From assembly GCF_000473165.1 (NCBI RefSeq), contig NZ_KI421504.1, positions 1,625,437-1,689,436 of the forward strand: a DNA stretch of 64,000 nucleotides, read 5' to 3'. A program made the translations under genes and the position numbers. The stretch comes from Leisingera aquimarina DSM 24565 (lineage in GTDB: Bacteria > Pseudomonadota > Alphaproteobacteria > Rhodobacterales > Rhodobacteraceae). Shown in pieces: positions 1 to 64,000 of the stretch; within the stretch, counting starts at the first letter, position 1; the number at the start of each line of letters is the position of its first letter. The notes beneath the pieces are model-generated. The model was not told the origin of the DNA, made no database searches, and was given only the letters and a program-made list of their open reading frames with translations.

Positions 1-431
1 GTAAATGCCATGATGCGATTGCGTCGCGTGGCGCTCACGCCGTCATCCCGCCCCGCAAGAACGCCAAGCCATGGAAGCCAACAAGCCCAGGAGCCATTGC
101 CCGAAACGAGGCCGTAAACGCTTCGCGATATCTGCGTCGCGTCCTTTGGAGGCGGTGGAGCGGATATCACCGCCGAAGCCGCGCCGAGATTTGAGGAGGG
201 TCAGAAAATGATCGGAGGGATCATTTTCCCGACGAAAGGATGCATTGCGTGAAACTGCTGGGGCAGCGCCTCTCGGCGCGAGACTTCGACAGGCAGGCCG
301 CGGAAATCCAAACCCGTATCGCCGTGCTCAACCGCTACACCGCTCTTGGCATACCCGCAACAGAGGCTATCGGGTAAGTCCTTCAGGGCAAAGGGGAAGT
401 CCGCCCGCCACCCGATTTGTGCAACAAAGCC
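1..431 (+). mobile_element. IS5-family insertion sequence, 3' fragment (transposase C-terminus and right inverted repeat)
   Basis: Reading from position 3, the frame gives an IS5/IS903-type transposase C-terminus (AHAVIPPRKNAKPWK, RRWSGYHRRSR), stops at 192-194, and resumes in frame from about 240 as MHCVKLLGQRLSARDFDRQ to a stop at 375-377. Between the two parts lies a hairpin insert (192-236) that carries the stop. The sequence GATTTGTGCAACAAAGCC at 414-431 matches the terminal inverted repeat I recall for this IS group and marks the right end, directly against formate dehydrogenase sequence. The left part is outside the window. The transposase is inactive as read. Confidence 0.85.
192..236. 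repeat. Hairpin insert H1 (family B) in IS5 transposase
   Basis: Perfect 10-bp stem GAAAATGATC (204-213) and GATCATTTTC (219-228) round a 5-nt loop. The arms, GAGGAGGGTCAG on one side and TTCCCGACGAA on the other, are the same as in the insert at 53502-53547 read on the other strand. It separates the RAE and MHCVKLLG parts of a conserved transposase block and brings in a TGA stop. Confidence 0.85.
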
Positions 432-723
432 ACGCGAGGTTAAACAGGGCGACTGGATCAAGCTGGCCTCGCGCTCGGGCGAAGCCACCCTACGGGCAGA
501 ATTGACCGACAGGGTGAGCCCTGGCGTGGTCTACACAACCTTTCACCACCCGGATACGCAGGCCAACGTCATCACCACCGATTTCTCGGACTGGGCCACC
601 AATTGCCCTGAATACAAGGTAACAGCTGTGCAGGTGAGCCTGTCGAATGGCCCTACCGACTGGCAAGAGGATTATGCATCCCGGCCCCAGCGGTCGCGGC
701 GCATCCTGCCTGCAGCGGAGTAA
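432..723 (+). pseudogene. fdhF: Formate dehydrogenase alpha subunit, C-terminal remnant
   Basis: From about 432 the frame reads GDWIKLASRSGEATLRAELT, then GVVYTTFHHPDTQANVITTD and DWATNCPEYKVTAVQVS. This is the characteristic C-terminal molybdopterin-dinucleotide-binding end of the NAD-dependent formate dehydrogenase catalytic subunit (FdsA/FdhF). Only about 95 of some 920 residues remain, because an IS5 element has replaced everything upstream. The stop at 721-723 is the natural one, since fdhD begins two bases later, which is the usual fds operon order. The enzyme would oxidise formate to CO2 in the cytoplasm; this copy cannot. Confidence 0.85.
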
Positions 724-724
724 T

Positions 725-1396
725 ATGATGGCGCTCTGCTCAAGCCAAAGCCAGCCCGGCCTGTCTGTCCAGTGCGACGGGCAGTGCCCGGTGCTGCGCA
801 GTCTGCCCGAAGAGCTGCCGGTTGCCATGGTGTTCGAAGGCAGCACCCAGGGGGTCATGATGGCAACGCCTCAGGATATTGAGGACTTCGCCATGGGCTT
901 CGCTCTCAGCGAGGGCAATGTGCGGCATCTGGGCGAAATCCGTGAATTTGAATCCGCCGAGCATTCCGGCGGCATCGAGGCCCGGATCTGGCTGCCGCCG
1001 GAACGCGCCGCGGCACTGAAGGCACGGCGCCGGGCGATGATGGGGCCGGTGGGCTGCGGGCTCTGCGGCATCGACAGCCTGGACCAGGCCCTGCGCCCTC
1101 TGCCGGTGTTGGCTTCGGGTGGCCCGGAATTCAGTGCAGATGAAGTTGCCCGGGCGGCGGATGAATTGCGCAGCCACCAGCCCCTGCACGATCAGACCCA
1201 TTCTACCCACGCGGCGGGGTTCCTGCTGCCGGGTCAAGGCATTGTCATGGCACGGGAAGGACGTTGGACGCCACAATGCGCTGGACAAGCTGGTCGGGGC
1301 GCTGGCCCGCGCCAGAACGGAACCGGCGTCCGGCGCCTTTGTGCTGACCAGCCGAGTTTTGGTCGAGATGGTGCAGAAAACCGTGATGGCCGCCGC
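725..1396 (+). pseudogene. fdhD: Formate dehydrogenase accessory sulfurtransferase FdhD, frameshifted and truncated
   Basis: FdhD moves sulfur from IscS to the molybdenum cofactor of formate dehydrogenase. The frame from ATG 725 shows the family core: RSLPEELPVAMVFEG, TPQDIEDFAMGFALSEG and the sulfur-carrying Cys pair in GPVGCGLCGID. Near 1257-1260 one extra G shifts the frame: the first frame leaves the family after IVMAREG, while the next frame continues DVGRHNALDKLVGAL, SGAFVLTSRV and EMVQKTVMAA. Similarity then stops near 1396, before the expected C-terminal CPVLVAVSAPT-type segment. It follows the fdhF remnant, so the whole locus is decaying. Confidence 0.85.
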
Positions 1397-1547
1397 CCGC
1401 TGCGGAAAGATACAGGGGATCTTGCCGGTTCACTCAATCTGCAGCTTTCAGAACGCAGCGCCCTGCAGTGAGCAAGGCCCTGTTCTCTCGACAAAGCACC
1501 GGAAAGCGACAATAGTCCAATACCGCGCCCATAGAAGAGCGGCAGGT

Positions 1548-2906
1548 ATGACAAATACAGATATGGCAAGGCTGGCCGACCCGCTCAGTCAAGCAAGCAT
1601 CCTCATCGTGGACGATGAGCCGGGCATGCGCAATTTCCTGGTGAAAACCCTGCGCCCCCTGTGCCAGCTGGTGGATGAGGCCGACAACACCGAAGCCGCG
1701 GCTGCCCTGCTCAATACCCGGCAGTATGATGTGATGATCCTCGACAACATCATGCCCGGCCAGAAAGGACTGGACTGGCTGGAGCAGCAGCGGCGGGAGG
1801 GCGGCTTCACGGATACCATCCTAATTACCGCCTATGCCGATCTGCAGACGGCGATCGACGCGCTGCGGGCCGGGTCGTCGGATTTCGTGCTGAAGCCTTT
1901 CCGCTCGAACCAGATCCTCAATGCCCTGCGCCGCTGCATCGAAACCGCCCGGCTGAAGCGCGAAAACATGCTGCTGCGGCGGGAGCTGGAAGTTACTGGA
2001 GTAGGGCGCCGGCGCCGCCGCGAGCTGGTCGGAACCTCGCCCGCCGTCAGCCAGGTGCGGGCCCTGCTGGACCGGATGGCACAGGTCGCTACCCCGGTGC
2101 TGATCACCGGCGCCTCCGGCACCGGCAAGGAGGTTGCCGCACGCCACCTGCATGCGCTGTCCAGCCGCGCCGGAGCGCCTTTCGTGCCGGTTCAATGCGG
2201 CGCCATTCCGGCGGATGTGATCGAATACGAACTGTTCGGCCACGCTCCTGGCGCCTTTCCCGGTGCGCCTGCGGGCCGCGAGGGCCTGCTGGCTTCGGCG
2301 CAGGGCGGCACCGTTTTCCTCGATGAAATCGGTGAACTCAGCACTTCGGCGCAAAACGCGCTGCTGAGGGTGCTGGAGGATGGCCGGATCCGCCCGATCG
2401 GCACGGAGCGAACGGTGCAGCTCGATGTCCGCTTTGTGATGAGCTCGAGCCGCCCGCTGGCCGAGGCGGTGGCCGCGGGAAATTTCCGCGAGGATTTGCT
2501 GTTCCGCATCAACGTGATCGAAGTGCCGATGCCGCCGCTGCGCGAACGCGCCACTGACATTGTCGAGCTTGCCGAACTGTTCCTCGCAGAAATCGCTGCC
2601 CAGCTGCAGCTGCCGCCGCTGGAGCTGTCCGCCAGCGTCAAATCCGCCCTGCTGCGCCATGACTGGCCAGGCAACATCCGCGAGCTGCGGAATTTCGTTG
2701 AGCGCTCGCTGATCTTCGGCAGCTTTTCCCTGGACACGCTGGCCCCGGCCCGTCCCGCTGCTGACATCCTGCCGCTGGAGGAGGTCGAACGCCGCGAGAT
2801 CCTGCACGCGCTGGAGGCCGCAGACGGCAACCGCAGCGAAGCGGCGCGGCGGCTGGGTGTCTCGCGCAAGACCATTGACCGCAAATGCGCGGCCTGGGGG
2901 CTCTGA
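1548..2906 (+). CDS. NtrC-family sigma-54-type response regulator (DctD-like)
   Basis: A 452-residue transcription activator. An N-terminal receiver domain has the phosphoacceptor Asp at about residue 66 (MILDNIMPG). The AAA+ domain has Walker A GASGTGKE at about 188-195, Walker B GTVFLDEIG at about 254-262 and the FREDLLFRIN block. A Fis-type helix-turn-helix ends the protein (GNRSEAARRLGVSRKTIDRK). The sigma-54 contact loop reads GAFPGA at about 235-240 instead of GAFTGA, which may weaken sigma-54 use. I chose ATG 1548 because the longer frame upstream runs through fdhD debris. The gene ends 3 nt before the partner kinase, so they form an operon. The probable target is the OxlT-like carrier downstream. 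Confidence 0.88.
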   Translation: MTNTDMARLADPLSQASILIVDDEPGMRNFLVKTLRPLCQLVDEADNTEAAAALLNTRQYDVMILDNIMPGQKGLDWLEQQRREGGFTDTILITAYADLQTAIDALRAGSSDFVLKPFRSNQILNALRRCIETARLKRENMLLRRELEVTGVGRRRRRELVGTSPAVSQVRALLDRMAQVATPVLITGASGTGKEVAARHLHALSSRAGAPFVPVQCGAIPADVIEYELFGHAPGAFPGAPAGREGLLASAQGGTVFLDEIGELSTSAQNALLRVLEDGRIRPIGTERTVQLDVRFVMSSSRPLAEAVAAGNFREDLLFRINVIEVPMPPLRERATDIVELAELFLAEIAAQLQLPPLELSASVKSALLRHDWPGNIRELRNFVERSLIFGSFSLDTLAPARPAADILPLEEVERREILHALEAADGNRSEAARRLGVSRKTIDRKCAAWGL

Positions 2907-2909
2907 GCC

Positions 2910-4874
2910 GTGCGCAGGCTGCATTCGCTGATGCGGTCGGTCCGGGTCCGGCTGCTGCTGATTGCGCTGCTGCCGATGCTGGTGCTGATGCCGCTGCTGC
3001 TGGGCATTGCCACGTGGCGCTGGTCGGAAAAGACCGACGGCCTTCTGATCACCAAGGTGAACGGTGATCTGACTATTGCCGACCAGTATCTGGCCAGGCT
3101 GACCGCCACCTCGGGCGAGCTGCTGGATGCAGTGGCGCAATCGGTGCGTTTCAGCAGTGCGTTCATGGCGGGCAGCACCGCAGATTTCCTGGCGCAGGAA
3201 CAGGCCCGGCTCGGTCTCGATTTCCTCTATCTGGCGGGCCCCGGCGGCCGTGCCGGTTTCCCTCCCGCAGACTGGCCCGTCATCCGCAGCGCGCTGCAGG
3301 GGCAACGGCAAAGCGCGGTCGACATTCTGGACGCCGCCCAGCTTGAGGCACTGGCCCCCGGCCTCGCAGTCCGCGCCGCCATCCCGCTGGTGGCGACCGA
3401 AGCGGCAGTCCCCACGGACCGCACCGCCGAGACCCGCGGCATGATCATCCACTCCGCGGCTCCGGTAGCCCTGCCGGACGGCCAGCCGGCGGTGCTGGTG
3501 GGCGGGCGGCTGTTGAACCGCAACCTGGATTTCATCGACACCATCAATGCGCTGGTCTACCGCGCGCAAAGCCTGCCGGAGGGCAGCCAGGGCACCGCCA
3601 CGCTGTTTCTGGAGGACGTGCGGATCTCCACCAATGTGCGGCTGTTCGAAAACGTGCGCGCGCTTGGCACCCGGGTCTCGGCCGAGGTGCGCGGCCAGGT
3701 GCTGGGGCGCGGCGACGTCTGGCTCGACCGGGCTTTCGTTGTGAATGACTGGTACATCTCCGCCTATGAACCGATCCTGGACAGCCGCGGCAACCGGGCC
3801 GGAATGCTCTATGTCGGTTTTCTGGAAACCCCGTTCCGCCAGGCCAAGCGCAGCACGGTGCTGACGCTCGGCGGGGCCTTCCTGCTGATCGCGGCGCTGT
3901 CGGTGCCGATTTTCCTGCGGTGGGCCGGGCGCATCTTCCGCCCGCTTGAGGGCATGACCCAGACCATCGCCCGGGTCGAGCAGGGCGACATGGCCGCCCG
4001 CAACCGCCCGCAGGAAGGCGGCGGCGAAATCGCCCGCGTGGCGGCGCATTTGGACAGCCTGCTGGATCAGGTCCAGGAGCGCGACCAGCAATTGCGCGGC
4101 TGGGGTGAAAGCCTGGAGGCCAAGGTCGAGGAGCGCACCGCGGATCTGCGCGAGGCAAACCAACGGCTGGAGCGGACCACCGAACGGCTGATCGTCTCGG
4201 AGAAACTGGCCGCGGTCGGCGAAATCACGGCGTCCGTCGCGCATGAGATCAACAACCCGGTAGCGGTAATTCAGGGCAACCTGGATCTGGCCCGCACGGT
4301 GCTGGGCAGCCACGCGGAACCGGTCGAGGAGGAATTCCGGCTGATCGACGATCAGGTCTACCGCATCGGGGTGATCGTCTCCAAACTGCTGCAATTCGCC
4401 CGGCCCGAGGAATACTCCGGCGCCGCCGGGCTGATTTCCCCGGCTGAAGTGGTGGCTGACTGCCTGGTGCTGACCCGCCATCAGATCGAGGCCACCGGGA
4501 TCAAGGCAGAGGCGCATCTGGCCAGTACCGGCCAGGTCAGGATATCGCGCACGGAATTGCAGCAGGTGATCGTCAATCTCATCCTGAATGCGGTTCAGGC
4601 GATGCCCGGAGGCGGCCGCCTCACGCTGAGCGCTGAGGATGCCCCGGACGGTGTGCTGCTGACCGCCGAAGATACTGGCACGGGCATCCCCGCGGACCTG
4701 CTGAACCGCATCTTCGACCCGTTCTTCACCACCAAGCAAGCGCAGGGAACCGGTCTGGGGTTGTCGATCAGCCATCAGCTGGTGAGTCGCGCCGGCGGCC
4801 GCATCACCGTGCAGTCAGAGGCGGGGCAGGGCACCCGGTTCGAAATTTTTCTTCCCGCGCCTGCCAGCGCCTGA
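2910..4874 (+). CDS. Membrane sensor histidine kinase with periplasmic cache-type domain
   Basis: 654 residues from a GTG start 3 nt after the regulator stop. There is a membrane segment at about residues 14-34, a periplasmic region of about 280 residues with a cache-like fold (AFVVNDWYISAYEPILDSRG near the end), a second membrane segment at about 315-338, then HAMP and a coiled coil. HisKA has phospho-His at about 445 (SVAHEINNP), and the ATPase domain has N box NLILNAVQAMP, G1 DTGTGIP and G2 GTGLGLSI. The order matches DctB-type kinases that sense organic acids. The ligand cannot be read from the sequence; the neighbour suggests a small dicarboxylate or formate/oxalate. Confidence 0.88.
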   Translation: MRRLHSLMRSVRVRLLLIALLPMLVLMPLLLGIATWRWSEKTDGLLITKVNGDLTIADQYLARLTATSGELLDAVAQSVRFSSAFMAGSTADFLAQEQARLGLDFLYLAGPGGRAGFPPADWPVIRSALQGQRQSAVDILDAAQLEALAPGLAVRAAIPLVATEAAVPTDRTAETRGMIIHSAAPVALPDGQPAVLVGGRLLNRNLDFIDTINALVYRAQSLPEGSQGTATLFLEDVRISTNVRLFENVRALGTRVSAEVRGQVLGRGDVWLDRAFVVNDWYISAYEPILDSRGNRAGMLYVGFLETPFRQAKRSTVLTLGGAFLLIAALSVPIFLRWAGRIFRPLEGMTQTIARVEQGDMAARNRPQEGGGEIARVAAHLDSLLDQVQERDQQLRGWGESLEAKVEERTADLREANQRLERTTERLIVSEKLAAVGEITASVAHEINNPVAVIQGNLDLARTVLGSHAEPVEEEFRLIDDQVYRIGVIVSKLLQFARPEEYSGAAGLISPAEVVADCLVLTRHQIEATGIKAEAHLASTGQVRISRTELQQVIVNLILNAVQAMPGGGRLTLSAEDAPDGVLLTAEDTGTGIPADLLNRIFDPFFTTKQAQGTGLGLSISHQLVSRAGGRITVQSEAGQGTRFEIFLPAPASA

Positions 4875-5122
4875 TCCGGACAAATTGGCGCAGATCTGCA
4901 GGTCCTGGGCCCCTGGTGCGGACAGAAAGTCCCGCAACCGGCTGCGGACCTCTGGCAAGATAGACAAAGTGACCTTATAAGATATTGTTATTGCTAAATT
5001 ATTTATTTGACAGCTGGGCCATCCCTCCGCCTTTGTCAAGCTACGGCACATTGCCGCGGGCCATTCGGGACGGCCGCAATAGGAGGTTGCAGCCGCCTGA
5101 ACAGCACTAGGGAGGACATCAC
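4875..5122 (+). promoter_or_regulatory. AT-rich leader upstream of the OxlT-like carrier
   Basis: An AT-rich stretch at about 4973-5010 stands out in a GC-rich context and probably holds the promoter of the transporter gene. I found no good -24/-12 (GG-N10-GC) element: the only spaced match (GGCCATCCCTCCGC, near 5018) departs from the consensus at most other positions. A GGAGG ribosome site lies just before ATG 5123. Confidence 0.35.
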
Positions 5123-6844
5123 ATGAGTACGCCATCATCCGGCGGGCTGGGCTTTCTGCATAAGGAGCACATCACCGCCGAACCCGGTTTCAACCGCTGG
5201 CGGGTGCCGCCGGCATCCATCGCCATCCATCTCTGCATCGGCTCGGTTTATGCCTGGTCGGTGTTCAACCCGCCGCTCACCCGCGAGCTGGGGGTGGTGG
5301 CTTCCAGCGCCGACGACTGGAGCCTCAGCTCTGTTGTCTGGATCTTTTCGGTCGCCATCGTCTTCCTCGGGCTGGCTGCCGCCTTTGCCGGCAAATGGCT
5401 GGAGGAAGTGGGCCCGCGCATGGTCGGCGTTGTGGCAGCCCTGCTGTGGGGCGGAGGCTTCATTGTCGGCTCGTTCGGCATTTCCAGCCATCAGCTATGG
5501 CTGGTCTATCTGGGCTACGGCGTGCTCGGCGGCTGCGGGCTTGGACTGGGCTATGTTTCTCCAGTTTCGACGCTGATCCGCTGGTTCCCCGACCGGCGCG
5601 GCATGGCAACGGGCATGGCCATCATGGGCTTTGGCGGCGGTGCAATGATCGCCGCTCCGGTCAAGGGCTGGCTGCTGGACTTCTATGAAACGGCCCCCAC
5701 CTATCTTGGCGCCGGGGACGCGGTTCAGACAGTTGTCGAGAACGGCCGCGTTTTTGCCGAGACCGCACAGGGCAAGATCGAGGTGGTGATCGCCAGCGCG
5801 GCGCAGGCTGCAGAGTTCGGCGGCCAGGCGGGCGCTTACGTCGTGGGCACCGGCAACACCGGCGCAGCACAGACATTCATGACCCTGGGCGTCGTATACT
5901 TCGCAGTGATGATCCTGGCCGCCTTTCAGTACCGGGTCCCCGCCAAGGACTGGAAGCCTGAAAGCTGGGAGCCGAAACCTGCCGCATCCGGGCTGGTGAC
6001 GCAGAACGACGTGCATATCGACCAGGCTCTGAAAACCCCGCAGTTCTGGCAGCTGTGGGTGATGCTGTGCTTCAACGTCACCGCGGGCATAGGTGTGATC
6101 GGTGTCGCCAAGACAATGATGTCCGAGATCTTCGGCTCGGTGATGCCGCTGGTGGCAACCGCCGCTTTCGCCTCGACCTATGTGCTGATGATTTCGGTCT
6201 TCAACATGGTCGGCCGGTTCTTCTGGGCCTCTGCTTCGGATTACATCGGGCGCAAGGCAACCTACATGTGCTTCTTCGTTCTGGGCACCGCGCTTTACCT
6301 GTCGATCCCCTATTTCGCCTCTGCCACCGCGGCCAATCCGTCTTTGGTCTACCTGATGGGCTTCTACCTGGCCACGATGCTCATCTTCTCGATGTACGGC
6401 GGCGGCTTTGCCACGATCCCGGCCTATCTGGCCGACATGTTCGGCACCATGCATGTCGGCGGCATCCACGGCCGCCTGCTGACCGCCTGGTCAACCGCAG
6501 GCGTGCTCGGACCGCTGGCCATCACCTCGCTGCGGCAGATGTCGGTGACCAGTGCGGTGCAGGACCTGGCCGCCAAGGTGGACCCGGCCGCCTTCGCCGT
6601 AAAATTCGGCGCGCCCGTAGCGCAGCTGGACCAGCTGGTGGCAGCCAAGACCGTGACCATCGCCAAACTGATGGAAATCGCACCGGTCGGCACCGTGGAC
6701 CCGACGCCCAGCCTGTACAATACGACGATGTATTGCATGGCAGCGCTGCTGGCGGTGGCCTTCTTTGCCAATCTCTTGATGCGTCCGGTGAAAGATCACC
6801 ACCACCATGACGAACCCGAGCTGCAAGCCATTCCGGGAGAGTAA
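5123..6844 (+). CDS. MFS transporter, oxalate/formate antiporter (OxlT) type
   Basis: 573 residues with about 12 membrane segments and the Gly-rich pattern of the OxlT family: IAIHLCIGSVYAWSVFNPPL near residue 35, GLGYVSPVSTLIRWFPDRRG near 150, and a His-rich tail (KDHHHHDEPE). Two long loops of about 60 residues, after helix 6 and near the C-terminus, are typical of the larger bacterial OxlT-like carriers. A strong GGAGG lies 7 nt before the ATG. It sits behind a two-component pair that probably controls it. The substrate is uncertain: oxalate, formate or another small monocarboxylate or dicarboxylate. The nearby loss of formate dehydrogenase genes is suggestive only. Confidence 0.8.
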   Translation: MSTPSSGGLGFLHKEHITAEPGFNRWRVPPASIAIHLCIGSVYAWSVFNPPLTRELGVVASSADDWSLSSVVWIFSVAIVFLGLAAAFAGKWLEEVGPRMVGVVAALLWGGGFIVGSFGISSHQLWLVYLGYGVLGGCGLGLGYVSPVSTLIRWFPDRRGMATGMAIMGFGGGAMIAAPVKGWLLDFYETAPTYLGAGDAVQTVVENGRVFAETAQGKIEVVIASAAQAAEFGGQAGAYVVGTGNTGAAQTFMTLGVVYFAVMILAAFQYRVPAKDWKPESWEPKPAASGLVTQNDVHIDQALKTPQFWQLWVMLCFNVTAGIGVIGVAKTMMSEIFGSVMPLVATAAFASTYVLMISVFNMVGRFFWASASDYIGRKATYMCFFVLGTALYLSIPYFASATAANPSLVYLMGFYLATMLIFSMYGGGFATIPAYLADMFGTMHVGGIHGRLLTAWSTAGVLGPLAITSLRQMSVTSAVQDLAAKVDPAAFAVKFGAPVAQLDQLVAAKTVTIAKLMEIAPVGTVDPTPSLYNTTMYCMAALLAVAFFANLLMRPVKDHHHHDEPELQAIPGE

Positions 6845-7146
6845 CGATGCTAGCCGGGGCGCATTCTGCGCTCCGGCGTGCGACCCGCATTCAAGACAGA
6901 AATTTCCAAGCAGAACTTCAAATAACTGCCGCCGTAACCGGAAATGCAGCAAACTTTGCGCAGGTAACATACCTGCGCCTAGCCATCCACAACGCGGCAT
7001 CCGTTACGATCTGCAGCGCGTAACTATCTTCGAATGGCCGCTTTCCAATTCTCTGGACAAAAATAGAGCTATTGCAGAAGGGTTCAGCCATTCGCCCGCA
7101 CAACTTAGGAGCTAAGTTGATTTGTGTTGTATTGCCGTCATTGGGT
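6845..7146. other. Intergenic stretch between the OxlT-like gene and the IS3 element
   Basis: About 300 bp with no reading frame I would support, no clear hairpin terminator and no recognised RNA. It ends at the IS3 terminal repeat. Confidence 0.5.
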
Positions 7147-7317
7147 AATCCCCCCGTTTTTGCGGGGGCTTGGTCGTAGAATTCACGCGGCCATCTTCAG
7201 TTTCTGTGCAGGTGTCATCCCGCCGTTGCCCATGTTCGGGCGTTCATGGTTGTAGGGCCACAGCCACCCGGTGGCAATCTGCTGCACCTCCTCGATGCTT
7301 TCGAAAATGTATAAGTC

Positions 7318-8673
7318 CGGATGGAGTGGATGGCTCCTGCTCCCCCGGCGTCGCAATGCGCCATAATGCAGTTGTCATGGCCTGCCAGGAGAGGAGCCAC
7401 CCTATGACAGTTAAAACAGTCGGCCTGGATTTGGCCAAGGATGTGTTTCAGGTTCACGGAATTTCCGAGAATGGACGCGTGATTTTCAAGAAGACAATTA
7501 GGCGGGCGAAGCTGCTGACATTTTTCGAAACCCTGCCGCGCTGCACCGTTGGCATGGAAGCGTGCGGATCGGCACATTACTGGGGCCGTGAGCTGCGCAA
7601 GCTCGGGCACGATGTCCGCCTGATGCCAGCGTTCTATGTCAAACCTTATGTGAAGCGCGGCAAGACCGATGCGGTTGATGCTGAGGCGATCTGCGAAGCA
7701 GTCCGGCGGCCATCAATGCGGTTTGTTGAGATAAAGTCGAAGGACCAACAGGCATTCCTTACCGTGCATCGCACCCGCGACCTCGTGGTCCGGCAGAGAA
7801 CTCAGGTTGTAAACACGATCCGTAGCATCCTGCGAGAATTTGGGCATGTTCTGCCGGCAGGCGTAGAAGCCGTGAACCGCTTTTCGCAAAGCCATATGGA
7901 TGGGGATCAATTGGACATGCCCGAGTTAGCCAACGGTATTCTGGGAACGCTGTGCTATCAGCTGCTGGGGCTCAATGCGCGGATCGACGGATACACCCAG
8001 CTCATCAAACGACATGCGTTGCTTGACGCAAACTGCCGCCGCCTGACGCGCATACCGGGTGTCGGGCCAATTACAGCGTCAGCCATGGTCGCGACAATTG
8101 GCGACGGGCACCAGTTCAGAACTGGTCGGGATCTTGCTGCATGGCTGGGCTTGACCCCGCGCAACAAGTCCAGCGGTGGCAAAGAGAAGCTCGGCAAGAT
8201 CACGAAAATGGGCGACAGGTACCTCCGCAAGTTGCTGGTCGTTGGTATGACGTCGCGCGCCTTGCAAGCCAAAACCCATCCCGAGCGCGCCGACCGGTGG
8301 ACCGCTAATATCCTCGTACAAAAACCATTCCGGCTGGCGACCATTGCGATGGCCAACAAGTCAGCGCGGGTTATCTGGGCAATTCTGACAAAAAAACAGA
8401 ACTACCGGCAGCCCGTCGCATAACGCGGCAGCGCCGCCACGAGATGCAAGACGAAAGAAGTGATGACGCGGAACAAGTCAACCAAGAGCCAGGACACTCC
8501 GGCGAATGGCGTGAACCTCAGAGTTCGTTAACCCGATTGGAACCTCGCTTGCGGAACACATCAGGGCCAGCAGTATTTTGAAAATGCTGCGCAAACAGGC
8601 CGGACAGACGACTGTACTGACAGACCACCGTTGAAGTCACAATAAACTCTTGCAATGCAGGAGCCATCCGCAG
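7318..8673 (+). mobile_element. IS110-family element (copy 1) inserted in IS3 OrfB
   Basis: The limits are fixed by the split IS3 gene: the host codons for HEWL stop at 8674 and resume at 7317. Near the two ends are perfect 13-bp subterminal inverted repeats GGATGGCTCCTGC (7328-7340) and GCAGGAGCCATCC (8657-8669), as in IS1111-like members. The transposase is followed by about 230 bp of noncoding right end, whose inner part (8545-8600) is similar to 52655-52715, the right end of copy 2. Confidence 0.85.
7404..8423 (+). CDS. IS110-family transposase, intact
   Basis: 339 residues. The N-terminal RuvC-like DEDD domain is intact (TVGLDLAKDVFQVHG, GMEACGSAHYWGREL, KTDAVDAEAICEA). The C-terminal transposase_20 domain has the helix-hairpin-helix IPGVGPITASAM and the catalytic Ser region KSSGGKEKLGKITKMGDRYLR. 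I chose ATG 7404 since GAGGAG lies about 9 nt upstream and the protein then starts just before the DEDD motif; the open frame reaches further up into the IS end. No hairpin insert is present, so this may still be an active enzyme. Confidence 0.88.
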   Translation: MTVKTVGLDLAKDVFQVHGISENGRVIFKKTIRRAKLLTFFETLPRCTVGMEACGSAHYWGRELRKLGHDVRLMPAFYVKPYVKRGKTDAVDAEAICEAVRRPSMRFVEIKSKDQQAFLTVHRTRDLVVRQRTQVVNTIRSILREFGHVLPAGVEAVNRFSQSHMDGDQLDMPELANGILGTLCYQLLGLNARIDGYTQLIKRHALLDANCRRLTRIPGVGPITASAMVATIGDGHQFRTGRDLAAWLGLTPRNKSSGGKEKLGKITKMGDRYLRKLLVVGMTSRALQAKTHPERADRWTANILVQKPFRLATIAMANKSARVIWAILTKKQNYRQPVA

Positions 8674-9352
8674 AAGCCATTCGTGCCGGACCGTCCGGTT
8701 GCAGCGCTCGACATAGGCGTTCTGCTGGGGCTTTCCGGGCTGGATGCAGGCCAGGGTGATGCCCCGGTTCTCGGCCCATTCCATGAGGGTGCCACTGACG
8801 TATTCCGGGCTGTTGCCGGCTCGAATTGTCCCAGGGGCACCACGCCATTCGATGATCTGGTTCAGGGCTCGAACAACCCGTTCCGCAGGCAGTGAAAAGC
8901 CGATCTCAATGCCCAACCCTTCGCGGTTGAAGTCGTCCAGAACGTTCAGCAGCCGGAATTGCCCTCCACCCCCCAGCCTGTCGGCCATGAAGCCCATCGA
9001 CCGGACCTCATTCGGGGCCTCAGGCACAGCCAGTTCGTCCGGCTTTTCCCGCTTCAGACGCTTGCGCGGCTTGATCCGCAGGTTCAGCTCCAGCTCGCGG
9101 TAGATCCGGTAAACCCGCTTGTGGTTCCACCTATGACCCTGCACGTTGCGCAGATACAGGAAACACAGGCCAAAGCCCCAAGTCTTTCTTGCAGCCGTCA
9201 GGCCGCGGAGCAAGTCGGCGATTTGCTCGTTCTCCTCGTCCAGTTCCGGGCTGTACCGATAGCACGTCTCACTGACATCGAATGCCCGGCATGCCAGCGC
9301 TATGCTGACGCCCTTCATCGCCACCGCTTTCACGGCCAACTCTCGGCGTTGA

Positions 9353-9394
9353 CCCTCTCGGGACATTGCTTCGCAATGCCCTGCCGGGCAATGG
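9353..9394. repeat. Hairpin insert H2 (family A) at the OrfA/OrfB junction of IS3
   Basis: The arm CCCTCTCG (9353-9360), stem CATTG (9364-9368) and CAATG (9374-9378) with loop CTTCG, then the arm CTGCCGGGCAATGG ending 9394. Same outer arms as the inserts in IS91, IS1182 and the second IS5. Confidence 0.85.
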
Positions 9395-9533
9395 ATGGCC
9401 GGATCGTTCGATCCTTCTCTCGAACCAGTGGCGTTCAGGATCTTGCTTATCCGAGCGCCTCCTTCAGCAGGTCGTTCTGCATGCTGACGTCAGCGTACAT
9501 GCGCTTCAGCCGCCGGTTCTCCTCGGCCATCGC

Positions 9534-9577
9534 CGCTCGCCATTGCCCTCGGATCAATGGCGGACAAAGGCTCGCTC
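9534..9577. repeat. Hairpin insert H3 (family C) in IS3 OrfA
   Basis: Perfect 8-bp stem CGCCATTG (9538-9545) and CAATGGCG (9555-9562) round a 9-nt loop, followed by GACAAAGGCTCGCTC. The same stem and right arm recur at 51884-51927. Confidence 0.85.
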
Positions 9578-9641
9578 TCACTGATGAGACTGGCGTCCAT
9601 GCCGCCGTACTTCGCTCGCCACTTGTACAGCGTGGCGCTGG

Positions 9642-9688
9642 TTCGGCGGGGAATTGATCCACTGGATCAATTCCTATTCCACCTCACT
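9642..9688. repeat. Hairpin insert H4 (family B) in IS3 OrfA
   Basis: Perfect 10-bp stem GAATTGATCC (9651-9660) and GGATCAATTC (9664-9673) with a 3-nt loop. On the gene strand it enters between GGG and ACC codons (REHG and TSATLYKW), the same junction as H18 in the unrelated IS5 element. Confidence 0.85.
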
Positions 9689-9860
9689 CCCGTGCTCGCG
9701 GCACAGCTCGGCGGCAGGCACACCGCCCTCCATCTGGCGCAGCACACCCATGATCTGGGCTTCTGTGAATCGGGTCTTCTTCATCGGAATCTCCTCGTTC
9801 ATCCTGCCGAGAAAATTCTACTTCCGCATCCCCTTAAGATCGGGGGGATGACCGCTGAAG

Positions 9861-10025
9861 ATGACAGACGAGGAAATTGCCTCAGATCCAGAGGCGCAGC
9901 TTAAGTTGCTTCAAGAAGCTTATGCCACGAAAGACCCAGACTTGATCGACCAAGCAATCTATCGCGTGTATTACGCGCGGAGAGATGCGAAGCACGGTCT
10001 GAGTGAGTGGCTAGACGAAAATTGA
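9861..10025 (+). CDS. Small hypothetical protein (54 aa)
   Basis: ATG 9861 to TGA 10023-10025, reading MTDEEIASDPEAQLKLLQEA and ending LSEWLDEN. It is acidic and probably helical, with no signal peptide. Codon use is less GC-biased than the housekeeping genes. Only a weak ribosome site (TGAAG) precedes it. It lies just outside the IS3 right end and could be the tail of a gene cut by the IS, or a real small accessory gene. I do not recognise a family. Confidence 0.4.
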   Translation: MTDEEIASDPEAQLKLLQEAYATKDPDLIDQAIYRVYYARRDAKHGLSEWLDEN

Positions 10026-10527
10026 CTCGTATCTGAACGAAATCGCTTGTGCTGGCATCGATGGCCAGCTCAGCTGCACCGAGGTTTGCAAAGACCTACT
10101 GTAACATTTCACGCGCTCGGTCATCACCTTCTCAAAAATCTGACTGGGCAGCCTTGCCAGGACGGCCCGGTTAATCCGTCCAGCAGGGATCGTTTGCTGC
10201 GTAGCAGCCGTTCAAGGGCAATGCGGCGAATGCCTCAGATGAGCCCATTCCGTGGAAAAACACCCGTTCGCGGGCGCAGAATATGGGCGCCGGAAAAGAG
10301 CGTGAGCGCCTTTCTTATCAGGCTTTCTTCGGTTGCCGCGGTGCGGGAATGACCTTGGCCAGTTTGCGGAGGTTTTGGGCGGTGGCGGCGAGGAGGAATT
10401 CGTCGTTTGCGCCGCATGGGCCGCGTAATCGGAGCCGACTGAGTCCAAGGATACGCTTGAGGTGGGCGAAGAGCATCTCGACCTTCTTGCGCAGCTTCAT
10501 TGAGATGATGTATTGGTCGGTCTTCGC

Positions 10528-10564
10528 CCCTCTCGTGCATGTAAACATGCACTGCCGGGCAGTG
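10528..10564. repeat. Hairpin insert H5 (family A) in IS1182 transposase
   Basis: Exactly 37 bp between codons ATC and GCG (RDI and AKTDQYI) on the gene strand. Stem TGCATGT (10536-10542) and ACATGCA (10545-10551). The arms are CCCTCTCG and CTGCCGGGCAGTG. Confidence 0.88.
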
Positions 10565-11407
10565 GATGTCGCGAGCGACTTGCCGCGCGTCTTCATGCTC
10601 CTCTCGGGTGATCGACCGGAAGTCCATGTTAGGGCAGCAACGAGACTTCGAAGGGCAGGCCTGGCACGTGTGCTTTAGGCACCGGTATTTCGCGACGCCC
10701 TTTCTGGTCGGCCCTCGGTTCGGATCGGAATAGTTCCGGCGGAATTGCTTCAGTTCGTGGCGTTCCGGGCAGATGTATTGATTGTTCCCGGCATCCCACT
10801 CGAAGTCCGCGCGGGTCCAGGTTCCGTCGCTGCGCCCCGACTTGTCGAAGACGGGGATGTGCGGGACGATCTTGCGGTCGACCAACCAGCCAAGCATCGG
10901 CGCGGTGCCATAGGCGGTGTCTGCGATCAGGCGCTCAGGGTGGAGGTCGAACCTGGCCTTCACGCGCGCGAGCATGGTCTTGGTCGACCCAACTTCGGCT
11001 TGGCGGATTGATCTCGTCGCCTCCGCGTCCACGATGACGCCGTGGTCCGTGTCGATCAGGTAATTGTCGGAATAGCTGAAGAAGGCCGGACCCTTGCGGG
11101 CTGCGGTCCATTGGCTGGCAGGGTCGGAATGGGACGTAAACTTTGGCTGAACCTCGCTGGCCGCGCCGAAGGCAGCCTCGTCCAGGGTGTCGAGATACTC
11201 ACGGACCGCCCGAGGCGCATCGGCGGGATCGATCTGCCTGACGTCCCATTCTTCCTTAGGCGTAGAATTTTGCTTGTTGGCATCGGCTTCGATCAGGCTG
11301 GCATCGATGGCCATGCGCTGCCCGCTGACCAGACCCTCTTCGATACACCGCGCGACGGTTGTCTCGAAGAGATGCCGCAACAGTTCGCTGTCACGGAACC
11401 GGCCATG

Positions 11408-11447
11408 TATTACCCGGCAGGCGATTGCGAAGCAATCTGCCGAGAGG
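11408..11447. repeat. Hairpin insert H6 (family A) in IS1182 transposase
   Basis: 40 bp between codons CGC and CAT (FSKNR and HGRFRDS). Inner stem GATTG (11423-11427) and CAATC (11433-11437) with loop CGAAG, and outer stem CGGCAG (11415-11420) and CTGCCG (11437-11442). Opposite orientation to H5 relative to the gene. Confidence 0.88.
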
Positions 11448-11462
11448 GCGGTTCTTGGAGAA

Positions 11463-12716
11463 GGTTCTCTGATTGCGGCTATGTCAACGGAAGTTCGCAT
11501 TGTCACTGTGGGGCATAGTTCTCTCCGAGGTCGATCTGCCTTCCGTCCCACAGGGACTTTGCTTCCTACCGGCTCCGGCGGGATTTTAGCTCAAGTAGTG
11601 GCCTCCTTTGTCCAATGGAATTCTTCGCCAGTCTTCCAAAGTGTCAGCATGAGTACAGCCAGTTTGCGGGCTGTCGCGACAGCGGCCTTTTTGAAGCCTC
11701 GCCTCGCCGCTAGGCGGACAGCCCAAGACTTCAACGGTGAATATCGCTTCACACGATTGATCAATGTACTGGCCACTTCGTACAGCAGGCGACGCATGGC
11801 GGCATCGCCTCTTTTGGATATTCGGCCAGAGTAGTCGACCTCACCGGACTGATATCGTCTCGGCGTTAGGCCCACGAACGCTCCGACATTTGCAGTCTTT
11901 GGAAACCGCTCGGTGTTCTCGATGAGTGCCAGAAAGCTCAACGCAACAACCGGTCCGATCCCAGGGATCGTCATCAAACGACGAGACAGATCATGGCGTT
12001 TGGCGATAGCAGTAATCTCAACCTCGAGCGCAGCCGCCGCTGCGCATATGGCTTCATGCGAGGGAAGAACATGATCAATGATTACGGCTAGCGCCGGGTC
12101 GGACTGCCGCGCAATTGATAGCTGATCTCTGAAGCGCTGTCTTTGCCGCCCATTTCCGATTGCTGTCAGGCGAATGCCGAATGTCTCAAGGATCCCCCGC
12201 GCATGCGCCTCAAGCTCCATTCTGAGACGCACAAAACGATCGCGGGCACCAATGATTGTCCGGAGGCGGTCAGCGTCTTCGCTGCGGACGTGAACGGCAG
12301 TAAACCAGCCGATCCGGGCCAATTGCGCCAATCCTTCCGCGTCGGAACGATCAGACTTGTTAAGCTTTGCTGATAGCACCTTGTGGGCCGACCGCGCATC
12401 GATACAGATGGCGGGTAGCCCCAAGTCTTCAAGTTGCCGCTGAAGCCAGATCGATATCTGGCCGCTTTCATGCACGATCCTCTCAGGCATCAACTTCTGC
12501 TCTTCCAAAGCATCCCGTACGGCTAGCGGACAAAAGGGCAAGCTCTTCCGAAAGACAACGCTGCCATCGTCATCGACAACACACATGGAAATCTCTTTCA
12601 AAGAAACATCCAAACCTGCAAAATACTTCATGGTCGTTCTCCTCACGGCTTATATCCATGAGGCCAGGCTACTGGACCTCGCTCGCCACCGGAGAGCGGC
12701 CGCCGCAATCACATCA
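11463..12716 (-). mobile_element. IS110-family element (IS902-like) inserted in IS1182
   Basis: Its limits are inferred from the split IS1182 gene: the host sequence CTTGGAGAA ends at 11462 and TGTCGAGTG resumes at 12717. The 1254-bp insert carries one intact transposase on the minus strand. No target duplication is evident, as expected for IS110. The end repeats were not resolved. Confidence 0.8.
11591..12631 (-). CDS. IS110-family transposase, intact
   Basis: 346 residues from ATG 12631, chosen because GAGGAG lies just upstream (a slightly longer start at 12646 would overlap that site). The DEDD domain has MKYFAGLDVSLKEISMCVVD, HESGQISIWLQRQL and NKSDRSDAEGLAQLARIGWF. The C-terminal domain has IPGIGPVVALSFLALIENTE, RYQSGEVDYSGRISKRGD and the catalytic Ser region. 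No frameshift or hairpin insert, so probably functional. It is a close relative of the broken copy at 13180-14191 but only distantly related to copies 1 and 2. Confidence 0.87.
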   Translation of the reverse strand: MKYFAGLDVSLKEISMCVVDDDGSVVFRKSLPFCPLAVRDALEEQKLMPERIVHESGQISIWLQRQLEDLGLPAICIDARSAHKVLSAKLNKSDRSDAEGLAQLARIGWFTAVHVRSEDADRLRTIIGARDRFVRLRMELEAHARGILETFGIRLTAIGNGRQRQRFRDQLSIARQSDPALAVIIDHVLPSHEAICAAAAALEVEITAIAKRHDLSRRLMTIPGIGPVVALSFLALIENTERFPKTANVGAFVGLTPRRYQSGEVDYSGRISKRGDAAMRRLLYEVASTLINRVKRYSPLKSWAVRLAARRGFKKAAVATARKLAVLMLTLWKTGEEFHWTKEATT

Positions 12717-13179
12717 TGTCGAGTGATCCGGGGTGCGGTCGCTCAGATCAAGGCGGCAGAACCAGCGATAGGCGAGGTTCAGGTGGACCTCTTCACACAG
12801 CCGCCGTTCCGACCGGATGCCGAAGCAATAGCCGACCAGCAACATGCGGATCAGCAGCTCGGGATCAATCGAAGGCCGACCTGTGTGGCTATAGAAATCG
12901 GCAAGGTAGCTGCGGATCCCGGACAGATCCACAAACCGGTCGATGGAGCGCAGGAAATGGTTTTGCGGGACATGATCCTCGAGCGAGAACTCGTAAAACA
13001 GCGCCGGTTGCGCCTCTTGCCGCGGTCCCATCATCGCCGATCCTCCCACCCAATGAGGGAATTGAATCAGCCGCGGGCACCTCAATCAAGAAGGAGTTTT
13101 TCAACATGGCGTAATCATCATCTGGGCCTACCAAGACACTGTAGAGTCTGGACCGTACGTAATTTTGAGGAGCTACCAG

Positions 13180-14191
13180 ATGGATTACTTTGCCGGGTTG
13201 GATGTCTCAATGGAAGAGACCCATATTTGCATCTTGGATCGCGAAGGTACTTTGATCCGGGAAGGGAAAACCCAAACGTCGCCAGTTGCGATAGCAGAAT
13301 TCTTGGCCGCTGGACCTGACTGTAAGGACGCGGTGTTTGAGACCGGCAGAATGGCTCCCATGCTGTATCACGGCCTCACAGAGCGCGGCGTTCCTGTGCA
13401 ATGCATTGAAAGCAGACAGGCCTACCAGGCGCTCAAATCGCTGGCAGGGCATAAGACGGATAGGAACGATGCGCGCGGTTTGGCCCACTTGGCTCGGACC
13501 GGCTTCTACAAACCGACCCACGTCAAATCCCTGCCTGCTCATGCAGTCCGGTCCCTTATCGCAGCTCGCAAAAAGTTAGTCGGGCAGCGCGTGACGATTG
13601 ATAATCATATCCGCGGCCTAGTGGTCGTGTTTGGTGTGCGGCTGCCTCGAGCCTTGTCGCCTGCGTTCAAGGATGCGGCACTGAAAGTCAGCGATGGTGT
13701 CCCCGGCTTGCATGCTGCGCTACGTGGGCTCTTTGCAGCGCGAAGCTATTCTGACAGCCGTGTCCGCCATCGACGCCGACATCAAGAAGATGACTCGAAA
13801 ATCTGACGTTTGCCGACGTTTAATGACAGTGCCGGGCGTCGGCCCAATAACTGCGCTGGCCTTCGCGGCCGCTATTGACGATCCATCGCGCTTCAAGAAA
13901 TCGCGTGACGTGGGAGCGTATCTCGGGCTCGTGCCGCAGCGGCATCAGTCCGGCGAAATTGATTACACGGGCAGCATCACAAAACGTGGAGATGTCAAAG
14001 TGCGGACGCTCCTCTATGAGGCGGCAAACGTCATGCTCACCAGATGCACGGCTCCGATCAAACTGAAATCGTGGGCGCTCGGCATTGCGGCCCGCTCAAC
14101 AATGCGCAAAGCCAGAGTCGCCTTGGCTCGGCGGCTCGCGATAATTCTTCACGCCATCATGCGCGACCATACCAAGTTCAAAGCAGCCTGA
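13180..14191 (+). pseudogene. IS110-family transposase, frameshifted
   Basis: The N-terminal half from ATG 13180 (MDYFAGLDVSMEETHICILD, HKTDRNDARGLAHLARTGFY) runs to about 13735. The frame then shifts by one base and the C-terminal half continues ILTAVSAIDADIKKM, VPGVGPITALAFAAAIDDPS and RHQSGEIDYTGSITKRGDVK to 14191. A GAGG ribosome site precedes the start. Joined, the two halves give a normal length of about 337 residues, so a single indel has inactivated it. It lies beside the IS1182 start. Confidence 0.82.
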
Positions 14192-14533
14192 ACCAAAAGG
14201 ACCAAAGCGAGGATTCCAACAGCCAGTTCCCAGCGGGAACGATGCCCGAGGGAGGGCGTAGGACACGGCGCGTATTCTGTAGCAGCGGCGCAAGCCAAAT
14301 TGCGGTTTCAACCTTGCTGGCCTACCTCCAGCCAACCCCATCATGAGCCCCGGAGCTCGAAGAGAACGAAGGCAACCTCAGACATCGACAAAAGAAGGAC
14401 ATCATTGACAAATTAGAGAACGGAATACGCCCATAGCCGTTCTTGCCCATCAACTGGGATGTCGCGGATGCAAAGGGCCGCTCCCGGAGAAAGGATGCCA
14501 TGTACAATCATGATAAAAATCGATGAAATCGGG
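14192..14533. other. Noncoding right end of the IS110 element and spacer
   Basis: About 340 bp without a credible gene. The first part is probably the noncoding tail of the IS110 copy. No inverted repeats strong enough to fix the end were seen. Confidence 0.4.
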
Positions 14534-15541
14534 CTATTGAATTACCGCATTTGACCATTCCTGAATGAAAGTTCTTCGCTTCAACTTGTCGAGATAGGTC
14601 ATCAACGCCGGTTCCAGCGCGATTACGGTTGGGTTCCGCCCGTCAGGATGCAAGCCCAGTGGCGGAAGCGGAGAGGATTTTGCACCTGTCGCCAAATCCT
14701 GCGCCTCGATCATATGGCGGACAAAACCTTCTGCTGCAGCTGGGTGCTTGGTTTCCTTTGACACAAATCCCGTGCGCATCATCGTGGTCGGAAAGTCTGA
14801 AGGCAGAATGATCTCGAACCGATTGTCCTGCGCCTGGCGTGCGGCGGCGTAACTGCCGAGCACGTTGTAAGCAACCAAGAGATCGCCAGAGGCTACATCG
14901 TCAATCATATCTCCTGAACAGCAATAAAGCCGTATCTCCAGGCCCCCCATCACCTCCATCAGCCGCCAAAAAGTTTCCGAGGCGCGGGCGTCCTGCGTGG
15001 CAAAGAGATAGCCAACGCCAGAGCTTCGCACATCATAGGTGCCCAATTTGCCCCGAAAGAGATCTGGCTCAGCTCTCAGAGCTTGGATCAGCTCTTGTCG
15101 GGTACCGGGAATGGGCTTTCCTTCAAAGGCCTCGCGATTGACGACAATGGTTGCAGGCTCTGACGTGAAGGCAAACAGGCTTTGGCGCCATTGCGCCCAA
15201 TCCCGGTGGCTGATGTCTGCAAGCTTCAAAGCAAACCCGTCGTTCACAAGCTTCACTTGAAGGTCCATTGCGCTTGAAATAACAACGTCATAGCCTTCAG
15301 GATCCTGTTGAAGAACGCGGCTGATATCAGCAGTGCCGGTCACCAGATATTCAACACTCCAACCCGGTGTTTCTTCCAGGAAATCTTCGATGATCGGGGA
15401 AAAGAACGCAGTGTCCGTGCTCGACAGAATGCGCAGAGTCTGGCTTGGGGCTGCCTCGTTGAACAGCTGCTGATCCTCCCAGGTCTGGGCGCTGATGAAC
15501 GCCGGCCACAGCAGGCTAATTACAAAGAGAATGTAACGCAT
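14534..15541 (-). CDS. Periplasmic solute-binding protein linked to the TctE sensor
   Basis: 335 residues with an N-terminal signal peptide (ILFVISLLWPAFISAQ) followed by an iron/organic-solute binding-protein fold (LRILSSTDTAFFSPIIEDFL, YDVVISSAMDLQVKLVNDGF, GDLLVAYNVLGSYAAARQAQ). The gene overlaps the sensor-kinase gene upstream of it by 22 nt, so the two are translated together. There is no ABC permease nearby. The likely role is as a periplasmic ligand-binding partner of the kinase in control of tctCBA, as seen in other tctDE loci. The ligand is unknown. Confidence 0.8.
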   Translation of the reverse strand: MRYILFVISLLWPAFISAQTWEDQQLFNEAAPSQTLRILSSTDTAFFSPIIEDFLEETPGWSVEYLVTGTADISRVLQQDPEGYDVVISSAMDLQVKLVNDGFALKLADISHRDWAQWRQSLFAFTSEPATIVVNREAFEGKPIPGTRQELIQALRAEPDLFRGKLGTYDVRSSGVGYLFATQDARASETFWRLMEVMGGLEIRLYCCSGDMIDDVASGDLLVAYNVLGSYAAARQAQDNRFEIILPSDFPTTMMRTGFVSKETKHPAAAEGFVRHMIEAQDLATGAKSSPLPPLGLHPDGRNPTVIALEPALMTYLDKLKRRTFIQEWSNAVIQ

Positions 15542-16887
15542 GCGCCTCCTCCTGGCAGGTTAGATAGCTTGAGTGCGCCGCCATGGGCCTCGGCAACTTC
15601 CTGTGCAATGGTCAATCCCAAGCCCGAGCCGATAATCCCCTTGGCATTGTCGCCGCGTGAAAACCGCGAAGACAAATGTGCGATCTGGTCCTGTGGAAAA
15701 CCCGCCCCTTGATCGCGGATCTCCAGTGTCGGCAAAGGGCGCGCGCTGACGTGGATCATGACGTCGCTTTCGACGGGCGAGTATTTCAGCGCATTGTCGA
15801 TCAGGTTGCGGATGGCGTTTTGCAATAGGATAGCGTCAGCAGACACCAAAACCGGTTCTTTGCTTTCGACATGAAGGGTGATGTCTTTCATGTCGGCAAC
15901 TGGGGTGAGACGCAGCACCAGCTCTTGAAGAAGCTCTGTCAGATCCAATTCTTTGCGCTCCAAGTGATCGGTGCGGAATGTAATCATCGCGTGATCCAGC
16001 AGCTGACCTGCCGCGCGCGAACTTTCGTCGATGGCCCGCACCATCGACCGCAGGGCCTTGCGATTCTCATCCTGATCCACCCGGTGCAGCATGGCCTCCG
16101 CATGGGACCGCACCGTGGCCAGAGGCGTGCGCACGCGATGTGCGGCTTCGGCAATGAAATCCTCGGACTGGGCTAGCGCCTTGTCGAGCCGTCCCATCAA
16201 CCGGTTCAGCGAGGCCACCAGCGACACCATTTCCGATGGCACTGGGCTGGCAACCGGGCTGAGATCCTGTGGGCCGCGCCGGGCAATGGAGGACGTCAGA
16301 CGGCGGATCGGCGTGATAGTTGATGCGCTTGCCCAAAAGGACAGCAGTGCCGACAGGCAAAAGAACCCTGCACCGAAAAGTGCGACATTTCTTGAAATCC
16401 CGTTCAGCGTTACCTGCAATGCCTCTTGGGTTTGGGCCACGGATACCGTGATTACCGAGCGGGTATCCGCCCCGACCAAGGTGCGCGAATCCGTTGCCAC
16501 TCTGATCAGCGCGCCGTCGGGAGTCTCGGCAAGGTAGGTGCCGCTGGTATGGGACGTGCCATCGGGCGGTGACAGATGTTCATATCCCGACAGAAGTGTT
16601 TCATTCTTATGGATCGCATAGAAGACCCGGTCATCCGAGGCGGTGCTGAGCATCGATAGCGCGGCGTAAGGGAAATCCACCTCCACTGTGCCATCCCGCA
16701 GAATCGCCGCATCCAGAATTGAGGTCACGGAGGCCGCCAGAATGCTGTCTTGCCCTTGCTGTGCAATCTGTGCCGCATAGAGGCGGACAACAGCATAGAG
16801 CACGACTGCTAGAACCGCAGCGCCGCCGATCAGCGTCAGCGTCATGCGCCTGCGCAGAGAACCCGAGACATTGACCGCTTCAGTCAT
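15520..16887 (-). CDS. tctE: Sensor histidine kinase, TctE-like
   Basis: 455 residues from ATG 16887, whose start overlaps the regulator stop (ATGACTGA); a longer frame starts at 16905. It has a membrane segment near residues 15-38, a periplasmic 2CSK_N-type domain (SAAQI and DRVFYAIHKNETLLSGYEHL), a second membrane segment, HAMP, HisKA with phospho-His in AEAAHRVRTPLATVRSHAEA, and an ATPase domain (NAIRNLIDNALKYS, IRDQGAGFP, GSGLGLTI). It would phosphorylate the TctD-like regulator in answer to a tricarboxylate-type signal, probably through the binding protein encoded next to it. Confidence 0.87.
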   Translation of the reverse strand: MTEAVNVSGSLRRRMTLTLIGGAAVLAVVLYAVVRLYAAQIAQQGQDSILAASVTSILDAAILRDGTVEVDFPYAALSMLSTASDDRVFYAIHKNETLLSGYEHLSPPDGTSHTSGTYLAETPDGALIRVATDSRTLVGADTRSVITVSVAQTQEALQVTLNGISRNVALFGAGFFCLSALLSFWASASTITPIRRLTSSIARRGPQDLSPVASPVPSEMVSLVASLNRLMGRLDKALAQSEDFIAEAAHRVRTPLATVRSHAEAMLHRVDQDENRKALRSMVRAIDESSRAAGQLLDHAMITFRTDHLERKELDLTELLQELVLRLTPVADMKDITLHVESKEPVLVSADAILLQNAIRNLIDNALKYSPVESDVMIHVSARPLPTLEIRDQGAGFPQDQIAHLSSRFSRGDNAKGIIGSGLGLTIAQEVAEAHGGALKLSNLPGGGACVTFSL

Positions 16888-17545
16888 AATCCAGCCTGTA
16901 GCCAAGCCCGCGCAGGGTGGTTATGCGCAACGAGGATGGTTCCAGATGTTTGCGCAGCCGACCGATGTAGACCTCGATAGCGTTTTCCGACACGTCTTCG
17001 TCATAGGAAAACAGCCTGTCGAAGAGTTTGTGTTTGGGGAATACCTGACCGGGCGCATTGATCAGCAGCTCCAGCAATCGCAACTCCCGATTGCGCAGAC
17101 TGATCGCTGCATCGTCAATCGTTAGGCTTCCTGCGACTGGATCAAAGACAACATTTCCCATCCGGATCGTCGTTTGGCCGGTGCCCGATTTGCGACGCAG
17201 AACCGCCCGGCATCGCGCCTGAAGTTCCTCGTGATCGAACGGTTTGGTGACATAGTCATCCGCTCCCAGATCAAGCATGCTGATTCTGTCTGACACCTGC
17301 GACCGCGCCGTTAGAACAATGACCGGGGTGTCCTTTTTTCCGGCCCGATGGCGCTTTAGGAAGCTGCGGCCGTCCCCATCCGGCAACATGATATCAAGCA
17401 GGATAAGATCGTAGTCCCCGGTTTCTGAATAGGCAAAGGCATCCAGAATTTTATCTGCATGATCAACGACATGACCGTCCTGCGTCATACGGGAGCAGAT
17501 GGCATTCGCCAGATCGGCATTATCCTCTACCAGCAGGAATTTCAT
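16880..17545 (-). CDS. tctD: OmpR-family response regulator, TctD-like
   Basis: 221 residues. The receiver domain has phospho-Asp near residue 51 (YDLILLDIMLPDGDG) and the switch Lys in DDYVTKPFDHEEL. The C-terminal winged helix has LRNRELRLLELLINAPGQVF, VSENAIEVYIGRLRKHL and TLRGLGYRLDYD. It is first in a minus-strand operon with the kinase and the binding protein, and divergent from tctCBA across a 108-bp gap, which is the expected place of its binding sites. Confidence 0.88.
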   Translation of the reverse strand: MKFLLVEDNADLANAICSRMTQDGHVVDHADKILDAFAYSETGDYDLILLDIMLPDGDGRSFLKRHRAGKKDTPVIVLTARSQVSDRISMLDLGADDYVTKPFDHEELQARCRAVLRRKSGTGQTTIRMGNVVFDPVAGSLTIDDAAISLRNRELRLLELLINAPGQVFPKHKLFDRLFSYDEDVSENAIEVYIGRLRKHLEPSSLRITTLRGLGYRLDYD

Positions 17546-17653
17546 GGCTTTTTACACCTTTGAACGGGCGTGACAGGTCTGTGTCAGGTTGAAGTGTTTC
17601 TCTTCCTCAACTGAGCTGCCTTTCGCACAGTTGTCAATTTTTGGGAGGAAACC

Positions 17654-18640
17654 ATGACGACATTCTCAATGGGCCGCCGTGCCCTTATCGCCACCACGCT
17701 TGCCGCAATGACATTTGCCGCGCCAGCCCTGGCCGATGGCAACAAGACGCTGGACAGCATTCATTTCCTGATCCCAGGCGGTGCAGGCGGTGGATGGGAC
17801 GGAACCGCTCGCGGCACCGGTGAAGCGCTGACCAAGGCGGGCATTGTCGGCTCCGCTTCCTATGAAAACATGTCGGGCGGCGGTGGCGGCAAAGCCATCG
17901 GTTACCTCATCGAAAACGCCGCCAGCAACCATGGCACCCTGATGGTCAATTCGACCCCGATCGTGATCCGCTCGCTCACCGGAGTGTTTCCGCATAACTT
18001 CCGCGACCTGACGCTGGTTGCCGGAACCATCGGCGACTACGCTGCGGTTGTCGTGGGCAAGGATAGCCCGGTCAATTCGATGGACGACCTGCTGGCCGCC
18101 TTTGACGCTGATCCAAGCAGCACTGCTATCGGCGGCGGCTCGGTTCCAGGCGGCATGGACCATCTGGTCGCCGCAATGGTGTTTGAAGCGGCGGGAAAGG
18201 ACGCCCTGTCGGTTAAATACATCCCCTATGACGCAGGCGGCAAGGCAATGGCAGCCCTGTTGTCGGGTGAGATTGCTGCTCTGTCGACCGGGTTCTCTGA
18301 AGCGGTGGATCTGGCTGAGGCCGGTGAGGTTAAGATTATCGGTGTGACCTCGGATAATCGTGTTTCCGCCGCGCCTGATGCCATGACCATGAAAGAACAG
18401 GGGATCGACACCTCCTTTGTGAACTGGCGCGGATTCTTTGCAGCCCCGGACCTGCCTTCTGATCAGCTGACTCAGTATCAGAAGGCGCTGAGCGAGATGT
18501 ATGCCACACCGGAATGGGAAGACGTACGTGCCCGTAACGGCTGGGTCAACATCCACAATTCGGGTGATGACTTCAAAACCTTCCTCGAAGGCCAAGAGCA
18601 GGTCATCGGTGACCTAATGAAAAAACTGGGCTTCCTCTGA
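17654..18640 (+). CDS. tctC: TctC: tripartite tricarboxylate transporter substrate-binding protein
   Basis: 328 residues with a signal peptide (RRALIATTLAAMTFAAPALA). The family landmarks are there: IHFLIPGGAGGGWDGTARGT near residue 38, YENMSGGGGGKAIGYL, and GGMDHLVAAMVFEAAGKD. GGGAGGAAACC precedes the ATG, a strong ribosome site. It is the first gene of tctCBA and delivers citrate or a related tricarboxylate/organic acid to the membrane pair. The substrate is not fixed by sequence. Regulation is likely by the divergent TctD-like regulator. Confidence 0.9.
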   Translation: MTTFSMGRRALIATTLAAMTFAAPALADGNKTLDSIHFLIPGGAGGGWDGTARGTGEALTKAGIVGSASYENMSGGGGGKAIGYLIENAASNHGTLMVNSTPIVIRSLTGVFPHNFRDLTLVAGTIGDYAAVVVGKDSPVNSMDDLLAAFDADPSSTAIGGGSVPGGMDHLVAAMVFEAAGKDALSVKYIPYDAGGKAMAALLSGEIAALSTGFSEAVDLAEAGEVKIIGVTSDNRVSAAPDAMTMKEQGIDTSFVNWRGFFAAPDLPSDQLTQYQKALSEMYATPEWEDVRARNGWVNIHNSGDDFKTFLEGQEQVIGDLMKKLGFL

Positions 18641-18697
18641 AGCCGCAAATTGCAGAGCGGGAAACCGCTCTGTTCTGCTATTTCGTTGGGGGGAAAG

Positions 18698-19180
18698 ATG
18701 GCACTTGATCGTTGGATCGCACTCATTCTGGCCGGGGTCTGCCTGACCTATGGCTACACGGCCTGGTTTACGATGGATGGCGAATTGGCGCCCTTCATGC
18801 AACGCAACCCGATCTGGCCCAGCACCTTTCCTAAGGTCCTGTCTGTGATCGGATTGGCTGCCTCTTTGGTGATCTTGCTGGGGCTCGAGAAGGCCAAGGT
18901 ACAAAAGGCCGAGATCGATTATCGCCGTCTTACTGATTACCATCTGGGTCAGGCCCTGCTGCTGCTGGGGCTTATGGTTGCTTACGCGCTGTGCCTGCGT
19001 CCCCTTGGGTTCCTCTTCTCCACTTCTGCGTTCCTGATCCTTGGCTCATTCATTCTGGGAGAGCGGAAATGGCTGGTGATGCTGCCCGTTTCCCTACTTG
19101 CGACCGGGATTGTCTGGTACCTGGTGCAACAGGTTCTTGGCATCTACCTGCGCCCCCTACCTGGCTTCATCGGAGGATAA
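18698..19180 (+). CDS. tctB: TctB: tripartite tricarboxylate transporter small membrane subunit
   Basis: 160 residues with four predicted membrane segments (WIALILAGVCLTYGYTAWF, SVIGLAASLVILLGL, ALLLLGLMVAYALCL, VMLPVSLLATGIVWYLVQQV). Start ATG 18698 follows TTGGGGGGAAAG; the frame extends upstream but lacks a ribosome site there. It ends 4 nt before tctA. The weakly conserved sequence, small size and position between tctC and tctA are typical of TctB. Confidence 0.87.
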   Translation: MALDRWIALILAGVCLTYGYTAWFTMDGELAPFMQRNPIWPSTFPKVLSVIGLAASLVILLGLEKAKVQKAEIDYRRLTDYHLGQALLLLGLMVAYALCLRPLGFLFSTSAFLILGSFILGERKWLVMLPVSLLATGIVWYLVQQVLGIYLRPLPGFIGG

Positions 19181-19184
19181 TGGC

Positions 19185-20696
19185 ATGCTCGAAGGACTCC
19201 TGATTGGCCTGCAAACGGCCCTTTCGTTCCAAAATCTTTTAATGGTGATCGGCGGCTGCCTGATTGGCACGTTTATCGGAATGCTGCCGGGGCTGGGGCC
19301 GATGTCGATCATCGCCATCATGATCCCTGTGGCCATTTCAATGGGTGATCCCTCGGCGGCGCTGATCCTGCTGGCAGGCGTTTATTATGGCGCAATCTTT
19401 GGCGGTTCGACGTCCTCAATCCTGCTCAATGCTCCGGGTGTGGCGGGCACAGTGGCCTCCAGTTTCGACGGCTACCCGATGGCCAAGCAGGGCAAGGCAG
19501 GCAAGGCGCTGACGATTGCCGCGATCGCCAGCTTTGCGGGTGGCAGCATCGGAGCATTGTTGCTGATGATCTTTGCGCCCGCCCTGTCCACGGTGGCGCT
19601 CTTGTTCCATTCTGCTGAATATTTTGCGCTGATGGTTGTTGGCCTTTCGGCCATTGCGGCCTTTGCGGGCACCGGACAAGTCGCCAAAGCACTGATGATG
19701 ACCACACTAGGGCTGATCATGGCCACAGTCGGTGAAGGTGCGCTATTCAACCTGCCGCGTTTCACCATGGGGATCATGGACCTGCAGTCCGGCTTTGGCT
19801 TCATCACCTTGGCGATGGCCATGTTTGCGCTGCCTGAAGCCCTGTTTTTGGTGCTGAACCCCAAAGCCCAGGCTGGCAAAGGCGAAGAAATTAAAGAGCT
19901 GCGCGTCACCCGCCAAGAAGCGAAATCCATCGCCCCGGTCATTGGCCGCCAGTCCCTGCAAGGGTTCTTCATCGGGGTTCTGCCCGGTGCGGGTGCGACA
20001 ATTGCAAGTTTTCTGGGCTACGCGGTGGAGCGCAATATTGCCTCCAAGGAGGAACAGTCAGAGTTTGGTAAGGGATCAATCAAAGGGCTGGCGGCACCGG
20101 AAACCGCTAATAACGCCGCCTGCACCGGGTCCTTTGTGCCGCTGCTGACGTTAGGCATTCCGGGTTCTGGCACAACCGCAATCCTGCTTGGCGCACTCAT
20201 TGCGCTCAACGTCACCCCTGGACCGAGGCTGATGATCGACGAGCCGCAGATTTTCTGGGCGGTGATCATGTCGATGTTCATCGGCAACCTGGTCTTGCTG
20301 GTCCTCAACCTGCCGTTGATCCCCTATATCGCCAAAGTACTAGCAATCCCGCGCAACTATTTAATCCCCTTCATCCTTTTCTTCACCTTGATGGGGGCCT
20401 ACATCGGTCAGAACAACGCAACTGAGCTGTTGCTTCTGGTGGCTTTCGGGATCTGCGCCACGGCCTTGCGCTTTGCAGATTACCCTTTGGCTCCGCTGTT
20501 GATCGGATTCATCCTCGGCGGCATGCTGGAAGACAATTTCTCCCGCTCAATGCAGCTCTATGACGGTATCGCATTCATCTGGGAACGTCCCATGACCCTT
20601 GGTTTGTTGGTGATTGCCGCCTTGCTGGTTATTCTGCCCAGCTACCGTAACCGGCGAGCCCGGTTGCGGGCGCAAGGGGTCGCGGATGGGGATTGA
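19185..20696 (+). CDS. tctA: TctA: tripartite tricarboxylate transporter large membrane subunit
   Basis: 503 residues with about 10-12 membrane segments. The TctA signatures are clear: CLIGTFIGMLPGLGPMSIIA near residue 30, YYGAIFGGSTSSILLNAPG near 70 (ATG 19185 numbering), and LTLGIPGSGTTAILLGAL near 330. ATG 19185 is preceded by CGGAGG, overlapping the end of tctB. The open frame begins further up inside tctB. It forms the permease with TctB and works with the TctC binding protein using an ion gradient. Confidence 0.9.
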   Translation: MLEGLLIGLQTALSFQNLLMVIGGCLIGTFIGMLPGLGPMSIIAIMIPVAISMGDPSAALILLAGVYYGAIFGGSTSSILLNAPGVAGTVASSFDGYPMAKQGKAGKALTIAAIASFAGGSIGALLLMIFAPALSTVALLFHSAEYFALMVVGLSAIAAFAGTGQVAKALMMTTLGLIMATVGEGALFNLPRFTMGIMDLQSGFGFITLAMAMFALPEALFLVLNPKAQAGKGEEIKELRVTRQEAKSIAPVIGRQSLQGFFIGVLPGAGATIASFLGYAVERNIASKEEQSEFGKGSIKGLAAPETANNAACTGSFVPLLTLGIPGSGTTAILLGALIALNVTPGPRLMIDEPQIFWAVIMSMFIGNLVLLVLNLPLIPYIAKVLAIPRNYLIPFILFFTLMGAYIGQNNATELLLLVAFGICATALRFADYPLAPLLIGFILGGMLEDNFSRSMQLYDGIAFIWERPMTLGLLVIAALLVILPSYRNRRARLRAQGVADGD

Positions 20697-20825
20697 ACCG
20701 AAAGCCCGTCCAACGTTTGGGCCATGGGCCGATAGGCTCATTGCTCGTATCCTGCTGAATTTTAACCTCAAATCTGTAATGTCGGCATTGGGGTGGAGAG
20801 GACGAAGCCGCTCGCGCGGCACTGG

Positions 20826-20848
20826 CGCCTGTGGCAGGCGTTTTGCAT
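20826..20848 (+). terminator. Possible terminator hairpin downstream of tctA
   Basis: CGCCTG and CAGGCG around a TGG loop, followed by TTTT. It is short, and it could instead belong to the left end of the IS91-type element. Confidence 0.35.
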
Positions 20849-20928
20849 TGATCTGACCGCTGTGCATTTGGGAATGGGCGCGGCTGTCTGACGATTGGGA
20901 CCTCTCAATCGAAAGACAGGAGGTTCCC

Positions 20929-21807
20929 ATGGCGGAGGGGAGAACAACGCCGCTTCGCGCGCGGATGATCGAGGACATGCGGATCAAGGGGCCGGGTGAC
21001 AGATCTCAGAAGTCGCACATCCGGGCAATCAAGGACTTCGCAGCGTTTTTGGGACGGTCGCCGGACACCGCGACGCCGGATGATCTGCGCGCCTACCAGC
21101 TTCACATGACCGACCGCGGTGTCACGCCGCCGACCTACAACGCCCGCATCATCGCACTGAGGTTCTTCTTCGAGACGACCTGCGGGCGGGGCGAGATGAA
21201 GCGGCATATGCAGTTCCGCACCCAGCCGCGCAAGCTCCCCGTGGTGTTCAGCGCCGAGGCAGTAGCGGCGCTGCTGCGGGGCGCGCCTGGACCGGGGCTG
21301 AAGTACCGGGCGGCGCTCAGCATTTCCTATGGGACCGGGCTCAGGGCATCTGAAGTCTGCAATCTCAAGGTCAGCGATATCGACAGCGACCGGATGCTGA
21401 TCCATGTCGAACAGGGCAAGGGGCGGAAGGACCGGAAGGTCATGCTGTCGCCGGGATTGCTGAACCTGCTGCGCGAGTACTGGCGCGAGGCGCGGCCCGA
21501 GGGCTGGTTGTTTCCGGGCAAGCCCAAGATCACCCCCCTCTCGTCGCGCCAGCTCCACCGCGCCTTCAGCCCGGCAAAGCTCATCGCGGGGATCAAGAAG
21601 CCGGGCAGCACGCTGCACACGCTGCGGCATAGCTTCGCGACGCACCTTCTGGAGGCCGGGACGGATGTGCGGGTGATCCAGGTACTGCTCGGGCATGCCA
21701 AACTCGAGACAACGGAACGCTATACACATGTCGCCACGAAGCTGATCCGTGACACGGCGAGCCCCTACGAGACGCTGGCCAAGCTGCAGGATCGAAGCCG
21801 GGATTAG
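20929..21807 (+). CDS. Tyrosine recombinase associated with IS91-type element
   Basis: 292 residues. An N-terminal SAM-like core-binding domain (SQKSHIRAIKDFAAFLGRSP) is followed by the catalytic domain with the full set of active residues: Arg in YGTGLRASEVCNLK, Lys in VEQGKGRKDRKV, HTLRHSFATHLLEAG, LGHAKLETTERYTHV with the nucleophile Tyr. A clear AGGAGG lies before the ATG. It is followed 12 nt later by the IS91 transposase and probably serves the element, so I do not read it as a phage integrase. Confidence 0.85.
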   Translation: MAEGRTTPLRARMIEDMRIKGPGDRSQKSHIRAIKDFAAFLGRSPDTATPDDLRAYQLHMTDRGVTPPTYNARIIALRFFFETTCGRGEMKRHMQFRTQPRKLPVVFSAEAVAALLRGAPGPGLKYRAALSISYGTGLRASEVCNLKVSDIDSDRMLIHVEQGKGRKDRKVMLSPGLLNLLREYWREARPEGWLFPGKPKITPLSSRQLHRAFSPAKLIAGIKKPGSTLHTLRHSFATHLLEAGTDVRVIQVLLGHAKLETTERYTHVATKLIRDTASPYETLAKLQDRSRD

Positions 21808-22320
21808 CGGACCGGGGCGGTGCCCCGCCCGAGGCTTGAAATCGCTGACATCTTTCGCGCCCATGGTCCCGCATGGCGGCGGGCCAATGCCGGGCATGTC
21901 AGCCTCACCCAGCTCAGGGTGATGTCGGCGATCGAAGCCTGCCGGACCGAGGCGCTCGGCGGGCATGTGGCCGCCTGCGCCAAGTGCGGCCACCGGCACG
22001 TCGCGTACAATTCCTGCAAGAACCGGCACTGCCCGAAGTGCCAGGGGCCCGCGGCGCGGGACTGGATGGCGGCGCGGGCCGATGACCTGCTGCCGGTGGA
22101 GTATTTCCACGTGGTCTTCACCCTGCCGACGGAGATCGCACGGATCGCCTACTGGAACAAGAAGGCGGTCTACGGCCTGTTGTTCCGAGCGTCAGCCGAG
22201 ACCGTGGCGACTATCGCCGCCGATCCCCGGCATCTTGGCGCCCGTGTGGGCATGACCTCTGTACTTCATACCTGGGGTTCGGCGCTGACCCACCACCCGC
22301 ATGTCCACATGATCGTGCCC

Positions 22321-22361
22321 CCTCCCGGCAGATTGCTGCGCAATCGCCTGCCGGGCAACGG
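22321..22361. repeat. Hairpin insert H7 (family A) behind the HUH motif of IS91 transposase
   Basis: About 41 bp net. Inner stem GATTG (22331-22335) and CAATC (22341-22345) round CTGCG; the outer arms CCCGGCAG and CTGCCGGG also pair. Confidence 0.87.
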
Positions 22362-22737
22362 GACGGCGGCCTGTCACCTGACGCTACACGCTGGATCGCC
22401 TGCCGCCCTGGCTTCCTTCTGCCCGTGCGCGTCCTGGCCCGGCTGTTCCGGCGCCTTTTCCTGGAAGGGCTGTCGGCGCTGCACAAGGCCGGGCAGCTTC
22501 AGTTCTTCGGTGATCTGGAAGGACTGGCCGACCCCGCAGCCTTCGCCGCCTGCCTCGCCCCGCTCCGCAAGACCGAATGGGTCGTCTACGCCAAACCGCC
22601 CTTCGGCGGGCCTGAGGCTGTCCTCGCCTATCTCAGCCGGTACACCCACCGCGTGGCGATCTCGAACCATCGCCTTGTCAGCGCCGATGCCGATACTGTG
22701 GCGTTCCGATGGAAGGGTTACCGGATCAAGCGCGGCG

Positions 22738-22781
22738 CACCACTGCCCGGCAGTGCATTGCGCAGCAATGTCACGAGAGGG
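22738..22781. repeat. Hairpin insert H8 (family A) in IS91 transposase
   Basis: Stem CATTG (22756-22760) and CAATG (22766-22770) round CGCAG. It is inverted relative to H7 and H9. Net 42 bp, so it adds 14 codons (APLPGSALRSNVTRGR in place of two residues) without shifting the frame. Confidence 0.87.
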
Positions 22782-22848
22782 AGGATGAAGGTGATGCGGC
22801 TCAAGACCGGCGAATTCATCCGCCGGTTCCTGCTGCACGTCCTGCCCC

Positions 22849-22892
22849 CTTTCGGCAGATTTGGCGCGGCCAAATCGCCTGCCGGGCAATGG
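22849..22892. repeat. Hairpin insert H9 (family A) in IS91 transposase
   Basis: Perfect 8-bp stem GATTTGGC (22858-22865) and GCCAAATC (22869-22876) with a 3-nt loop. Arms TTTCGGCA and CGCCTGCCGGGCAATGGG. About 44 bp net, which shifts the frame. Confidence 0.87.
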
Positions 22893-23136
22893 GCGGCTTT
22901 CACCGCATTCGCCACTACGGCCTGCTGGCCGGCGCCACCCGCAAGGCCACCATCGCCCGCATCCGCGGCTTGCTTGTGAAGACCCCGGCCGAACAGGAAA
23001 CGCAGGAGACTGCTGAGACCGTACCGCTCACCCTGCGCGAGCCGTGCCCTTGCTGCGGCGGCCCGATGCGCATCGTCGAAATCTTCCGGCGCGGGCAAAA
23101 ACCGATGAGCCGCGCGCCACCCAGGGAGCAGGCCGC

Positions 23137-23370
23137 ATGACGAAACGCCCGTCCACGCCGCGAAGACTGCCCCGGTTCCAATTCGTGCTCCGGAACGCCC
23201 CCGGTACGCCCGGTCCTGTGGCTGGCCCGCAATCACCCGGTCAACGGCTCCGCCGGCACACGGAACGCATGATCACACCCCGCTGGACAACCTTTCTAAA
23301 CCGGCGCTTCCTGCCTGGCTGGCGCTCAGAACCAGCTCTCGCAATCACCCGCAGCATACTTTCCCCATAG
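23137..23370 (+). CDS. Short frame at the 3' end of the IS91-type element
   Basis: 77 residues, very basic (MTKRPSTPRRLPRFQFVLRN). Its ATG overlaps the transposase stop (ATGA). The same kind of frame follows other IS91 copies I recall from this family of bacteria, but I know no function. It may be only the noncoding end of the element. Confidence 0.3.
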   Translation: MTKRPSTPRRLPRFQFVLRNAPGTPGPVAGPQSPGQRLRRHTERMITPRWTTFLNRRFLPGWRSEPALAITRSILSP

Positions 23371-23865
23371 ACGCCGCCCAGCCTCCCGCAGCTTCCTCCT
23401 TGTCAGGTTATTCAACGCGGGCCGGGTTGCACACGAACGCCACCGATGCGCCGCGGCCCGCATCGAAAAACCTTCGAACCCGTTAATTCCCTTTTAGCGC
23501 GGGAGTGACTTCATTGGGGCAGCCGAACCCGACAAGTCGCTCAATGAGCCACGGGTTTGCAAAGGTCACTAACTGCAGCGAAACGGACGCGGGGTGATGC
23601 CCAGGTTGCAGGTGCAGCGAACGGCTGCAAAGTCCCGCATTTCGCTTCTTCAGCTTCCATGCCGTGAACGGACGATTTGAAATCCGCCCCTGAGTAGCCC
23701 CACTTGAGTGGTCCAAATTGAAAGTTAGTGCATGGTTGGCCGTTGGTCCATCGGGACGATGGCCTCTGGCGCAGTCGGGCGGTAGCCCAGAGCACTGTAG
23801 GCCCTATTGCCTTGCGCCCCACCATACTGCCGCGTTCTGGTTTGAAACCTTCCCGATCGACACAC
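23371..23865. other. Gene-free stretch between the IS91 element and the SIR2 remnant
   Basis: About 500 bp. The open frames here have no recognisable family. The part at about 23585-23700 (a GCAGCGAACGGCTGCAAAG block) resembles a degenerate intergenic sequence I associate with roseobacters, but I cannot confirm it. Confidence 0.3.
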
Positions 23866-24531
23866 CTAAGTTGCTGATCCGTTCTGGTGGCCTGCCCGCA
23901 ACAAGTGAATTTCATCTTTAAAGAAACGGGTTGCCCAACCTTCTGCAAGATAGGCCCGACCGAACTCGGCGCTCGACAATACGAACCCATCACCTTCAGA
24001 CCCATCGTATTCTTCTCGCGCGCGGCCATGCAGGTAAACAATCCCGTGCAAGTCTCCGGGTCTTGCCGGGTCAGGCAGTCTAGGTGGTTGCCATGCTTCC
24101 AGCCCGCGCTCGCAATCATCAAACAATCGGTCGAAGTTAGTCGTTACCAGCTTCGCAACGCCGTCCTTGGTCGTAGCAAGGTCCAGAAGCAGATCATGTG
24201 CCCATAGGTCAACGCCTTCTTGAGGGGCAAGTGCTTGCGCAACTGCACGTTCTATATCGCGCTCTAGAAGATCAAACACACGGTCGGCTGAAATTAGTCC
24301 GGGCACGCCGGTTCGAGCTTCAATTTCGCGAGCTTCAGCAAGAATCTTGACTGAAGGAGAGTCGTCAGGAACGCCAAGCGTGTTCAGAACTTGGTTTGCC
24401 AGGCCGAAGAAGTCGGGCAACTGGGCCCTGGCACGAGAAACACCTGCGCCACAGAAGAAGACCACGCGTCCCTCATCAAGCGCAAGCAAGAGTTCATCCG
24501 GGATTTCGGGGCCACCTTCAATGACCTGCAC
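23866..24531 (-). pseudogene. SIR2-like domain protein, C-terminally truncated
   Basis: 221 residues remain. The start shows the SIR2 NAD-binding motif (GRVVFFCGAGVSRARAQLPD), then TTNFDRLFDDCERGL, a likely catalytic-region block IVYLHGRAREEYDGSEGDGF and LSSAEFGRAYLAEGWATRFF. Such genes normally run on with YVVVFVGYSADDP-like sequence and a large C-terminal domain, to 500-1300 residues, and many serve in antiphage defence by emptying NAD. Here the family signal stops after FFKD and a short foreign tail leads to the stop, close to the IS91 region. The result is most likely non-functional. Confidence 0.7.
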
Positions 24532-24815
24532 TAGTTGACCCGCCTCTATTCTCCCAATAGTTGCGTATCGCTGTAACAGTGCCTATTCAATGACTTCATT
24601 CAATTGAGTTGACCGCTTTGCAAGGTCCACTTCGGAAGTTCCCGATCAAGCGAGACGCCTGTCCAGTGAACTTCAGTTTTGCGCCCATCATGTTCGTGGA
24701 AATCAAGTGGCCGTGCCAAGTGGAGTTGGTCTCCGATCAGCCACAAATCACCGCCAGAAGCAATATCTCTGACCAAAAAGGCAAATCAATCTGACGCTTT
24801 TCAATGAAGATTTGG

Positions 24816-24888
24816 TGGAGCCTAGGAGGATCGAACTCCTGACCTCCTGCATGCCATGCAGGCGCTCTCCCAGCTGAGCTAAGGCCCC
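24816..24888 (-). tRNA. tRNA-Ala (anticodon GGC)
   Basis: 73 nt on the minus strand beginning GGGGCCTTAGCTCAGCTGG. The acceptor stem GGGGCCT pairs with AGGCTCC (one G-U). The D loop has AGCTCAGCTGGGAGAGC, the anticodon arm is CCTGC, loop ATGGCAT, GCAGG, giving anticodon GGC, and the T arm has AGGAG, TTCGATC, CTCCT. The CCA end is not encoded. Confidence 0.95.
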
Positions 24889-25074
24889 AAACCTATCCGC
24901 TTTCCCGTGTCCACCCCGTCTCCGGTGCGGTCCGTCTTGCGGTGTGAGCGTCGTTTAAGGGACGGCGGCGCGGGCTGCAAGCGGAAAATGCGCCGGGTTT
25001 CAAACTTTTTTTCCGGCACCGCCGGCTGGCCGCCCGGGGAAGGCGAGGCGCTTCCCCGGGTGGCTGGAAATGCC

Positions 25075-25401
25075 TTAGGAATCGTCCTCGGGGGTCGACA
25101 TGTCGGCAATCTCGTCCAGCGGAACGTTGTCCTCGTCATCGTCGTCGTCCAGAACATCATCGCCCAGATCAACATCGACGTCGTCGTCATCTTCCAGAAC
25201 CGCGTCATTCCCTTCGAGGTTCTCTTTGGCCTTCAGGGTGGCCGCATCTTCGGCATCAGCCTCGATCATGCGGGTCTTGCCGGTGTCCAGCTCGACAGCC
25301 TCGCCCGTGTAGGGGCTGACAACCGGGTTCTTGTTCAGGTCATAAAAGCGCTTGCCAGTGGTGGGGCAGACGCGCTTTACACCCCATTCTTCCTTGGGCA
25401 T
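25075..25401 (-). CDS. TIGR02300-family small acidic protein (FYDLN)
   Basis: 108 residues. The N-terminal half carries the family motif CPTTGKRFYDLNKNPVVSPY; the C-terminal half is a highly acidic low-complexity run rich in Asp (DDDDVDVDLGDDVLDDDDDE). The family is conserved in alphaproteobacteria with no established function. It is divergent from the YgjP-like gene. Confidence 0.88.
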   Translation of the reverse strand: MPKEEWGVKRVCPTTGKRFYDLNKNPVVSPYTGEAVELDTGKTRMIEADAEDAATLKAKENLEGNDAVLEDDDDVDVDLGDDVLDDDDDEDNVPLDEIADMSTPEDDS

Positions 25402-25499
25402 GTGGATCCCCTTGATTTACTGGTGAGTCGTATCGACGATTCCGGTGCCTTGCCATATGAGGGTGGCACTGTCAAAGCCTTTGCCGGAAAGGGGCGCCT

Positions 25500-26186
25500 A
25501 TGGCCGAACATCACCTGCCCGGAAATCCGCCGGTGCCGCTGACGCTGCGGCGGTCGGCGCGGGCGCGGCGGATCAGCCTGCGGATCTCCTCGCTGGACGG
25601 GCGGGTGACACTGACCCTGCCCAAAAGCCTGCCGGAACGCGCCGCCCTTGCCTTTGCCGAGGAGAAGGCGGACTGGATCCGGTCGCATCTGGAAAAGCAT
25701 CCCGAGGCGGTGGAAGCGGAGTTTGGCACGGTGTTGCCGGTTGATGGCCAGAACCGGGTGGTTGAGCGCGCGCCGGGGCGCCGTATCCAGCTGGATGCGG
25801 GCCGTATTGCGGTTCCGGGGGACAGTCCGGGGCGGGTTTTGCAGCGTTACCTGAAGGAGCTGGCACGCAACCGGCTGGCCGAGGCGTCGGATTTCTATGC
25901 TGCCCGGCTGGGCAAGGGTTACAGCCGCCTGACCCTGCGCGACACCCGGTCGCGCTGGGGGTCCTGCACCGCCGATGGCGGGCTGATGTATTCCTGGCGG
26001 CTGATCCTGGCGCCGCCCGCAGTGCTGCGTTATGTCGCCGCCCACGAGGTGGCGCATCTGCAGGAAATGAACCACTCGGCAGCATTCTGGGCGGTAGTGG
26101 AACGCCTCTATGGCCAATACGAGCCGCCGCGCAGCTGGCTGCGCGAAAACGGCGCCGGCCTGCACCGTTACCGGTTCGGCGAATAG
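25500..26186 (+). CDS. YgjP/SprT-like zinc metallopeptidase-type protein (M48-like)
   Basis: 228 residues. The zinc site HEVAHLQEMNHSAAFW (HExxH plus a downstream His) lies near residue 181, preceded by the family block TRSRWGSCTADGGLMYSWRL and followed by WLRENGAGLHRYRF. No signal peptide, so it is cytoplasmic. The family (YgjP, DUF45) is annotated as metal-dependent hydrolase. The substrate is unknown. Confidence 0.87.
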   Translation: MAEHHLPGNPPVPLTLRRSARARRISLRISSLDGRVTLTLPKSLPERAALAFAEEKADWIRSHLEKHPEAVEAEFGTVLPVDGQNRVVERAPGRRIQLDAGRIAVPGDSPGRVLQRYLKELARNRLAEASDFYAARLGKGYSRLTLRDTRSRWGSCTADGGLMYSWRLILAPPAVLRYVAAHEVAHLQEMNHSAAFWAVVERLYGQYEPPRSWLRENGAGLHRYRFGE

Positions 26187-26271
26187 CGGCAAGGCTTTGA
26201 CCCTGCCGATGCGCGGGCTAGCCTCTTGGCAGGTACCTGTTTCCAGTTTCCCCGGTTCTTGAGGCTTGCCC

Positions 26272-28104
26272 GTGTCAGACAAACCGCAACGACGCCTTGC
26301 TGCCATTTTCGTGCTGGATGTCTCTGGCTTCAGCCGGTTGATGGCCGAAGATGAGGCCGGCACGTTGAACCAGGTTCTGGCGCAGCAGCAAAGCCTGATT
26401 GCTCCGGCGATCCGCAGCCACGGGGGCCGGATCATCAAGCTGATGGGCGACGGGGTGCTGGCGATTTTTCCCAGCGTGATCTCGGCAGTGGAGGCGGCAG
26501 CCGGGATCCAGGCCGCCGCCGCCCGCAACCGGCATCTGCAGCTTCGGATCGGTATCACTCTGGGTGAAGTGCTGATTGCCCAGGGCGATATCTATGGCGA
26601 CGATGTCAATATCGCCGCCCGGCTGGAGGCTTTGGCACCGCTTGGCGGGGTGGCCCTATCGGCTGAAGCATATGGCCAGGTGCGGGGCCGCATTCCTTAT
26701 GCGTTCGAGGACCTGGGCCTTCATGAGGTCAAGAACATTCCCGAGCCTGTGCAGGTGTATGTGCTCGGCGACGAGCTGACCTCGCTGCCCGGTCTGCACC
26801 CGGTCGCTGCACCAGAGAAAGCGGTCCAGGCAGCTTCGCCGCCGCGCCGGCGGGCAGGGCGGCCTGTGTGGCTGGCGCTGGCTGCGTTTACGGTCCTGGC
26901 TGCGGCGGGCGGCGGCTGGTGGGCGGCGGGTATGCCGGGTCTGCATGGGGCGGGCCAGGCCGCCAGCGGGGCGGAGCAGGCGCGGCCTCTGGTTGCCGTG
27001 CTGCCTTTCACGGCGGCCTCGGCATCTCCTGAACTGGCCCAGGCGCTCACCGGCGAGGTGATCCGCGCTCTTGCCGCGGTTCCCGGCCTGGCAGTGGTGG
27101 CCCCGGCCAGCAGCCGGGCGGCGGCCGGACTGCCGCAGAACCAGGCGGCGAAACTGCTGGGAACAGAGTTTCTGGTCAGCGGCCACATGCCTGCCGCTCC
27201 ATTGCAGGGGATCCGGCTGGATATCCGCAGCCCGTCCGGGCAGGCAACCCTGCCGCCCCGCCCGCAAACCAGCCTGTCCGCGGTGGCGTCCGCGGTGGCG
27301 GCTGATATCCTCAGTTCCTTCAGTCAGCCCATGCGTAAGGTTGCGGCGTCGCCGGTGCCGGACCAGGCGCTGATGCAGCTGCTGGCTGCGCGCAGCATGC
27401 TGGCGGCCGGACGGCAGCAAGAGGCCAGACTGGCCGTGCATCAGGCTTTGCTTCTGGTCCTGGGGCTGACAGAGGCACTTGTGCTGCAGGCGGAGCTTGA
27501 CCTGGAGTTGCTGACCGGCCCGCTGGCCAGCCTGCCGCAGCGCTCTGCCAAAGCGGCACAGCAGCTGGAGGGGCTGCCGGAGACACCCGGCACTTTGCGC
27601 ATTCGCGCTCTTGCGGCGCAGTTCAGTGGCGCGCCGGACATGGCCTTGACCCATGCGCGGACGCTCGAACGCTCTTTCCCAAACGACGCAGATGGCCATC
27701 TGTTGCGGGCCTGGCTGCTGCAGATGGAGGGGCAGGGCACAGCCGCAGAGGCCGCCTATGCCACCGCTCTGCGGCTCAATCCGGTGCCGCCAGCGCTATA
27801 CCGCAGCTTGCGTGCGTCAATGCTGTTTGATGCCGGGCAGGAGGAGGCCGCCGTTGCCTCAGCCAGCGAAGCACTGGCGCTGGAGCCGCGGGCGCAGCTG
27901 GCCCAGGCGGTGCTTTGCGCCGGGCTGGCTACGCTGGGCCGCTTTGACGAGGCTGGCAGCGCCTGCGCCCAGCTGCAGGCGGAGGGGCTTACGCTGGATC
28001 AAGCAGCGGGCGCCTTTCCCTATGGTTCCAGGGCCGGACCCGGCAGCCCTTTGCAACGGCTGCGCACCGGGTTCAGCCTGGCGGGGCTACCCGGCCGGCC
28101 GTGA
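26272..28104 (+). CDS. Class III adenylate/guanylate cyclase with TPR-type C-terminus
   Basis: About 610 residues. The N-terminal cyclase domain has the two metal Asp regions (AAIFVLDVSGFSRLMAEDEA and KLMGDGVLAIFPS) and the transition-state block YGDDVNIAARLEALA. A single membrane segment follows near residue 205 (VWLALAAFTVLAAAGGGWW), then a TolB-like region (PLVAVLPFTAASASPELAQA) and a long helical TPR-like part. It is therefore a membrane-anchored cyclase with a periplasmic or outer sensory part. I prefer GTG 26272, which has GAGG 8 nt upstream, to TTG 26266. Confidence 0.82.
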   Translation: MSDKPQRRLAAIFVLDVSGFSRLMAEDEAGTLNQVLAQQQSLIAPAIRSHGGRIIKLMGDGVLAIFPSVISAVEAAAGIQAAAARNRHLQLRIGITLGEVLIAQGDIYGDDVNIAARLEALAPLGGVALSAEAYGQVRGRIPYAFEDLGLHEVKNIPEPVQVYVLGDELTSLPGLHPVAAPEKAVQAASPPRRRAGRPVWLALAAFTVLAAAGGGWWAAGMPGLHGAGQAASGAEQARPLVAVLPFTAASASPELAQALTGEVIRALAAVPGLAVVAPASSRAAAGLPQNQAAKLLGTEFLVSGHMPAAPLQGIRLDIRSPSGQATLPPRPQTSLSAVASAVAADILSSFSQPMRKVAASPVPDQALMQLLAARSMLAAGRQQEARLAVHQALLLVLGLTEALVLQAELDLELLTGPLASLPQRSAKAAQQLEGLPETPGTLRIRALAAQFSGAPDMALTHARTLERSFPNDADGHLLRAWLLQMEGQGTAAEAAYATALRLNPVPPALYRSLRASMLFDAGQEEAAVASASEALALEPRAQLAQAVLCAGLATLGRFDEAGSACAQLQAEGLTLDQAAGAFPYGSRAGPGSPLQRLRTGFSLAGLPGRP

Positions 28105-28140
28105 CGCGCTGCTCCGGACCTGCGGCCCGTGCCCGCAAAT

Positions 28141-28193
28141 TGTGATCACACGCGCGGATCTGTCCGCTTGACCGCGGCTCAATTTGTGATCAC
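28141..28193 (+). promoter_or_regulatory. Twin GTGATCAC operator upstream of the GntR gene
   Basis: Perfect palindromes TGTGATCACA (28141-28150) and GTGATCAC (28186-28193, in TTGTGATCACTT) lie 44 bp apart centre to centre, just before the GntR start at 28202. FCD-type GntR regulators bind such sites, so autoregulation is likely. Confidence 0.65.
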
Positions 28194-28201
28194 TTGAGGG
28201 G

Positions 28202-28855
28202 ATGAACCTGACTGCCCGCTCTCCCCAGGACGCTGCCGCCCCGGCCCACGACCGCGTCTACCGCGCTTTGCGCACCCGTATCATGCATGGCGAAATCACT
28301 CCTGGCGCAGCGCTGACGCTGCGCGGCATCGGCCGCGAATTCGACGTCTCCATGACGCCTGCGCGCGAGGCTGTCCGGCGGCTCGCCGCCGAGGGCGCGC
28401 TGTTTCTGTCGTCGTCGGGGCGGGTGTCGACGCCGGAACTCACCAACGAACGGATCGAGGAGCTGGCCGCCCTGCGCGCGCTCCTGGAGGTGGAGCTGTC
28501 TAGCCGCGCCCTGCCGCGCGCGCATATGGCCCTGATCGACCGGCTGCAAATGATCAATGGAACGGTGGCCGAGATGGTCACCAAGCGCGACGCGGTCGGG
28601 TATATCCGCACCAATCTGGAGTTCCACCGCACCCTGTACCTGCGCGCCCAGGCGCCGGCCATGCTGGCAATGGCCGAGACCGTCTGGCTGCAGCTGGGCC
28701 CCACCATGCGGGCGCTTTACGGCCGGTTGCGCCGCACCGATCCGCCGCAAAACCACCGCCTGATCATCGCGGCGCTGAAAGCTGGGGATGAACCGGGCTT
28801 GCGTTTGGCAGTGCGCTCGGACGTGACCCAGGGTCTGCGGCTCCTGACCGGGTAG
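28202..28855 (+). CDS. GntR-family transcriptional regulator (FCD domain)
   Basis: 217 residues. The winged helix (RVYRALRTRIMHGEITPGAA, REFDVSMTPAREAVRRLAAE) is followed by an all-helical FCD ligand domain with the metal-site pattern (ALRALLEVELS, NLEFHRTLY, NHRLIIAALKAGD). Such regulators answer small organic acids. The target is not obvious: the convergent neighbour is a decayed alcohol dehydrogenase. The palindromes at 28141-28193 suggest self-control. Confidence 0.86.
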   Translation: MNLTARSPQDAAAPAHDRVYRALRTRIMHGEITPGAALTLRGIGREFDVSMTPAREAVRRLAAEGALFLSSSGRVSTPELTNERIEELAALRALLEVELSSRALPRAHMALIDRLQMINGTVAEMVTKRDAVGYIRTNLEFHRTLYLRAQAPAMLAMAETVWLQLGPTMRALYGRLRRTDPPQNHRLIIAALKAGDEPGLRLAVRSDVTQGLRLLTG

Positions 28856-28897
28856 GTCTGTGTCCCAATCATGCTGGCATGTACGAGGGCGGAAGCA

Positions 28898-29023
28898 CTC
28901 CCGCCTGTTCGGGGCAATTTGAAAACTGCCCTCACAGTTGGGCGTGGCCCGGCGCCGTGGCGCCGGGCCACGCCCAAGGCTGCCAGCGGCACTGGCAAAG
29001 CCGGTGCCGCGCGGGCGCGGGAG
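28898..29023. repeat. Composite intergenic palindrome, copy 1
   Basis: The outer inverted repeat CTCCCGC (28898-28904) and GCGGGAG (29017-29023) encloses a perfect 17-bp stem, GGGCGTGGCCCGGCGCC at 28940-28956 with its complement at 28959-28975 and a 2-nt loop, followed by AAGGCTGCCAGCGGC. It lies between convergent genes and would make a strong two-way terminator. Related sequences are at 30617-30725 and 43893-43966. Confidence 0.75.
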
Positions 29024-29099
29024 GGCCTGCATGAGCCGAAGTCGCCAAGTTCTAAAGGTCCGCTCTGCGTCGAGGCTGTGCAAGCCTTGGCCAGCCCGC

Positions 29100-30029
<930 letters not shown>

Positions 30030-30173
30030 CGCGTCAGGTTCCTTTGGCCTTTGCAGGAGACAAGGCTTTTTAGCAGGCGACTGCCGGGGGAGCCATTCTG
30101 CTGCCTCTACGATTCTGGAAAAATCCGGCGTAGTCTTTCCAGAAATGCCACTGTTTAGCAGGAGTCTTCCGCT

Positions 30174-30579
30174 GTGGAACAGATTGACAAGATAGATGCC
30201 CGTATCCTGGATTGCCTTCAGCGCGATGGCAGACTGTCCAATGCCAAGCTGGCGGAACGGCTGTTGCTCAGTGAACCGCCGCGCGCTGGGGTTCGGAGTG
30301 ATGGCCTTTGTTCAGCTCAGCTGCACTGAGCATGACGCGGCCGCGACAGCTAACTTCCAGCACGCCATCGAGGCCAGCCCGAATGTGCTGGCCTGCCACA
30401 ATACAACCGGGGATGCGGATTTTCTGCTGCTGGTGGTGGCGCGCGACCTGGATGAATACAGCCGTTTCGTTGAAACCGTGCTGCGTCGGTTGCCGGGGGT
30501 GTCGGGGATTAAGTCCAGCCTGTCCTTGAGGGAGCTGAAATCGTCCAGTCATTTGCTGGTAAGCGATCTGCGGACTTGA
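30174..30579 (+). pseudogene. Lrp/AsnC-family regulator with internal deletion
   Basis: GTG 30174 begins EQIDKIDARILDCLQRDGRL and SNAKLAERLLLSE, the Lrp helix-turn-helix. The recognition helix and linker expected next (SPSACLRRVQRLE-like) are missing, and the frame shifts. In the next frame the ligand domain continues RALGFGVMAFVQLSCTEHDA, ACHNTTGDADFLLLVVARDL to 30579. About 30 residues have gone. It is divergent from the decayed alcohol dehydrogenase, probably once its regulator. Confidence 0.83.
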
Positions 30580-30658
30580 ACAGCGCTGGCCTGCGCAGAT
30601 AGCTCCCGACAGGCGGCTCCCGCCTGCGCAGGCCTGCCTGACAGGCAGACCTTTGCAG

Positions 30659-30698
30659 TTGGGCCCGGCCCGGTGCCGGGGCGCCGGGCCGGGCCCAA
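30659..30698. repeat. Composite intergenic palindrome, copy 2 (core stem)
   Basis: A 17-bp stem, GGGCCCGGCCCGGTGCC at 30661-30677 pairing with 30680-30696 (one G-T), flanked by TT and AA and followed by GGCCGCCAGCGGC, as in copy 1. It sits between convergent pseudogenes. Confidence 0.7.
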
Positions 30699-30773
30699 GG
30701 CCGCCAGCGGCGGCGGCGGCCGGCGATGTCAGGGGGACCCGCTGCCTGTACCCTAATGGTTAGGCTCGCCTGA

Positions 30774-31494
30774 TCACGCGCCGCTGCCGGTGTAATAGGG
30801 TGAGTTCATTGCCTGGCTCGCCGCCTTGGTGACCGAGGCATCAAAGACCCTTGTGTAAAAGGCGCAGCCCAGTTCCGCCGCAGTTTCCGGGAACAGGTTC
30901 AGCGCAAAATCCAGTGCAGTGTCCAGCGTGTCAAAGGCGTCGAACCCGCCCAGAGTCCGGGTCTGCAGCCCGCTCAGCCAAACCTTGTTCTGTAGACCCG
31001 GCAGCATTTTCAGCGCCGCGTTGCGCGCTTTCCAGGGGGCTTCCTCAAACGGCACGGACAGTTGCAGTTCGGTGTACACAAACGCCCCTGGTGCCGCAGC
31101 CCCGCTGTTGTAATGCGCCGCACCCATATCGCGGCTGGCCGCGGCGGTGGCCTCGGCGTCAAACACCCGCGTGTTGTGCGCCACGCCAAAGCTGCGCGGC
31201 TCGTCTGGGAAATAGCCAGTCACGAATTTGCGGGCGTTTTCAATGTTGTCAAAGGCGTAAAAGCCGCCAATGGAGTTGTTGCCGGATCGCGGCGTTGATT
31301 TCCTGCAGCGGCACCTGGTCGAACGGCACCGAGATGGCAACTTCGGTATAGACAAAGGCTTTTGGGGTCATGGCAATTTCCTGTGTTTTGGCAAGTGAAG
31401 GCAGCAGCATCGCCCCGGCTGAGGCCGCAAGCAGCTGGCGGCGGGACATCCGGGATCGGTCGCGGAAGGCCGCGTTGTTTTGGTCGTGGGACAT
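30774..31494 (-). pseudogene. Secreted two-domain YdhR-like protein, frameshifted with internal deletion
   Basis: From ATG 31494 a twin-arginine-like signal (SRRQLLAASAGAMLLPSLA) leads to the first domain (AFVYTEVAISVPFDQVPLQE, INAAIRQQ). A short piece is missing, the frame shifts, and it continues NSIGGFYAFDNIENARKFVT and a second domain copy (AFVYTELQLSVPFEEAPWKA, LQNKVWLSGLQTRTLGGFDA) to 30774. The two domains have the ferredoxin-like pattern of YdhR-type monooxygenase relatives. It is divergent from the HxlR gene and shares its twin operators. Confidence 0.78.
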
Positions 31495-31511
31495 GTTGGC
31501 TCCGGTTTGAT

Positions 31512-31566
31512 AACTTGCATTTTGCAAGTTGATAGGGGTTTGCATGATGACTTGCATATTGCAAGT
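31512..31566. promoter_or_regulatory. Twin palindromic operators for the HxlR regulator
   Basis: AACTTGCATTTTGCAAGTT (31512-31530) and ACTTGCATATTGCAAGT (31550-31566) are near-identical palindromes 37 bp apart in the divergent promoter region between the HxlR gene and the YdhR-like gene. HxlR proteins bind paired palindromes of this type. Confidence 0.78.
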
Positions 31567-31586
31567 ATAAAAACTACCAAGAGTTC

Positions 31587-32000
31587 ATGACACGCAAACA
31601 CAGCAAATATGAATCCGGCTGCCCGGTGGCCTATGCCCTTGATATCTTCGGCGACCGCTGGGGCCTTCTGGTGATCCGCGACATGGCGGTCAAAGGTGCG
31701 CGCACCTACGGCGAGCTTCAAAACGGATGGGAAGGGATATCGACCAACATCCTGGCGCAGCGGCTGAAGCAGCTGGAGGAAGCCGGCATCCTGAGCAAAA
31801 GCAAGGATCCGGAAAACGGCCGCAGCTATATCTACGCGCTCACGCAAAAAGGCCGGGATCTGGCGCCAGTACTGGCAGATATCGCCCTGTGGAGCGCCAA
31901 ATACAACAAAGCCGGCCATGCAATGACCGGCTTCAGTGACAAAGTGCGGGCGGACCGGGACGGCGTTATCACCCGGATCCGCGCAGGTAAGCTGCCTTAG
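31587..32000 (+). CDS. HxlR-family transcriptional regulator
   Basis: 137 residues. The HxlR winged helix is complete: [20 protein letters not shown] near residue 13 with the redox-suited Cys, [20 protein letters not shown] and [20 protein letters not shown]. It is divergent from the decayed YdhR-like gene and preceded by two matching palindromes, so it likely controls both. Its 3' end overlaps the accA stop by 4 nt (convergent). Confidence 0.88.
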
Positions 32001-32959
32001 GCCGCCAGACCCTTGGAGCCGATGTCCAGGAACTTCTGGCGCCGGTCCTTGATCAGCTCGTCTGCGGTCTTGCCCTTCAGCTCGTCCAGCATATCCTGGA
32101 TCGCGCCGCTGACCGACGCCATCGCCGCTTTGGCATCGCGGTGCGCGCCGCCCAGCGGTTCCGGGATGACCCGGTCGTTGACACCCAGTTTTTGCAGGTC
32201 CTGCGCAGTCAAACGCAGCGCTTCCGCCGCTTCCCGCATCTTCTCGGCATCCTTCCACAAGATCGACGCGCAGCCTTCGGGGCTGATCACCGAATAGACC
32301 GAATGCTCCAGCATCGCCACCCGGTTGGCCGAGGCAAAGGCCACCGCACCGCCCGAGCCGCCCTCGCCGATAATCACCGAGATCAGCGGCACGCCGATCT
32401 TCAGGCACATCTCGGTTGAGCGCGCTATCGCCTCAGACTGGCCGCGCTCCTCGGCACCTTTGCCGGGGTAGGCGCCGGCGGTGTCCACCAGGGTGATCAC
32501 CGGCAGCTTGAAGCGGCTGGCCATTTCCATCAGCCGGATTGCCTTGCGGTAACCCTCAGGCCGGGCCATGCCGAAATTGCGCTCGATCCGCGACTTGGTG
32601 TCGGAGCCTTTTTCATGGCCGATCACCACAATCGGCTGGTCGTTGAAGCGCGCCAGGCCGCCCATCACCGCCAAGTCGTCGGCAAAGTTCCTATCGCCGG
32701 CCAGTGGCGTGTATTCGGTGAACAGCGCGTCGATATAGTCCTGGCAATGAGGGCGCTCGGGATGGCGCGCCACCTGGCATTTGCGCCAGGGGGTCAGATC
32801 CTTGTAGAGATCCTGCAGCAGCTGCGCCGCCTTGGCGTCCAGCGCCGCGGCCTCATCCGCCACATCCATTTCCTCATTCGCGCGCGCCAGCGCCCGCAGC
32901 TCCTCCGCCTTGCCTTCGATTTCGGCCAGCGGTTTTTCGAATTCCAGATACTGGGTCAT
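31997..32959 (-). CDS. accA: Acetyl-CoA carboxylase carboxyltransferase subunit alpha
   Basis: 320 residues, the usual length. It transfers the carboxyl group from biotin to acetyl-CoA to make malonyl-CoA, with AccD. Landmarks: [35 protein letters not shown]-type block (here [20 protein letters not shown]), [20 protein letters not shown] and [20 protein letters not shown]. It is an essential housekeeping gene of fatty acid synthesis and is intact. Confidence 0.96.
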
Positions 32960-33084
32960 ATCGCCTCTGCTCAGCGGGTTTGCCGTTATATGGCCTTAGC
33001 AGCGCCAAGATGCAACTCAGCAAGATTTGTGATCTGCTGCCATGGCAAGAGGGAAGAGCAGAGAGCGCAGGGGAGGCACCGCTA

Positions 33085-33918
33085 ATGGCCGCCAGTTAGG
33101 AAGACCGGATCCTGCGGGTTCTGGCCTATATCCACGGCAACACCGACGGCGATCTGTCGCTGGACCGGCTCGCGGATGTGGCGGCGATGTCGCGGTTTCA
33201 CTGGCACCGGGTGTTCCGCGCCCTGACCGGCGAGACCTGCGCCCAGGCCGTGCTCCGCATCCGGCTGCACCGTGCCGCTGGCTGGCTGGTGCAAGGGGAC
33301 ATGCCCATCGCACAGGCTGCGGCCCGTGCAGGCTATCCCAACCTGAACAGATTCTCCCGTGCGTTCTCTAATGCTTACGGCAGCAGCCCGGCGGCCTTCC
33401 GGCGGCAGGGGCAGATCCGGCTGCCGAACCCAACCCTCAGAACAGGAAGCTACCCGATGCATGACGTGATCATCCGAACAGACCCCGCCCGCCGCCTGGC
33501 CGGCCTGCCGCACAAGGGCGCCTAAATGGAAATCGGCAAAAGCTTTGAAGCCTTTGGCGCGATCTGTGAAAGCCGCGGGCTCTGGCCGCAGGTGGGCGCG
33601 GTGCTGGGGGTCTATTTCGACAGCCCGGAAGAGGTGGCAGAGGCGGACCTGCTCAGTTTTGCGGGCGCTGAGTTTGCCGGTGATGCGATTCCCGAAGGTA
33701 TGGAGGAAGTCACCCTGCCGGGCGGCAAGGCTGCGGTGCTCACCTGCAAGGGGCCGTATTCCGGCATCCAAACCGCTTATCACAGCCTGTTCGGCAATTG
33801 GCTGCCGCAGTCAGGCGAGGAACCCGCGGATCAGCCCTGTTACGAGATCCACCTCAACAACCCGCGCGGCACCGCGCCCGAGGAGCTGCTGACCGAAATC
33901 TGCCTGCCGCTTAAGTGA
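33085..33918 (+). pseudogene. AraC-family regulator with GyrI-like domain, two nonsense codons
   Basis: ATG 33085 begins MAAS, then TAG at 33097-33099, then EDRILRVLAYIHGNTDGDLS and the AraC double helix-turn-helix (AAMSRFHWHRVFRALTGETC, ARAGYPNLNRFSRAFSNAYG). A second stop, TAA at 33523-33525, falls where GAYMEIGKSFE is expected, and the same frame continues as a GyrI-like ligand domain (MEIGKSFEAFGAICESRGLW, YEIHLNNPRGTAPEELLTEI) to 33918. Both stops are single-base changes from Tyr-type codons; the rest of the frame is intact. A shorter AraC domain could still be made from ATG 33178. Confidence 0.83.
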
Positions 33919-33921
33919 CCG

Positions 33922-34524
33922 CTACTGCTGCAGCAGGATTGCCGCCAGCGAGGCCAGCAGCACCGCGGCCATGGTCCAATTGAACGCCCGCAGCTGTGCG
34001 GGCCGGGTCAGCAGCCGCCGCAGCTGCTGGCCCAGCATGGTCCAGGTCGAGGCAGAAAAACAGCCGATCAGCAAATAGGTGCCGGAGACCCACAGAATGG
34101 CGCTCAGGTCGCGGCTGGCCGCATACAGCGTGATTGCCCCCAGCGCCATCGCCCAGGCTTTGGGATTGACCCATTGAAAGGCGCAGGCCTGCACAAAGCT
34201 CAGGGGCCTACCTTCGGCCCCGCCCTCCCGGGGCGGCGCGGCATTGGCGATCTTCCAGGCCAGCCACAGCATATAGGCTACCGACAGCACTGTCATCACC
34301 GGGGTCAGCACCGGGAAAGCGTCAAACAGATGCATCACCCCCAGCCCGACTGGAAGGATCATCAGCGGAAAGCCGAACGCTACACCCAGCAAGTGCGGAA
34401 TTGTCTTGTGAAAGCCGAAATTGGCCCCCGATGCCATCAGCATCAGGTTGTTGGGGCCGGGCGTGAAGACCGTGCCAAAGACAAAACCGGCCAGCGCAAG
34501 AAGGAGTTCGTAGGTCATTTGCAA
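33922..34524 (-). CDS. LysE/RhtB-family amino-acid exporter
   Basis: 200 residues with six predicted membrane segments. The family signature PGPNNLMLMASGANFGFHKT lies near residue 22, and VNPKAWAMALGAITLYAASR near 117. It exports an amino acid or derivative. It is divergent from an Lrp-type gene across a 66-bp gap, the usual pairing of exporter and regulator. Confidence 0.87.
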   Translation of the reverse strand: MQMTYELLLALAGFVFGTVFTPGPNNLMLMASGANFGFHKTIPHLLGVAFGFPLMILPVGLGVMHLFDAFPVLTPVMTVLSVAYMLWLAWKIANAAPPREGGAEGRPLSFVQACAFQWVNPKAWAMALGAITLYAASRDLSAILWVSGTYLLIGCFSASTWTMLGQQLRRLLTRPAQLRAFNWTMAAVLLASLAAILLQQ

Positions 34525-34590
34525 AGGATTACGCCAAAAGCACCAAATGAAATTGCGTTTTGCAGCGCCTCTCGTCTAATTTCGCAATCA

Positions 34591-35043
34591 ATGGCGAAGA
34601 ATGATAAGATAAACCAGCAAATATTGCAGGAACTCACCGGCGATGGAAGGATCAGCAATCTGGACCTGGCGGAGCGTGTGGGTCTTTCGCCCTCCGCCTG
34701 CCTGCGCCGGGTGCAGGAACTGGAGCGTGCCGGCGTCATCACCGGTTACCGCGCGGTCTTGGATCGGCAGAAGCTGGGTGTGGGCTTTGCTACCTATATC
34801 GGCGTGGGTCTGGGAGAGCACACCAAAGAGGCGCAGGAGGCTTTCGAGCGCGCCATGCAGGCCGCACCGGAGGTGGTTGAGTGCCACAATATCACCGGTA
34901 CCATCGAATACCTGCTGCGCGTGGAATGCGCCGACCTTCCCAGCTACAAGAAATTCCATACTGATATCCTGGGTACGTCTCCTTATGTCACGGCGATTAC
35001 CACCTATGTGGTGATGGGCTCGCCCAAAGACTTGCGGGCGTGA
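34591..35043 (+). CDS. Lrp/AsnC-family regulator
   Basis: 150 residues from ATG 34591 (the open frame runs far upstream but overlaps the LysE gene). The helix-turn-helix (NQQILQELTGDGRISNLDLA, VGLSPSACLRRVQELERAGV) and RAM ligand domain (ATYIGVGLGEHTKEAQEAFE, ECHNITGTIEYLLRVECADL) are intact. It probably activates the divergent LysE-type exporter when its amino acid is in excess. Confidence 0.88.
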   Translation: MAKNDKINQQILQELTGDGRISNLDLAERVGLSPSACLRRVQELERAGVITGYRAVLDRQKLGVGFATYIGVGLGEHTKEAQEAFERAMQAAPEVVECHNITGTIEYLLRVECADLPSYKKFHTDILGTSPYVTAITTYVVMGSPKDLRA

Positions 35044-35065
35044 TCCCTGGCTGGCTTTGGATTTT

Positions 35066-35120
35066 GAGTATTTGTAAAAAGGTGAAGCAAGTGGTCTCTT
35101 CATCTTTTTCTTAAATACTC
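35066..35120. terminator. Inverted GAGTATTT-type terminator
   Basis: GAGTATTTGTAAAAAGGTGA and its imperfect complement ending in TAAATACTC face each other round a 10-nt loop. A half-copy (GAGTATTTTTGAAAAGATGA) is at 39602. This is a recurring intergenic motif in roseobacters. It lies downstream of the Lrp gene. Confidence 0.6.
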
Positions 35121-35314
35121 ACTGCACAGCGCTGCCGCGAAGACAGCGGCCCAAGGCGTTGCGTAACCTGCGCACGCGCCATTTACGCGGTTTGGGCGTT
35201 TCATGGCAGTCTTGCCGTTGATCGCGATCACGTGCCGGGGCTTGGCTTCCCGGCAGGCTTGGAACCGGCAGGGCAAGCGCCTTGGCTGGTAAAACACCAT
35301 GGCTTGCCAGCGCT

Positions 35315-35917
35315 CTATCGCGGCTCCAGCAAAGCCCGCAACGCCATCTCCGGCGAGGCCAGCACTGGCACCTGTGTCTGCGCCCGCAGCAGAGCTGCCG
35401 CCCCGGCCATCGAGGCTTGCGCCAGCACAACGCAGCCAAACGTGCCATTCTTCAGCGCCAGTGCGATGCTTTCTGCTATGGCCGCAGAAAAATCCGTGTC
35501 GGCGCCCGTTTCAAACAGCGGCCAGTGCTGTCCTAGAAACAACGGGGCCAGTTGCGGATCACGCCTGCCAAAGGCGCGCCGCAGCAATGCCTCCGAGGGT
35601 TCTGCCGTGCTGTCCAGGCAATAGGTCAACAGAACCGGCCCGCCGATCCGCGCCGCCTCCTGCATCATCGGCCAGTCGATGCGGATGGCGCCTGCTTCCT
35701 CTGCCACCGGACCAAGGGTGGTACAGGTGCACAGCACCGGGCCGTAAGCCTCGGTGACGGCCGCAGCAATCTCTGCCCTCAGGTCCGCGCCAATGCCATC
35801 CCGCGCCCGTGCCAGCCAATCACTGCGCACTTGCTGGTTAAGATCCGCTTCGGGTGCCAGGGCCCGGAAGGTCCTCGCGTGCACTTCTGCCGTATGCAGC
35901 AAAGTCAAATCTGTCAT
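35315..35917 (-). CDS. Asp/Glu racemase-like protein
   Basis: 200 residues from ATG 35917 with GGAGGG upstream; a longer start at 35947 lacks one. The fold pattern has two Cys-bearing loops typical of the Asp/Glu racemase superfamily: VLCTCTTLGPVAEEAG and GCVVLAQASMAGAA. The second loop has Ala where the catalytic Cys/Thr pair is usually seen, so true racemase action is doubtful. It may act on an organic acid. It is upstream of the mcl1 gene on the same strand. Confidence 0.65.
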   Translation of the reverse strand: MTDLTLLHTAEVHARTFRALAPEADLNQQVRSDWLARARDGIGADLRAEIAAAVTEAYGPVLCTCTTLGPVAEEAGAIRIDWPMMQEAARIGGPVLLTYCLDSTAEPSEALLRRAFGRRDPQLAPLFLGQHWPLFETGADTDFSAAIAESIALALKNGTFGCVVLAQASMAGAAALLRAQTQVPVLASPEMALRALLEPR

Positions 35918-35983
35918 CAAACCCTCCAAACGAGAAAGGCGCCCCATCGGGACGCCTTTGCAATCTGTCTATGCGAACTGGCG

Positions 35984-36943
35984 TCAGCTGCCCGCAATCA
36001 GTTCGGCCTGCGCCACAATCACCTCAGCCTGTTTGATCGAGGCGATATCGACAAGACGGCCCTTGTAGACGGTCGCGCCGGCACCCGACGCCTTGGCCTC
36101 TTCCATCGCCGCCAGGATCTCGCGGGCTTCCGACACAGCCTCATCCGAGGGGGTGAAGACCTGATTGGCCAGCGCGATCTGGCTTGGGTGAATCGCCCAT
36201 TTGCCGACCATGCCCAAAGTCGCGGACCGTTTCGCCTGCGCGACATAGCCGTCTTCATCCGAGAAATCGCCGAATGGCCCGTCCACCGGCAGGATGCCAT
36301 GGGTGCGGCAGGCGGCGACAATAGCGGCTTGCGCCCAATGCCAGGGATCGGACCAATGCTTCTGGCCCTCGCGGATCATGTAGTAATTCTCCTGCGTCCC
36401 GCCGATGCCGGTGGTCTGCATCCCCATCGAGGCGGCGAAATCCGCAGCGCCCAGCGACATCGCCTGCAGCCGGGGGGAGGATTTGGCGATGTCCTCGGCA
36501 TGGGCAATGCCTGCTGCCGACTCGATGATCACCTCGAAAGAAATCGGCTTGGTCCGGTCTTTGGCACGCTCAATCGCGGTGACCAGGGCGTCGACAGCAT
36601 AGACGTCCTCGGCGCAGCCCACCTTGGGGATCATGATCTGGTCGAGCCGGTCGCCCGCCTGTTCCAGAATGTCCACCACGTCGCGGTACCAGTAGGGGGT
36701 GTCGAGCCCGTTGATCCGCACCGACAGATACTTGCTGCCCCAGTCGACGCCGTTGATCGCCTCGATCACATTGGCGCGGGCCTGTTCCTTGTCAGAGGGC
36801 GCCACCGAATCCTCAAGATCCAGGTTGATCACGTCAGCCGCCGAAGCCGCCATCTTCTCGAACAGTTTGACTTTGGAGCCGGGGCCGAACAGCTGGCAGC
36901 GGTTGGGGCGCGCCGGAGCGGCGGGCTGGATGCGGAAGGACAT
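35984..36943 (-). CDS. mcl1: L-malyl-CoA / beta-methylmalyl-CoA lyase
   Basis: 319 residues. It cleaves malyl-CoA to glyoxylate and acetyl-CoA, or methylmalyl-CoA to glyoxylate and propionyl-CoA (ethylmalonyl-CoA pathway). The sequence matches Mcl1 of Rhodobacter as I recall it: ARPNRCQLFGPGS, DVINLDLEDSVAPSDKEQAR with the metal ligands, FEVIIESAAGIAHAEDIA, and MVGKWAIHPSQIALANQVF. I chose ATG 36943, preceded by AGGAGG, over the long upstream frame. Confidence 0.92.
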   Translation of the reverse strand: MSFRIQPAAPARPNRCQLFGPGSKVKLFEKMAASAADVINLDLEDSVAPSDKEQARANVIEAINGVDWGSKYLSVRINGLDTPYWYRDVVDILEQAGDRLDQIMIPKVGCAEDVYAVDALVTAIERAKDRTKPISFEVIIESAAGIAHAEDIAKSSPRLQAMSLGAADFAASMGMQTTGIGGTQENYYMIREGQKHWSDPWHWAQAAIVAACRTHGILPVDGPFGDFSDEDGYVAQAKRSATLGMVGKWAIHPSQIALANQVFTPSDEAVSEAREILAAMEEAKASGAGATVYKGRLVDIASIKQAEVIVAQAELIAGS

Positions 36944-37062
36944 GCGGAAACCTCCTGGGTAAGGAAATTGCAGAATTTTCGCCCTTCGGGTTATTAAATT
37001 GCGCGCTTGCTTGCAAGTGGATTTTGCACTTGCGGCACGAAACGCCGCGTTGCGGCAATCCC

Positions 37063-37086
37063 GTTTGCGCCTTTTCCGTCGCAAAC
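37063..37086. promoter_or_regulatory. Inverted GTTTGCG repeat in the mcl1/MFS divergent region
   Basis: GTTTGCG (37063-37069) and CGCAAAC (37080-37086) with a 10-bp spacer, between two divergent genes. Further TTGC-type repeats lie at about 37001-37035. They are a candidate operator for one or both genes; the regulator is unknown. Confidence 0.45.
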
Positions 37087-37163
37087 CCGCGCGAAACAAC
37101 CGTCGGCATGCTGCATTGCGCAAGAAAAGACACGGGCGCAGATCCGTGCGGAAAAGGAGTTTC

Positions 37164-38438
37164 ATGAAACGCGCTTTGATCGACAATTGGGCTCTGTTTC
37201 TAGGCATGCTGCTGCTGATGGTCGGCAACGGGCTGCTGGTCACGCTGCTGACGATCCGCGGCTCAACACTGGGGTTCACGGATCTCGAAATTTCCGTCAT
37301 GCAGGCCTGCTATCCGCTGGGGGCGCTGGCCGGAACCATGCTGACCCCGGGGCTGATCGAGAAGGTCGGCCATATCCGGGTGTTTTCGGCGCTGGCGTCG
37401 ATGGTCTCGGTGGCGGCGATTGCCCATCTGCTGACCTCAGACCCGGTCAGCTGGGCAGCGATGCGCCTGCTGGCGGGCTTTTGTTTTCCGGGCCTCTACG
37501 TGATCACCGAAAGCTGGCTCAATGCCAAGTCGGAAAACCGGATCCGGGCGCAGGTGCTGTCGGTCTATTTCATCATCCAGACGGCGGGGCCGGCGCTGGG
37601 CACCGCGATGGTCGGCCTGCCGGATCCCAGCGGCAACCTGCTGTTCGGTGTCACCTCGATCCTGTTGTCGGTGGCCATTGTGCCGCTTTTGCTGTCCAAC
37701 ATCCGGGCACCGGACTACTCGGCGCCGGACCGGATGCCGGTGACGCGGCTGTACAAAGTGTCGCCGATGACGGTCCTGGGCATCGTTATCATGGGGGCGG
37801 GGGTGGTGGCCTGGTACATCAGCCTGCCGCTCTATGCGCTGCAGAACGGGTTCAGCGAGGCACAGGCCTCGGGCGCGCTGGTGATTGCGCTTGTCGCCTC
37901 GGCGCTGGTGCAATACCCGGTCGGCTGGCTGTCGGACCGCACTGACCGGCGTTATGTGGTGATCGCGCTGTCGGGGATCTCGGCGGTGGTTGCGCTGTGG
38001 ATGGCGGTGGACACGGCGCCGTCGCGCATTGTGGTCGGTTTTTCGGTTATCGCTGCAACCACGCTGCCGATCTATTCGATCCTGGCGGCCCACGCCAACG
38101 ACCAGCTGCAGCCGGGGCAGGTGGTGCCGGCCAGCGGCACCATGGCGTTCCTGCTGCAGCTGGGGCAGTTTTTCGGCATCCTGATCGGGCCAAACATGAT
38201 CAGCGTCGCAGACGGGCGGGGGCTGCAATACCTGTTGATCGGGGTCGGTGTGACCGTGGCGCTGATCGCCATTGCGCGGCGCGCGACCTCAGAGGCGCCC
38301 GAGGACACCGGCGAATTCCAGGCCATGGGTGTGATCGGCGTGGCGCAGCCGGGTGTGCTTCAGGCGGAATCATGGGCGGAAGAGGAGGAAACGTCTGTAA
38401 GTAGTGGCGGTCACGAAGAATCTTCGGAAATTCGGTAA
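37164..38438 (+). CDS. MFS transporter (YfkF/PucC-type small carrier)
   Basis: 424 residues with 12 predicted membrane segments. The start ATG 37164 has AGGAG 6 nt upstream; the frame extends upstream without one. Motifs include GWLSDRTDRRYVVI (MFS loop) and an acidic C-terminal tail (WAEEEETSVSSGG). Its closest pattern is the group annotated as putative MFS proteins near amino-acid catabolic genes. It lies just upstream of dgcN and is probably a carrier for the same pathway. Confidence 0.78.
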   Translation: MKRALIDNWALFLGMLLLMVGNGLLVTLLTIRGSTLGFTDLEISVMQACYPLGALAGTMLTPGLIEKVGHIRVFSALASMVSVAAIAHLLTSDPVSWAAMRLLAGFCFPGLYVITESWLNAKSENRIRAQVLSVYFIIQTAGPALGTAMVGLPDPSGNLLFGVTSILLSVAIVPLLLSNIRAPDYSAPDRMPVTRLYKVSPMTVLGIVIMGAGVVAWYISLPLYALQNGFSEAQASGALVIALVASALVQYPVGWLSDRTDRRYVVIALSGISAVVALWMAVDTAPSRIVVGFSVIAATTLPIYSILAAHANDQLQPGQVVPASGTMAFLLQLGQFFGILIGPNMISVADGRGLQYLLIGVGVTVALIAIARRATSEAPEDTGEFQAMGVIGVAQPGVLQAESWAEEEETSVSSGGHEESSEIR

Positions 38439-38450
38439 ATATCGCGAAGA

Positions 38451-38483
38451 AAATCGCGCATGGAGGGTGTTCCTGCGCGATTT
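38451..38483. promoter_or_regulatory. TGCGCGA repeats upstream of dgcN
   Basis: The inverted pair AAATCGCGCA (38451-38460) and TGCGCGATTT (38474-38483), followed by another half-site TTGCGCGAAA near 38494. No T-run follows, so an operator seems likelier than a terminator for the D-glutamate cluster. Confidence 0.5.
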
Positions 38484-38540
38484 CGAGAGGACTTTGCGCG
38501 AAATTAGCCCGATTTTAGCACGACTAATTTAACTCGAAGG

Positions 38541-39551
38541 ATGAGCGCGATGATCGAGACCCCTTATCTGCTGTTCCTGGGCGACGCGCCTGACATGCTG
38601 GCCGCCAAGGTTGCCATCGGCATCCGCGACTGGCGACCGGACCACGCCGTTGGCCAGATCCGCCTGCCGGGCTGCGGCGCCGACCTGGGCCTGACCGAAA
38701 TGACCCTGGCGGAAGCCAAGGAAGCCGGCGCCAAGACGCTGGTGATCGGCGTGGCCAATCGCGGCGGTGTGATTTCGCCCGCATGGAAAGAGGTGCTGAT
38801 CGCGGCGCTGGAAATGGGCTATGACATCGCTTCGGGCCTGCACAATCTGCTGCGTGACGAGGGCGACCTGGTGGCGGCAGCCCAGACCCACGGCGGAACC
38901 CTGCATGATGTGCGCGTTCCCACTGTCGGCTACCCGATTGCCAATGGTGTGAAGCGCAAAGGCAAGCGTTGCCTGGCTGTCGGCACCGACTGTTCGGTCG
39001 GCAAGATGTACACCGCCTTGGCGATGGATGCCGAGATGCAGCAGCGTGGCATGAAATCGACCTTCCGCGCCACTGGCCAGACCGGCATCCTGATCACCGG
39101 CCACGGCGTGCCGTTGGACGCGGTCATTGCCGACTTCATGGCAGGTTCGATCGAATACCTGACCCCGGACAACGACGATGACCACTGGGACCTGATCGAA
39201 GGCCAGGGCTCGTTGTTCCACGTGTCCTACTCGGGTGTCACCATGGCGCTGGTGCACGGCGGCCAGCCGGATGCGCTGATCCTGTGCCATGAGCCGACCC
39301 GCACCCATATGCGCGGCTTGCCGGATTATGACGTGCCGAGCCTGGAAGAGCTGAAAGCCGTGGCCCTGCCGTTGGCGCAGCGCGCCAACCCGGCTTGCAA
39401 AGTTGTCGGTGTCTCGGTGAACACGCAGCACCTGTCCGAGGATGAGGCGGTCAAGTATCTGGCGGAAGTTGAAGAGCGGATGGGCCTGCCCGCCGTCGAC
39501 CCGTACCGTCACGGTGCCGGCCGCCTGGTGGACGCGCTGGCTGTAGTCTGA
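38541..39551 (+). CDS. dgcN: D-glutamate N-acetyltransferase DgcN (DUF1611)
   Basis: 336 residues. DgcN acetylates D-glutamate so that DgcA can epimerise it, a D-Glu catabolic route known from marine bacteria. The DUF1611 C-terminal P-loop-like segment AVGTDCSVGKMYTALAMDAE is near residue 147, with ATGQTGILITGHGVPLDAVI, EGQGSLFHVSYSGVTMALVH and LCHEPTRTHMRGLPDYDVPS after it. dgcA and an aminotransferase follow in the same direction, after a strong hairpin. Confidence 0.88.
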   Translation: MSAMIETPYLLFLGDAPDMLAAKVAIGIRDWRPDHAVGQIRLPGCGADLGLTEMTLAEAKEAGAKTLVIGVANRGGVISPAWKEVLIAALEMGYDIASGLHNLLRDEGDLVAAAQTHGGTLHDVRVPTVGYPIANGVKRKGKRCLAVGTDCSVGKMYTALAMDAEMQQRGMKSTFRATGQTGILITGHGVPLDAVIADFMAGSIEYLTPDNDDDHWDLIEGQGSLFHVSYSGVTMALVHGGQPDALILCHEPTRTHMRGLPDYDVPSLEELKAVALPLAQRANPACKVVGVSVNTQHLSEDEAVKYLAEVEERMGLPAVDPYRHGAGRLVDALAVV

Positions 39552-39560
39552 TCTAACAGC

Positions 39561-39603
39561 CCCGCCGGAGGTGCTTGCTTTGCGGGCAGGAGCCTCCGGC
39601 GGG
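39561..39603. terminator. Hairpin between dgcN and dgcA
   Basis: Perfect 11-bp stem CCCGCCGGAGG (39561-39571) and CCTCCGGCGGG (39593-39603), then AGTATTTTTG. It may partly terminate or shape the message between the two genes. Confidence 0.75.
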
Positions 39604-39701
39604 AGTATTTTTGAAAAGATGAAAGCGCCGGAGCCGGATTTTCCGGGCGTCCGGCTGAGGTTAGCCGCCAGTTGCGGAGAACCGGTGGAAAGGGCTGCTT
39701 C

Positions 39702-40667
39702 ATGAACATTACCGTCACTTCTGACGTCTTTAAACTGGCGCAGGTCTTTACCATCTCGCGCGGCTCGCGCACCGAAGCGAAGGTGCTGACCGTCAAGATG
39801 GAGAAGGAGGGCGTTACAGGCTGGGGCGAATGCGTGCCTTATGCTCGTTACAACGAGACGCTGGACAGCGTGACCGCCGAGATCGAAGGGCTGCCTGCTG
39901 ATTTCACCCGCGCAGAGCTGCAATCGCTGCTGCCCGCCGGTGCCGCGCGCAACGCGGTTGACTGCGCGCTGTGGGATCTGGAGGCCAAGCAGGCGGGGAA
40001 ACGTGTCTGGGAATTGGCCGGGCTGGAAGCGCCTGGGCCGGAGATCACCGCCTACACCCTGTCGCTGGACACAGCCGAGAAGATGCAGGCGCAAGCTGCA
40101 GAGAACGCCTTCCGCCCTCTGTTGAAGATCAAGCTGGGCACGCCCGATGACATGCCGCGGCTGGAAGCCGTGCGCGCCGGCGCGCCGGACGCCAAGATCA
40201 TCATCGACGCCAACGAGGGCTGGTCGGCCGAAGTTTATGCCGAACTGGCACCGCATCTGGTGCGGCTGGGCGTGGAACTGGTGGAGCAGCCGCTGCCCGC
40301 GGGCGAGGACGACGCGCTGATTGGCATGGAGCGTCCGGTGCCGGTCTGCGCCGACGAGAGCTGCCATGACCGGACCAGCCTGCCCAAGCTCAAAGGCAAA
40401 TACGATGTGGTCAACATCAAGCTGGACAAGACCGGCGGCCTGACCGAGGCGCTGAAGCTGCGCGCGCAGGCGCTGGCTGAGGGCTATCAGGTGATGGTCG
40501 GCTGCATGGTTGGATCCTCGCTGGCGATGGCGCCCGCGACGCTTGTGGCGCAGGGTGCGGCGGTTACGGATCTTGACGGGCCGCTCTTGCTGGCCGAAGA
40601 CCGCGAGGAACCTTTGACATTTGATGCCGAGGGCGTGCACCCGCCAGTGGCTGCACTCTGGGGCTGA
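39702..40667 (+). CDS. dgcA: N-acetyl-D-glutamate racemase DgcA (enolase superfamily)
   Basis: 321 residues. It has the muconate-lactonizing fold with catalytic Lys in LLKIKLG, the metal ligands in IIIDANEGW, ELVEQPLP and VCADESCHD, and the second Lys in NIKLDKTGG. The group was formerly annotated as L-Ala-D/L-Glu epimerase; next to dgcN it is DgcA, converting N-acetyl-D-Glu to the L form. ATG 39702 is used; the open frame starts 30 nt earlier. Confidence 0.86.
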   Translation: MNITVTSDVFKLAQVFTISRGSRTEAKVLTVKMEKEGVTGWGECVPYARYNETLDSVTAEIEGLPADFTRAELQSLLPAGAARNAVDCALWDLEAKQAGKRVWELAGLEAPGPEITAYTLSLDTAEKMQAQAAENAFRPLLKIKLGTPDDMPRLEAVRAGAPDAKIIIDANEGWSAEVYAELAPHLVRLGVELVEQPLPAGEDDALIGMERPVPVCADESCHDRTSLPKLKGKYDVVNIKLDKTGGLTEALKLRAQALAEGYQVMVGCMVGSSLAMAPATLVAQGAAVTDLDGPLLLAEDREEPLTFDAEGVHPPVAALWG

Positions 40668-40677
40668 GGAGAATACC

Positions 40678-41538
40678 ATGACCCGTACCGTTTATGTGAA
40701 TGGCGAATACCTGCCCGAGGGGGAAGCCACGGTTTCAATCTTTGACCGCGGCTTTCTGTTTGCCGATGCGGTTTATGAAGTGACCTCGGTTCTGGACGGC
40801 AAGCTGATCGATTTTGACGGCCACGCTGTGCGTCTGGACCGCTCGCTGAAAGAGCTGGACATGGCCTCGCCCTGCACCAAGGACGAACTGCTGGAAATCC
40901 ACCGCAAGCTGGTGGAACTGAATGGCATCGAGGAAGGCCTGGTGTACCTGCAGGTCTCGCGCGGCTCCGATGGCGACCGTGATTTTGTGTTCCCCTCCGC
41001 CGATACCCCGCCGTCGCTGGTGCTGTTCACCCAGAACAAGCCGGGCTTGGCCGACAGCCCAGCTGCGCAGAAGGGCGCCAAGATTATCTCGATCGAGGAC
41101 ATCCGCTGGGGCCGCCGCGACATCAAGACCGTGCAGCTGCTGTACCCGTCAATGGGCAAGATGATGGCCAAGAAGGCCGGTTGCGACGATGCCTGGCTGA
41201 TCGAGGATGGCCATGTCACCGAAGGGACTTCGAACAACGCCTATTACGTAAAGCACGGCAAGATCGTGACCCGGCCGCTGTCCAATGACATCCTGCACGG
41301 CATCACCCGCGCCGCAGTGCTGCGTCTGGCGGAAGAAGCGCAGATGGAAATCGAAGAGCGCCTGTTCACCATCGACGAAGCTAAGGAAGCGGATGAGGCT
41401 TTCACCACCTCGGCTTCGGCCTTTGTGATGCCGGTGGTAGAGATCGACGGTGTGGCCTTGGGCGACGGGACCCCCGGCCCGATCGCCAAGCGCTTGCGCG
41501 AGATTTACCTGGAAGAAAGCCGCAAGAAAGCGGTCTGA
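40678..41538 (+). CDS. D-amino-acid aminotransferase (class IV, PLP)
   Basis: 286 residues. Fold type IV features are visible: the N-terminal TVSIFDRGFLFADAVYEVTS, the PLP Lys in RRDIKTVQLLYPSMGK, the phosphate-binding loop EGTSNNAYYVKHGKIVT and NDILHGITRAAVLRL. It starts 11 nt after dgcA, behind AGGAG, so it is cotranscribed. The likely reaction is D-alanine/D-glutamate transamination, in keeping with the cluster. Branched-chain substrate use cannot be excluded. Confidence 0.86.
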   Translation: MTRTVYVNGEYLPEGEATVSIFDRGFLFADAVYEVTSVLDGKLIDFDGHAVRLDRSLKELDMASPCTKDELLEIHRKLVELNGIEEGLVYLQVSRGSDGDRDFVFPSADTPPSLVLFTQNKPGLADSPAAQKGAKIISIEDIRWGRRDIKTVQLLYPSMGKMMAKKAGCDDAWLIEDGHVTEGTSNNAYYVKHGKIVTRPLSNDILHGITRAAVLRLAEEAQMEIEERLFTIDEAKEADEAFTTSASAFVMPVVEIDGVALGDGTPGPIAKRLREIYLEESRKKAV

Positions 41539-41592
41539 GGCGCACAGCCCGGATTAACGGTAGCCGGATCGATGATGCTGGGACAGATGATG

Positions 41593-41618
41593 AAGGCCGT
41601 CCCGCTGGGGCGGCCTTT
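41593..41618 (+). terminator. Terminator after the D-amino-acid aminotransferase
   Basis: AAGGCCG and CGGCCTT round a short loop, followed by TCT. It closes the dgc operon. Confidence 0.8.
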
Positions 41619-41871
41619 CTGCATTCCTTGGCAGATGGCGAGGCCTTCACACGGTTTGATGCGGTGAGGACTGGCCGCCATTGATGCCCGCCTGGGCACA
41701 GTCGCTTGCGCGCCGGGTGAATGTCTCCAGATTTGGCCCTTCGCGGCAGGATTTTAACTAATTTTACACAAAATGGGCCAGTTCAGGACGAAATAGGATA
41801 GGGTGGAGGCATAGAAAGCAGTGCCCGTATAACCGGGTGTTTGCCAGAGTTTCACGTTAGGGAGTTGCCCC

Positions 41872-42108
41872 ATGGACCAGACCTTTCAGCCGGAGTTCGC
41901 CGCAGTTGTGGAAGGCCCGTCAGCCGAGGGCAGCGAAGCAGAAATCCTGGCGGCGGTGCGCAGAGTGCTGACGGCAGAAGAGGTCATTGAACCGGAGATA
42001 GCGCAGTCGGCTGCCAAGCGCGGTTGGTTCGCGGGCAAAGCGCGGGCTTCTGAGCCTTCAGTCACAAGTTCGCTTGCGGCGCGGTTGCTTGGCCGGTTCT
42101 GCGGCTGA
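41872..42108 (+). CDS. Small hypothetical protein (78 aa)
   Basis: ATG 41872 with GGGAG upstream. The acidic first half (FQPEFAAVVEGPSAEGSEAE) may form a helix (ILAAVRRVLTAEE), with a basic second half. No membrane segment or known family. It lies between two terminators and has its own AT-rich upstream region, so it is plausible as a monocistronic gene. Confidence 0.5.
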   Translation: MDQTFQPEFAAVVEGPSAEGSEAEILAAVRRVLTAEEVIEPEIAQSAAKRGWFAGKARASEPSVTSSLAARLLGRFCG

Positions 42109-42196
42109 GCTTCACCGCCTTGTCCTGTGTGCAGCCCCCTGTGTTGCTGGATCACCCAAGGGACTACGCCCGGCACGGCCCCGCAACAGAAATGAC

Positions 42197-42224
42197 AAGG
42201 CCGCCCCTGACCGGCGGCCTTTTT
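42197..42224 (+). terminator. Terminator after the 78-aa gene
   Basis: AAGGCCGCC and GGCGGCCTT, followed by TTTTGCTTTT. A classic intrinsic terminator, which supports expression of the short gene before it. Confidence 0.85.
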
Positions 42225-42680
42225 GCTTTTTAATGGCAATGGACCGTGCCAGTTGCCTTTTCCATATGGCAGCACTGGCCCGGAGGAGAGCTTTTCCGGC
42301 AGCCTCCGCCATGCATTACAGTTTCTTGCCGGCGGCGGTGTGCTGGCGAACAGGACGGCAGGGGCAATAGTGCGCCTGCAAGGGCGAAAGCTGGTATCAA
42401 AACCTTCATTCACAGTCTTCCAATCATGCTCTGTGCCGGGTGTATTCACTCATGGTGTAAACTGCACAAGTCTTTTCACGCCTTGCGGGTGTGGCACGTT
42501 TTCAATCCGCGTTTCTTCCCGTCTGCAATACTCCGGGGTGAATTGGTCGGCAGGCCAAGAGGGGCAGCACCCCGCACAGCCACCCGGCTTGTGCAGGAAA
42601 ACGACAGCCGGCATGGCGGGAACGGGCCGGAAAAGTGCAGGCTGCGGCGCTTAGCCTTCAGGAAACAGGGAGGGTTTTCC
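42225..42680. other. Upstream region of the CoA-transferase gene
   Basis: About 455 bp. The CoA-transferase frame stays open through it, but there is no similarity to the family, and the ribosome site GGGAGGG lies only before ATG 42681. No RNA or operator was recognised. Confidence 0.45.
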
Positions 42681-43862
42681 ATGCGGCCGTTTGAGGGAGT
42701 GCGGGTTCTCGATCTCACCCATGTTTACGCGGGGCCGTTCGCGGCCTATCAGCTGGCAGCCCTGGGGGCAGAGGTGATCAAGATCGAGCCGGTGAACCAG
42801 CCCGACATGACCCGGAGCGAGGGCGCGGATGCGGAGCTGAACGCGCGGGGCATGGGGCTGGCGTTTCAGGCCCAGGGGGCGGGCAAGAAATGCCTGGCGC
42901 TGGATCTGGGCAGGACCGAAGGCCAGGAGATCTTTGCCCGCCTGGTTGAGACCGCGGACGTGGTGGTGCTGAACTACACGCTGCCTGCGGTACGGCGGCT
43001 GGAGCTGACTTATGAGCGGTTGTCGGCGCTGAAGCCGGATCTGATCTATTGCGCAATCAGCGGCTTCGGACAGCTGGGGCCGAAGGCTGAGCACCCCGCT
43101 TATGACACCGTAATCCAGGCCTTCAGCGGCATCATGGCGGCCAATGGAGAGGCCGGGCAGGACCCGGTGCGGGTCGGGCCTGCGATGGTGGACTACGGCA
43201 CTGGCGCGCAGGCGGCGCTGGCCATCTCGGCGGCACTCTATGGCCGGGCGATGACCGGGCAGGGCCGCTGTATCGACGTTGCGATGGCGGATGCTGCGCT
43301 GATGCTGCAGAACTCGGGTGCCTGCCAGGCCTTGGCCACCGGCAAGGGGCCGCGTTCGCACGGCAATCAGGACCCGGCGCTTGCAGGCTATGCCAGCTAT
43401 AAGACCGCGGACGGCACGCTGATGATAGGTGCCTATACCAGCAAGCAGATGGCGGCGCTGATGCGTACCGCGGGCCGTCCGGCTGAGGCAGACGCGATCG
43501 CTAGGACGCCAAGAGCGGAGATCGCCGGGCGCCGGGCTTGGGATGCGGAAATTCTGACAGAGGTGATGCTGACCCGGACTGCGGCAGAGTGGGAGCAACT
43601 GCTGAATGCGCATCATGTGCCTGCCGCCCGGGTGCGCCATCTGGAGGAAAGCCTGGCTGAGCCGCATTTTCAGGCCCGCCGCGCTGTGCAGGAGGTGGAG
43701 GGGCAAAACCTGGCGGTGGCGGGCTTTGCCTATGATCACGGCAGCCCGGCGCTGGACCATGGTCCGCATGGGCATGGCGCTGACAGTGCCGCGGTGCTGG
43801 AAGGCATCGGCATTGCCCCCGAGGCGTTCGAGGCATTGAAAGCGCGGGGAACAGTGGCCTGA
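42681..43862 (+). CDS. CaiB/BaiF (class III) CoA-transferase
   Basis: 393 residues. It moves CoA between organic acids. The family opening RVLDLTHVYAGPFAAYQLAA and LGAEVIKIEPVNQPDMTR is followed by the catalytic-region Asp in AMVDYGTGAQAALAISAALY (normally DxxTG), and VRHLEESLAEPHFQARRAV near the C-terminus. Start ATG 42681 has GGGAGGG upstream. The acid substrate is unknown. Confidence 0.87.
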   Translation: MRPFEGVRVLDLTHVYAGPFAAYQLAALGAEVIKIEPVNQPDMTRSEGADAELNARGMGLAFQAQGAGKKCLALDLGRTEGQEIFARLVETADVVVLNYTLPAVRRLELTYERLSALKPDLIYCAISGFGQLGPKAEHPAYDTVIQAFSGIMAANGEAGQDPVRVGPAMVDYGTGAQAALAISAALYGRAMTGQGRCIDVAMADAALMLQNSGACQALATGKGPRSHGNQDPALAGYASYKTADGTLMIGAYTSKQMAALMRTAGRPAEADAIARTPRAEIAGRRAWDAEILTEVMLTRTAAEWEQLLNAHHVPAARVRHLEESLAEPHFQARRAVQEVEGQNLAVAGFAYDHGSPALDHGPHGHGADSAAVLEGIGIAPEAFEALKARGTVA

Positions 43863-43892
43863 AAACGGCGGTCCGTGTTGGTTGAGCGGGGA

Positions 43893-43966
43893 TCTCCCGC
43901 CTGCCGGATCTGCATTGAAAATGCAGCCCCCTCAGTTGGGCCAGGGTTTCGTGCGGGCGCGGGAGA
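43893..43966. repeat. Composite intergenic palindrome, copy 3 (short form)
   Basis: Outer repeats TCTCCCGC (43893-43900) and GCGGGAGA (43959-43966) enclose an inner hairpin CTGCATT / AATGCAG and CAGTTGGGC. It lacks the large GC core of copies 1 and 2. Confidence 0.6.
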
Positions 43967-44100
43967 GGCTGATTGCCGGGATGAAACAGTATGGGAGCGG
44001 CTGCACCGCGATCCAATGCGGACAGGCTGTCCGCTGCTGACGTGCAGATGTCAGCAGCGCAGTGATAGGCAGGCCCGGAAAACTGGAGGGGCGGGCCTTG

Positions 44101-45006
44101 ATGTCACTTAATATCTCTCAGCGTATGGCGGGAATAATCCTGATTGCGGTCTCTGCCGCGGTCTTCAGCTCGGCGGGGATATTCACCCGCTCCGTCACGG
44201 CGGCAGCATGGGTCATTATCTTCTGGCGCGGGCTGACCGCAGCGGGGTTTATGCTGGCGTATCTGGGCTTGCGCGGACAACTTGCAGGAGAAGCCCGGGT
44301 TTTTGATCGCCGCGCCTGGCTGATTGCGGTGATGGGGGCTTTGGGAAGTGCCGCGTTTATTCCAGCCTTCAAGCTGAGCAGCGTGGCCAATGTGGCGCTG
44401 ATCTATGCGGCAGCGCCTTTGGCCGCTGCGGGGCTGGCTTGGCTGGCGCTGCGCGAAGCACCGGCGCGCCGGGTGCTGCTGGCAAGTGTTGCAGCGCTGG
44501 CCGGTGTGGGGATCATCGTCTCAGGCTCGCTGGGGCGGGGCAGTCTGGCGGGCGATGCCCTGGCGTTGTTCATGACGCTGATGATGGCGGGGATCATGAC
44601 GGCCTACCGCAAATGGCCGGATGTCACAGCTGCACTGCCCAACGCGGTGTCTGCGCTGCTGCTGTTACCTGTGGCTGCCCTGATGGCGCCGGTGGCAGAG
44701 ATTCCAGCCGGGGAGCTGCCGGTGCTGGTGCTGTTCGGGCTGGTCTTTGCGGTGGCCTCGGTCACGCTGTGCGAGGGCGCGCGGCGGTTGCCTGCGGCAG
44801 AAACCGCGCTGTTGTCAGCGCTGGAGACGCCGCTGGCGCCTTTGCTAGCCTTTTTGATCTTGGCGGAACGTCCGGGCCTGACGACGGTTCTGGGCGGGGC
44901 GGTGATACTCACTGCCGTTCTGTGGACGCAGAAACCGCCCGTTCGCTCGCGGCGGCCTGAAAAGCCTGCTGACCAGCCTATTGCTTGTCCGTCACGTTCT
45001 CCTTGA
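44101..45006 (+). CDS. EamA/DMT-family exporter
   Basis: 301 residues, ten predicted membrane segments in two EamA repeats (GIILIAVSAAVFSSAGIFTR; second repeat LALFMTLMMAGIMTAYRKWP, ETALLSALETPLAPLLAFLI). ATG 44101 follows CTGGAGGGG. It probably exports an amino acid or metabolite. The 3' end overlaps the convergent DUF1244 gene by 29 nt. Confidence 0.85.
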   Translation: MSLNISQRMAGIILIAVSAAVFSSAGIFTRSVTAAAWVIIFWRGLTAAGFMLAYLGLRGQLAGEARVFDRRAWLIAVMGALGSAAFIPAFKLSSVANVALIYAAAPLAAAGLAWLALREAPARRVLLASVAALAGVGIIVSGSLGRGSLAGDALALFMTLMMAGIMTAYRKWPDVTAALPNAVSALLLLPVAALMAPVAEIPAGELPVLVLFGLVFAVASVTLCEGARRLPAAETALLSALETPLAPLLAFLILAERPGLTTVLGGAVILTAVLWTQKPPVRSRRPEKPADQPIACPSRSP

Positions 45007-45292
45007 ACGCGACCTCGAATGCGGCCTGTTTTTGGGCGTTGGCCTCGGTCTGATAGTTGGCTTTCCACTCGGCCATGGTCATGCCGTAATAGATCTCGCG
45101 GGCTTCGTTCTTGTCCATCTCAATGCCGCGTTCATTGGCGGCTTCCTGGTACCAGCGCGCCAGGCAGTTGCGGCAAAAGCCGGCCATGTTCATCAGGTCG
45201 ATGTTCTGAACGTCAGTGCGTTCTTCCATCAGGTGCTTTTGAAGGCGGCGGAAGGCGGCGGCCTGGATTTCGATCTCGGTTTGCTTGTCCAT
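44978..45292 (-). CDS. DUF1244 family protein
   Basis: 104 residues from ATG 45292. The DUF1244 core MNMAGFCRNCLARWYQEAAN with its CxxC-type pair is followed by REIYYGMTMAEWKANYQTEA. The family is small, cytoplasmic and conserved in proteobacteria, with no settled role. Its last codons overlap the exporter gene on the other strand. Confidence 0.88.
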   Translation of the reverse strand: MDKQTEIEIQAAAFRRLQKHLMEERTDVQNIDLMNMAGFCRNCLARWYQEAANERGIEMDKNEAREIYYGMTMAEWKANYQTEANAQKQAAFEVAFKENVTDKQ

Positions 45293-45375
45293 GGCGGTGG
45301 CTCCGGAGTGAATATTGGCGTCTGGCACAGGCCTAGCAGCCGACGCTAGTGCGGGCAATGGGGCCACATGGGGCG

Positions 45376-45615
45376 TCAGATCAGCTGCAGCGCAACCCAC
45401 GGTCCCAGCGCGGTGGCAAAGATCACAATTTTATAGGTGCCGAGCCAGCGGTAGACGGTGAGGCTGACATCGGCAGGCGCCAGGCCGAACATCCGTGCGT
45501 GCAGGCCGGCGACCCAATCCCGCAGGGCCAGCAGCAAAAGGGCAGACAGGGTGAACAAGCTAAGATGCAGCACGGTCAGCCAGCCGAAGAAAGCAGAGAG
45601 AATGTCCAGGGTCAT
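45376..45615 (-). CDS. Small membrane protein, DUF6868-like
   Basis: 79 residues with two membrane segments (LTVLHLSLFTLSALLLLAL and TYKIVIFATALGPWVALQLI) around LHARMFGLAPADVSLTVYRW. The pattern fits the small DUF6868 proteins as I recall them. Function unknown. Confidence 0.65.
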   Translation of the reverse strand: MTLDILSAFFGWLTVLHLSLFTLSALLLLALRDWVAGLHARMFGLAPADVSLTVYRWLGTYKIVIFATALGPWVALQLI

Positions 45616-45691
45616 GATGACTCCTTTCCCGTTTCGCCCGCGCTTCCGTTACGAATATGGGGATTTTCTGCCAGTTCCGCAATGCGGGGCG

Positions 45692-45778
45692 GTTTCCCTT
45701 TGAGGGAAACGGCCAGGAAAAATCGATTTTTCCTGGCCGGAATTCGCGTCGAATTCCGGTTCAGAGGCCGGAGGCCTC
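45692..45778. repeat. Four back-to-back perfect hairpins
   Basis: The hairpins follow one another without gaps or with a 2-bp overlap: GTTTCCCT / AGGGAAAC (45692-45710), a 28-bp perfect palindrome centred on ATCGAT (45711-45738), CCGGAATTCG / CGAATTCCGG (45737-45759), and GAGGCC / GGCCTC (45764-45778). The last overlaps the 3' end and stop of the N-formylglutamate amidohydrolase-like gene. Confidence 0.9.
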
Positions 45779-46498
45779 CAGCGCTTTGGGCAGGACACCG
45801 GCCAAGCGTTCGGCCCAGATGTGCTGGCTCTTGTGCTCGGCAATCAGGTCGTTCCTCAGCTCGATCAGCGTGTTGGGGCGGCCCGGTTTGGTGGCGTGGG
45901 TCTCAATCGCGTCGCCGGGCAGATAGCCGGTGTAGGGCTCATTGACGCCCACGCACAGGCCGCCCTCGGCTTTCAGTTCGTCGATCACGAAGGGAGAGAA
46001 CCGTTCACCTTCGGGAAACAGGATGCCGATCTCCCAGGGCCGCGGGGGGCGCCCGCGCAGCTGGCGGGTGAAACTGTGGACCGAGACGATCACCGTGCGG
46101 GGACGTTCCGCCAGCCGCGCCAGGGCGCGGTGGTAGGGGCGGTAGCAATTCTCCAGCCGCTCGGTCAGCTCTGCCGCGCCCGCGTGGCGGTTGGCCGGGA
46201 TGATGGTGCCGTCGTAAAGCTTCATCAACAGGGTCGGGTCGTCCTCGCCGCGGTTGGGGTCGATCACCAGCCGCGAGAAGTTGGAGGCCACCACCGGCGC
46301 GTCCAGCATTTCGCCCAGCAGCTTCGACACCTCATAGGCGCCGACGTCATAGGCGATGTGGCGCTCCATATCCTCGCGCGGGAGGCCGAGGTCGCCGCCG
46401 CCGGCAAATTCCGGCACGTGGTTGGTGGCGTGGTCGCAGGTGATCAGCCAGCGGGCGGGGCGGTCTGCGCCGTGAACAAAATAGGGTGTGTATGTCAT
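45761..46498 (-). CDS. N-formylglutamate amidohydrolase family protein
   Basis: 245 residues from ATG 46498. The family pattern is clear: WLITCDHATNHVPEFAGG (metal-site Asp-His), IAYDVGAYEVSKLLGEMLD, NFSRLVIDPNRGEDDPTL, VSVHSFTRQLRG and IELRNDLI. It hydrolyses an N-formyl-amino acid or a related amide. It is not next to hut genes, so the natural substrate is open. Confidence 0.87.
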   Translation of the reverse strand: MTYTPYFVHGADRPARWLITCDHATNHVPEFAGGGDLGLPREDMERHIAYDVGAYEVSKLLGEMLDAPVVASNFSRLVIDPNRGEDDPTLLMKLYDGTIIPANRHAGAAELTERLENCYRPYHRALARLAERPRTVIVSVHSFTRQLRGRPPRPWEIGILFPEGERFSPFVIDELKAEGGLCVGVNEPYTGYLPGDAIETHATKPGRPNTLIELRNDLIAEHKSQHIWAERLAGVLPKALEASGL

Positions 46499-46618
46499 GA
46501 GCCTGATATGTTTTGCCGCAAGCTGTTTACGGGAGTTGCGGCAGAATGGGAATTGGGGGATAAGCACCCTGAACGCTGTTTGCGGTAACATATTTCAGGT
46601 CCGGAGGAGAAGACCCCT

Positions 46619-48064
46619 ATGAAACGTTCGCGCAATGTGAAGATTGTCGCCACCCTGGGGCCGGCTTCGGAGACCTATGAAACGATCCGCGCCCTGCATG
46701 AGGCCGGCGCCGATGTATTCCGGCTGAACATGTCGCACGGCAGCCATCCGGAGATTGCCGAGAAGCACAAGATCATCCGCCAGGTGGAACAGGATTTGGA
46801 CAGCCCGATTGCCATTCTGGCGGACCTGCAGGGACCGAAGCTGCGGGTCGGGGTCTTTGCCAACGGGGCCGAGGATCTGATGGAAAGCGCCAAGTTCCGC
46901 CTCGATCTGGATGAGGCGGAGGGCGACGTGAACCGCGTGTGCCTGCCGCATCCGGAGATTTTCCAGGCGCTGGAGCCGGGGGCGCATCTCCTGGTCAATG
47001 ACGGCAAGATTCGATTGGCGGTCGAGGCGTGCGGTCCGGATTTTGCCGATTGCGTGGTGGAGACCGGCGGCACCATTTCCAACCGCAAGGGGGTGAACGT
47101 GCCCGACGTGGTGCTTCCGCTGGCGGCGCTGTCGGAGAAGGACCGGGCGGATCTGGAATTTGTCTGCGCCTTGGGTGTGGACTGGCTGGCGCTGTCCTTC
47201 GTGCAGCGGGCCAAGGACGTGTTTGAGGCCCGCGGGCTTGCGGACGGCCGCGCCGCGGTACTGTCAAAGATTGAAAAGCCGCAGGCGGTGGAGGATTTCG
47301 AGGCTATTCTGGACGCCTCGGACGGGATCATGGTGGCGCGCGGCGATCTGGGGGTTGAGCTGCCGGTTGCCGCGGTGCCGCCGATCCAGAAACGGCTGGT
47401 GCGCAAGTGCCGCGCCGCGGCCAAGCCAGTGATCGTGGCGACCCAGATGCTGGAAAGCATGATCGAAAGCCCGATGCCGACCCGCGCCGAAGTCTCGGAC
47501 GTGGCGACGGCCATCTACGAGGGCACCGACGCGATTATGCTGAGCGCCGAAAGCGCCGCAGGCCAGTATCCGATCGAGGCGGTGCAGACCATGGATAAGG
47601 TCGCAGTCGAGGTCGAGGCAGACCCGACCTATACCCAGATCATCGCCGCCTCGCGCTCGGCCAAGGGCACCACTGTGGCCGATGGCATTGTGGCGGCAGC
47701 GCGCGAGATTGCGGAAAAGACCGAGATCAAGGCGATCTGCTGTTTCACCCAGTCGGGCACCACTGCGCTGCTGACTGCCCGCGAACGCCCCGGTGTGCCG
47801 ATCATTGCCATGACCCCGGTCAGCGCCACCGCCCGGCGGCTGTGTCTCAGCTGGGGTTGCAAATGCGTGATGACGCCGGAACTGGACCGCTTCAAAGGTG
47901 CGGTGGTGAGTGCGGCGCGGGCGGCGCGCTCCGGCGGCTATGCCGGGGACACCGACCAGATCGTGGTCACTGCCGGCGTGCCTTTCAACGTGCCGGGCAC
48001 CACAAACATCCTGCGCATTGCCCCCTGTGATGAGCGATTGATTTACAGCACCGACCCGGAATAG
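46619..48064 (+). CDS. pyk: Pyruvate kinase
   Basis: 481 residues, the normal length. It makes pyruvate and ATP from phosphoenolpyruvate and ADP. Visible motifs: VKIVATLGPASETYETIRAL, FRLNMSHGSH, the catalytic Lys region VLSKIEKPQAVEDFEAI, the Mg-binding GIMVARGDLGVELP, and ATQMLESMIESPMPTRAEVS. A GGAGG precedes the ATG. Confidence 0.96.
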   Translation: MKRSRNVKIVATLGPASETYETIRALHEAGADVFRLNMSHGSHPEIAEKHKIIRQVEQDLDSPIAILADLQGPKLRVGVFANGAEDLMESAKFRLDLDEAEGDVNRVCLPHPEIFQALEPGAHLLVNDGKIRLAVEACGPDFADCVVETGGTISNRKGVNVPDVVLPLAALSEKDRADLEFVCALGVDWLALSFVQRAKDVFEARGLADGRAAVLSKIEKPQAVEDFEAILDASDGIMVARGDLGVELPVAAVPPIQKRLVRKCRAAAKPVIVATQMLESMIESPMPTRAEVSDVATAIYEGTDAIMLSAESAAGQYPIEAVQTMDKVAVEVEADPTYTQIIAASRSAKGTTVADGIVAAAREIAEKTEIKAICCFTQSGTTALLTARERPGVPIIAMTPVSATARRLCLSWGCKCVMTPELDRFKGAVVSAARAARSGGYAGDTDQIVVTAGVPFNVPGTTNILRIAPCDERLIYSTDPE

Positions 48065-48097
48065 CCTGACTTCACAGGTGTGTGAGGTAAGAGTCGG

Positions 48098-48319
48098 ATG
48101 GAAACGGATCTGCCGCTGATTGCGGGGCTGGTGATCGCCGGGTTTACGGTGCCGTCGATTCTGTCGGCCTTCAGCGAGCGGCGCCCGCCGCGGGCCTCTG
48201 TGGCGACCATTCTGATTGCCATCGGTCTGATCATCTATGCGGTGGTGATGAAACCCGGCGGCTACCGCCTGGACGAGATCCCGGATGCGTTTTTCCGGGT
48301 TCTGGGACGCCTTCTTTAG
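48098..48319 (+). CDS. Small membrane protein downstream of pyk
   Basis: 73 residues with two membrane segments ([20 protein letters not shown] and [19 protein letters not shown]) and a conserved-looking tail ([16 protein letters not shown]). It lies 33 nt after pyk and is likely cotranscribed. Such genes are common at this place in Rhodobacteraceae but have no assigned role. Confidence 0.7.
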
Positions 48320-48437
48320 AGAATCAGCTTGCCCACCGGGCAGGCATTGCGTATTGGGCAGCTCTGTTCCGCGTGGCCGGCCTTTCTTAGGCATGCCGAG
48401 TCGCGCGTCTAGCGAACCCGCATTGAAGGAGACGGAA

Positions 48438-48638
48438 ATGCCCAAGATGAAGACAAAGTCGAGCGCCAAGAAGCGCTTTAAGGTGACTGCGACCGGCAAG
48501 GTCATGGGTGGTCAGGCCGGCAAGCGCCACGGCATGATCAAACGGACCCGCAAGTTCATTCGCGACGCCCGCGGCACCACAACCCTGTCGGCACCCGACG
48601 CAAAGATCGTCAAGGGCTTCATGCCCTACGACCGCTAA
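48438..48638 (+). CDS. rpmI: Ribosomal protein bL35
   Basis: 66 residues from ATG 48438 with GGAGA upstream. The whole protein fits bL35 ([40 protein letters not shown]). It is followed by rplT after 14 nt. infC is not in the window next to it. Confidence 0.97.
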
Positions 48639-48652
48639 GAGGAGATTGAGAT

Positions 48653-49018
48653 ATGTCCCGCGTTAAAGGTGGTACCGTCACTCACGCCCGTCACAAGAAG
48701 GTCATCAAGGCAGCCAAAGGTTATTACGGCCGCCGCAAGAATACCTTCAAAGTTGCCCGTCAGGCCGTCGACAAGGCGAACCAGTATGCAACCCGCGACC
48801 GTAAGAACCGCAAGCGTAACTTCCGCGCGCTGTGGATCCAGCGGATCAACGCTGCTGTCCGTTCGCACGACGAAGCGCTGACCTATTCCCGCTTCATCAA
48901 CGGCCTGACCCTGGCCGGCATTGAAGTGGACCGTAAGGTTCTGGCCGACCTAGCCGTGCACGAGCCCGAAGCCTTTGGTGCCATCGTGCGCCAGGCACAG
49001 GACGCGCTGGCAGCCTAA
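48653..49018 (+). CDS. rplT: Ribosomal protein bL20
   Basis: 121 residues, typical bL20 ([60 protein letters not shown]). It binds 23S rRNA early in assembly. In this family of bacteria pheS usually follows; here a terminator and an IS island follow instead. Confidence 0.97.
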
Positions 49019-49043
49019 GGCGCCGGAGCTTTCGAATTCAAAG

Positions 49044-49069
49044 AAGGCCGCTCCATCCGGGGCGGCCTT
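49044..49069 (+). terminator. Terminator after rplT
   Basis: AAGGCCGC and GCGGCCTT round a 10-nt loop, then TTCTTG. Confidence 0.85.
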
Positions 49070-49249
49070 TTCTTGTGGTCATTGAGGTCCACTGTTTCTC
49101 ACTTGGTCTAGCCGCAGAAAATGGCCGGCTTGCGGAAGGGCAGCCCGCTGAATCAAGGCTTGAAGCGCCTGGACTGCCCTCTGTCGCCGCATGTCGGGTT
49201 TTGCAGGGAGGGAATTGCACGCAAAGGTCGGCGAAGGCAGGTTTGCGGC

Positions 49250-50010
49250 TCACCCTGCTAACATCGCATCAATCTCGGCCGTGCTTGCCGCCCCCTTCAG
49301 GATCGTGAAATCGCCCCGTTCCAGCATCGCACTGGTGCCATCCAGGACACCTGCTGGGTGACGCGGGCCAGCCCACGCCGATGGAAATCCGGGCGGGACC
49401 CAGTGCACCAATTTCATCTGTTGTGAGATCGCGCATCGCACCCGCGGCCAGCAGATTGACGGGTGTGCCTGTGGCGGCAAGCGCGCGGGTGGTTCCGGCA
49501 TCTACCAGCGGGGCGTACATCACATCTGCACCTGCTTGGGCGAACGCGTGGCAGCGGCGCAGCGCCTCGGCTAGTTCATAACTATTCATGAGCCAGCCAT
49601 CAGCGCGGGCAGTCAGCACGATCCCCGCAGCCTCTATCCGTGCCAATGCCGGATCAAACGGATTGGAATTTGTCCCCGGGACAGCCGTGTCTTTCACCGA
49701 AACCCCAGAAAGCCCGGCCTCTGCTGCCAGTTTCACAGTCTCGGGATCGTCTCCGAAACCGTTTTCGAAATCGCGGTTCACCGGCACGTCGACCGATGCG
49801 CAGATACTGGCAGCGTGCTGCAGGGCGATGTCGCGCGTGATCTGGCGGCCATCGGTCAGGCCCAGCGTGACGCCATACCCTGAAGGTGTTGTCGCCTGCG
49901 CCTGCGCACCTGGCTGCGCCATTGTCTTTGCTGATCAAATATACCAGGGGTTTGGTATCACTGCCGGTTTGCCCGGGACGTAAAGGGCGCGGCATCGATC
50001 CGTCAACTCG
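49250..50010 (-). pseudogene. Isocitrate lyase/PEP-mutase-family protein, decayed
   Basis: The N-terminal fragment (about 50010-49935) reads CRALYVPGKPAVIPNPW and then a stop where WDIGSAK is expected. The middle part reads GYGVTLGLTDGRQITRDIAL, SVDVPVNRDFENGFGDDPET (the metal and catalytic region), GVSVKDTAVPGTNSN and IVLTARADG. Near 49370 the frame shifts, and the C-terminus ends SAMLERGDFTILKGAASTAE in another frame at 49250. The family cleaves or rearranges C-C or C-P bonds of 2-oxo acids. It lies at the edge of the second IS island. Confidence 0.8.
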
Positions 50011-50732
50011 TAGCGGCGCAAAGCCTGCTCCTCTCTCCGATTGGCCGAAGTGCTGCTCACTATAGCCGATGGGGTGGATGGCTCCTGCTCGAACCGGCGC
50101 CGCAATGCGCCATGATGCAGTTGCCTGCTGCAAGAGGAGCCGCCCAATGCAGGTTGCAACAGCCGGCCTTGATCTGGCCAAGAACATCTTTCAGGTTCAC
50201 GGGATTGCCCCAGAAGGGAACATAGTCTTCAATCGGCCGCATCGGCGCCCGCAGGTTCTGTCCTTTTTTGAGCGTTTGGAGCCATGCCTGATCGGAATCG
50301 AAGCTTTCGGCACCAGTCATTGCCGGGCGCGCGAACTGACGCGGCTGGGCCACGATGTGCGGCTGATGCCGCCCATGCATGTCAAGCCGTACGTCAAGCG
50401 AGGCAAATCAGACGCCATCGATGCGGCGGCAATCTGCGAGGCGGTGACCAGGCCCTCCATGCGGTTCGTCGAAGTCAAATCCACTGATCAACGGGCGCTC
50501 CTGTCATTGCACCGTGCGCGAGACTTGATTGTTCGCCAACGGACTCAGTTGATCAATGCGCTGCGCAGCCTACTGGCCGAGTTCGGCGTCTGCATCGCCC
50601 GCGGACTGGCACGGGTGATCAGTTTTGCCGAAGGCGTGGTTGAAGGTACAGACCTTGGGCTGCCTTCCGTCGCGCAGGACGTGATCCGTAACCTGTCCCA
50701 GCAATTGAGAACCCTTCATAGCCAGGTTCGCT

Positions 50733-50767
50733 GGCAGGAGGCAGGAGGCAGGAGGCAGGAGGCAGGG
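50733..50767 (+). repeat. 7-bp tandem repeat (GGCAGGA, five units)
   Basis: Four perfect units and one with a changed last base lie inside the transposase gene. A change of three units (21 bp) keeps the frame; other changes would switch the gene off. Confidence 0.9.
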
Positions 50768-51191
50768 CTGCGGCTGGAAGCCAAACGCGATGCGCGGGTT
50801 CAGTTGTTGCAGACCATCCCGGGTGCCGTCGCGGTGACGGCTTCGGCGATTGCTGCAGCCATTGGTGGTGGCCCTCAGTTCAGAAACGGCCGCGAATTCG
50901 CCGCGTGGCTCGGCCTGACGCCTGCCAACAAGTCGAGCGGCGGAAAGGAGCGATTGGGCAGGATCACCAAAATGGGCGGCCAGTATCTGCGGCAGTTGCT
51001 GGTTGTCGGCATGACCTCTCTGGTCCGGCAGACACGGTCCCATCCCAACCGTGCCAGCAAGTGGCCGACAGCGCTGCTCGAGCGTAAACCAGCCCGCGTG
51101 GCGGCCGTGGCGATGACGAACAAGACGGCCCGGATCCTTGAACCGCCCCGGGTTTGCCGGAGGCTTCACCTCCTGATTAGGATGAAGCCAC

Positions 51192-51929
<738 letters not shown>

Positions 51930-51957
51930 TGATGCCTATGCCCGCAAGATCGCCGGC

Positions 51958-52004
51958 CCCCTCCCGGCAGATCTGGCATGGCCAAATCGCCTGCCGGTCA
52001 ATGG
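51958..52004. repeat. Hairpin insert H13 (family A) in IS3 OrfB
   Basis: Stem GATCTGGC (51970-51977) and GCCAAATC (51981-51988), one mismatch, arms CCCTCCCGGCA and CGCCTGCCGGTCAATGGG. It lies between RKIAG and the RVST block. Confidence 0.85.
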
Positions 52005-52108
52005 GTCGTGTCAGCACCCCGGCGCATGCCGGGTTCGTTCTCGATGCTCTGGAGCAGGCTGTTCACGAGCGGCGGCCGGCAAAGGCGATGGGGCTTGTTC
52101 ACCACTCC

Positions 52109-52154
52109 GGCCGCCGTTCTCGGCGATGCTCGCATCGCCTGTCACGCAGTGGGT
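52109..52154. repeat. Hairpin insert H14 (family A, short-stem variant) in IS3 OrfB
   Basis: Stem GGCGATGC (52122-52129) and GCATCGCC (52132-52139), arms GTTCTC and TGTCACGCAGTGGGTCAGC. It splits the second catalytic motif of OrfB. Confidence 0.85.
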
Positions 52155-53054
52155 CAGCCAATACCTGTCGATCAAATACACAGAGCGGTTGGGAGAAGCT
52201 GGTATCGAGCCCTCTGCCGGCAGCGCCGGAGACAGTTGCGACAATGCCTTGGCCGAGACGATCAACGGCTTGTTCAAGGCCGAGGCCGTTCACCGCCGCG
52301 GCCCTTGGCGCAACTTCGAGGCAGTGGAATACGCAACACTCGAATGGGTGGACTGGTTCAACAACCGCCGTCTGCTTGAGCCTGTCGGGAACATTCCGCC
52401 GGCAGAAGCAGAGGCCGATTTCTACGCCGCCCTGGAAACTGAGGACATTGCCGCGCAACTAACTGAAATCAGCCTCCGGCAAACCCGGGGCGGTTCACGT
52501 CCGGGCTGTTCTGACAAGGAAAGAGCCTTATTCGCCAAGGGCTGTCTGAACCCAATTGAGAAACACGAGTTAGCAAGACCTGCGAGATGATGGTGCAACG
52601 GTCAGCCGCAACAATCAGGACACCTCGCCGAATGTCTCGGGCGTCCTTGCCCGCTAAGCCGAATGGGACCTGGTTTGCGGAACCCATCAGGGCCAGCGGC
52701 CGAATACCGCGCAAACAGATCCCATGATTAGGGGCAGGATTCATAACCAGTAAATGACTAACGCCGCGCGGGCGATTGCTGACAGGAATACCTCGGGGCA
52801 CCTGTCGCAGCGTGTTGCGGCGCGCCTGCAGTCCTTGAGCCTGCCGGACATGATCTCGATACGGTTGCGCCGCTTGTAGCGGCGTTTGCCGTATTTCACA
52901 GGCTTCTTGCGCTGCTTTCGACCGGGGATACAGCCGCGCTCCTTTGTCTTTTAACGCTTCTCTGAACCCGCCGGCGTCATAGCCGCGGTCCCCAAGCAGC
53001 CAACCGGCTTTTGGCAAGCTGCTTAGCAGCGCCCGCGGCCGATGTCGTCGCTGA

Positions 53055-53095
53055 CCCGCCGCCTGACAGGCGATGTTTGCATCGCCGAGAAGGGG
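53055..53095. repeat. Hairpin insert H15 (family A, short-stem variant) in IS5 transposase
   Basis: Stem GGCGATG (53069-53075) and CATCGCC (53080-53086). On the gene strand the arms TTCTC and TGTCAGGCGGCGGGTCAGC match H14 closely, although the host gene differs. It interrupts ITAG / VSD. Confidence 0.85.
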
Positions 53096-53180
53096 CCCGG
53101 CGGTGATAAACAGGCTGAGCGGCCGGCCCTGGCGGTCGCAGATGGCATGCAGCTTCGTGTTCATGCCGCCTTTGGTCCGG

Positions 53181-53224
53181 CCCCTCTCGGGACATTGCTG
53201 CGCAATGCCCTGCCGGGCAAGGGA
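53181..53224. repeat. Hairpin insert H16 (family A) in IS5 transposase
   Basis: Stem CATTG (53193-53197) and CAATG (53203-53207) round CTGCG, arms CCCTCTCGG and CCCTGCCGGGCAAGGG. It follows KKGGVDA and brings in a stop. Confidence 0.85.
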
Positions 53225-53296
53225 TCAGGCGTCCACGCCCCCCTTTTTCACGCCCGTACCGGTCGCTGTCCGATGGGCTTTCAGATAAGTTGCGTC

Positions 53297-53334
53297 CACT
53301 GCCCGGCAGTCGAAACGCAGTTTCGATGAGAGGG
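53297..53334. repeat. Hairpin insert H17 (family A) in IS5 transposase
   Basis: Exactly 38 bp between codons ATC and GAC of the gene (KTVMI and DATYLKAH). Stem TCGAAAC (53310-53316) and GTTTCGA (53320-53326) with a 3-nt loop; arms CACTGCCCGGCAG and GAGAGGG. Confidence 0.88.
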
Positions 53335-53501
53335 GATCATCACAGTCTTCTCTTCCCTGTGACCGGAGGCCGGCCCGTCCGTCATTCGAGCGAAGATGCC
53401 TTTCTCGCTCCAGCGCTTCCACCGGCTGTAAAGCGTTCACCGGGCTGACCGTATTCAGCAGGAGCGTCCCGCCAGCGCAATCCATTGCGGTTGATGAAGG
53501 T

Positions 53502-53547
53502 TCGTCGGGAAAATGATTCACTGGATCGTTTTCTGATCCTCCTCACT
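53502..53547. repeat. Hairpin insert H18 (family B) in IS5 transposase
   Basis: About 46 bp. GAAAATGATT (53509-53518) pairs with GATCGTTTTC (53524-53533) if two G-T pairs are allowed. On the gene strand it lies between GGG and ACC codons. Confidence 0.85.
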
Positions 53548-53771
53548 CCCGCTCAAAACGCGCCGGTCATCAACGCGAGGCTTGCCGTGGGACCTGGGAA
53601 AGAAGGGTTCAAGACGCGCCATCTGCGCGTCGCCCAGCCAGAAAAGATCAGACATGCACACCGCTCGTTTTCGAGCTCTGAATCACACGGCAAATCGGAA
53701 ATCAATGCATCCTGACCCTAGGGGCGCAGAGCGGAGTAGGCTGCGCCATGCCAATGATAGGAGAACTGGTC

Positions 53772-54730
53772 ATGTCGTACTCACTCAATACGCCGAAATC
53801 TGTTCAATACGACCGCAGGCTTGTCCTTGCGATCGAGTTGAGCAGCAAGTTTTGGGTCCTGGCGGCACAAGTGCCTGGTCTGCCGCAATCTAAGACCAGA
53901 AATATGATCGCACCTGACAAGCCGGCCCTTGAAACGGCAATCGATGGGTATCGGACCCGTGCCGCCGCCGCTGGCTCTCGAGTCGATCGTGTGATCGCGA
54001 TTTATGAAGCTGGATGGTGCGGATTCTGGCTGGCGCGATGCGTCCGCGAGCGAACGGAGTTGATCTCCGAGCGGATCGGCCTGACCAGCCGGATCGGCGC
54101 CGTCTGGCGGCATTAGGCGTCGAGGGTTGCAATCCGCTCCTCCAGAGCCGCCGGCATCGATTGGTGGATTCGCGCACCGGGCTCGGTGAGCCGCTGCCGC
54201 CGAACGCATTTGCAAAGATTGACCGGCTATTGAGCGGGCTCGAGCTCGTACTCAGCCAGGTCGCTCAACTGGAACGGGAGCGTGATGCCGTGGTTAAGGA
54301 ACCCGCTGCGGATGAGGCCGGAAAAATGATCCAGCAGCTTTGCCGGTTGCGCGGTATGGGGGTGCAGAGTGCCACCGTGCTGGTGCGCGAAGCTTTCGTG
54401 CGCCGCTTTGCCAATGGCAAGGCGTTGGGATCGTATGCAGGCCTTACGGCGACGCCCTGCAACAGCGGCGGAGTGGAACGTGAGCAAGGGATCGGGAAAG
54501 CCGGAAACAGGCGGCTTAGAACGGCGATGGCCGAACTGGCGTGGCTCTGCCTGCGCTGCCAGCCCGGCGCCGCGCAGGTTACCCGGTTCCGGGAGCGAAC
54601 AGGCCAGACCGGCCGGCGCGTGCGTAAGGTGATGATCGTTGCGCTTGCCCGAAAGCTGCTGATTGCCCTTTGGCGGTTTGCCACTGTTGGAGTGGTCCCG
54701 CAGGGAGCGGCCATGGAACCCGCCGGCTGA
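53772..54730 (+). pseudogene. IS110-family transposase, shortened and frameshifted
   Basis: ATG 53772 begins SYSLNTPKSVQYDRRLVLAI and reaches RVIAIYEAGWCGFWLARCVR; the segment with the KTDRLD-type acidic residues is missing and the frame stops at 54114-54116. A shifted frame carries VGEP-like LGEPLPPNAFAKIDRLL, RGMGVQSATVLVREAFVRRF, GSYAGLTATPCNSGGVEREQ and KVMIVALARKLLIALWRFAT to 54730. It belongs to a different IS110 subgroup from the other four copies. No hairpin insert is present. Confidence 0.78.
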
Positions 54731-55185
54731 CAGTTAATGAGATCAGGCTGCATTGCAACGGCATGGCGGCTTGGTGGCCGAGGGAACGCCGCCGTTGTCC
54801 GGCGTGGCACAATAGATGCCGTTTTCGCAGAGTGGTGCCGTTCTTTTAGGGTTCTCCGGTCCCGAATACGGGACAGTGGTTGGGAGGCTGGTCCCGCCGG
54901 ATGCGGGGTTTGCAGACAGGGGGCCGCCGAAACAGAGCTCACTTCGAGCGCCGATGAAGAAATTATACCATTGACGGAGACATCATCATGTGAGGCCGGA
55001 CACACAGCTGCTTCAGACCAAGGCACAGGCCGCCTCAGCAAGGACTTGCTTTGCAGGAACCATCCACACAAGATATTCCGGCAAGGCAGCGGCCTGCGCC
55101 GGATGAACCTGCTTGCACGAAGTCCTCTTTACCCGGCCTGCTGCGCGCTATAGTCATTGCGGGCGCTGCGAGAGAGGGAATAGCC
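54731..55185. other. Noncoding tail of the IS110 copy and trpB upstream region
   Basis: About 455 bp. GCAGGAACCATCC (near 55051-55063) resembles the subterminal repeat of the IS110 elements and may mark an IS end. No trpF is visible, though it usually precedes trpB in this family. GAGAGAGGGAA at 55169-55180 serves as ribosome site for trpB. Confidence 0.45.
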
Positions 55186-56445
55186 ATGGCCGACGATCTA
55201 TTCAACAGCTTCATGAACGGTCCGGATGAACAGGGGCGTTTCGGCATCTTTGGCGGGCGGTTTGTCTCGGAAACCCTGATGCCGCTGATCCTGAGCCTTG
55301 AGGAAGAATACAACCGGGCCAAGGATGATCCTGCTTTCTGGGCGGAGATGAAGGATCTGTGGGCGCATTACGTGGGCCGCCCCAGTCCGCTCTATCACGC
55401 CGAGCGGCTCAGCACCGAACTGGGCGGCGCCAAGATCTATATGAAGCGCGACGAGCTGAACCACACCGGCGCGCATAAAGTGAACAATGTGCTGGGCCAG
55501 ATCCTGCTGGCACGCCGTATGGGCAAGACCCGCATCATCGCTGAAACCGGCGCGGGCCAGCACGGCGTGGCTACCGCCACCGTCTGCGCCAAGTTCGGCC
55601 TAAAATGCATCGTCTACATGGGCGCCCATGATGTGAAGCGCCAGGCCCCGAACGTGTTCCGCATGCGCCTGTTGGGTGCTGAAGTCATCCCGGTCACCTC
55701 GGGCCGCGGCACCCTCAAGGATGCGATGAACGACGCCCTGCGCGATTGGGTGACCAATGTGCGCGACACCTTCTATTGCATCGGCACCGCGGCCGGCCCG
55801 CATCCATACCCGGCGATGGTGCGCGACTTCCAGTCGATCATCGGCAAGGAAGTCCGCTGGCAGCTGGCGGAGCAGGAAGGCGAAGGCCGCCTGCCGGACA
55901 CGGTGATTGCCGCGATCGGCGGCGGCTCCAACGCCATCGGTCTGTTCCACCCGTTCCTGGATGACCCCACGGTGAAAATCATCGGGGTCGAGGCCGGCGG
56001 CAAGGGGGTGGACGACCGGATCCAGCACTGCGCGTCACTGACCGGCGGCCGCCCGGGCGTGCTGCACGGCAACCGCACCTATCTGCTGCAGAATGAGGAC
56101 GGCCAGATTCAGGAAGGCTATTCGATTTCCGCGGGCCTCGATTACCCGGGCATCGGCCCTGAACATTCCTGGCTGCATGAAACCGGGCGCGCCGAATATG
56201 TCTCGATCACCGACAAGGAGGCGCTGGAAGCCTTCCAGGTCAGCTGCCGCACCGAAGGCATCATTCCGGCGCTGGAGCCCAGCCACGCGCTGGCCCATGT
56301 GATGAAGATCGCGCCCAAGCTGCCATCGGACCACATCATCGTGATGAACATGTGCGGCCGCGGCGACAAGGACGTGTTCACCGTTGCCAAGCATCTGGGG
56401 TTCGATATGTCCGACACCGAAGAAGGCCGCAGCTTCGAGGAGTAA
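55186..56445 (+). CDS. trpB: Tryptophan synthase beta subunit
   Basis: 419 residues from ATG 55186. It joins indole and serine to tryptophan using PLP. The PLP Lys lies in [13 protein letters not shown], the phosphate loop in [13 protein letters not shown], and the structural motif [20 protein letters not shown] is intact. The frame extends 135 nt upstream into IS-derived sequence; [20 protein letters not shown] is the natural start. trpA lies 3 kb downstream, so the pair is not adjacent. Confidence 0.96.
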
Positions 56446-56465
56446 CGGGCACATCCCGGAAACGC

Positions 56466-56491
56466 AAAAGGCGCCCCGCGGGGCGCCTTTT
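56466..56491. terminator. Terminator after trpB
   Basis: Perfect palindrome AAAAGGCGCCCC to GGGGCGCCTTTT followed by more T. It works for trpB and probably also for the convergent gene. Confidence 0.9.
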
Positions 56492-56501
56492 TCATTTTGG
56501 C

Positions 56502-56822
56502 TCAGGCCTCGAGCAGGATGGTCTCGAACCCTTCGAACTGCGGATGCCCCAGGATCGGGCTTTCGCCTTCGCGTTTGCCCGCATCGCGGTGCGCAGCGCG
56601 GAACTGTTCGGATTTGGTCCAGGCTTCGAAATCCGCGCGGCTGTCCCAGATCACGTGGCTGGAATAGAGGCGGTGATCTTCACCCTCCGGGCCTTTCAGC
56701 AGGCGGAATTCACGAAACCCCTTTAGCTCTTTCAGGCGGCTTTCCCGCTGTTTCCAGATGGTCTCAAAATCGGCTTCGCGGCCCGGACGGATCTTGAAGC
56801 GGTTCATGGCGATATAGCTCAT
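56502..56822 (-). CDS. Antibiotic biosynthesis monooxygenase-fold protein, HmuQ/IsdG-like heme-degrading type
   Basis: 106 residues from ATG 56822 with GGAGG upstream. The whole sequence has the ABM ferredoxin-like pattern: SYIAMNRFKIRPGREADFET, KGFREFRLLKGPEGEDHRLY, SSHVIWDSRADFEAWTKSEQ, FRAAH. The MNRF start and the Trp/His positions fit the heme-degrading HmuQ group as I recall it, so it probably opens heme to release iron. No heme uptake genes are next to it. Confidence 0.75.
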   Translation of the reverse strand: MSYIAMNRFKIRPGREADFETIWKQRESRLKELKGFREFRLLKGPEGEDHRLYSSHVIWDSRADFEAWTKSEQFRAAHRDAGKREGESPILGHPQFEGFETILLEA

Positions 56823-56938
56823 GCAGGAGCCTCCTTGTCGGCGTGGTGAAATGCAGGGAGGCTGGCGCAGGCGAGGGTCCGGCAGGCTGGCTTGACGATG
56901 CAATAACGATACATCCCGCAGCAGGTCAATGCGGCAGA

Positions 56939-57316
56939 TCAGGCCGGGTCGGCGGCATAGCTCTGCAGGACACTCAATGGCACGATCTCCAGCGCACGCT
57001 GATGCGTGGCCTCCAGATGCACCTTGGGGGCGCAGCCTTCGTCTGCGGCCTGCAGAAAACGGGCAGCACACAGGCACCAGCGGTCGCCGGGCTGCAGGCC
57101 GGTGAAGCCGAACTCGGGCCGCGGGGTGGACAGATCGTTGCCGACATATTTGCTGAACGCCAGAAACTCGGCTGTGGTTATCACGCAGACGGTGTGGCTG
57201 CCGTGATCGTCAGCACAGGTGTTGCAATGCCCATCGCGGAAAAAGCCGGTGACCGGCGCGTTGGAGCAGGGAGCAAGCGGGCCGCCCAGTACATTGATAC
57301 TGTCGTCTTTTTCCAT
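56939..57316 (-). CDS. DUF2237 family protein
   Basis: 125 residues. DUF2237 pattern: NVLGGPLAPCSNAPVTGFFR, DGHCNTCADDHGSHTVCVIT, FLAFSKYVGNDLSTPRPEFG, PGDRWCLCAARFLQA. It is Cys-rich and cytoplasmic. Function unknown. Confidence 0.88.
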   Translation of the reverse strand: MEKDDSINVLGGPLAPCSNAPVTGFFRDGHCNTCADDHGSHTVCVITTAEFLAFSKYVGNDLSTPRPEFGFTGLQPGDRWCLCAARFLQAADEGCAPKVHLEATHQRALEIVPLSVLQSYAADPA

Positions 57317-57436
57317 GAGGGATTGTCCTGAATGCCTTCTGGTTCAATGGTAGCACGGTTGCGCCGCCGGTCCCGGACTTTCGGGGGTGAAGTGTCTCTT
57401 ACTGCACTGTGTTGCCCCAGCAGTCCAGAAAAGGCA

Positions 57437-57467
57437 AACCGCCCGCCAGACAGGCTGGCGGGCGGTT
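57437..57467. terminator. Terminator after ychF
   Basis: AACCGCCCGCCA (57437-57448) and its complement (57456-57467) with a 7-nt loop, downstream of ychF on the minus strand. Confidence 0.85.
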
Positions 57468-57489
57468 AATATCAGACTGAAAACCCGGC

Positions 57490-58587
57490 TTAGGTGTTGA
57501 ACAGGAAGTGCAGCACGTCGCCGTCTTTCACGACATAGCTTTTGCCTTCGGCGCGCATCTTGCCGGCTTCTTTGGCGCCTTGCTCGCCATTGCAGGCGAT
57601 GAATTCATCATAGGCGATGGTCTCGGCGCGGATGAAACCCTTCTCAAAGTCACCGTGGATCACGCCGGCCGCCTGCGGCGCTGCGGTGCCGGTGCGGATG
57701 GTCCAGGCGCGGGCTTCTTTCGGGCCGACGGTGAAATATGTCTCCAGGTGCAGCAGTTCATAGCCGGCACGGATCAGCCGGTCCAAACCGGCTTCCTCCA
57801 GCCCCATTTCCTCGAGGAACATCTGGGCTTCGTCCGCTTCCAGCTGGCTGATCTCTTCCTCGATTTGGGCCGAGATGATCACATGGGAATTGCCCTGGGC
57901 CGCGGCCATTTCCGCAACCTTGGCGGAATGCGCATTGCCTTCAACCGATTCCGATTCGCCGACGTTGCAGACGTACAGCACCGGCTTTGTGGTCAGAAGC
58001 TGCAGCACCTTCCAGGCCTTGGCATCTTCGGCGTCCACCTCGACCAGGCGGGCAGGCTTGCCGTCTTCCAGCATCGCCTGGGCAGCTGCCAGCAGGCGGT
58101 CCTGCTGCTGGGCTTCTTTGTCGTTGCCCTTCAGCTTGCGCACCAGGTTGGCGCGGCGCTTTTCGATGCTTTCAAGGTCTGACAGCATCAGCTCGGTCTC
58201 GATCACCTCGGCATCGGCCACCGGATCAACGCGGCCATCCACATGGGTCACGTCGCCATCTTCAAAGCAGCGCAGCACGTGGGCGATGGCGTCGGTTTCG
58301 CGGATGTTGGCCAGGAACTGGTTGCCCAGGCCCTCGCCCTGCGACGCGCCTTTGACCAGGCCCGCGATGTCGACAAATGTCATCCGGGTCGGGATGATCT
58401 GCTTGGAGCCGGCAATCGCCGCCAGTTTGTCCAGCCGCGCGTCCGGTACGCCCACTTCCCCCACATTGGGTTCGATGGTGCAGAACGGAAAATTGGCCGC
58501 CTGCGCCGAGGCGGTTTTGGTCAGCGCGTTGAACAGCGTCGATTTACCCACGTTGGGCAGGCCGACGATTCCCATTTTAAAGCCCAT
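57490..58587 (-). CDS. ychF: Redox-regulated ATPase YchF (Obg-family)
   Basis: 365 residues from ATG 58587, which gives the canonical start MGFKMGIVGLPNVGKSTLFN; the open frame runs upstream. It has P-loop GLPNVGKST, switch TFVDIAGLVKGASQGEGLGN, and the C-terminal TGS domain (HGDFEKGFIRAETIAYDEFI, VKDGDVLHFLFN). It binds ATP rather than GTP and is linked to ribosomes and oxidative stress. The length is normal. Confidence 0.95.
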   Translation of the reverse strand: MGFKMGIVGLPNVGKSTLFNALTKTASAQAANFPFCTIEPNVGEVGVPDARLDKLAAIAGSKQIIPTRMTFVDIAGLVKGASQGEGLGNQFLANIRETDAIAHVLRCFEDGDVTHVDGRVDPVADAEVIETELMLSDLESIEKRRANLVRKLKGNDKEAQQQDRLLAAAQAMLEDGKPARLVEVDAEDAKAWKVLQLLTTKPVLYVCNVGESESVEGNAHSAKVAEMAAAQGNSHVIISAQIEEEISQLEADEAQMFLEEMGLEEAGLDRLIRAGYELLHLETYFTVGPKEARAWTIRTGTAAPQAAGVIHGDFEKGFIRAETIAYDEFIACNGEQGAKEAGKMRAEGKSYVVKDGDVLHFLFNT

Positions 58588-58793
58588 GCCGGCCTCCTGA
58601 TACCACTTGGGAGCTGCTTCTAGGCAGCATTGGGCCTGCACGCAAGGCAAGGATGGCTGGCATATGTGCCACAATCGCTCTCTGTGCGGGGCCGCACAGT
58701 AAGCCCTCATATTGCTTTTTCGTGATGCGGCTTGGAAAAGCAGGGCAGATAAATATCTTAGTGCCAAACAATTAATACCGTGAGGGGCTTGAA

Positions 58794-59291
58794 ATGAAGA
58801 AGACAGCTTTGCTGGCGGCGGCACTTAGTGCGGCTATGACCATGCCTGCTGCGGCGCAGGAAGTGACGCTAGGTCTGGGATACTCCGACTACCACCGGGA
58901 AACCGCCGAAGACGGCGCTGTGTTTGCGCTGGATTACCTGCACACGCCGTTTCACGAGCGCGGGCGCCTGTCGGCCCGGTTCGGCGCCGGGCTGGAAGTG
59001 CAGGAGACCGGTGATATCTTTGCCGGTGTCGGCATCAGCGGAACGATCGACCTGAACAACAACTGGTTCATTGAGACCAGCGTGATGCCCGGTGCCTACC
59101 ACGACAGCGAGCCGGGCAATGATCTGGGGTCTGCATTCGAGATCCGCAGCCTGCTGGCGGTGGGTAAGCGGTTCCAGAACGGCAAGGCGGTGTCGCTGGC
59201 GTTCAGCCACAAATCCAACGCTTCCACCGCGGACGAGAACCCGGGCGTGAACTCACTGACGCTGCGCTGGCATATTCCGCTGAGCCGCTGA
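58794..59291 (+). CDS. Acyloxyacyl hydrolase (PagL-like lipid A deacylase)
   Basis: 165 residues with a signal peptide (KKTALLAAALSAAMTMPAAA). It has the alternating pattern of an outer-membrane beta-barrel and the PagL-type active region near the C-terminus, LAFSHKSNASTADENPGVNS, with the His and Ser of the catalytic set, ending in strand LTLRWHIPLSR. It would remove an acyl chain from lipid A. Identification is by motif and is fairly sure at family level. Confidence 0.8.
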   Translation: MKKTALLAAALSAAMTMPAAAQEVTLGLGYSDYHRETAEDGAVFALDYLHTPFHERGRLSARFGAGLEVQETGDIFAGVGISGTIDLNNNWFIETSVMPGAYHDSEPGNDLGSAFEIRSLLAVGKRFQNGKAVSLAFSHKSNASTADENPGVNSLTLRWHIPLSR

Positions 59292-59384
59292 GGGACGCAT
59301 TCACCGGGCTGCGGCGCGGCCCGGGATTGATTTCCCGCGCAACATTCGGCAAACCGGGGCGGACAGATTTCAAAAGGCCCGCCC

Positions 59385-60176
59385 ATGACCCGCATTGACG
59401 CCAAATTCGCCGAACTGAACGCCGCCGGCAAGAAAGCCTTTGTCACCTATGTGATGGCGGGCGACCCCGACTATGAGACTTCTCTGGAAGTAGTGAAGGG
59501 ACTGCCTGGCGCCGGCGTGGACATCATCGAGCTGGGCCTGCCCTTCACCGATCCGATGGCGGACGGCCCGACTATTCAGCTGGCCGGGCAGCGGGCGCTG
59601 GACGGCGGCATGACGCTGGAACGGACGCTGCAGCTGGCCGCCGATTTCCGCAAGGGCGACGACACCACACCGATCGTGCTGATGGGCTATTACAACCCGA
59701 TCTACAACCGCGGCGTGGGCACCTTCCTGGCGGACGCCAAGGCGGCCGGCATCGACGGGCTGATCGTGGTGGACCTGCCGCCGGAGGAAGATGACGAGCT
59801 GTGCATTCCGGCGCAGAAGGCGGGGCTGAACTTCGTCCGCCTGGCGACCCCCACCACCGACGATGCGCGCCTGCCCAAGGTGCTGCAGAACACCTCCGGC
59901 TTTGTCTACTACGTGTCTATCACTGGCATCACCGGCGCCGCTGAGGCCGAGGCCACCGACGTTGGACCCGAGGTGGCCCGCATCAAGGCGGCCACAGATT
60001 TGCCCATCATCGTGGGCTTTGGCATCAACACGCCCGAGAAGGCGCAGAACATCGCCTCGATTTCGGACGGTGCCGTGGTGGGCAGTGCCATTGTCAGCCA
60101 GATCGGCGCGGGCAAGTCCCCGGTCGAGGTGCTGGCATTTGTAAAGTCCCTGGCAGACGGCGCGCACAAGGGCTGA
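59385..60176 (+). CDS. trpA: Tryptophan synthase alpha subunit
   Basis: 263 residues. It cleaves indole-3-glycerol phosphate to indole. The catalytic Glu is in [20 protein letters not shown], with the Asp in [15 protein letters not shown] and the phosphate loop near [17 protein letters not shown] and VVGSAIV. It is separated from trpB by four unrelated genes and has its own terminator. Confidence 0.96.
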
Positions 60177-60198
60177 TGCTCTGACATAGCCTGATCTG

Positions 60199-60228
60199 AA
60201 AAGCCGCGCCTTCGGGGGCGGCTTTTTG
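60199..60228 (+). terminator. Terminator after trpA
   Basis: AAAAGCCGC and GCGGCTTTTT round a short loop with TTCG. Confidence 0.88.
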
Positions 60229-60274
60229 CGTTTTCGGGGTGCGGCAATCGGAGCGTTGCCTTCGCTGGAATGAA

Positions 60275-60295
60275 TTGGTAAATAAATTTTACCAA
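60275..60295. promoter_or_regulatory. TTGGTAAA-N5-TTTACCAA operator upstream of lldD
   Basis: Perfect 8-bp inverted repeat with a 5-bp spacer, just before the L-lactate dehydrogenase gene. It fits the TGGT-N-ACCA pattern bound by GntR regulators of the PdhR/LldR type. The regulator gene is not in the window. Confidence 0.7.
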
Positions 60296-60316
60296 ATGAA
60301 AGCGAGGGAGAGGCCG

Positions 60317-61483
60317 GTGCCGGTGATTACCAATATCAACGACCTGAAGCGCATCTACGAACGCCGTGTGCCGCGGATGTTCTTTGACTATGCCGAAAGC
60401 GGCAGCTGGACTGAGCAGACCTTCCGCGAGAACACTTCGGATTTTGAGCAGATACGCCTGCGCCAGCGGGTGGCGGTGGACATGACCAGGCGCACCACCG
60501 CGAGCCAGATGATCGGGCAGAACGTGGTGATGCCGGTGGCGTTGGCGCCGGTCGGGCTGACGGGGATGCAGCACGCGGACGGCGAGATAAAGGCGGCACG
60601 GGCAGCCGAAGAGTTCGGCGTGCCCTTCACCCTGTCGACCATGTCGATCAACTCGATCGAGGAAGTGGCCGAGGCGACCAGCAAACCGTTCTGGTTCCAG
60701 CTTTATACCATGAAAGACGAGGACTATATCCGCCGTTTGATACAGCGGGCCAAAGATGCGAAATGCTCAGCCCTGGTGATCACGCTGGACCTTCAGATCC
60801 TGGGACAGCGCCACAAGGACCTCAAGAACGGGCTGTCCGCGCCACCGAAGCTTACCCCGGCCACCATCGCCAACCTGATGACAAAATGGACCTGGGGCCT
60901 GCAGATGCTGGGCGCCAAGCGGCGCAACTTTGGCAATATCGTCGGCCATGTGCAGGGGGTTTCCGATACCTCGCAGCTGGGTGCCTGGACGGCGGAGCAG
61001 TTCGACCCGTCGCTCGATTGGGGCAAGATCGAAAAGCTGATGGAACTGTGGGGCGGCAAGGTGATCCTGAAAGGGGTTCTGGACGCTGAAGATGCGAAGA
61101 TGGCCGCCAAGCTGGGCGCCGATGCCATTGTGGTGTCGAACCACGGCGGGCGGCAGCTGGACGGTGCGCTGAGTTCGATCCGGATGCTGCCGCAGATCAT
61201 GGATGCCGTAGGCAATGACGTCGAGGTGCATCTGGACAGCGGCATCCGCTCCGGCCAGGACGTGCTGAAGGCACTGGCGCTGGGGGCCAAGGGCACCATG
61301 ATCGGCCGTGCCTTTGTCTATGGGCTGGGCGCAAGGGGCCAAAAGGGCGTCACCGAGGCGCTGGAGGTGATTCGCAAGGAGCTGGACACCACCATGGCGT
61401 TGTGCGGCGAACGTTCGGTCGAGGGCTTGGGGCGTCATAATCTGCTGGTGCCGCAGGATTTTGGCGGGCGCTGGCAGGAATAA
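60317..61483 (+). CDS. lldD: L-lactate dehydrogenase (FMN-dependent, quinone/cytochrome-linked)
   Basis: 388 residues. The alpha-hydroxy-acid oxidase fold is complete: ERRVPRMFFDYAESGSWTEQ, MPVALAPVGLTGMQHADGEI, ALVITLDLQILGQRHKDLKN, the catalytic His in IVVSNHGGRQLDGALSS, and FMN-binding HLDSGIRSGQDVLKALALGA and GRAFVYGLGARG. I favour GTG 60317 (GAGGGAGAGG upstream; MPVITNINDLKRIY is the usual start) over ATG 60296. It oxidises L-lactate to pyruvate. Confidence 0.88.
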   Translation: MPVITNINDLKRIYERRVPRMFFDYAESGSWTEQTFRENTSDFEQIRLRQRVAVDMTRRTTASQMIGQNVVMPVALAPVGLTGMQHADGEIKAARAAEEFGVPFTLSTMSINSIEEVAEATSKPFWFQLYTMKDEDYIRRLIQRAKDAKCSALVITLDLQILGQRHKDLKNGLSAPPKLTPATIANLMTKWTWGLQMLGAKRRNFGNIVGHVQGVSDTSQLGAWTAEQFDPSLDWGKIEKLMELWGGKVILKGVLDAEDAKMAAKLGADAIVVSNHGGRQLDGALSSIRMLPQIMDAVGNDVEVHLDSGIRSGQDVLKALALGAKGTMIGRAFVYGLGARGQKGVTEALEVIRKELDTTMALCGERSVEGLGRHNLLVPQDFGGRWQE

Positions 61484-61609
61484 CGCGGCCCCGGAACCGG
61501 GCAGGGGGCTTTGCCTCTTCCCAAATTGCCGCAAGCGGTCTATAGGCACGGCTTCACGCGGGGTGACAGCCTTGGAGGCACTCCGCCCTAGATACATTGG
61601 AGAATAGAC

Positions 61610-62248
61610 ATGGCAAAAGAGATTCCTGATCTCGTCGCCGAAGTACGTGCGGGGACGGGCAAGGGCGCCGCTCGCGCTGCGCGCCGCGCAGGCATGGTAC
61701 CGGGCGTTGTTTACGGTGGTGATGTGGATCCCGTTGCGATCCAGATCCCGTTCAACGTTCTGCTGAAAAAGCTGAAAGCCGGCCAGTTCAAGTCCACTCT
61801 GTGGAACCTGAAGGTTGAAGGCCAGGACGACGTGCGCGTGATCTGCCGCGACGTTCAGCGTGATGTGGTGAAGGACCTGCCGACCCATCTCGACCTGATG
61901 CGTCTGCGCCGCACCTCGAAAGTCAACCTGTACATCCCGGTTGAGTTCATCAACGAGGACGAAGCACCCGGCGTCAAAAAAGGCGGTATGCTGAACGTGA
62001 CCCGCCCCGAGGTTGAGCTGGTTGTGACCGCCGGTGATATCCCCGAGAAGCTGGTTGTCGATCTGGCAGGCCTGAACATCGGCGACGTTGTCACCATCTC
62101 GTCGATCGACCTGCCGGCCGGCGCCAAGCCGACCATCGACCGCGACTTTGTGATCGCCAACATCGCATCCCCGGGCGGCCTGACCGCGTCGGATGACGAA
62201 GACGGCGAAGGCGAAGAAGGCGAAGCGCTGGAAGCTGCAGAAGAATAA
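61610..62248 (+). CDS. rplY: Ribosomal protein bL25/general stress protein Ctc
   Basis: 212 residues, the long Ctc form. The N-terminal L25 domain ([20 protein letters not shown]-like, read [20 protein letters not shown]) binds 5S rRNA; the C-terminal beta domain follows, with an acidic tail ([18 protein letters not shown]). Usually pth comes next; here a flavin dehydrogenase gene lies between. Confidence 0.94.
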
Positions 62249-62274
62249 GATCTGTTCCCAAGCGGAACGGCTGG

Positions 62275-62295
62275 CGGGCTCCCATCGGGGGCCCG
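62275..62295 (+). terminator. Terminator after rplY
   Basis: CGGGC and GCCCG with CCC/GGG pairing inside, followed by TTTTCTTTTG. Confidence 0.8.
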
Positions 62296-62386
62296 TTTTC
62301 TTTTGTACGGTGCGCTTGGCAGCAAGTGATTGACTTTTCCCTGCACCGCTGCCCCTTTTCCGACCGAGGACAGGGGAGAGACGGGT

Positions 62387-63628
62387 ATGGCGGATTTTGA
62401 CATTGCCGTTGCGGGCGCTGGCGCGGTGGGGATGAGCTGCGCGCTGTGGGCGCAGATGCGCGGGCATAAGGTGCTGCTGTTGGACCCGGAACCGCCGGGA
62501 TCCGGCACCAGTTACGGAAATGCCTGCACCCTGGCGACCTATGCCTGCCTGCCGGTGAATGATCCGTCGGTGCTGACCTCTTTGCCCAGCCTGATGTTCT
62601 CCAAGGACAGCCCGTTGTCGCTTTCTTATGCCCATGCCCTGCGCAATCCGCGCTGGATGCTGTCCTTTCTGGCAAATTGCCGCGCCGCGCCCTCACGCCG
62701 GATTGCGGGCCATCTGGCGAATCTGCTGTCCCATGCCGATGCGGGGATCAACCCGCTGATCGAGGCCGCGGGCGCCCAGGATCTGGTGGTCGAGCGCGGC
62801 CAGCTTTCGGTCTGGTCAACTGTGAAGGCGGCCGAGGCGGCGACGGCAGGGCTTGAGCGCCGACGGGTGCTGGGCGTGCCCTGGCGCGAGGTCGGCCCGG
62901 ATGAGGCGCAGGAGATGGAGCCGGGCCTGCAGTTGCCGGTCAAACGCGCTGTGCATTTTCATGCGGCGCGCAGCCTGCGCGACCCTCTGGAACTGATCAC
63001 CCGGATGCACCGGGCTTTTTCCAGGCTGGGCGGGACAACACTGACTTCGGCGGTTGAAGCGGTGAAGGCTTCAGGCTCGGGCGTGGAATTACAGGCGGAG
63101 GGCCAGAGAGTCACTGCGGGCCATGCGGTGATTGCCAGCGGCGCATTCTCGAAACGGATCAAGGGGGCAGGGGCGGACAAGCTGCCGCTGGGCACCGAGC
63201 GCGGCTATCATGTGATGTATCAAAGTGAGGCGCACCGGGTGACCCGACCCGTCGGCTGGGGTGAGGCCGGGTTTTATGCGGTGCCGCATGCACAGGGGCT
63301 GCGGCTGACCGGCACGGTGGAGATCGCCGCGCTGGCTGCGCCTATGAACACGCGCAGGCTGGACTACATCGCCCGCAAGGGGACAGAGATGCTGGGGGAG
63401 CTGCCCGCGCCCAGCAGCGAATGGTTGGGCTACCGCCCCACGATGCCCGACTCGCTGCCGGTCATCGGGCGCGGCCCGCAGTCGGAGCGGGTGCTTTACG
63501 CTTTTGGCCACCAGCACATCGGGCTGACCCTGGGCGGCATCACCGGGCGGCTGATCGCGGATCTGGCGGAAGGCCGTCAGCCCAATATTGATCTGGCGCC
63601 ATATGCTGCGGGCCGGCGCTTTGCCTGA
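62387..63628 (+). CDS. D-amino-acid dehydrogenase-like FAD oxidoreductase (DadA-type)
   Basis: 413 residues from ATG 62387 (GGGGAGAG upstream). An N-terminal FAD-binding motif DIAVAGAGAVGMSCALWAQM, GTSYGNACTLATYACLPVND, then the substrate domain and the C-terminal FAD contact GYRPTMPDSLPVIGRGPQ and GHQHIGLTLGGITGRLIADL. It belongs to the DAO/DadA family, removing the amino group from a D-amino acid with electron transfer to the membrane. The specificity is not certain. It fits the other D-amino-acid genes of the window. Confidence 0.83.
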   Translation: MADFDIAVAGAGAVGMSCALWAQMRGHKVLLLDPEPPGSGTSYGNACTLATYACLPVNDPSVLTSLPSLMFSKDSPLSLSYAHALRNPRWMLSFLANCRAAPSRRIAGHLANLLSHADAGINPLIEAAGAQDLVVERGQLSVWSTVKAAEAATAGLERRRVLGVPWREVGPDEAQEMEPGLQLPVKRAVHFHAARSLRDPLELITRMHRAFSRLGGTTLTSAVEAVKASGSGVELQAEGQRVTAGHAVIASGAFSKRIKGAGADKLPLGTERGYHVMYQSEAHRVTRPVGWGEAGFYAVPHAQGLRLTGTVEIAALAAPMNTRRLDYIARKGTEMLGELPAPSSEWLGYRPTMPDSLPVIGRGPQSERVLYAFGHQHIGLTLGGITGRLIADLAEGRQPNIDLAPYAAGRRFA

Positions 63629-63704
63629 CGCGGGAGGCCACTGGATTCCGGGCGCCAGATAGGGCATCACTCGGGTCTACTGAAACGCAGATCGGGCAGA
63701 ACCC

Positions 63705-64000
63705 ATGAAACTCTTTGTCGGCCTTGGCAATCCCGGCCCGAAATACGAGCGCAACCGCCACAACATCGGCTTTATGGCGCTGGACCGCATTGCCCGCGAT
63801 CACGGATTCAGCCCCTGGAAGGCCAAGTTCCAGGCGATGATCTGCGAGGGCAATCTGGGCGGTGAAAAGGTGCTGCTGCTGAAGCCGCAGACCTTCATGA
63901 ATCTCTCCGGCCAATCGGTGGGCGAGGCGATGCGGTTTTACAAGCTGACGCCGGACGATGTGGTGGTGCTGCATGATGAGCTGGACCTGGCACCGGGCAA
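63705..64000 (+). CDS. pth: Peptidyl-tRNA hydrolase, 5' part (runs off the window)
   Basis: From ATG 63705 the frame reads [20 protein letters not shown] with the catalytic His, then [19 protein letters not shown] and [12 protein letters not shown], and is open to the window end. It releases peptidyl-tRNA that has fallen off ribosomes. About 98 of some 230 residues are visible. Confidence 0.95.

Follow-up and report, generated by a model that had tools for sequence, protein, structure and literature searches.

Nineteen short hairpin inserts of about 36-47 nucleotides lie in the window, that is, the whole 64,000-nt stretch of DNA analyzed here, where they are spread over six insertion sequences (IS): one in IS5 fragment 1, four in IS3 copy 1, two in IS1182, three in IS91, five in IS3 copy 2 and four in IS5 copy 2 (Table 1). 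A sequence-only reading of this DNA had counted 18 inserts in the same six host IS; all 18 were recovered, and the one that it missed, a C copy, brings the number in IS3 copy 1 from three to four. That reading saw no transposase of their own in the inserts, and no gene of their own was seen here either. Eleven of them belong to arm family B and eight to arm family A/C. When the window was searched against Rfam, only a Cis8 sRNA, an ALIL element and a tRNA reached the gathering score, and no Rfam family was found for the inserts; ALIL, which is the frameshift element of IS3, was rejected as their identity.

Table 1. Hairpin inserts in the window, with arm family, host element and strand
Arm family	Host IS	Position	Strand	Remarks
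A	IS5 fragment 1 (transposase)	191..237	+	
B	IS3 copy 1	9352..9394	+	Host gene on - strand, insert antisense
C	IS3 copy 1	9406..9446	-	Absent from the earlier count
C	IS3 copy 1	9535..9575	-	
A	IS3 copy 1	9641..9687	-	
B	IS1182	10527..10565	+	Net +37 relative to a 98.1% identical empty copy
B	IS1182	11407..11449	-	Net +40 relative to the same empty copy
B	IS91	22319..22361	+	Close to what we take to be the HUH motif
B	IS91	22740..22782	-	
B	IS91	22846..22892	+	47-nt form
C	IS3 copy 2	51261..51302	+	
C	IS3 copy 2	51608..51649	-	Within the Rfam ALIL match
C	IS3 copy 2	51885..51925	-	Probably two C inserts fused, intervening segment deleted
B	IS3 copy 2	51958..52004	+	
B	IS3 copy 2	52113..52152	+	Divergent arms
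B	IS5 copy 2	53056..53095	-	Divergent right arm
B	IS5 copy 2	53181..53223	+	Antisense to host gene
B	IS5 copy 2	53296..53335	-	Immediately ahead of the presumed first catalytic Asp codon
A	IS5 copy 2	53500..53546	-	

Two arm families with variable but paired stems

The B inserts have the form CCCTCTC...stem...CTGCCGGGCARYGG, the two arms not being inverted copies of each other, and the A/C inserts have the approximate form GNGAG...stem...CGARC. The arms of B and A/C are unrelated, and A and C are grouped solely by their alike ends and alike mode of insertion; the single family with common outer arms proposed earlier therefore has to be split in two. A table of 102 distinct B sites, from which two likely chance matches (L196 and L200) had been removed beforehand, contains 72 different stem strings between near-invariant ends. 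Although the stem sequences vary among copies, pairing is kept: in a covariation analysis of 51 B copies, 98.1% of the cells pair, and changes on both sides were found in 70 cells, compared with 22.8 ± 2.9 in shuffled data (none of 500 shuffles reached 70). The B arm pattern occurs 49 times in the genome, always within one of the 88 B model matches, and a reversed control pattern does not occur at all. This excess over the control, together with the covariation, indicates that the inserts are more than chance. The number of genomes with the C core is inflated by chance, since by a count made by eye the reversed control pattern also matches in about 45 of the 248.

Insertion into pre-existing genes

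Insert-free homologues of the host IS are present across genera, and alignment with them places the insertions at defined points. The closest comparison is with an intact IS1182 of Leisingera caerulea (L076) which is 98.1% identical to the window copy over 1083 nt, with no small indels, and lacks both of its B inserts (+40 and +37), which shows that B moved recently. Likewise, an IS5 of Dinoroseobacter aligned with its Paracoccus homologue (86.2% identity, no small indels) shows two inserts of +41, and at one IS5 site B is present, with different stems, in the genome analyzed here and in Leisingera M658, the site being empty in Paracoccus and Pseudosulfitobacter. The earlier claim that the hairpins were inserted and did not form in place is thus borne out by related hairpins in unrelated genes, by the insert-free forms and by the 98.1% identical empty-site pair. 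An in-place origin was rejected because the same arms recur in unrelated genes, and the possibility that the insert-bearing sequence is the ancestral form of these IS was rejected given the insert-free homologues across genera.

The target of B appears to be approximately YC^GAY, and no target duplication was found at the B inserts in either the IS1182/L076 pair or the Dinoroseobacter IS5 pair. In the case of A/C, four target nucleotides are replaced, as judged by eye for seven inserts in comparison with diverged homologues; the replacement is not cleanly readable for three inserts of the window (191-237, 9406-9446 and 51608-51649) and one in Paracoccus L080. Inserts occur in both orientations, and the gains across the alignments (37, 38, 40, 41 and 43 nt) have no fixed relation to the reading frame. 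In the cleanest pairs, those with no small indels, the host frame is shifted, the inserts adding 37, 40 or 41 nt; gaps divisible by three account for 5 of 30 gap lines, in alignments where the gap is split by small indels.

Host genes, distribution and multiplication of insert-bearing IS

The genome contains at least 88 B copies (150 of the 2426 candidates were scored), of which 86 were assigned to transposase or recombinase genes of many families, and the remaining two lie in one kind of intergenic-looking repeat. Host genes are those of IS3, IS5, IS21, IS66, IS91, IS110, IS256, IS1182 and tyrosine recombinases. The copies fall into 32 groups, or 33 under a different rule. Assignment of sites to genes started from reading of the translated flanks, after which the segments were matched against Pfam: among 30 sites, 26 matched families of transposases, recombinases or integrase cores, with some matches weak or below the curated cut-off; two more were assigned by alignment with annotated transposases, and the last two (L099 and L138, six copies) were placed by reading alone. 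L163 matched a beta-lactamase model of NCBIfam at E 0.0063, far under the model cut-off, and this match was dismissed as noise. Matches are thus far from evenly spread over all genes in this genome. The confinement to transposase genes asserted by the sequence-only reading comes close to holding in this genome (86 of 88 B copies) but is not strict: in other genomes, B is also found in a gene for a RelE-family toxin and in a DUF3768 gene, and both B and C lie within intergenic repeats.

All 11 B copies of the window are inside hand-drawn transposase spans that hold 145 of its 694 YCGAY motifs. By eye, some 11-12 of the 33 B site clusters are within a few codons of what we take to be a catalytic residue (in IS5, IS66, IS256 and IS3), and corresponding sites of different IS hold different stems.

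Of the 248 genomes searched from the family Rhodobacteraceae, the one analyzed here among them, at least 102 carry B; 25 candidates were scored per genome, with stricter filters than in the search of this genome, so that these counts are lower bounds. At the level of the class, B was found in 10 of 289 genomes, six of them outside the family, and accordingly is rare outside it. The other sets of loci covered 80 of 117 stretches and 100 of the 109 loci L152-L260.

Some of the insert-bearing IS have multiplied. IS5 copy 2 has six complete copies in the genome, 94-100% identical and with five different flanks, that have four inserts in common, and a fifth insert is kept in four of the six. Because frame breaks outside the inserts are also common to these copies, the route of amplification of this IS is one that we infer. 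In other genome copies of IS3 copy 2, two near-identical C inserts and the segment between them are present, and the copy in the window looks like the product of a deletion between these two inserts.

Possible nature of the inserts

Taken together, these observations suggest that the inserts probably are two families of ultra-short, non-autonomous, palindromic mobile elements for which IS serve as shelter and vector. An enzyme supplied in trans would recognize the folded single strand via the constant arms and join it into DNA at short targets, at about YC^GAY without duplication for B and with replacement of four target nucleotides for A/C. The elements would survive chiefly in the transposase genes of IS, since breaking one transposase copy is nearly harmless and the insert-bearing IS would still be amplified, probably by being moved in trans, and handed between species, thereby becoming their vehicle. 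Neither an enzyme nor a source element was found for B or A/C, and a single enzyme would not account for the like behavior of two families whose arms are unrelated.

It is quite possible, if short of probable, that insertion occurs anywhere and that the inserts are lost from useful genes and persist in redundant, spreading IS; purging is expected in needed genes, and the RelE and DUF3768 genes named above are accessory genes. However, non-coding DNA should then be rich in copies, and with a survival filter alone more than two of the 88 B copies would be expected outside transposase genes, where only one kind of repeat carries them (raw counts). A rather unlikely alternative is that Rhodobacterales possess an active system that prefers genes for transposases and recombinases, belonging to many unrelated families, and writes palindromes of about 40 nt into them, frequently at the codons of catalytic residues. 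Such a system, no more probable in either version, would be a defense that silences mobile elements by crippling them or a form of homing keyed to conserved transposase motifs. The 86 of 88 copies in such genes, the share of YCGAY motifs available in the occupied spans of the window, the clusters near catalytic residues and the different stems at corresponding sites of different IS all speak for targeting. Nevertheless, Asp codons match YC^GAY in any case, the RelE and DUF3768 genes and the intergenic repeats are exceptions, multiplication of insert-bearing IS amounts to poor silencing, and no such system was identified.

REP elements and REPINs, which are moved by RAYT or other Y1 tyrosine transposases and include REPs with GTAG and CGTC tags, lie mainly between genes. 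They resemble the inserts in being short, imperfect, dispersed palindromes with many copies and no gene of their own, so that size and hairpin shape fit, and intragenic REPs have been described (PMC3733652). A Y1_Tnp match is also more frequent in B-bearing than in other genomes of the family (18 of 102 versus 8 of 146; Fisher p 0.003), a weak association that we ascribe to a putative effect of IS load. Nonetheless, such a match is absent from 84 of the 102 B-bearing genomes; RAYT genes are flanked by their repeats, whereas none of the three Y1 genes of the genome analyzed here is located between arms of B or of A/C; on inspection by eye, B lacks a GTAG tag and the A/C inserts do not consistently carry CGTC; and the inserts combine constant arms with freely varying stems and are mostly located in genes, mainly those for transposases. 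We therefore consider this origin improbable.

Even less credible is that the inserts are removed from the mRNA or passed over in translation, leaving a working transposase. The multiplication of insert-bearing IS would fit, and the mitochondrial bypass elements (byps) of Magnusiomyces are short hairpin inserts of like size within genes; but the inserts described here occur in both orientations and without a fixed frame relation, and the frame of IS5 copy 2 is broken outside the inserts as well. Group I and group II introns and inteins also prefer conserved positions, and group II introns prefer mobile DNA too, but the inserts are far too short for self-splicing and occur in both orientations.

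Among other known elements, the palindromic elements of Rickettsia and Wolbachia (RPE and WPE) are likewise located inside coding genes of Alphaproteobacteria. RPEs are about 150 bp long and are reported from unrelated genes of metabolism, where many form in-frame fusions (PMC10969869), whereas the inserts are 36-47 nt long, cause frameshifts in the cleanest pairs and occupy transposase genes. MITEs are similarly small, non-autonomous and thought to spread in trans, and share their terminal inverted repeats with a parent IS; no parent was found for the inserts. The inserts differ from MITEs in that the two B arms are not inverted copies of each other and the cleanest pairs have no target duplication. 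No description of these inserts, and no match to five arm and stem strings, was found in the open-licence PMC literature.

Implications

If they are mobile elements as proposed here, the inserts would represent a class of minute mobile DNAs that is widespread and housed in the transposase genes of other elements. They would offer a reason why many transposases in Rhodobacteraceae look broken and why internal rearrangements occur in some IS copies. If targeting proved true, it would be a new way of restraining mobile elements. The dated insertions and the many sites provide a starting point toward the enzyme that inserts the hairpins.

Two families of hairpin inserts in transposase genes

The transposase genes of six IS elements in the window carry 19 hairpin inserts in total, 11 of family B and 8 of family A/C (three A and five C). 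The B inserts run from CCCTCTC through a stem-loop to CTGCCGGGCARYGG, with a second, small hairpin in the right arm; the arms have diverged in 2 of the 11 window copies. The A/C inserts run from approximately GNGAG through a stem-loop to CGARC, and the loop of the C stem-loop, CGCCATTGGTCCGAG, is nearly constant. A and C were grouped as one family because of their similar ends and the apparent replacement of four target nucleotides by both, which suggests that they belong together. Two further window hairpins, alike but of another type, and matches to known RNAs are listed in the table together with other features.

Coordinates of individual features in the window, the Leisingera aquimarina genome (G000) and a locus from another genome
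Feature	Location	Coordinates	Remark
Rfam ALIL frameshift pseudoknot of IS3 element	window	51511-51665	C insert within
Ruegeria Cis8 sRNA match	window	20220-20347	
Two alike 40-bp hairpins, TTGGGC...GCCCAA	window	28938-28977; 30659-30698	perfect/near-perfect
Intergenic repeat	window	39561-39623	strong hairpin, then GGAGTATTT..GAAAAGATGAA or variant
IS110-type transposase genes	window	7400-8420; 11600-12650; 13180-14190; 50120-51130	free of inserts
Two adjoining B inserts of one IS5 copy (L023, L026)	G000 C1	4200395-4200486	intervening DNA rearranged, suggestive of recombination
B element in RelE-family toxin gene of toxin-antitoxin system	L163	1501-1543	

The pairing of B was assessed on 51 ungapped 43-nt copies, 48 of them distinct. 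The structure is paired in 98.1% of cells, falling to 25-52% once the partner is slid, and 7 of the 9 main-stem pairs show changes on both sides. Double changes in the stems number 70, versus 22.8 +- 2.9 after shuffling (0 of 500 shuffles as high). Across 102 distinct sites the arms are near-invariant and 72 different stem strings occur. Because the arms stay constant while the stems change yet remain paired, we infer that the folded strand is recognised.

Empty sites and target

The best empty-site pair is IS1182. The window copy aligns with the intact Leisingera caerulea plasmid copy (L076) over 1083 nt at 98.1% identity, free of small indels, and carries two B inserts (+40 and +37) that the plasmid copy lacks. 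Similarly, the IS5 of Dinoroseobacter pDSHI04 differs from a Paracoccus IS5 (86.2%) by two inserts, each +41, again without small indels. No target duplication was seen in either pair; where homologues are more diverged, small indels break up the gap. Of 30 gap lines in the alignments with homologues, 5 are multiples of three, and orientation relative to the host gene varies. After the final G of B, the 3' flank favours A/G, T/C, G (102 sites), so that, judging from the flanks, the B target would be about YC^GAY. The A/C inserts replaced four target nucleotides in all 7 readable cases; 4 further inserts were not readable.

Genomic distribution

The B model yielded 88 matches in the Leisingera aquimarina genome (E up to 0.1), including all 49 matches to an independent pattern (control pattern, 0). 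Site groups holding 86 of the 88 copies were assigned to transposase/recombinase genes (30 sites checked: 26 by family match, 2 by alignment, 2 by reading); the other two occupy a repeat that looks intergenic and contains a GGAGTATTT..GATGAA box. The intergenic repeat of the window also occurs at loci L130, L146 and L250, where B arms in a 36-nt form sit on its hairpin; the repeat is possibly related to B or else one of its targets. Six complete copies of IS5 copy 2 (94-100% identical, five different flanks) share four inserts; a fifth is retained in four copies and mostly gone from the window copy via a 41-nt deletion. In the window IS3 copy 2, the stretch separating two C inserts was apparently deleted; other copies in the genome retain it.

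Beyond this genome, 78 distinct B sites were placed by flank reading plus checks. IS transposase or helper genes hold 63 (one being the non-coding end of an IS21), other accessory genes 2 (a RelE-type toxin gene and a DUF3768 gene) and the intergenic repeat one (L250); 10 have no gene placement and 2 (L196, L200) are likely chance matches. Transposase families predominate in the Pfam segment tallies, which also include DUF2169, beta-helix and a transporter family. The retrieved loci contain 24 distinct C-core sites: four look non-coding (L302, two in L306, L307) and the remainder, apart from L299 (no call), are in transposase genes by reading. Unlike the nearby IS3, IS5, IS91 and IS1182, the window IS110-type genes lack inserts; an IS110 outside the window (L245) carries B.

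Origin of residence in IS elements

Palindromic elements inside genes have precedents in REP, RPE and WPE. The present inserts resemble them in this respect and differ in arms, length and free stems, in frame-shifting insertion and in their home in transposase genes of many families; searches of open-licence papers found no description of them. We found no gene linked to the inserts. Y1 transposases, the partners of REPs, occur in 26 of 248 Rhodobacteraceae genomes. They are present in 18 of the 102 genomes that carry B, so that 84 have none, and in 8 of the other 146. Y1 and B are nevertheless positively associated (Fisher p 0.003), perhaps as a consequence of IS load.

Residence in IS elements can be explained by survivorship plus vectoring, by targeting of transposase genes, or by both. 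Targeting agrees with the very few copies beyond transposase genes and with the position of about 11-12 of 33 B site groups of the Leisingera aquimarina genome near what we take to be catalytic residues (by eye); against silencing, the IS elements have spread while still carrying inserts. The family set comprises 248 genomes, nearly one per genus; at least 102 of them carry B (E up to 0.001), and 157 have the C core when one mismatch is allowed (reversed control, roughly 45 of 248). One B variant is contained in 78 plasmid records. In the alphaproteobacterial set B was found in 10 of 289 genomes (E up to 0.0001), and 6 of these 10 are not Rhodobacteraceae. B is carried by an IS3 of Vreelandella (Halomonas group) and an IS256 of Cohaesibacter; the elements therefore cross orders and classes.
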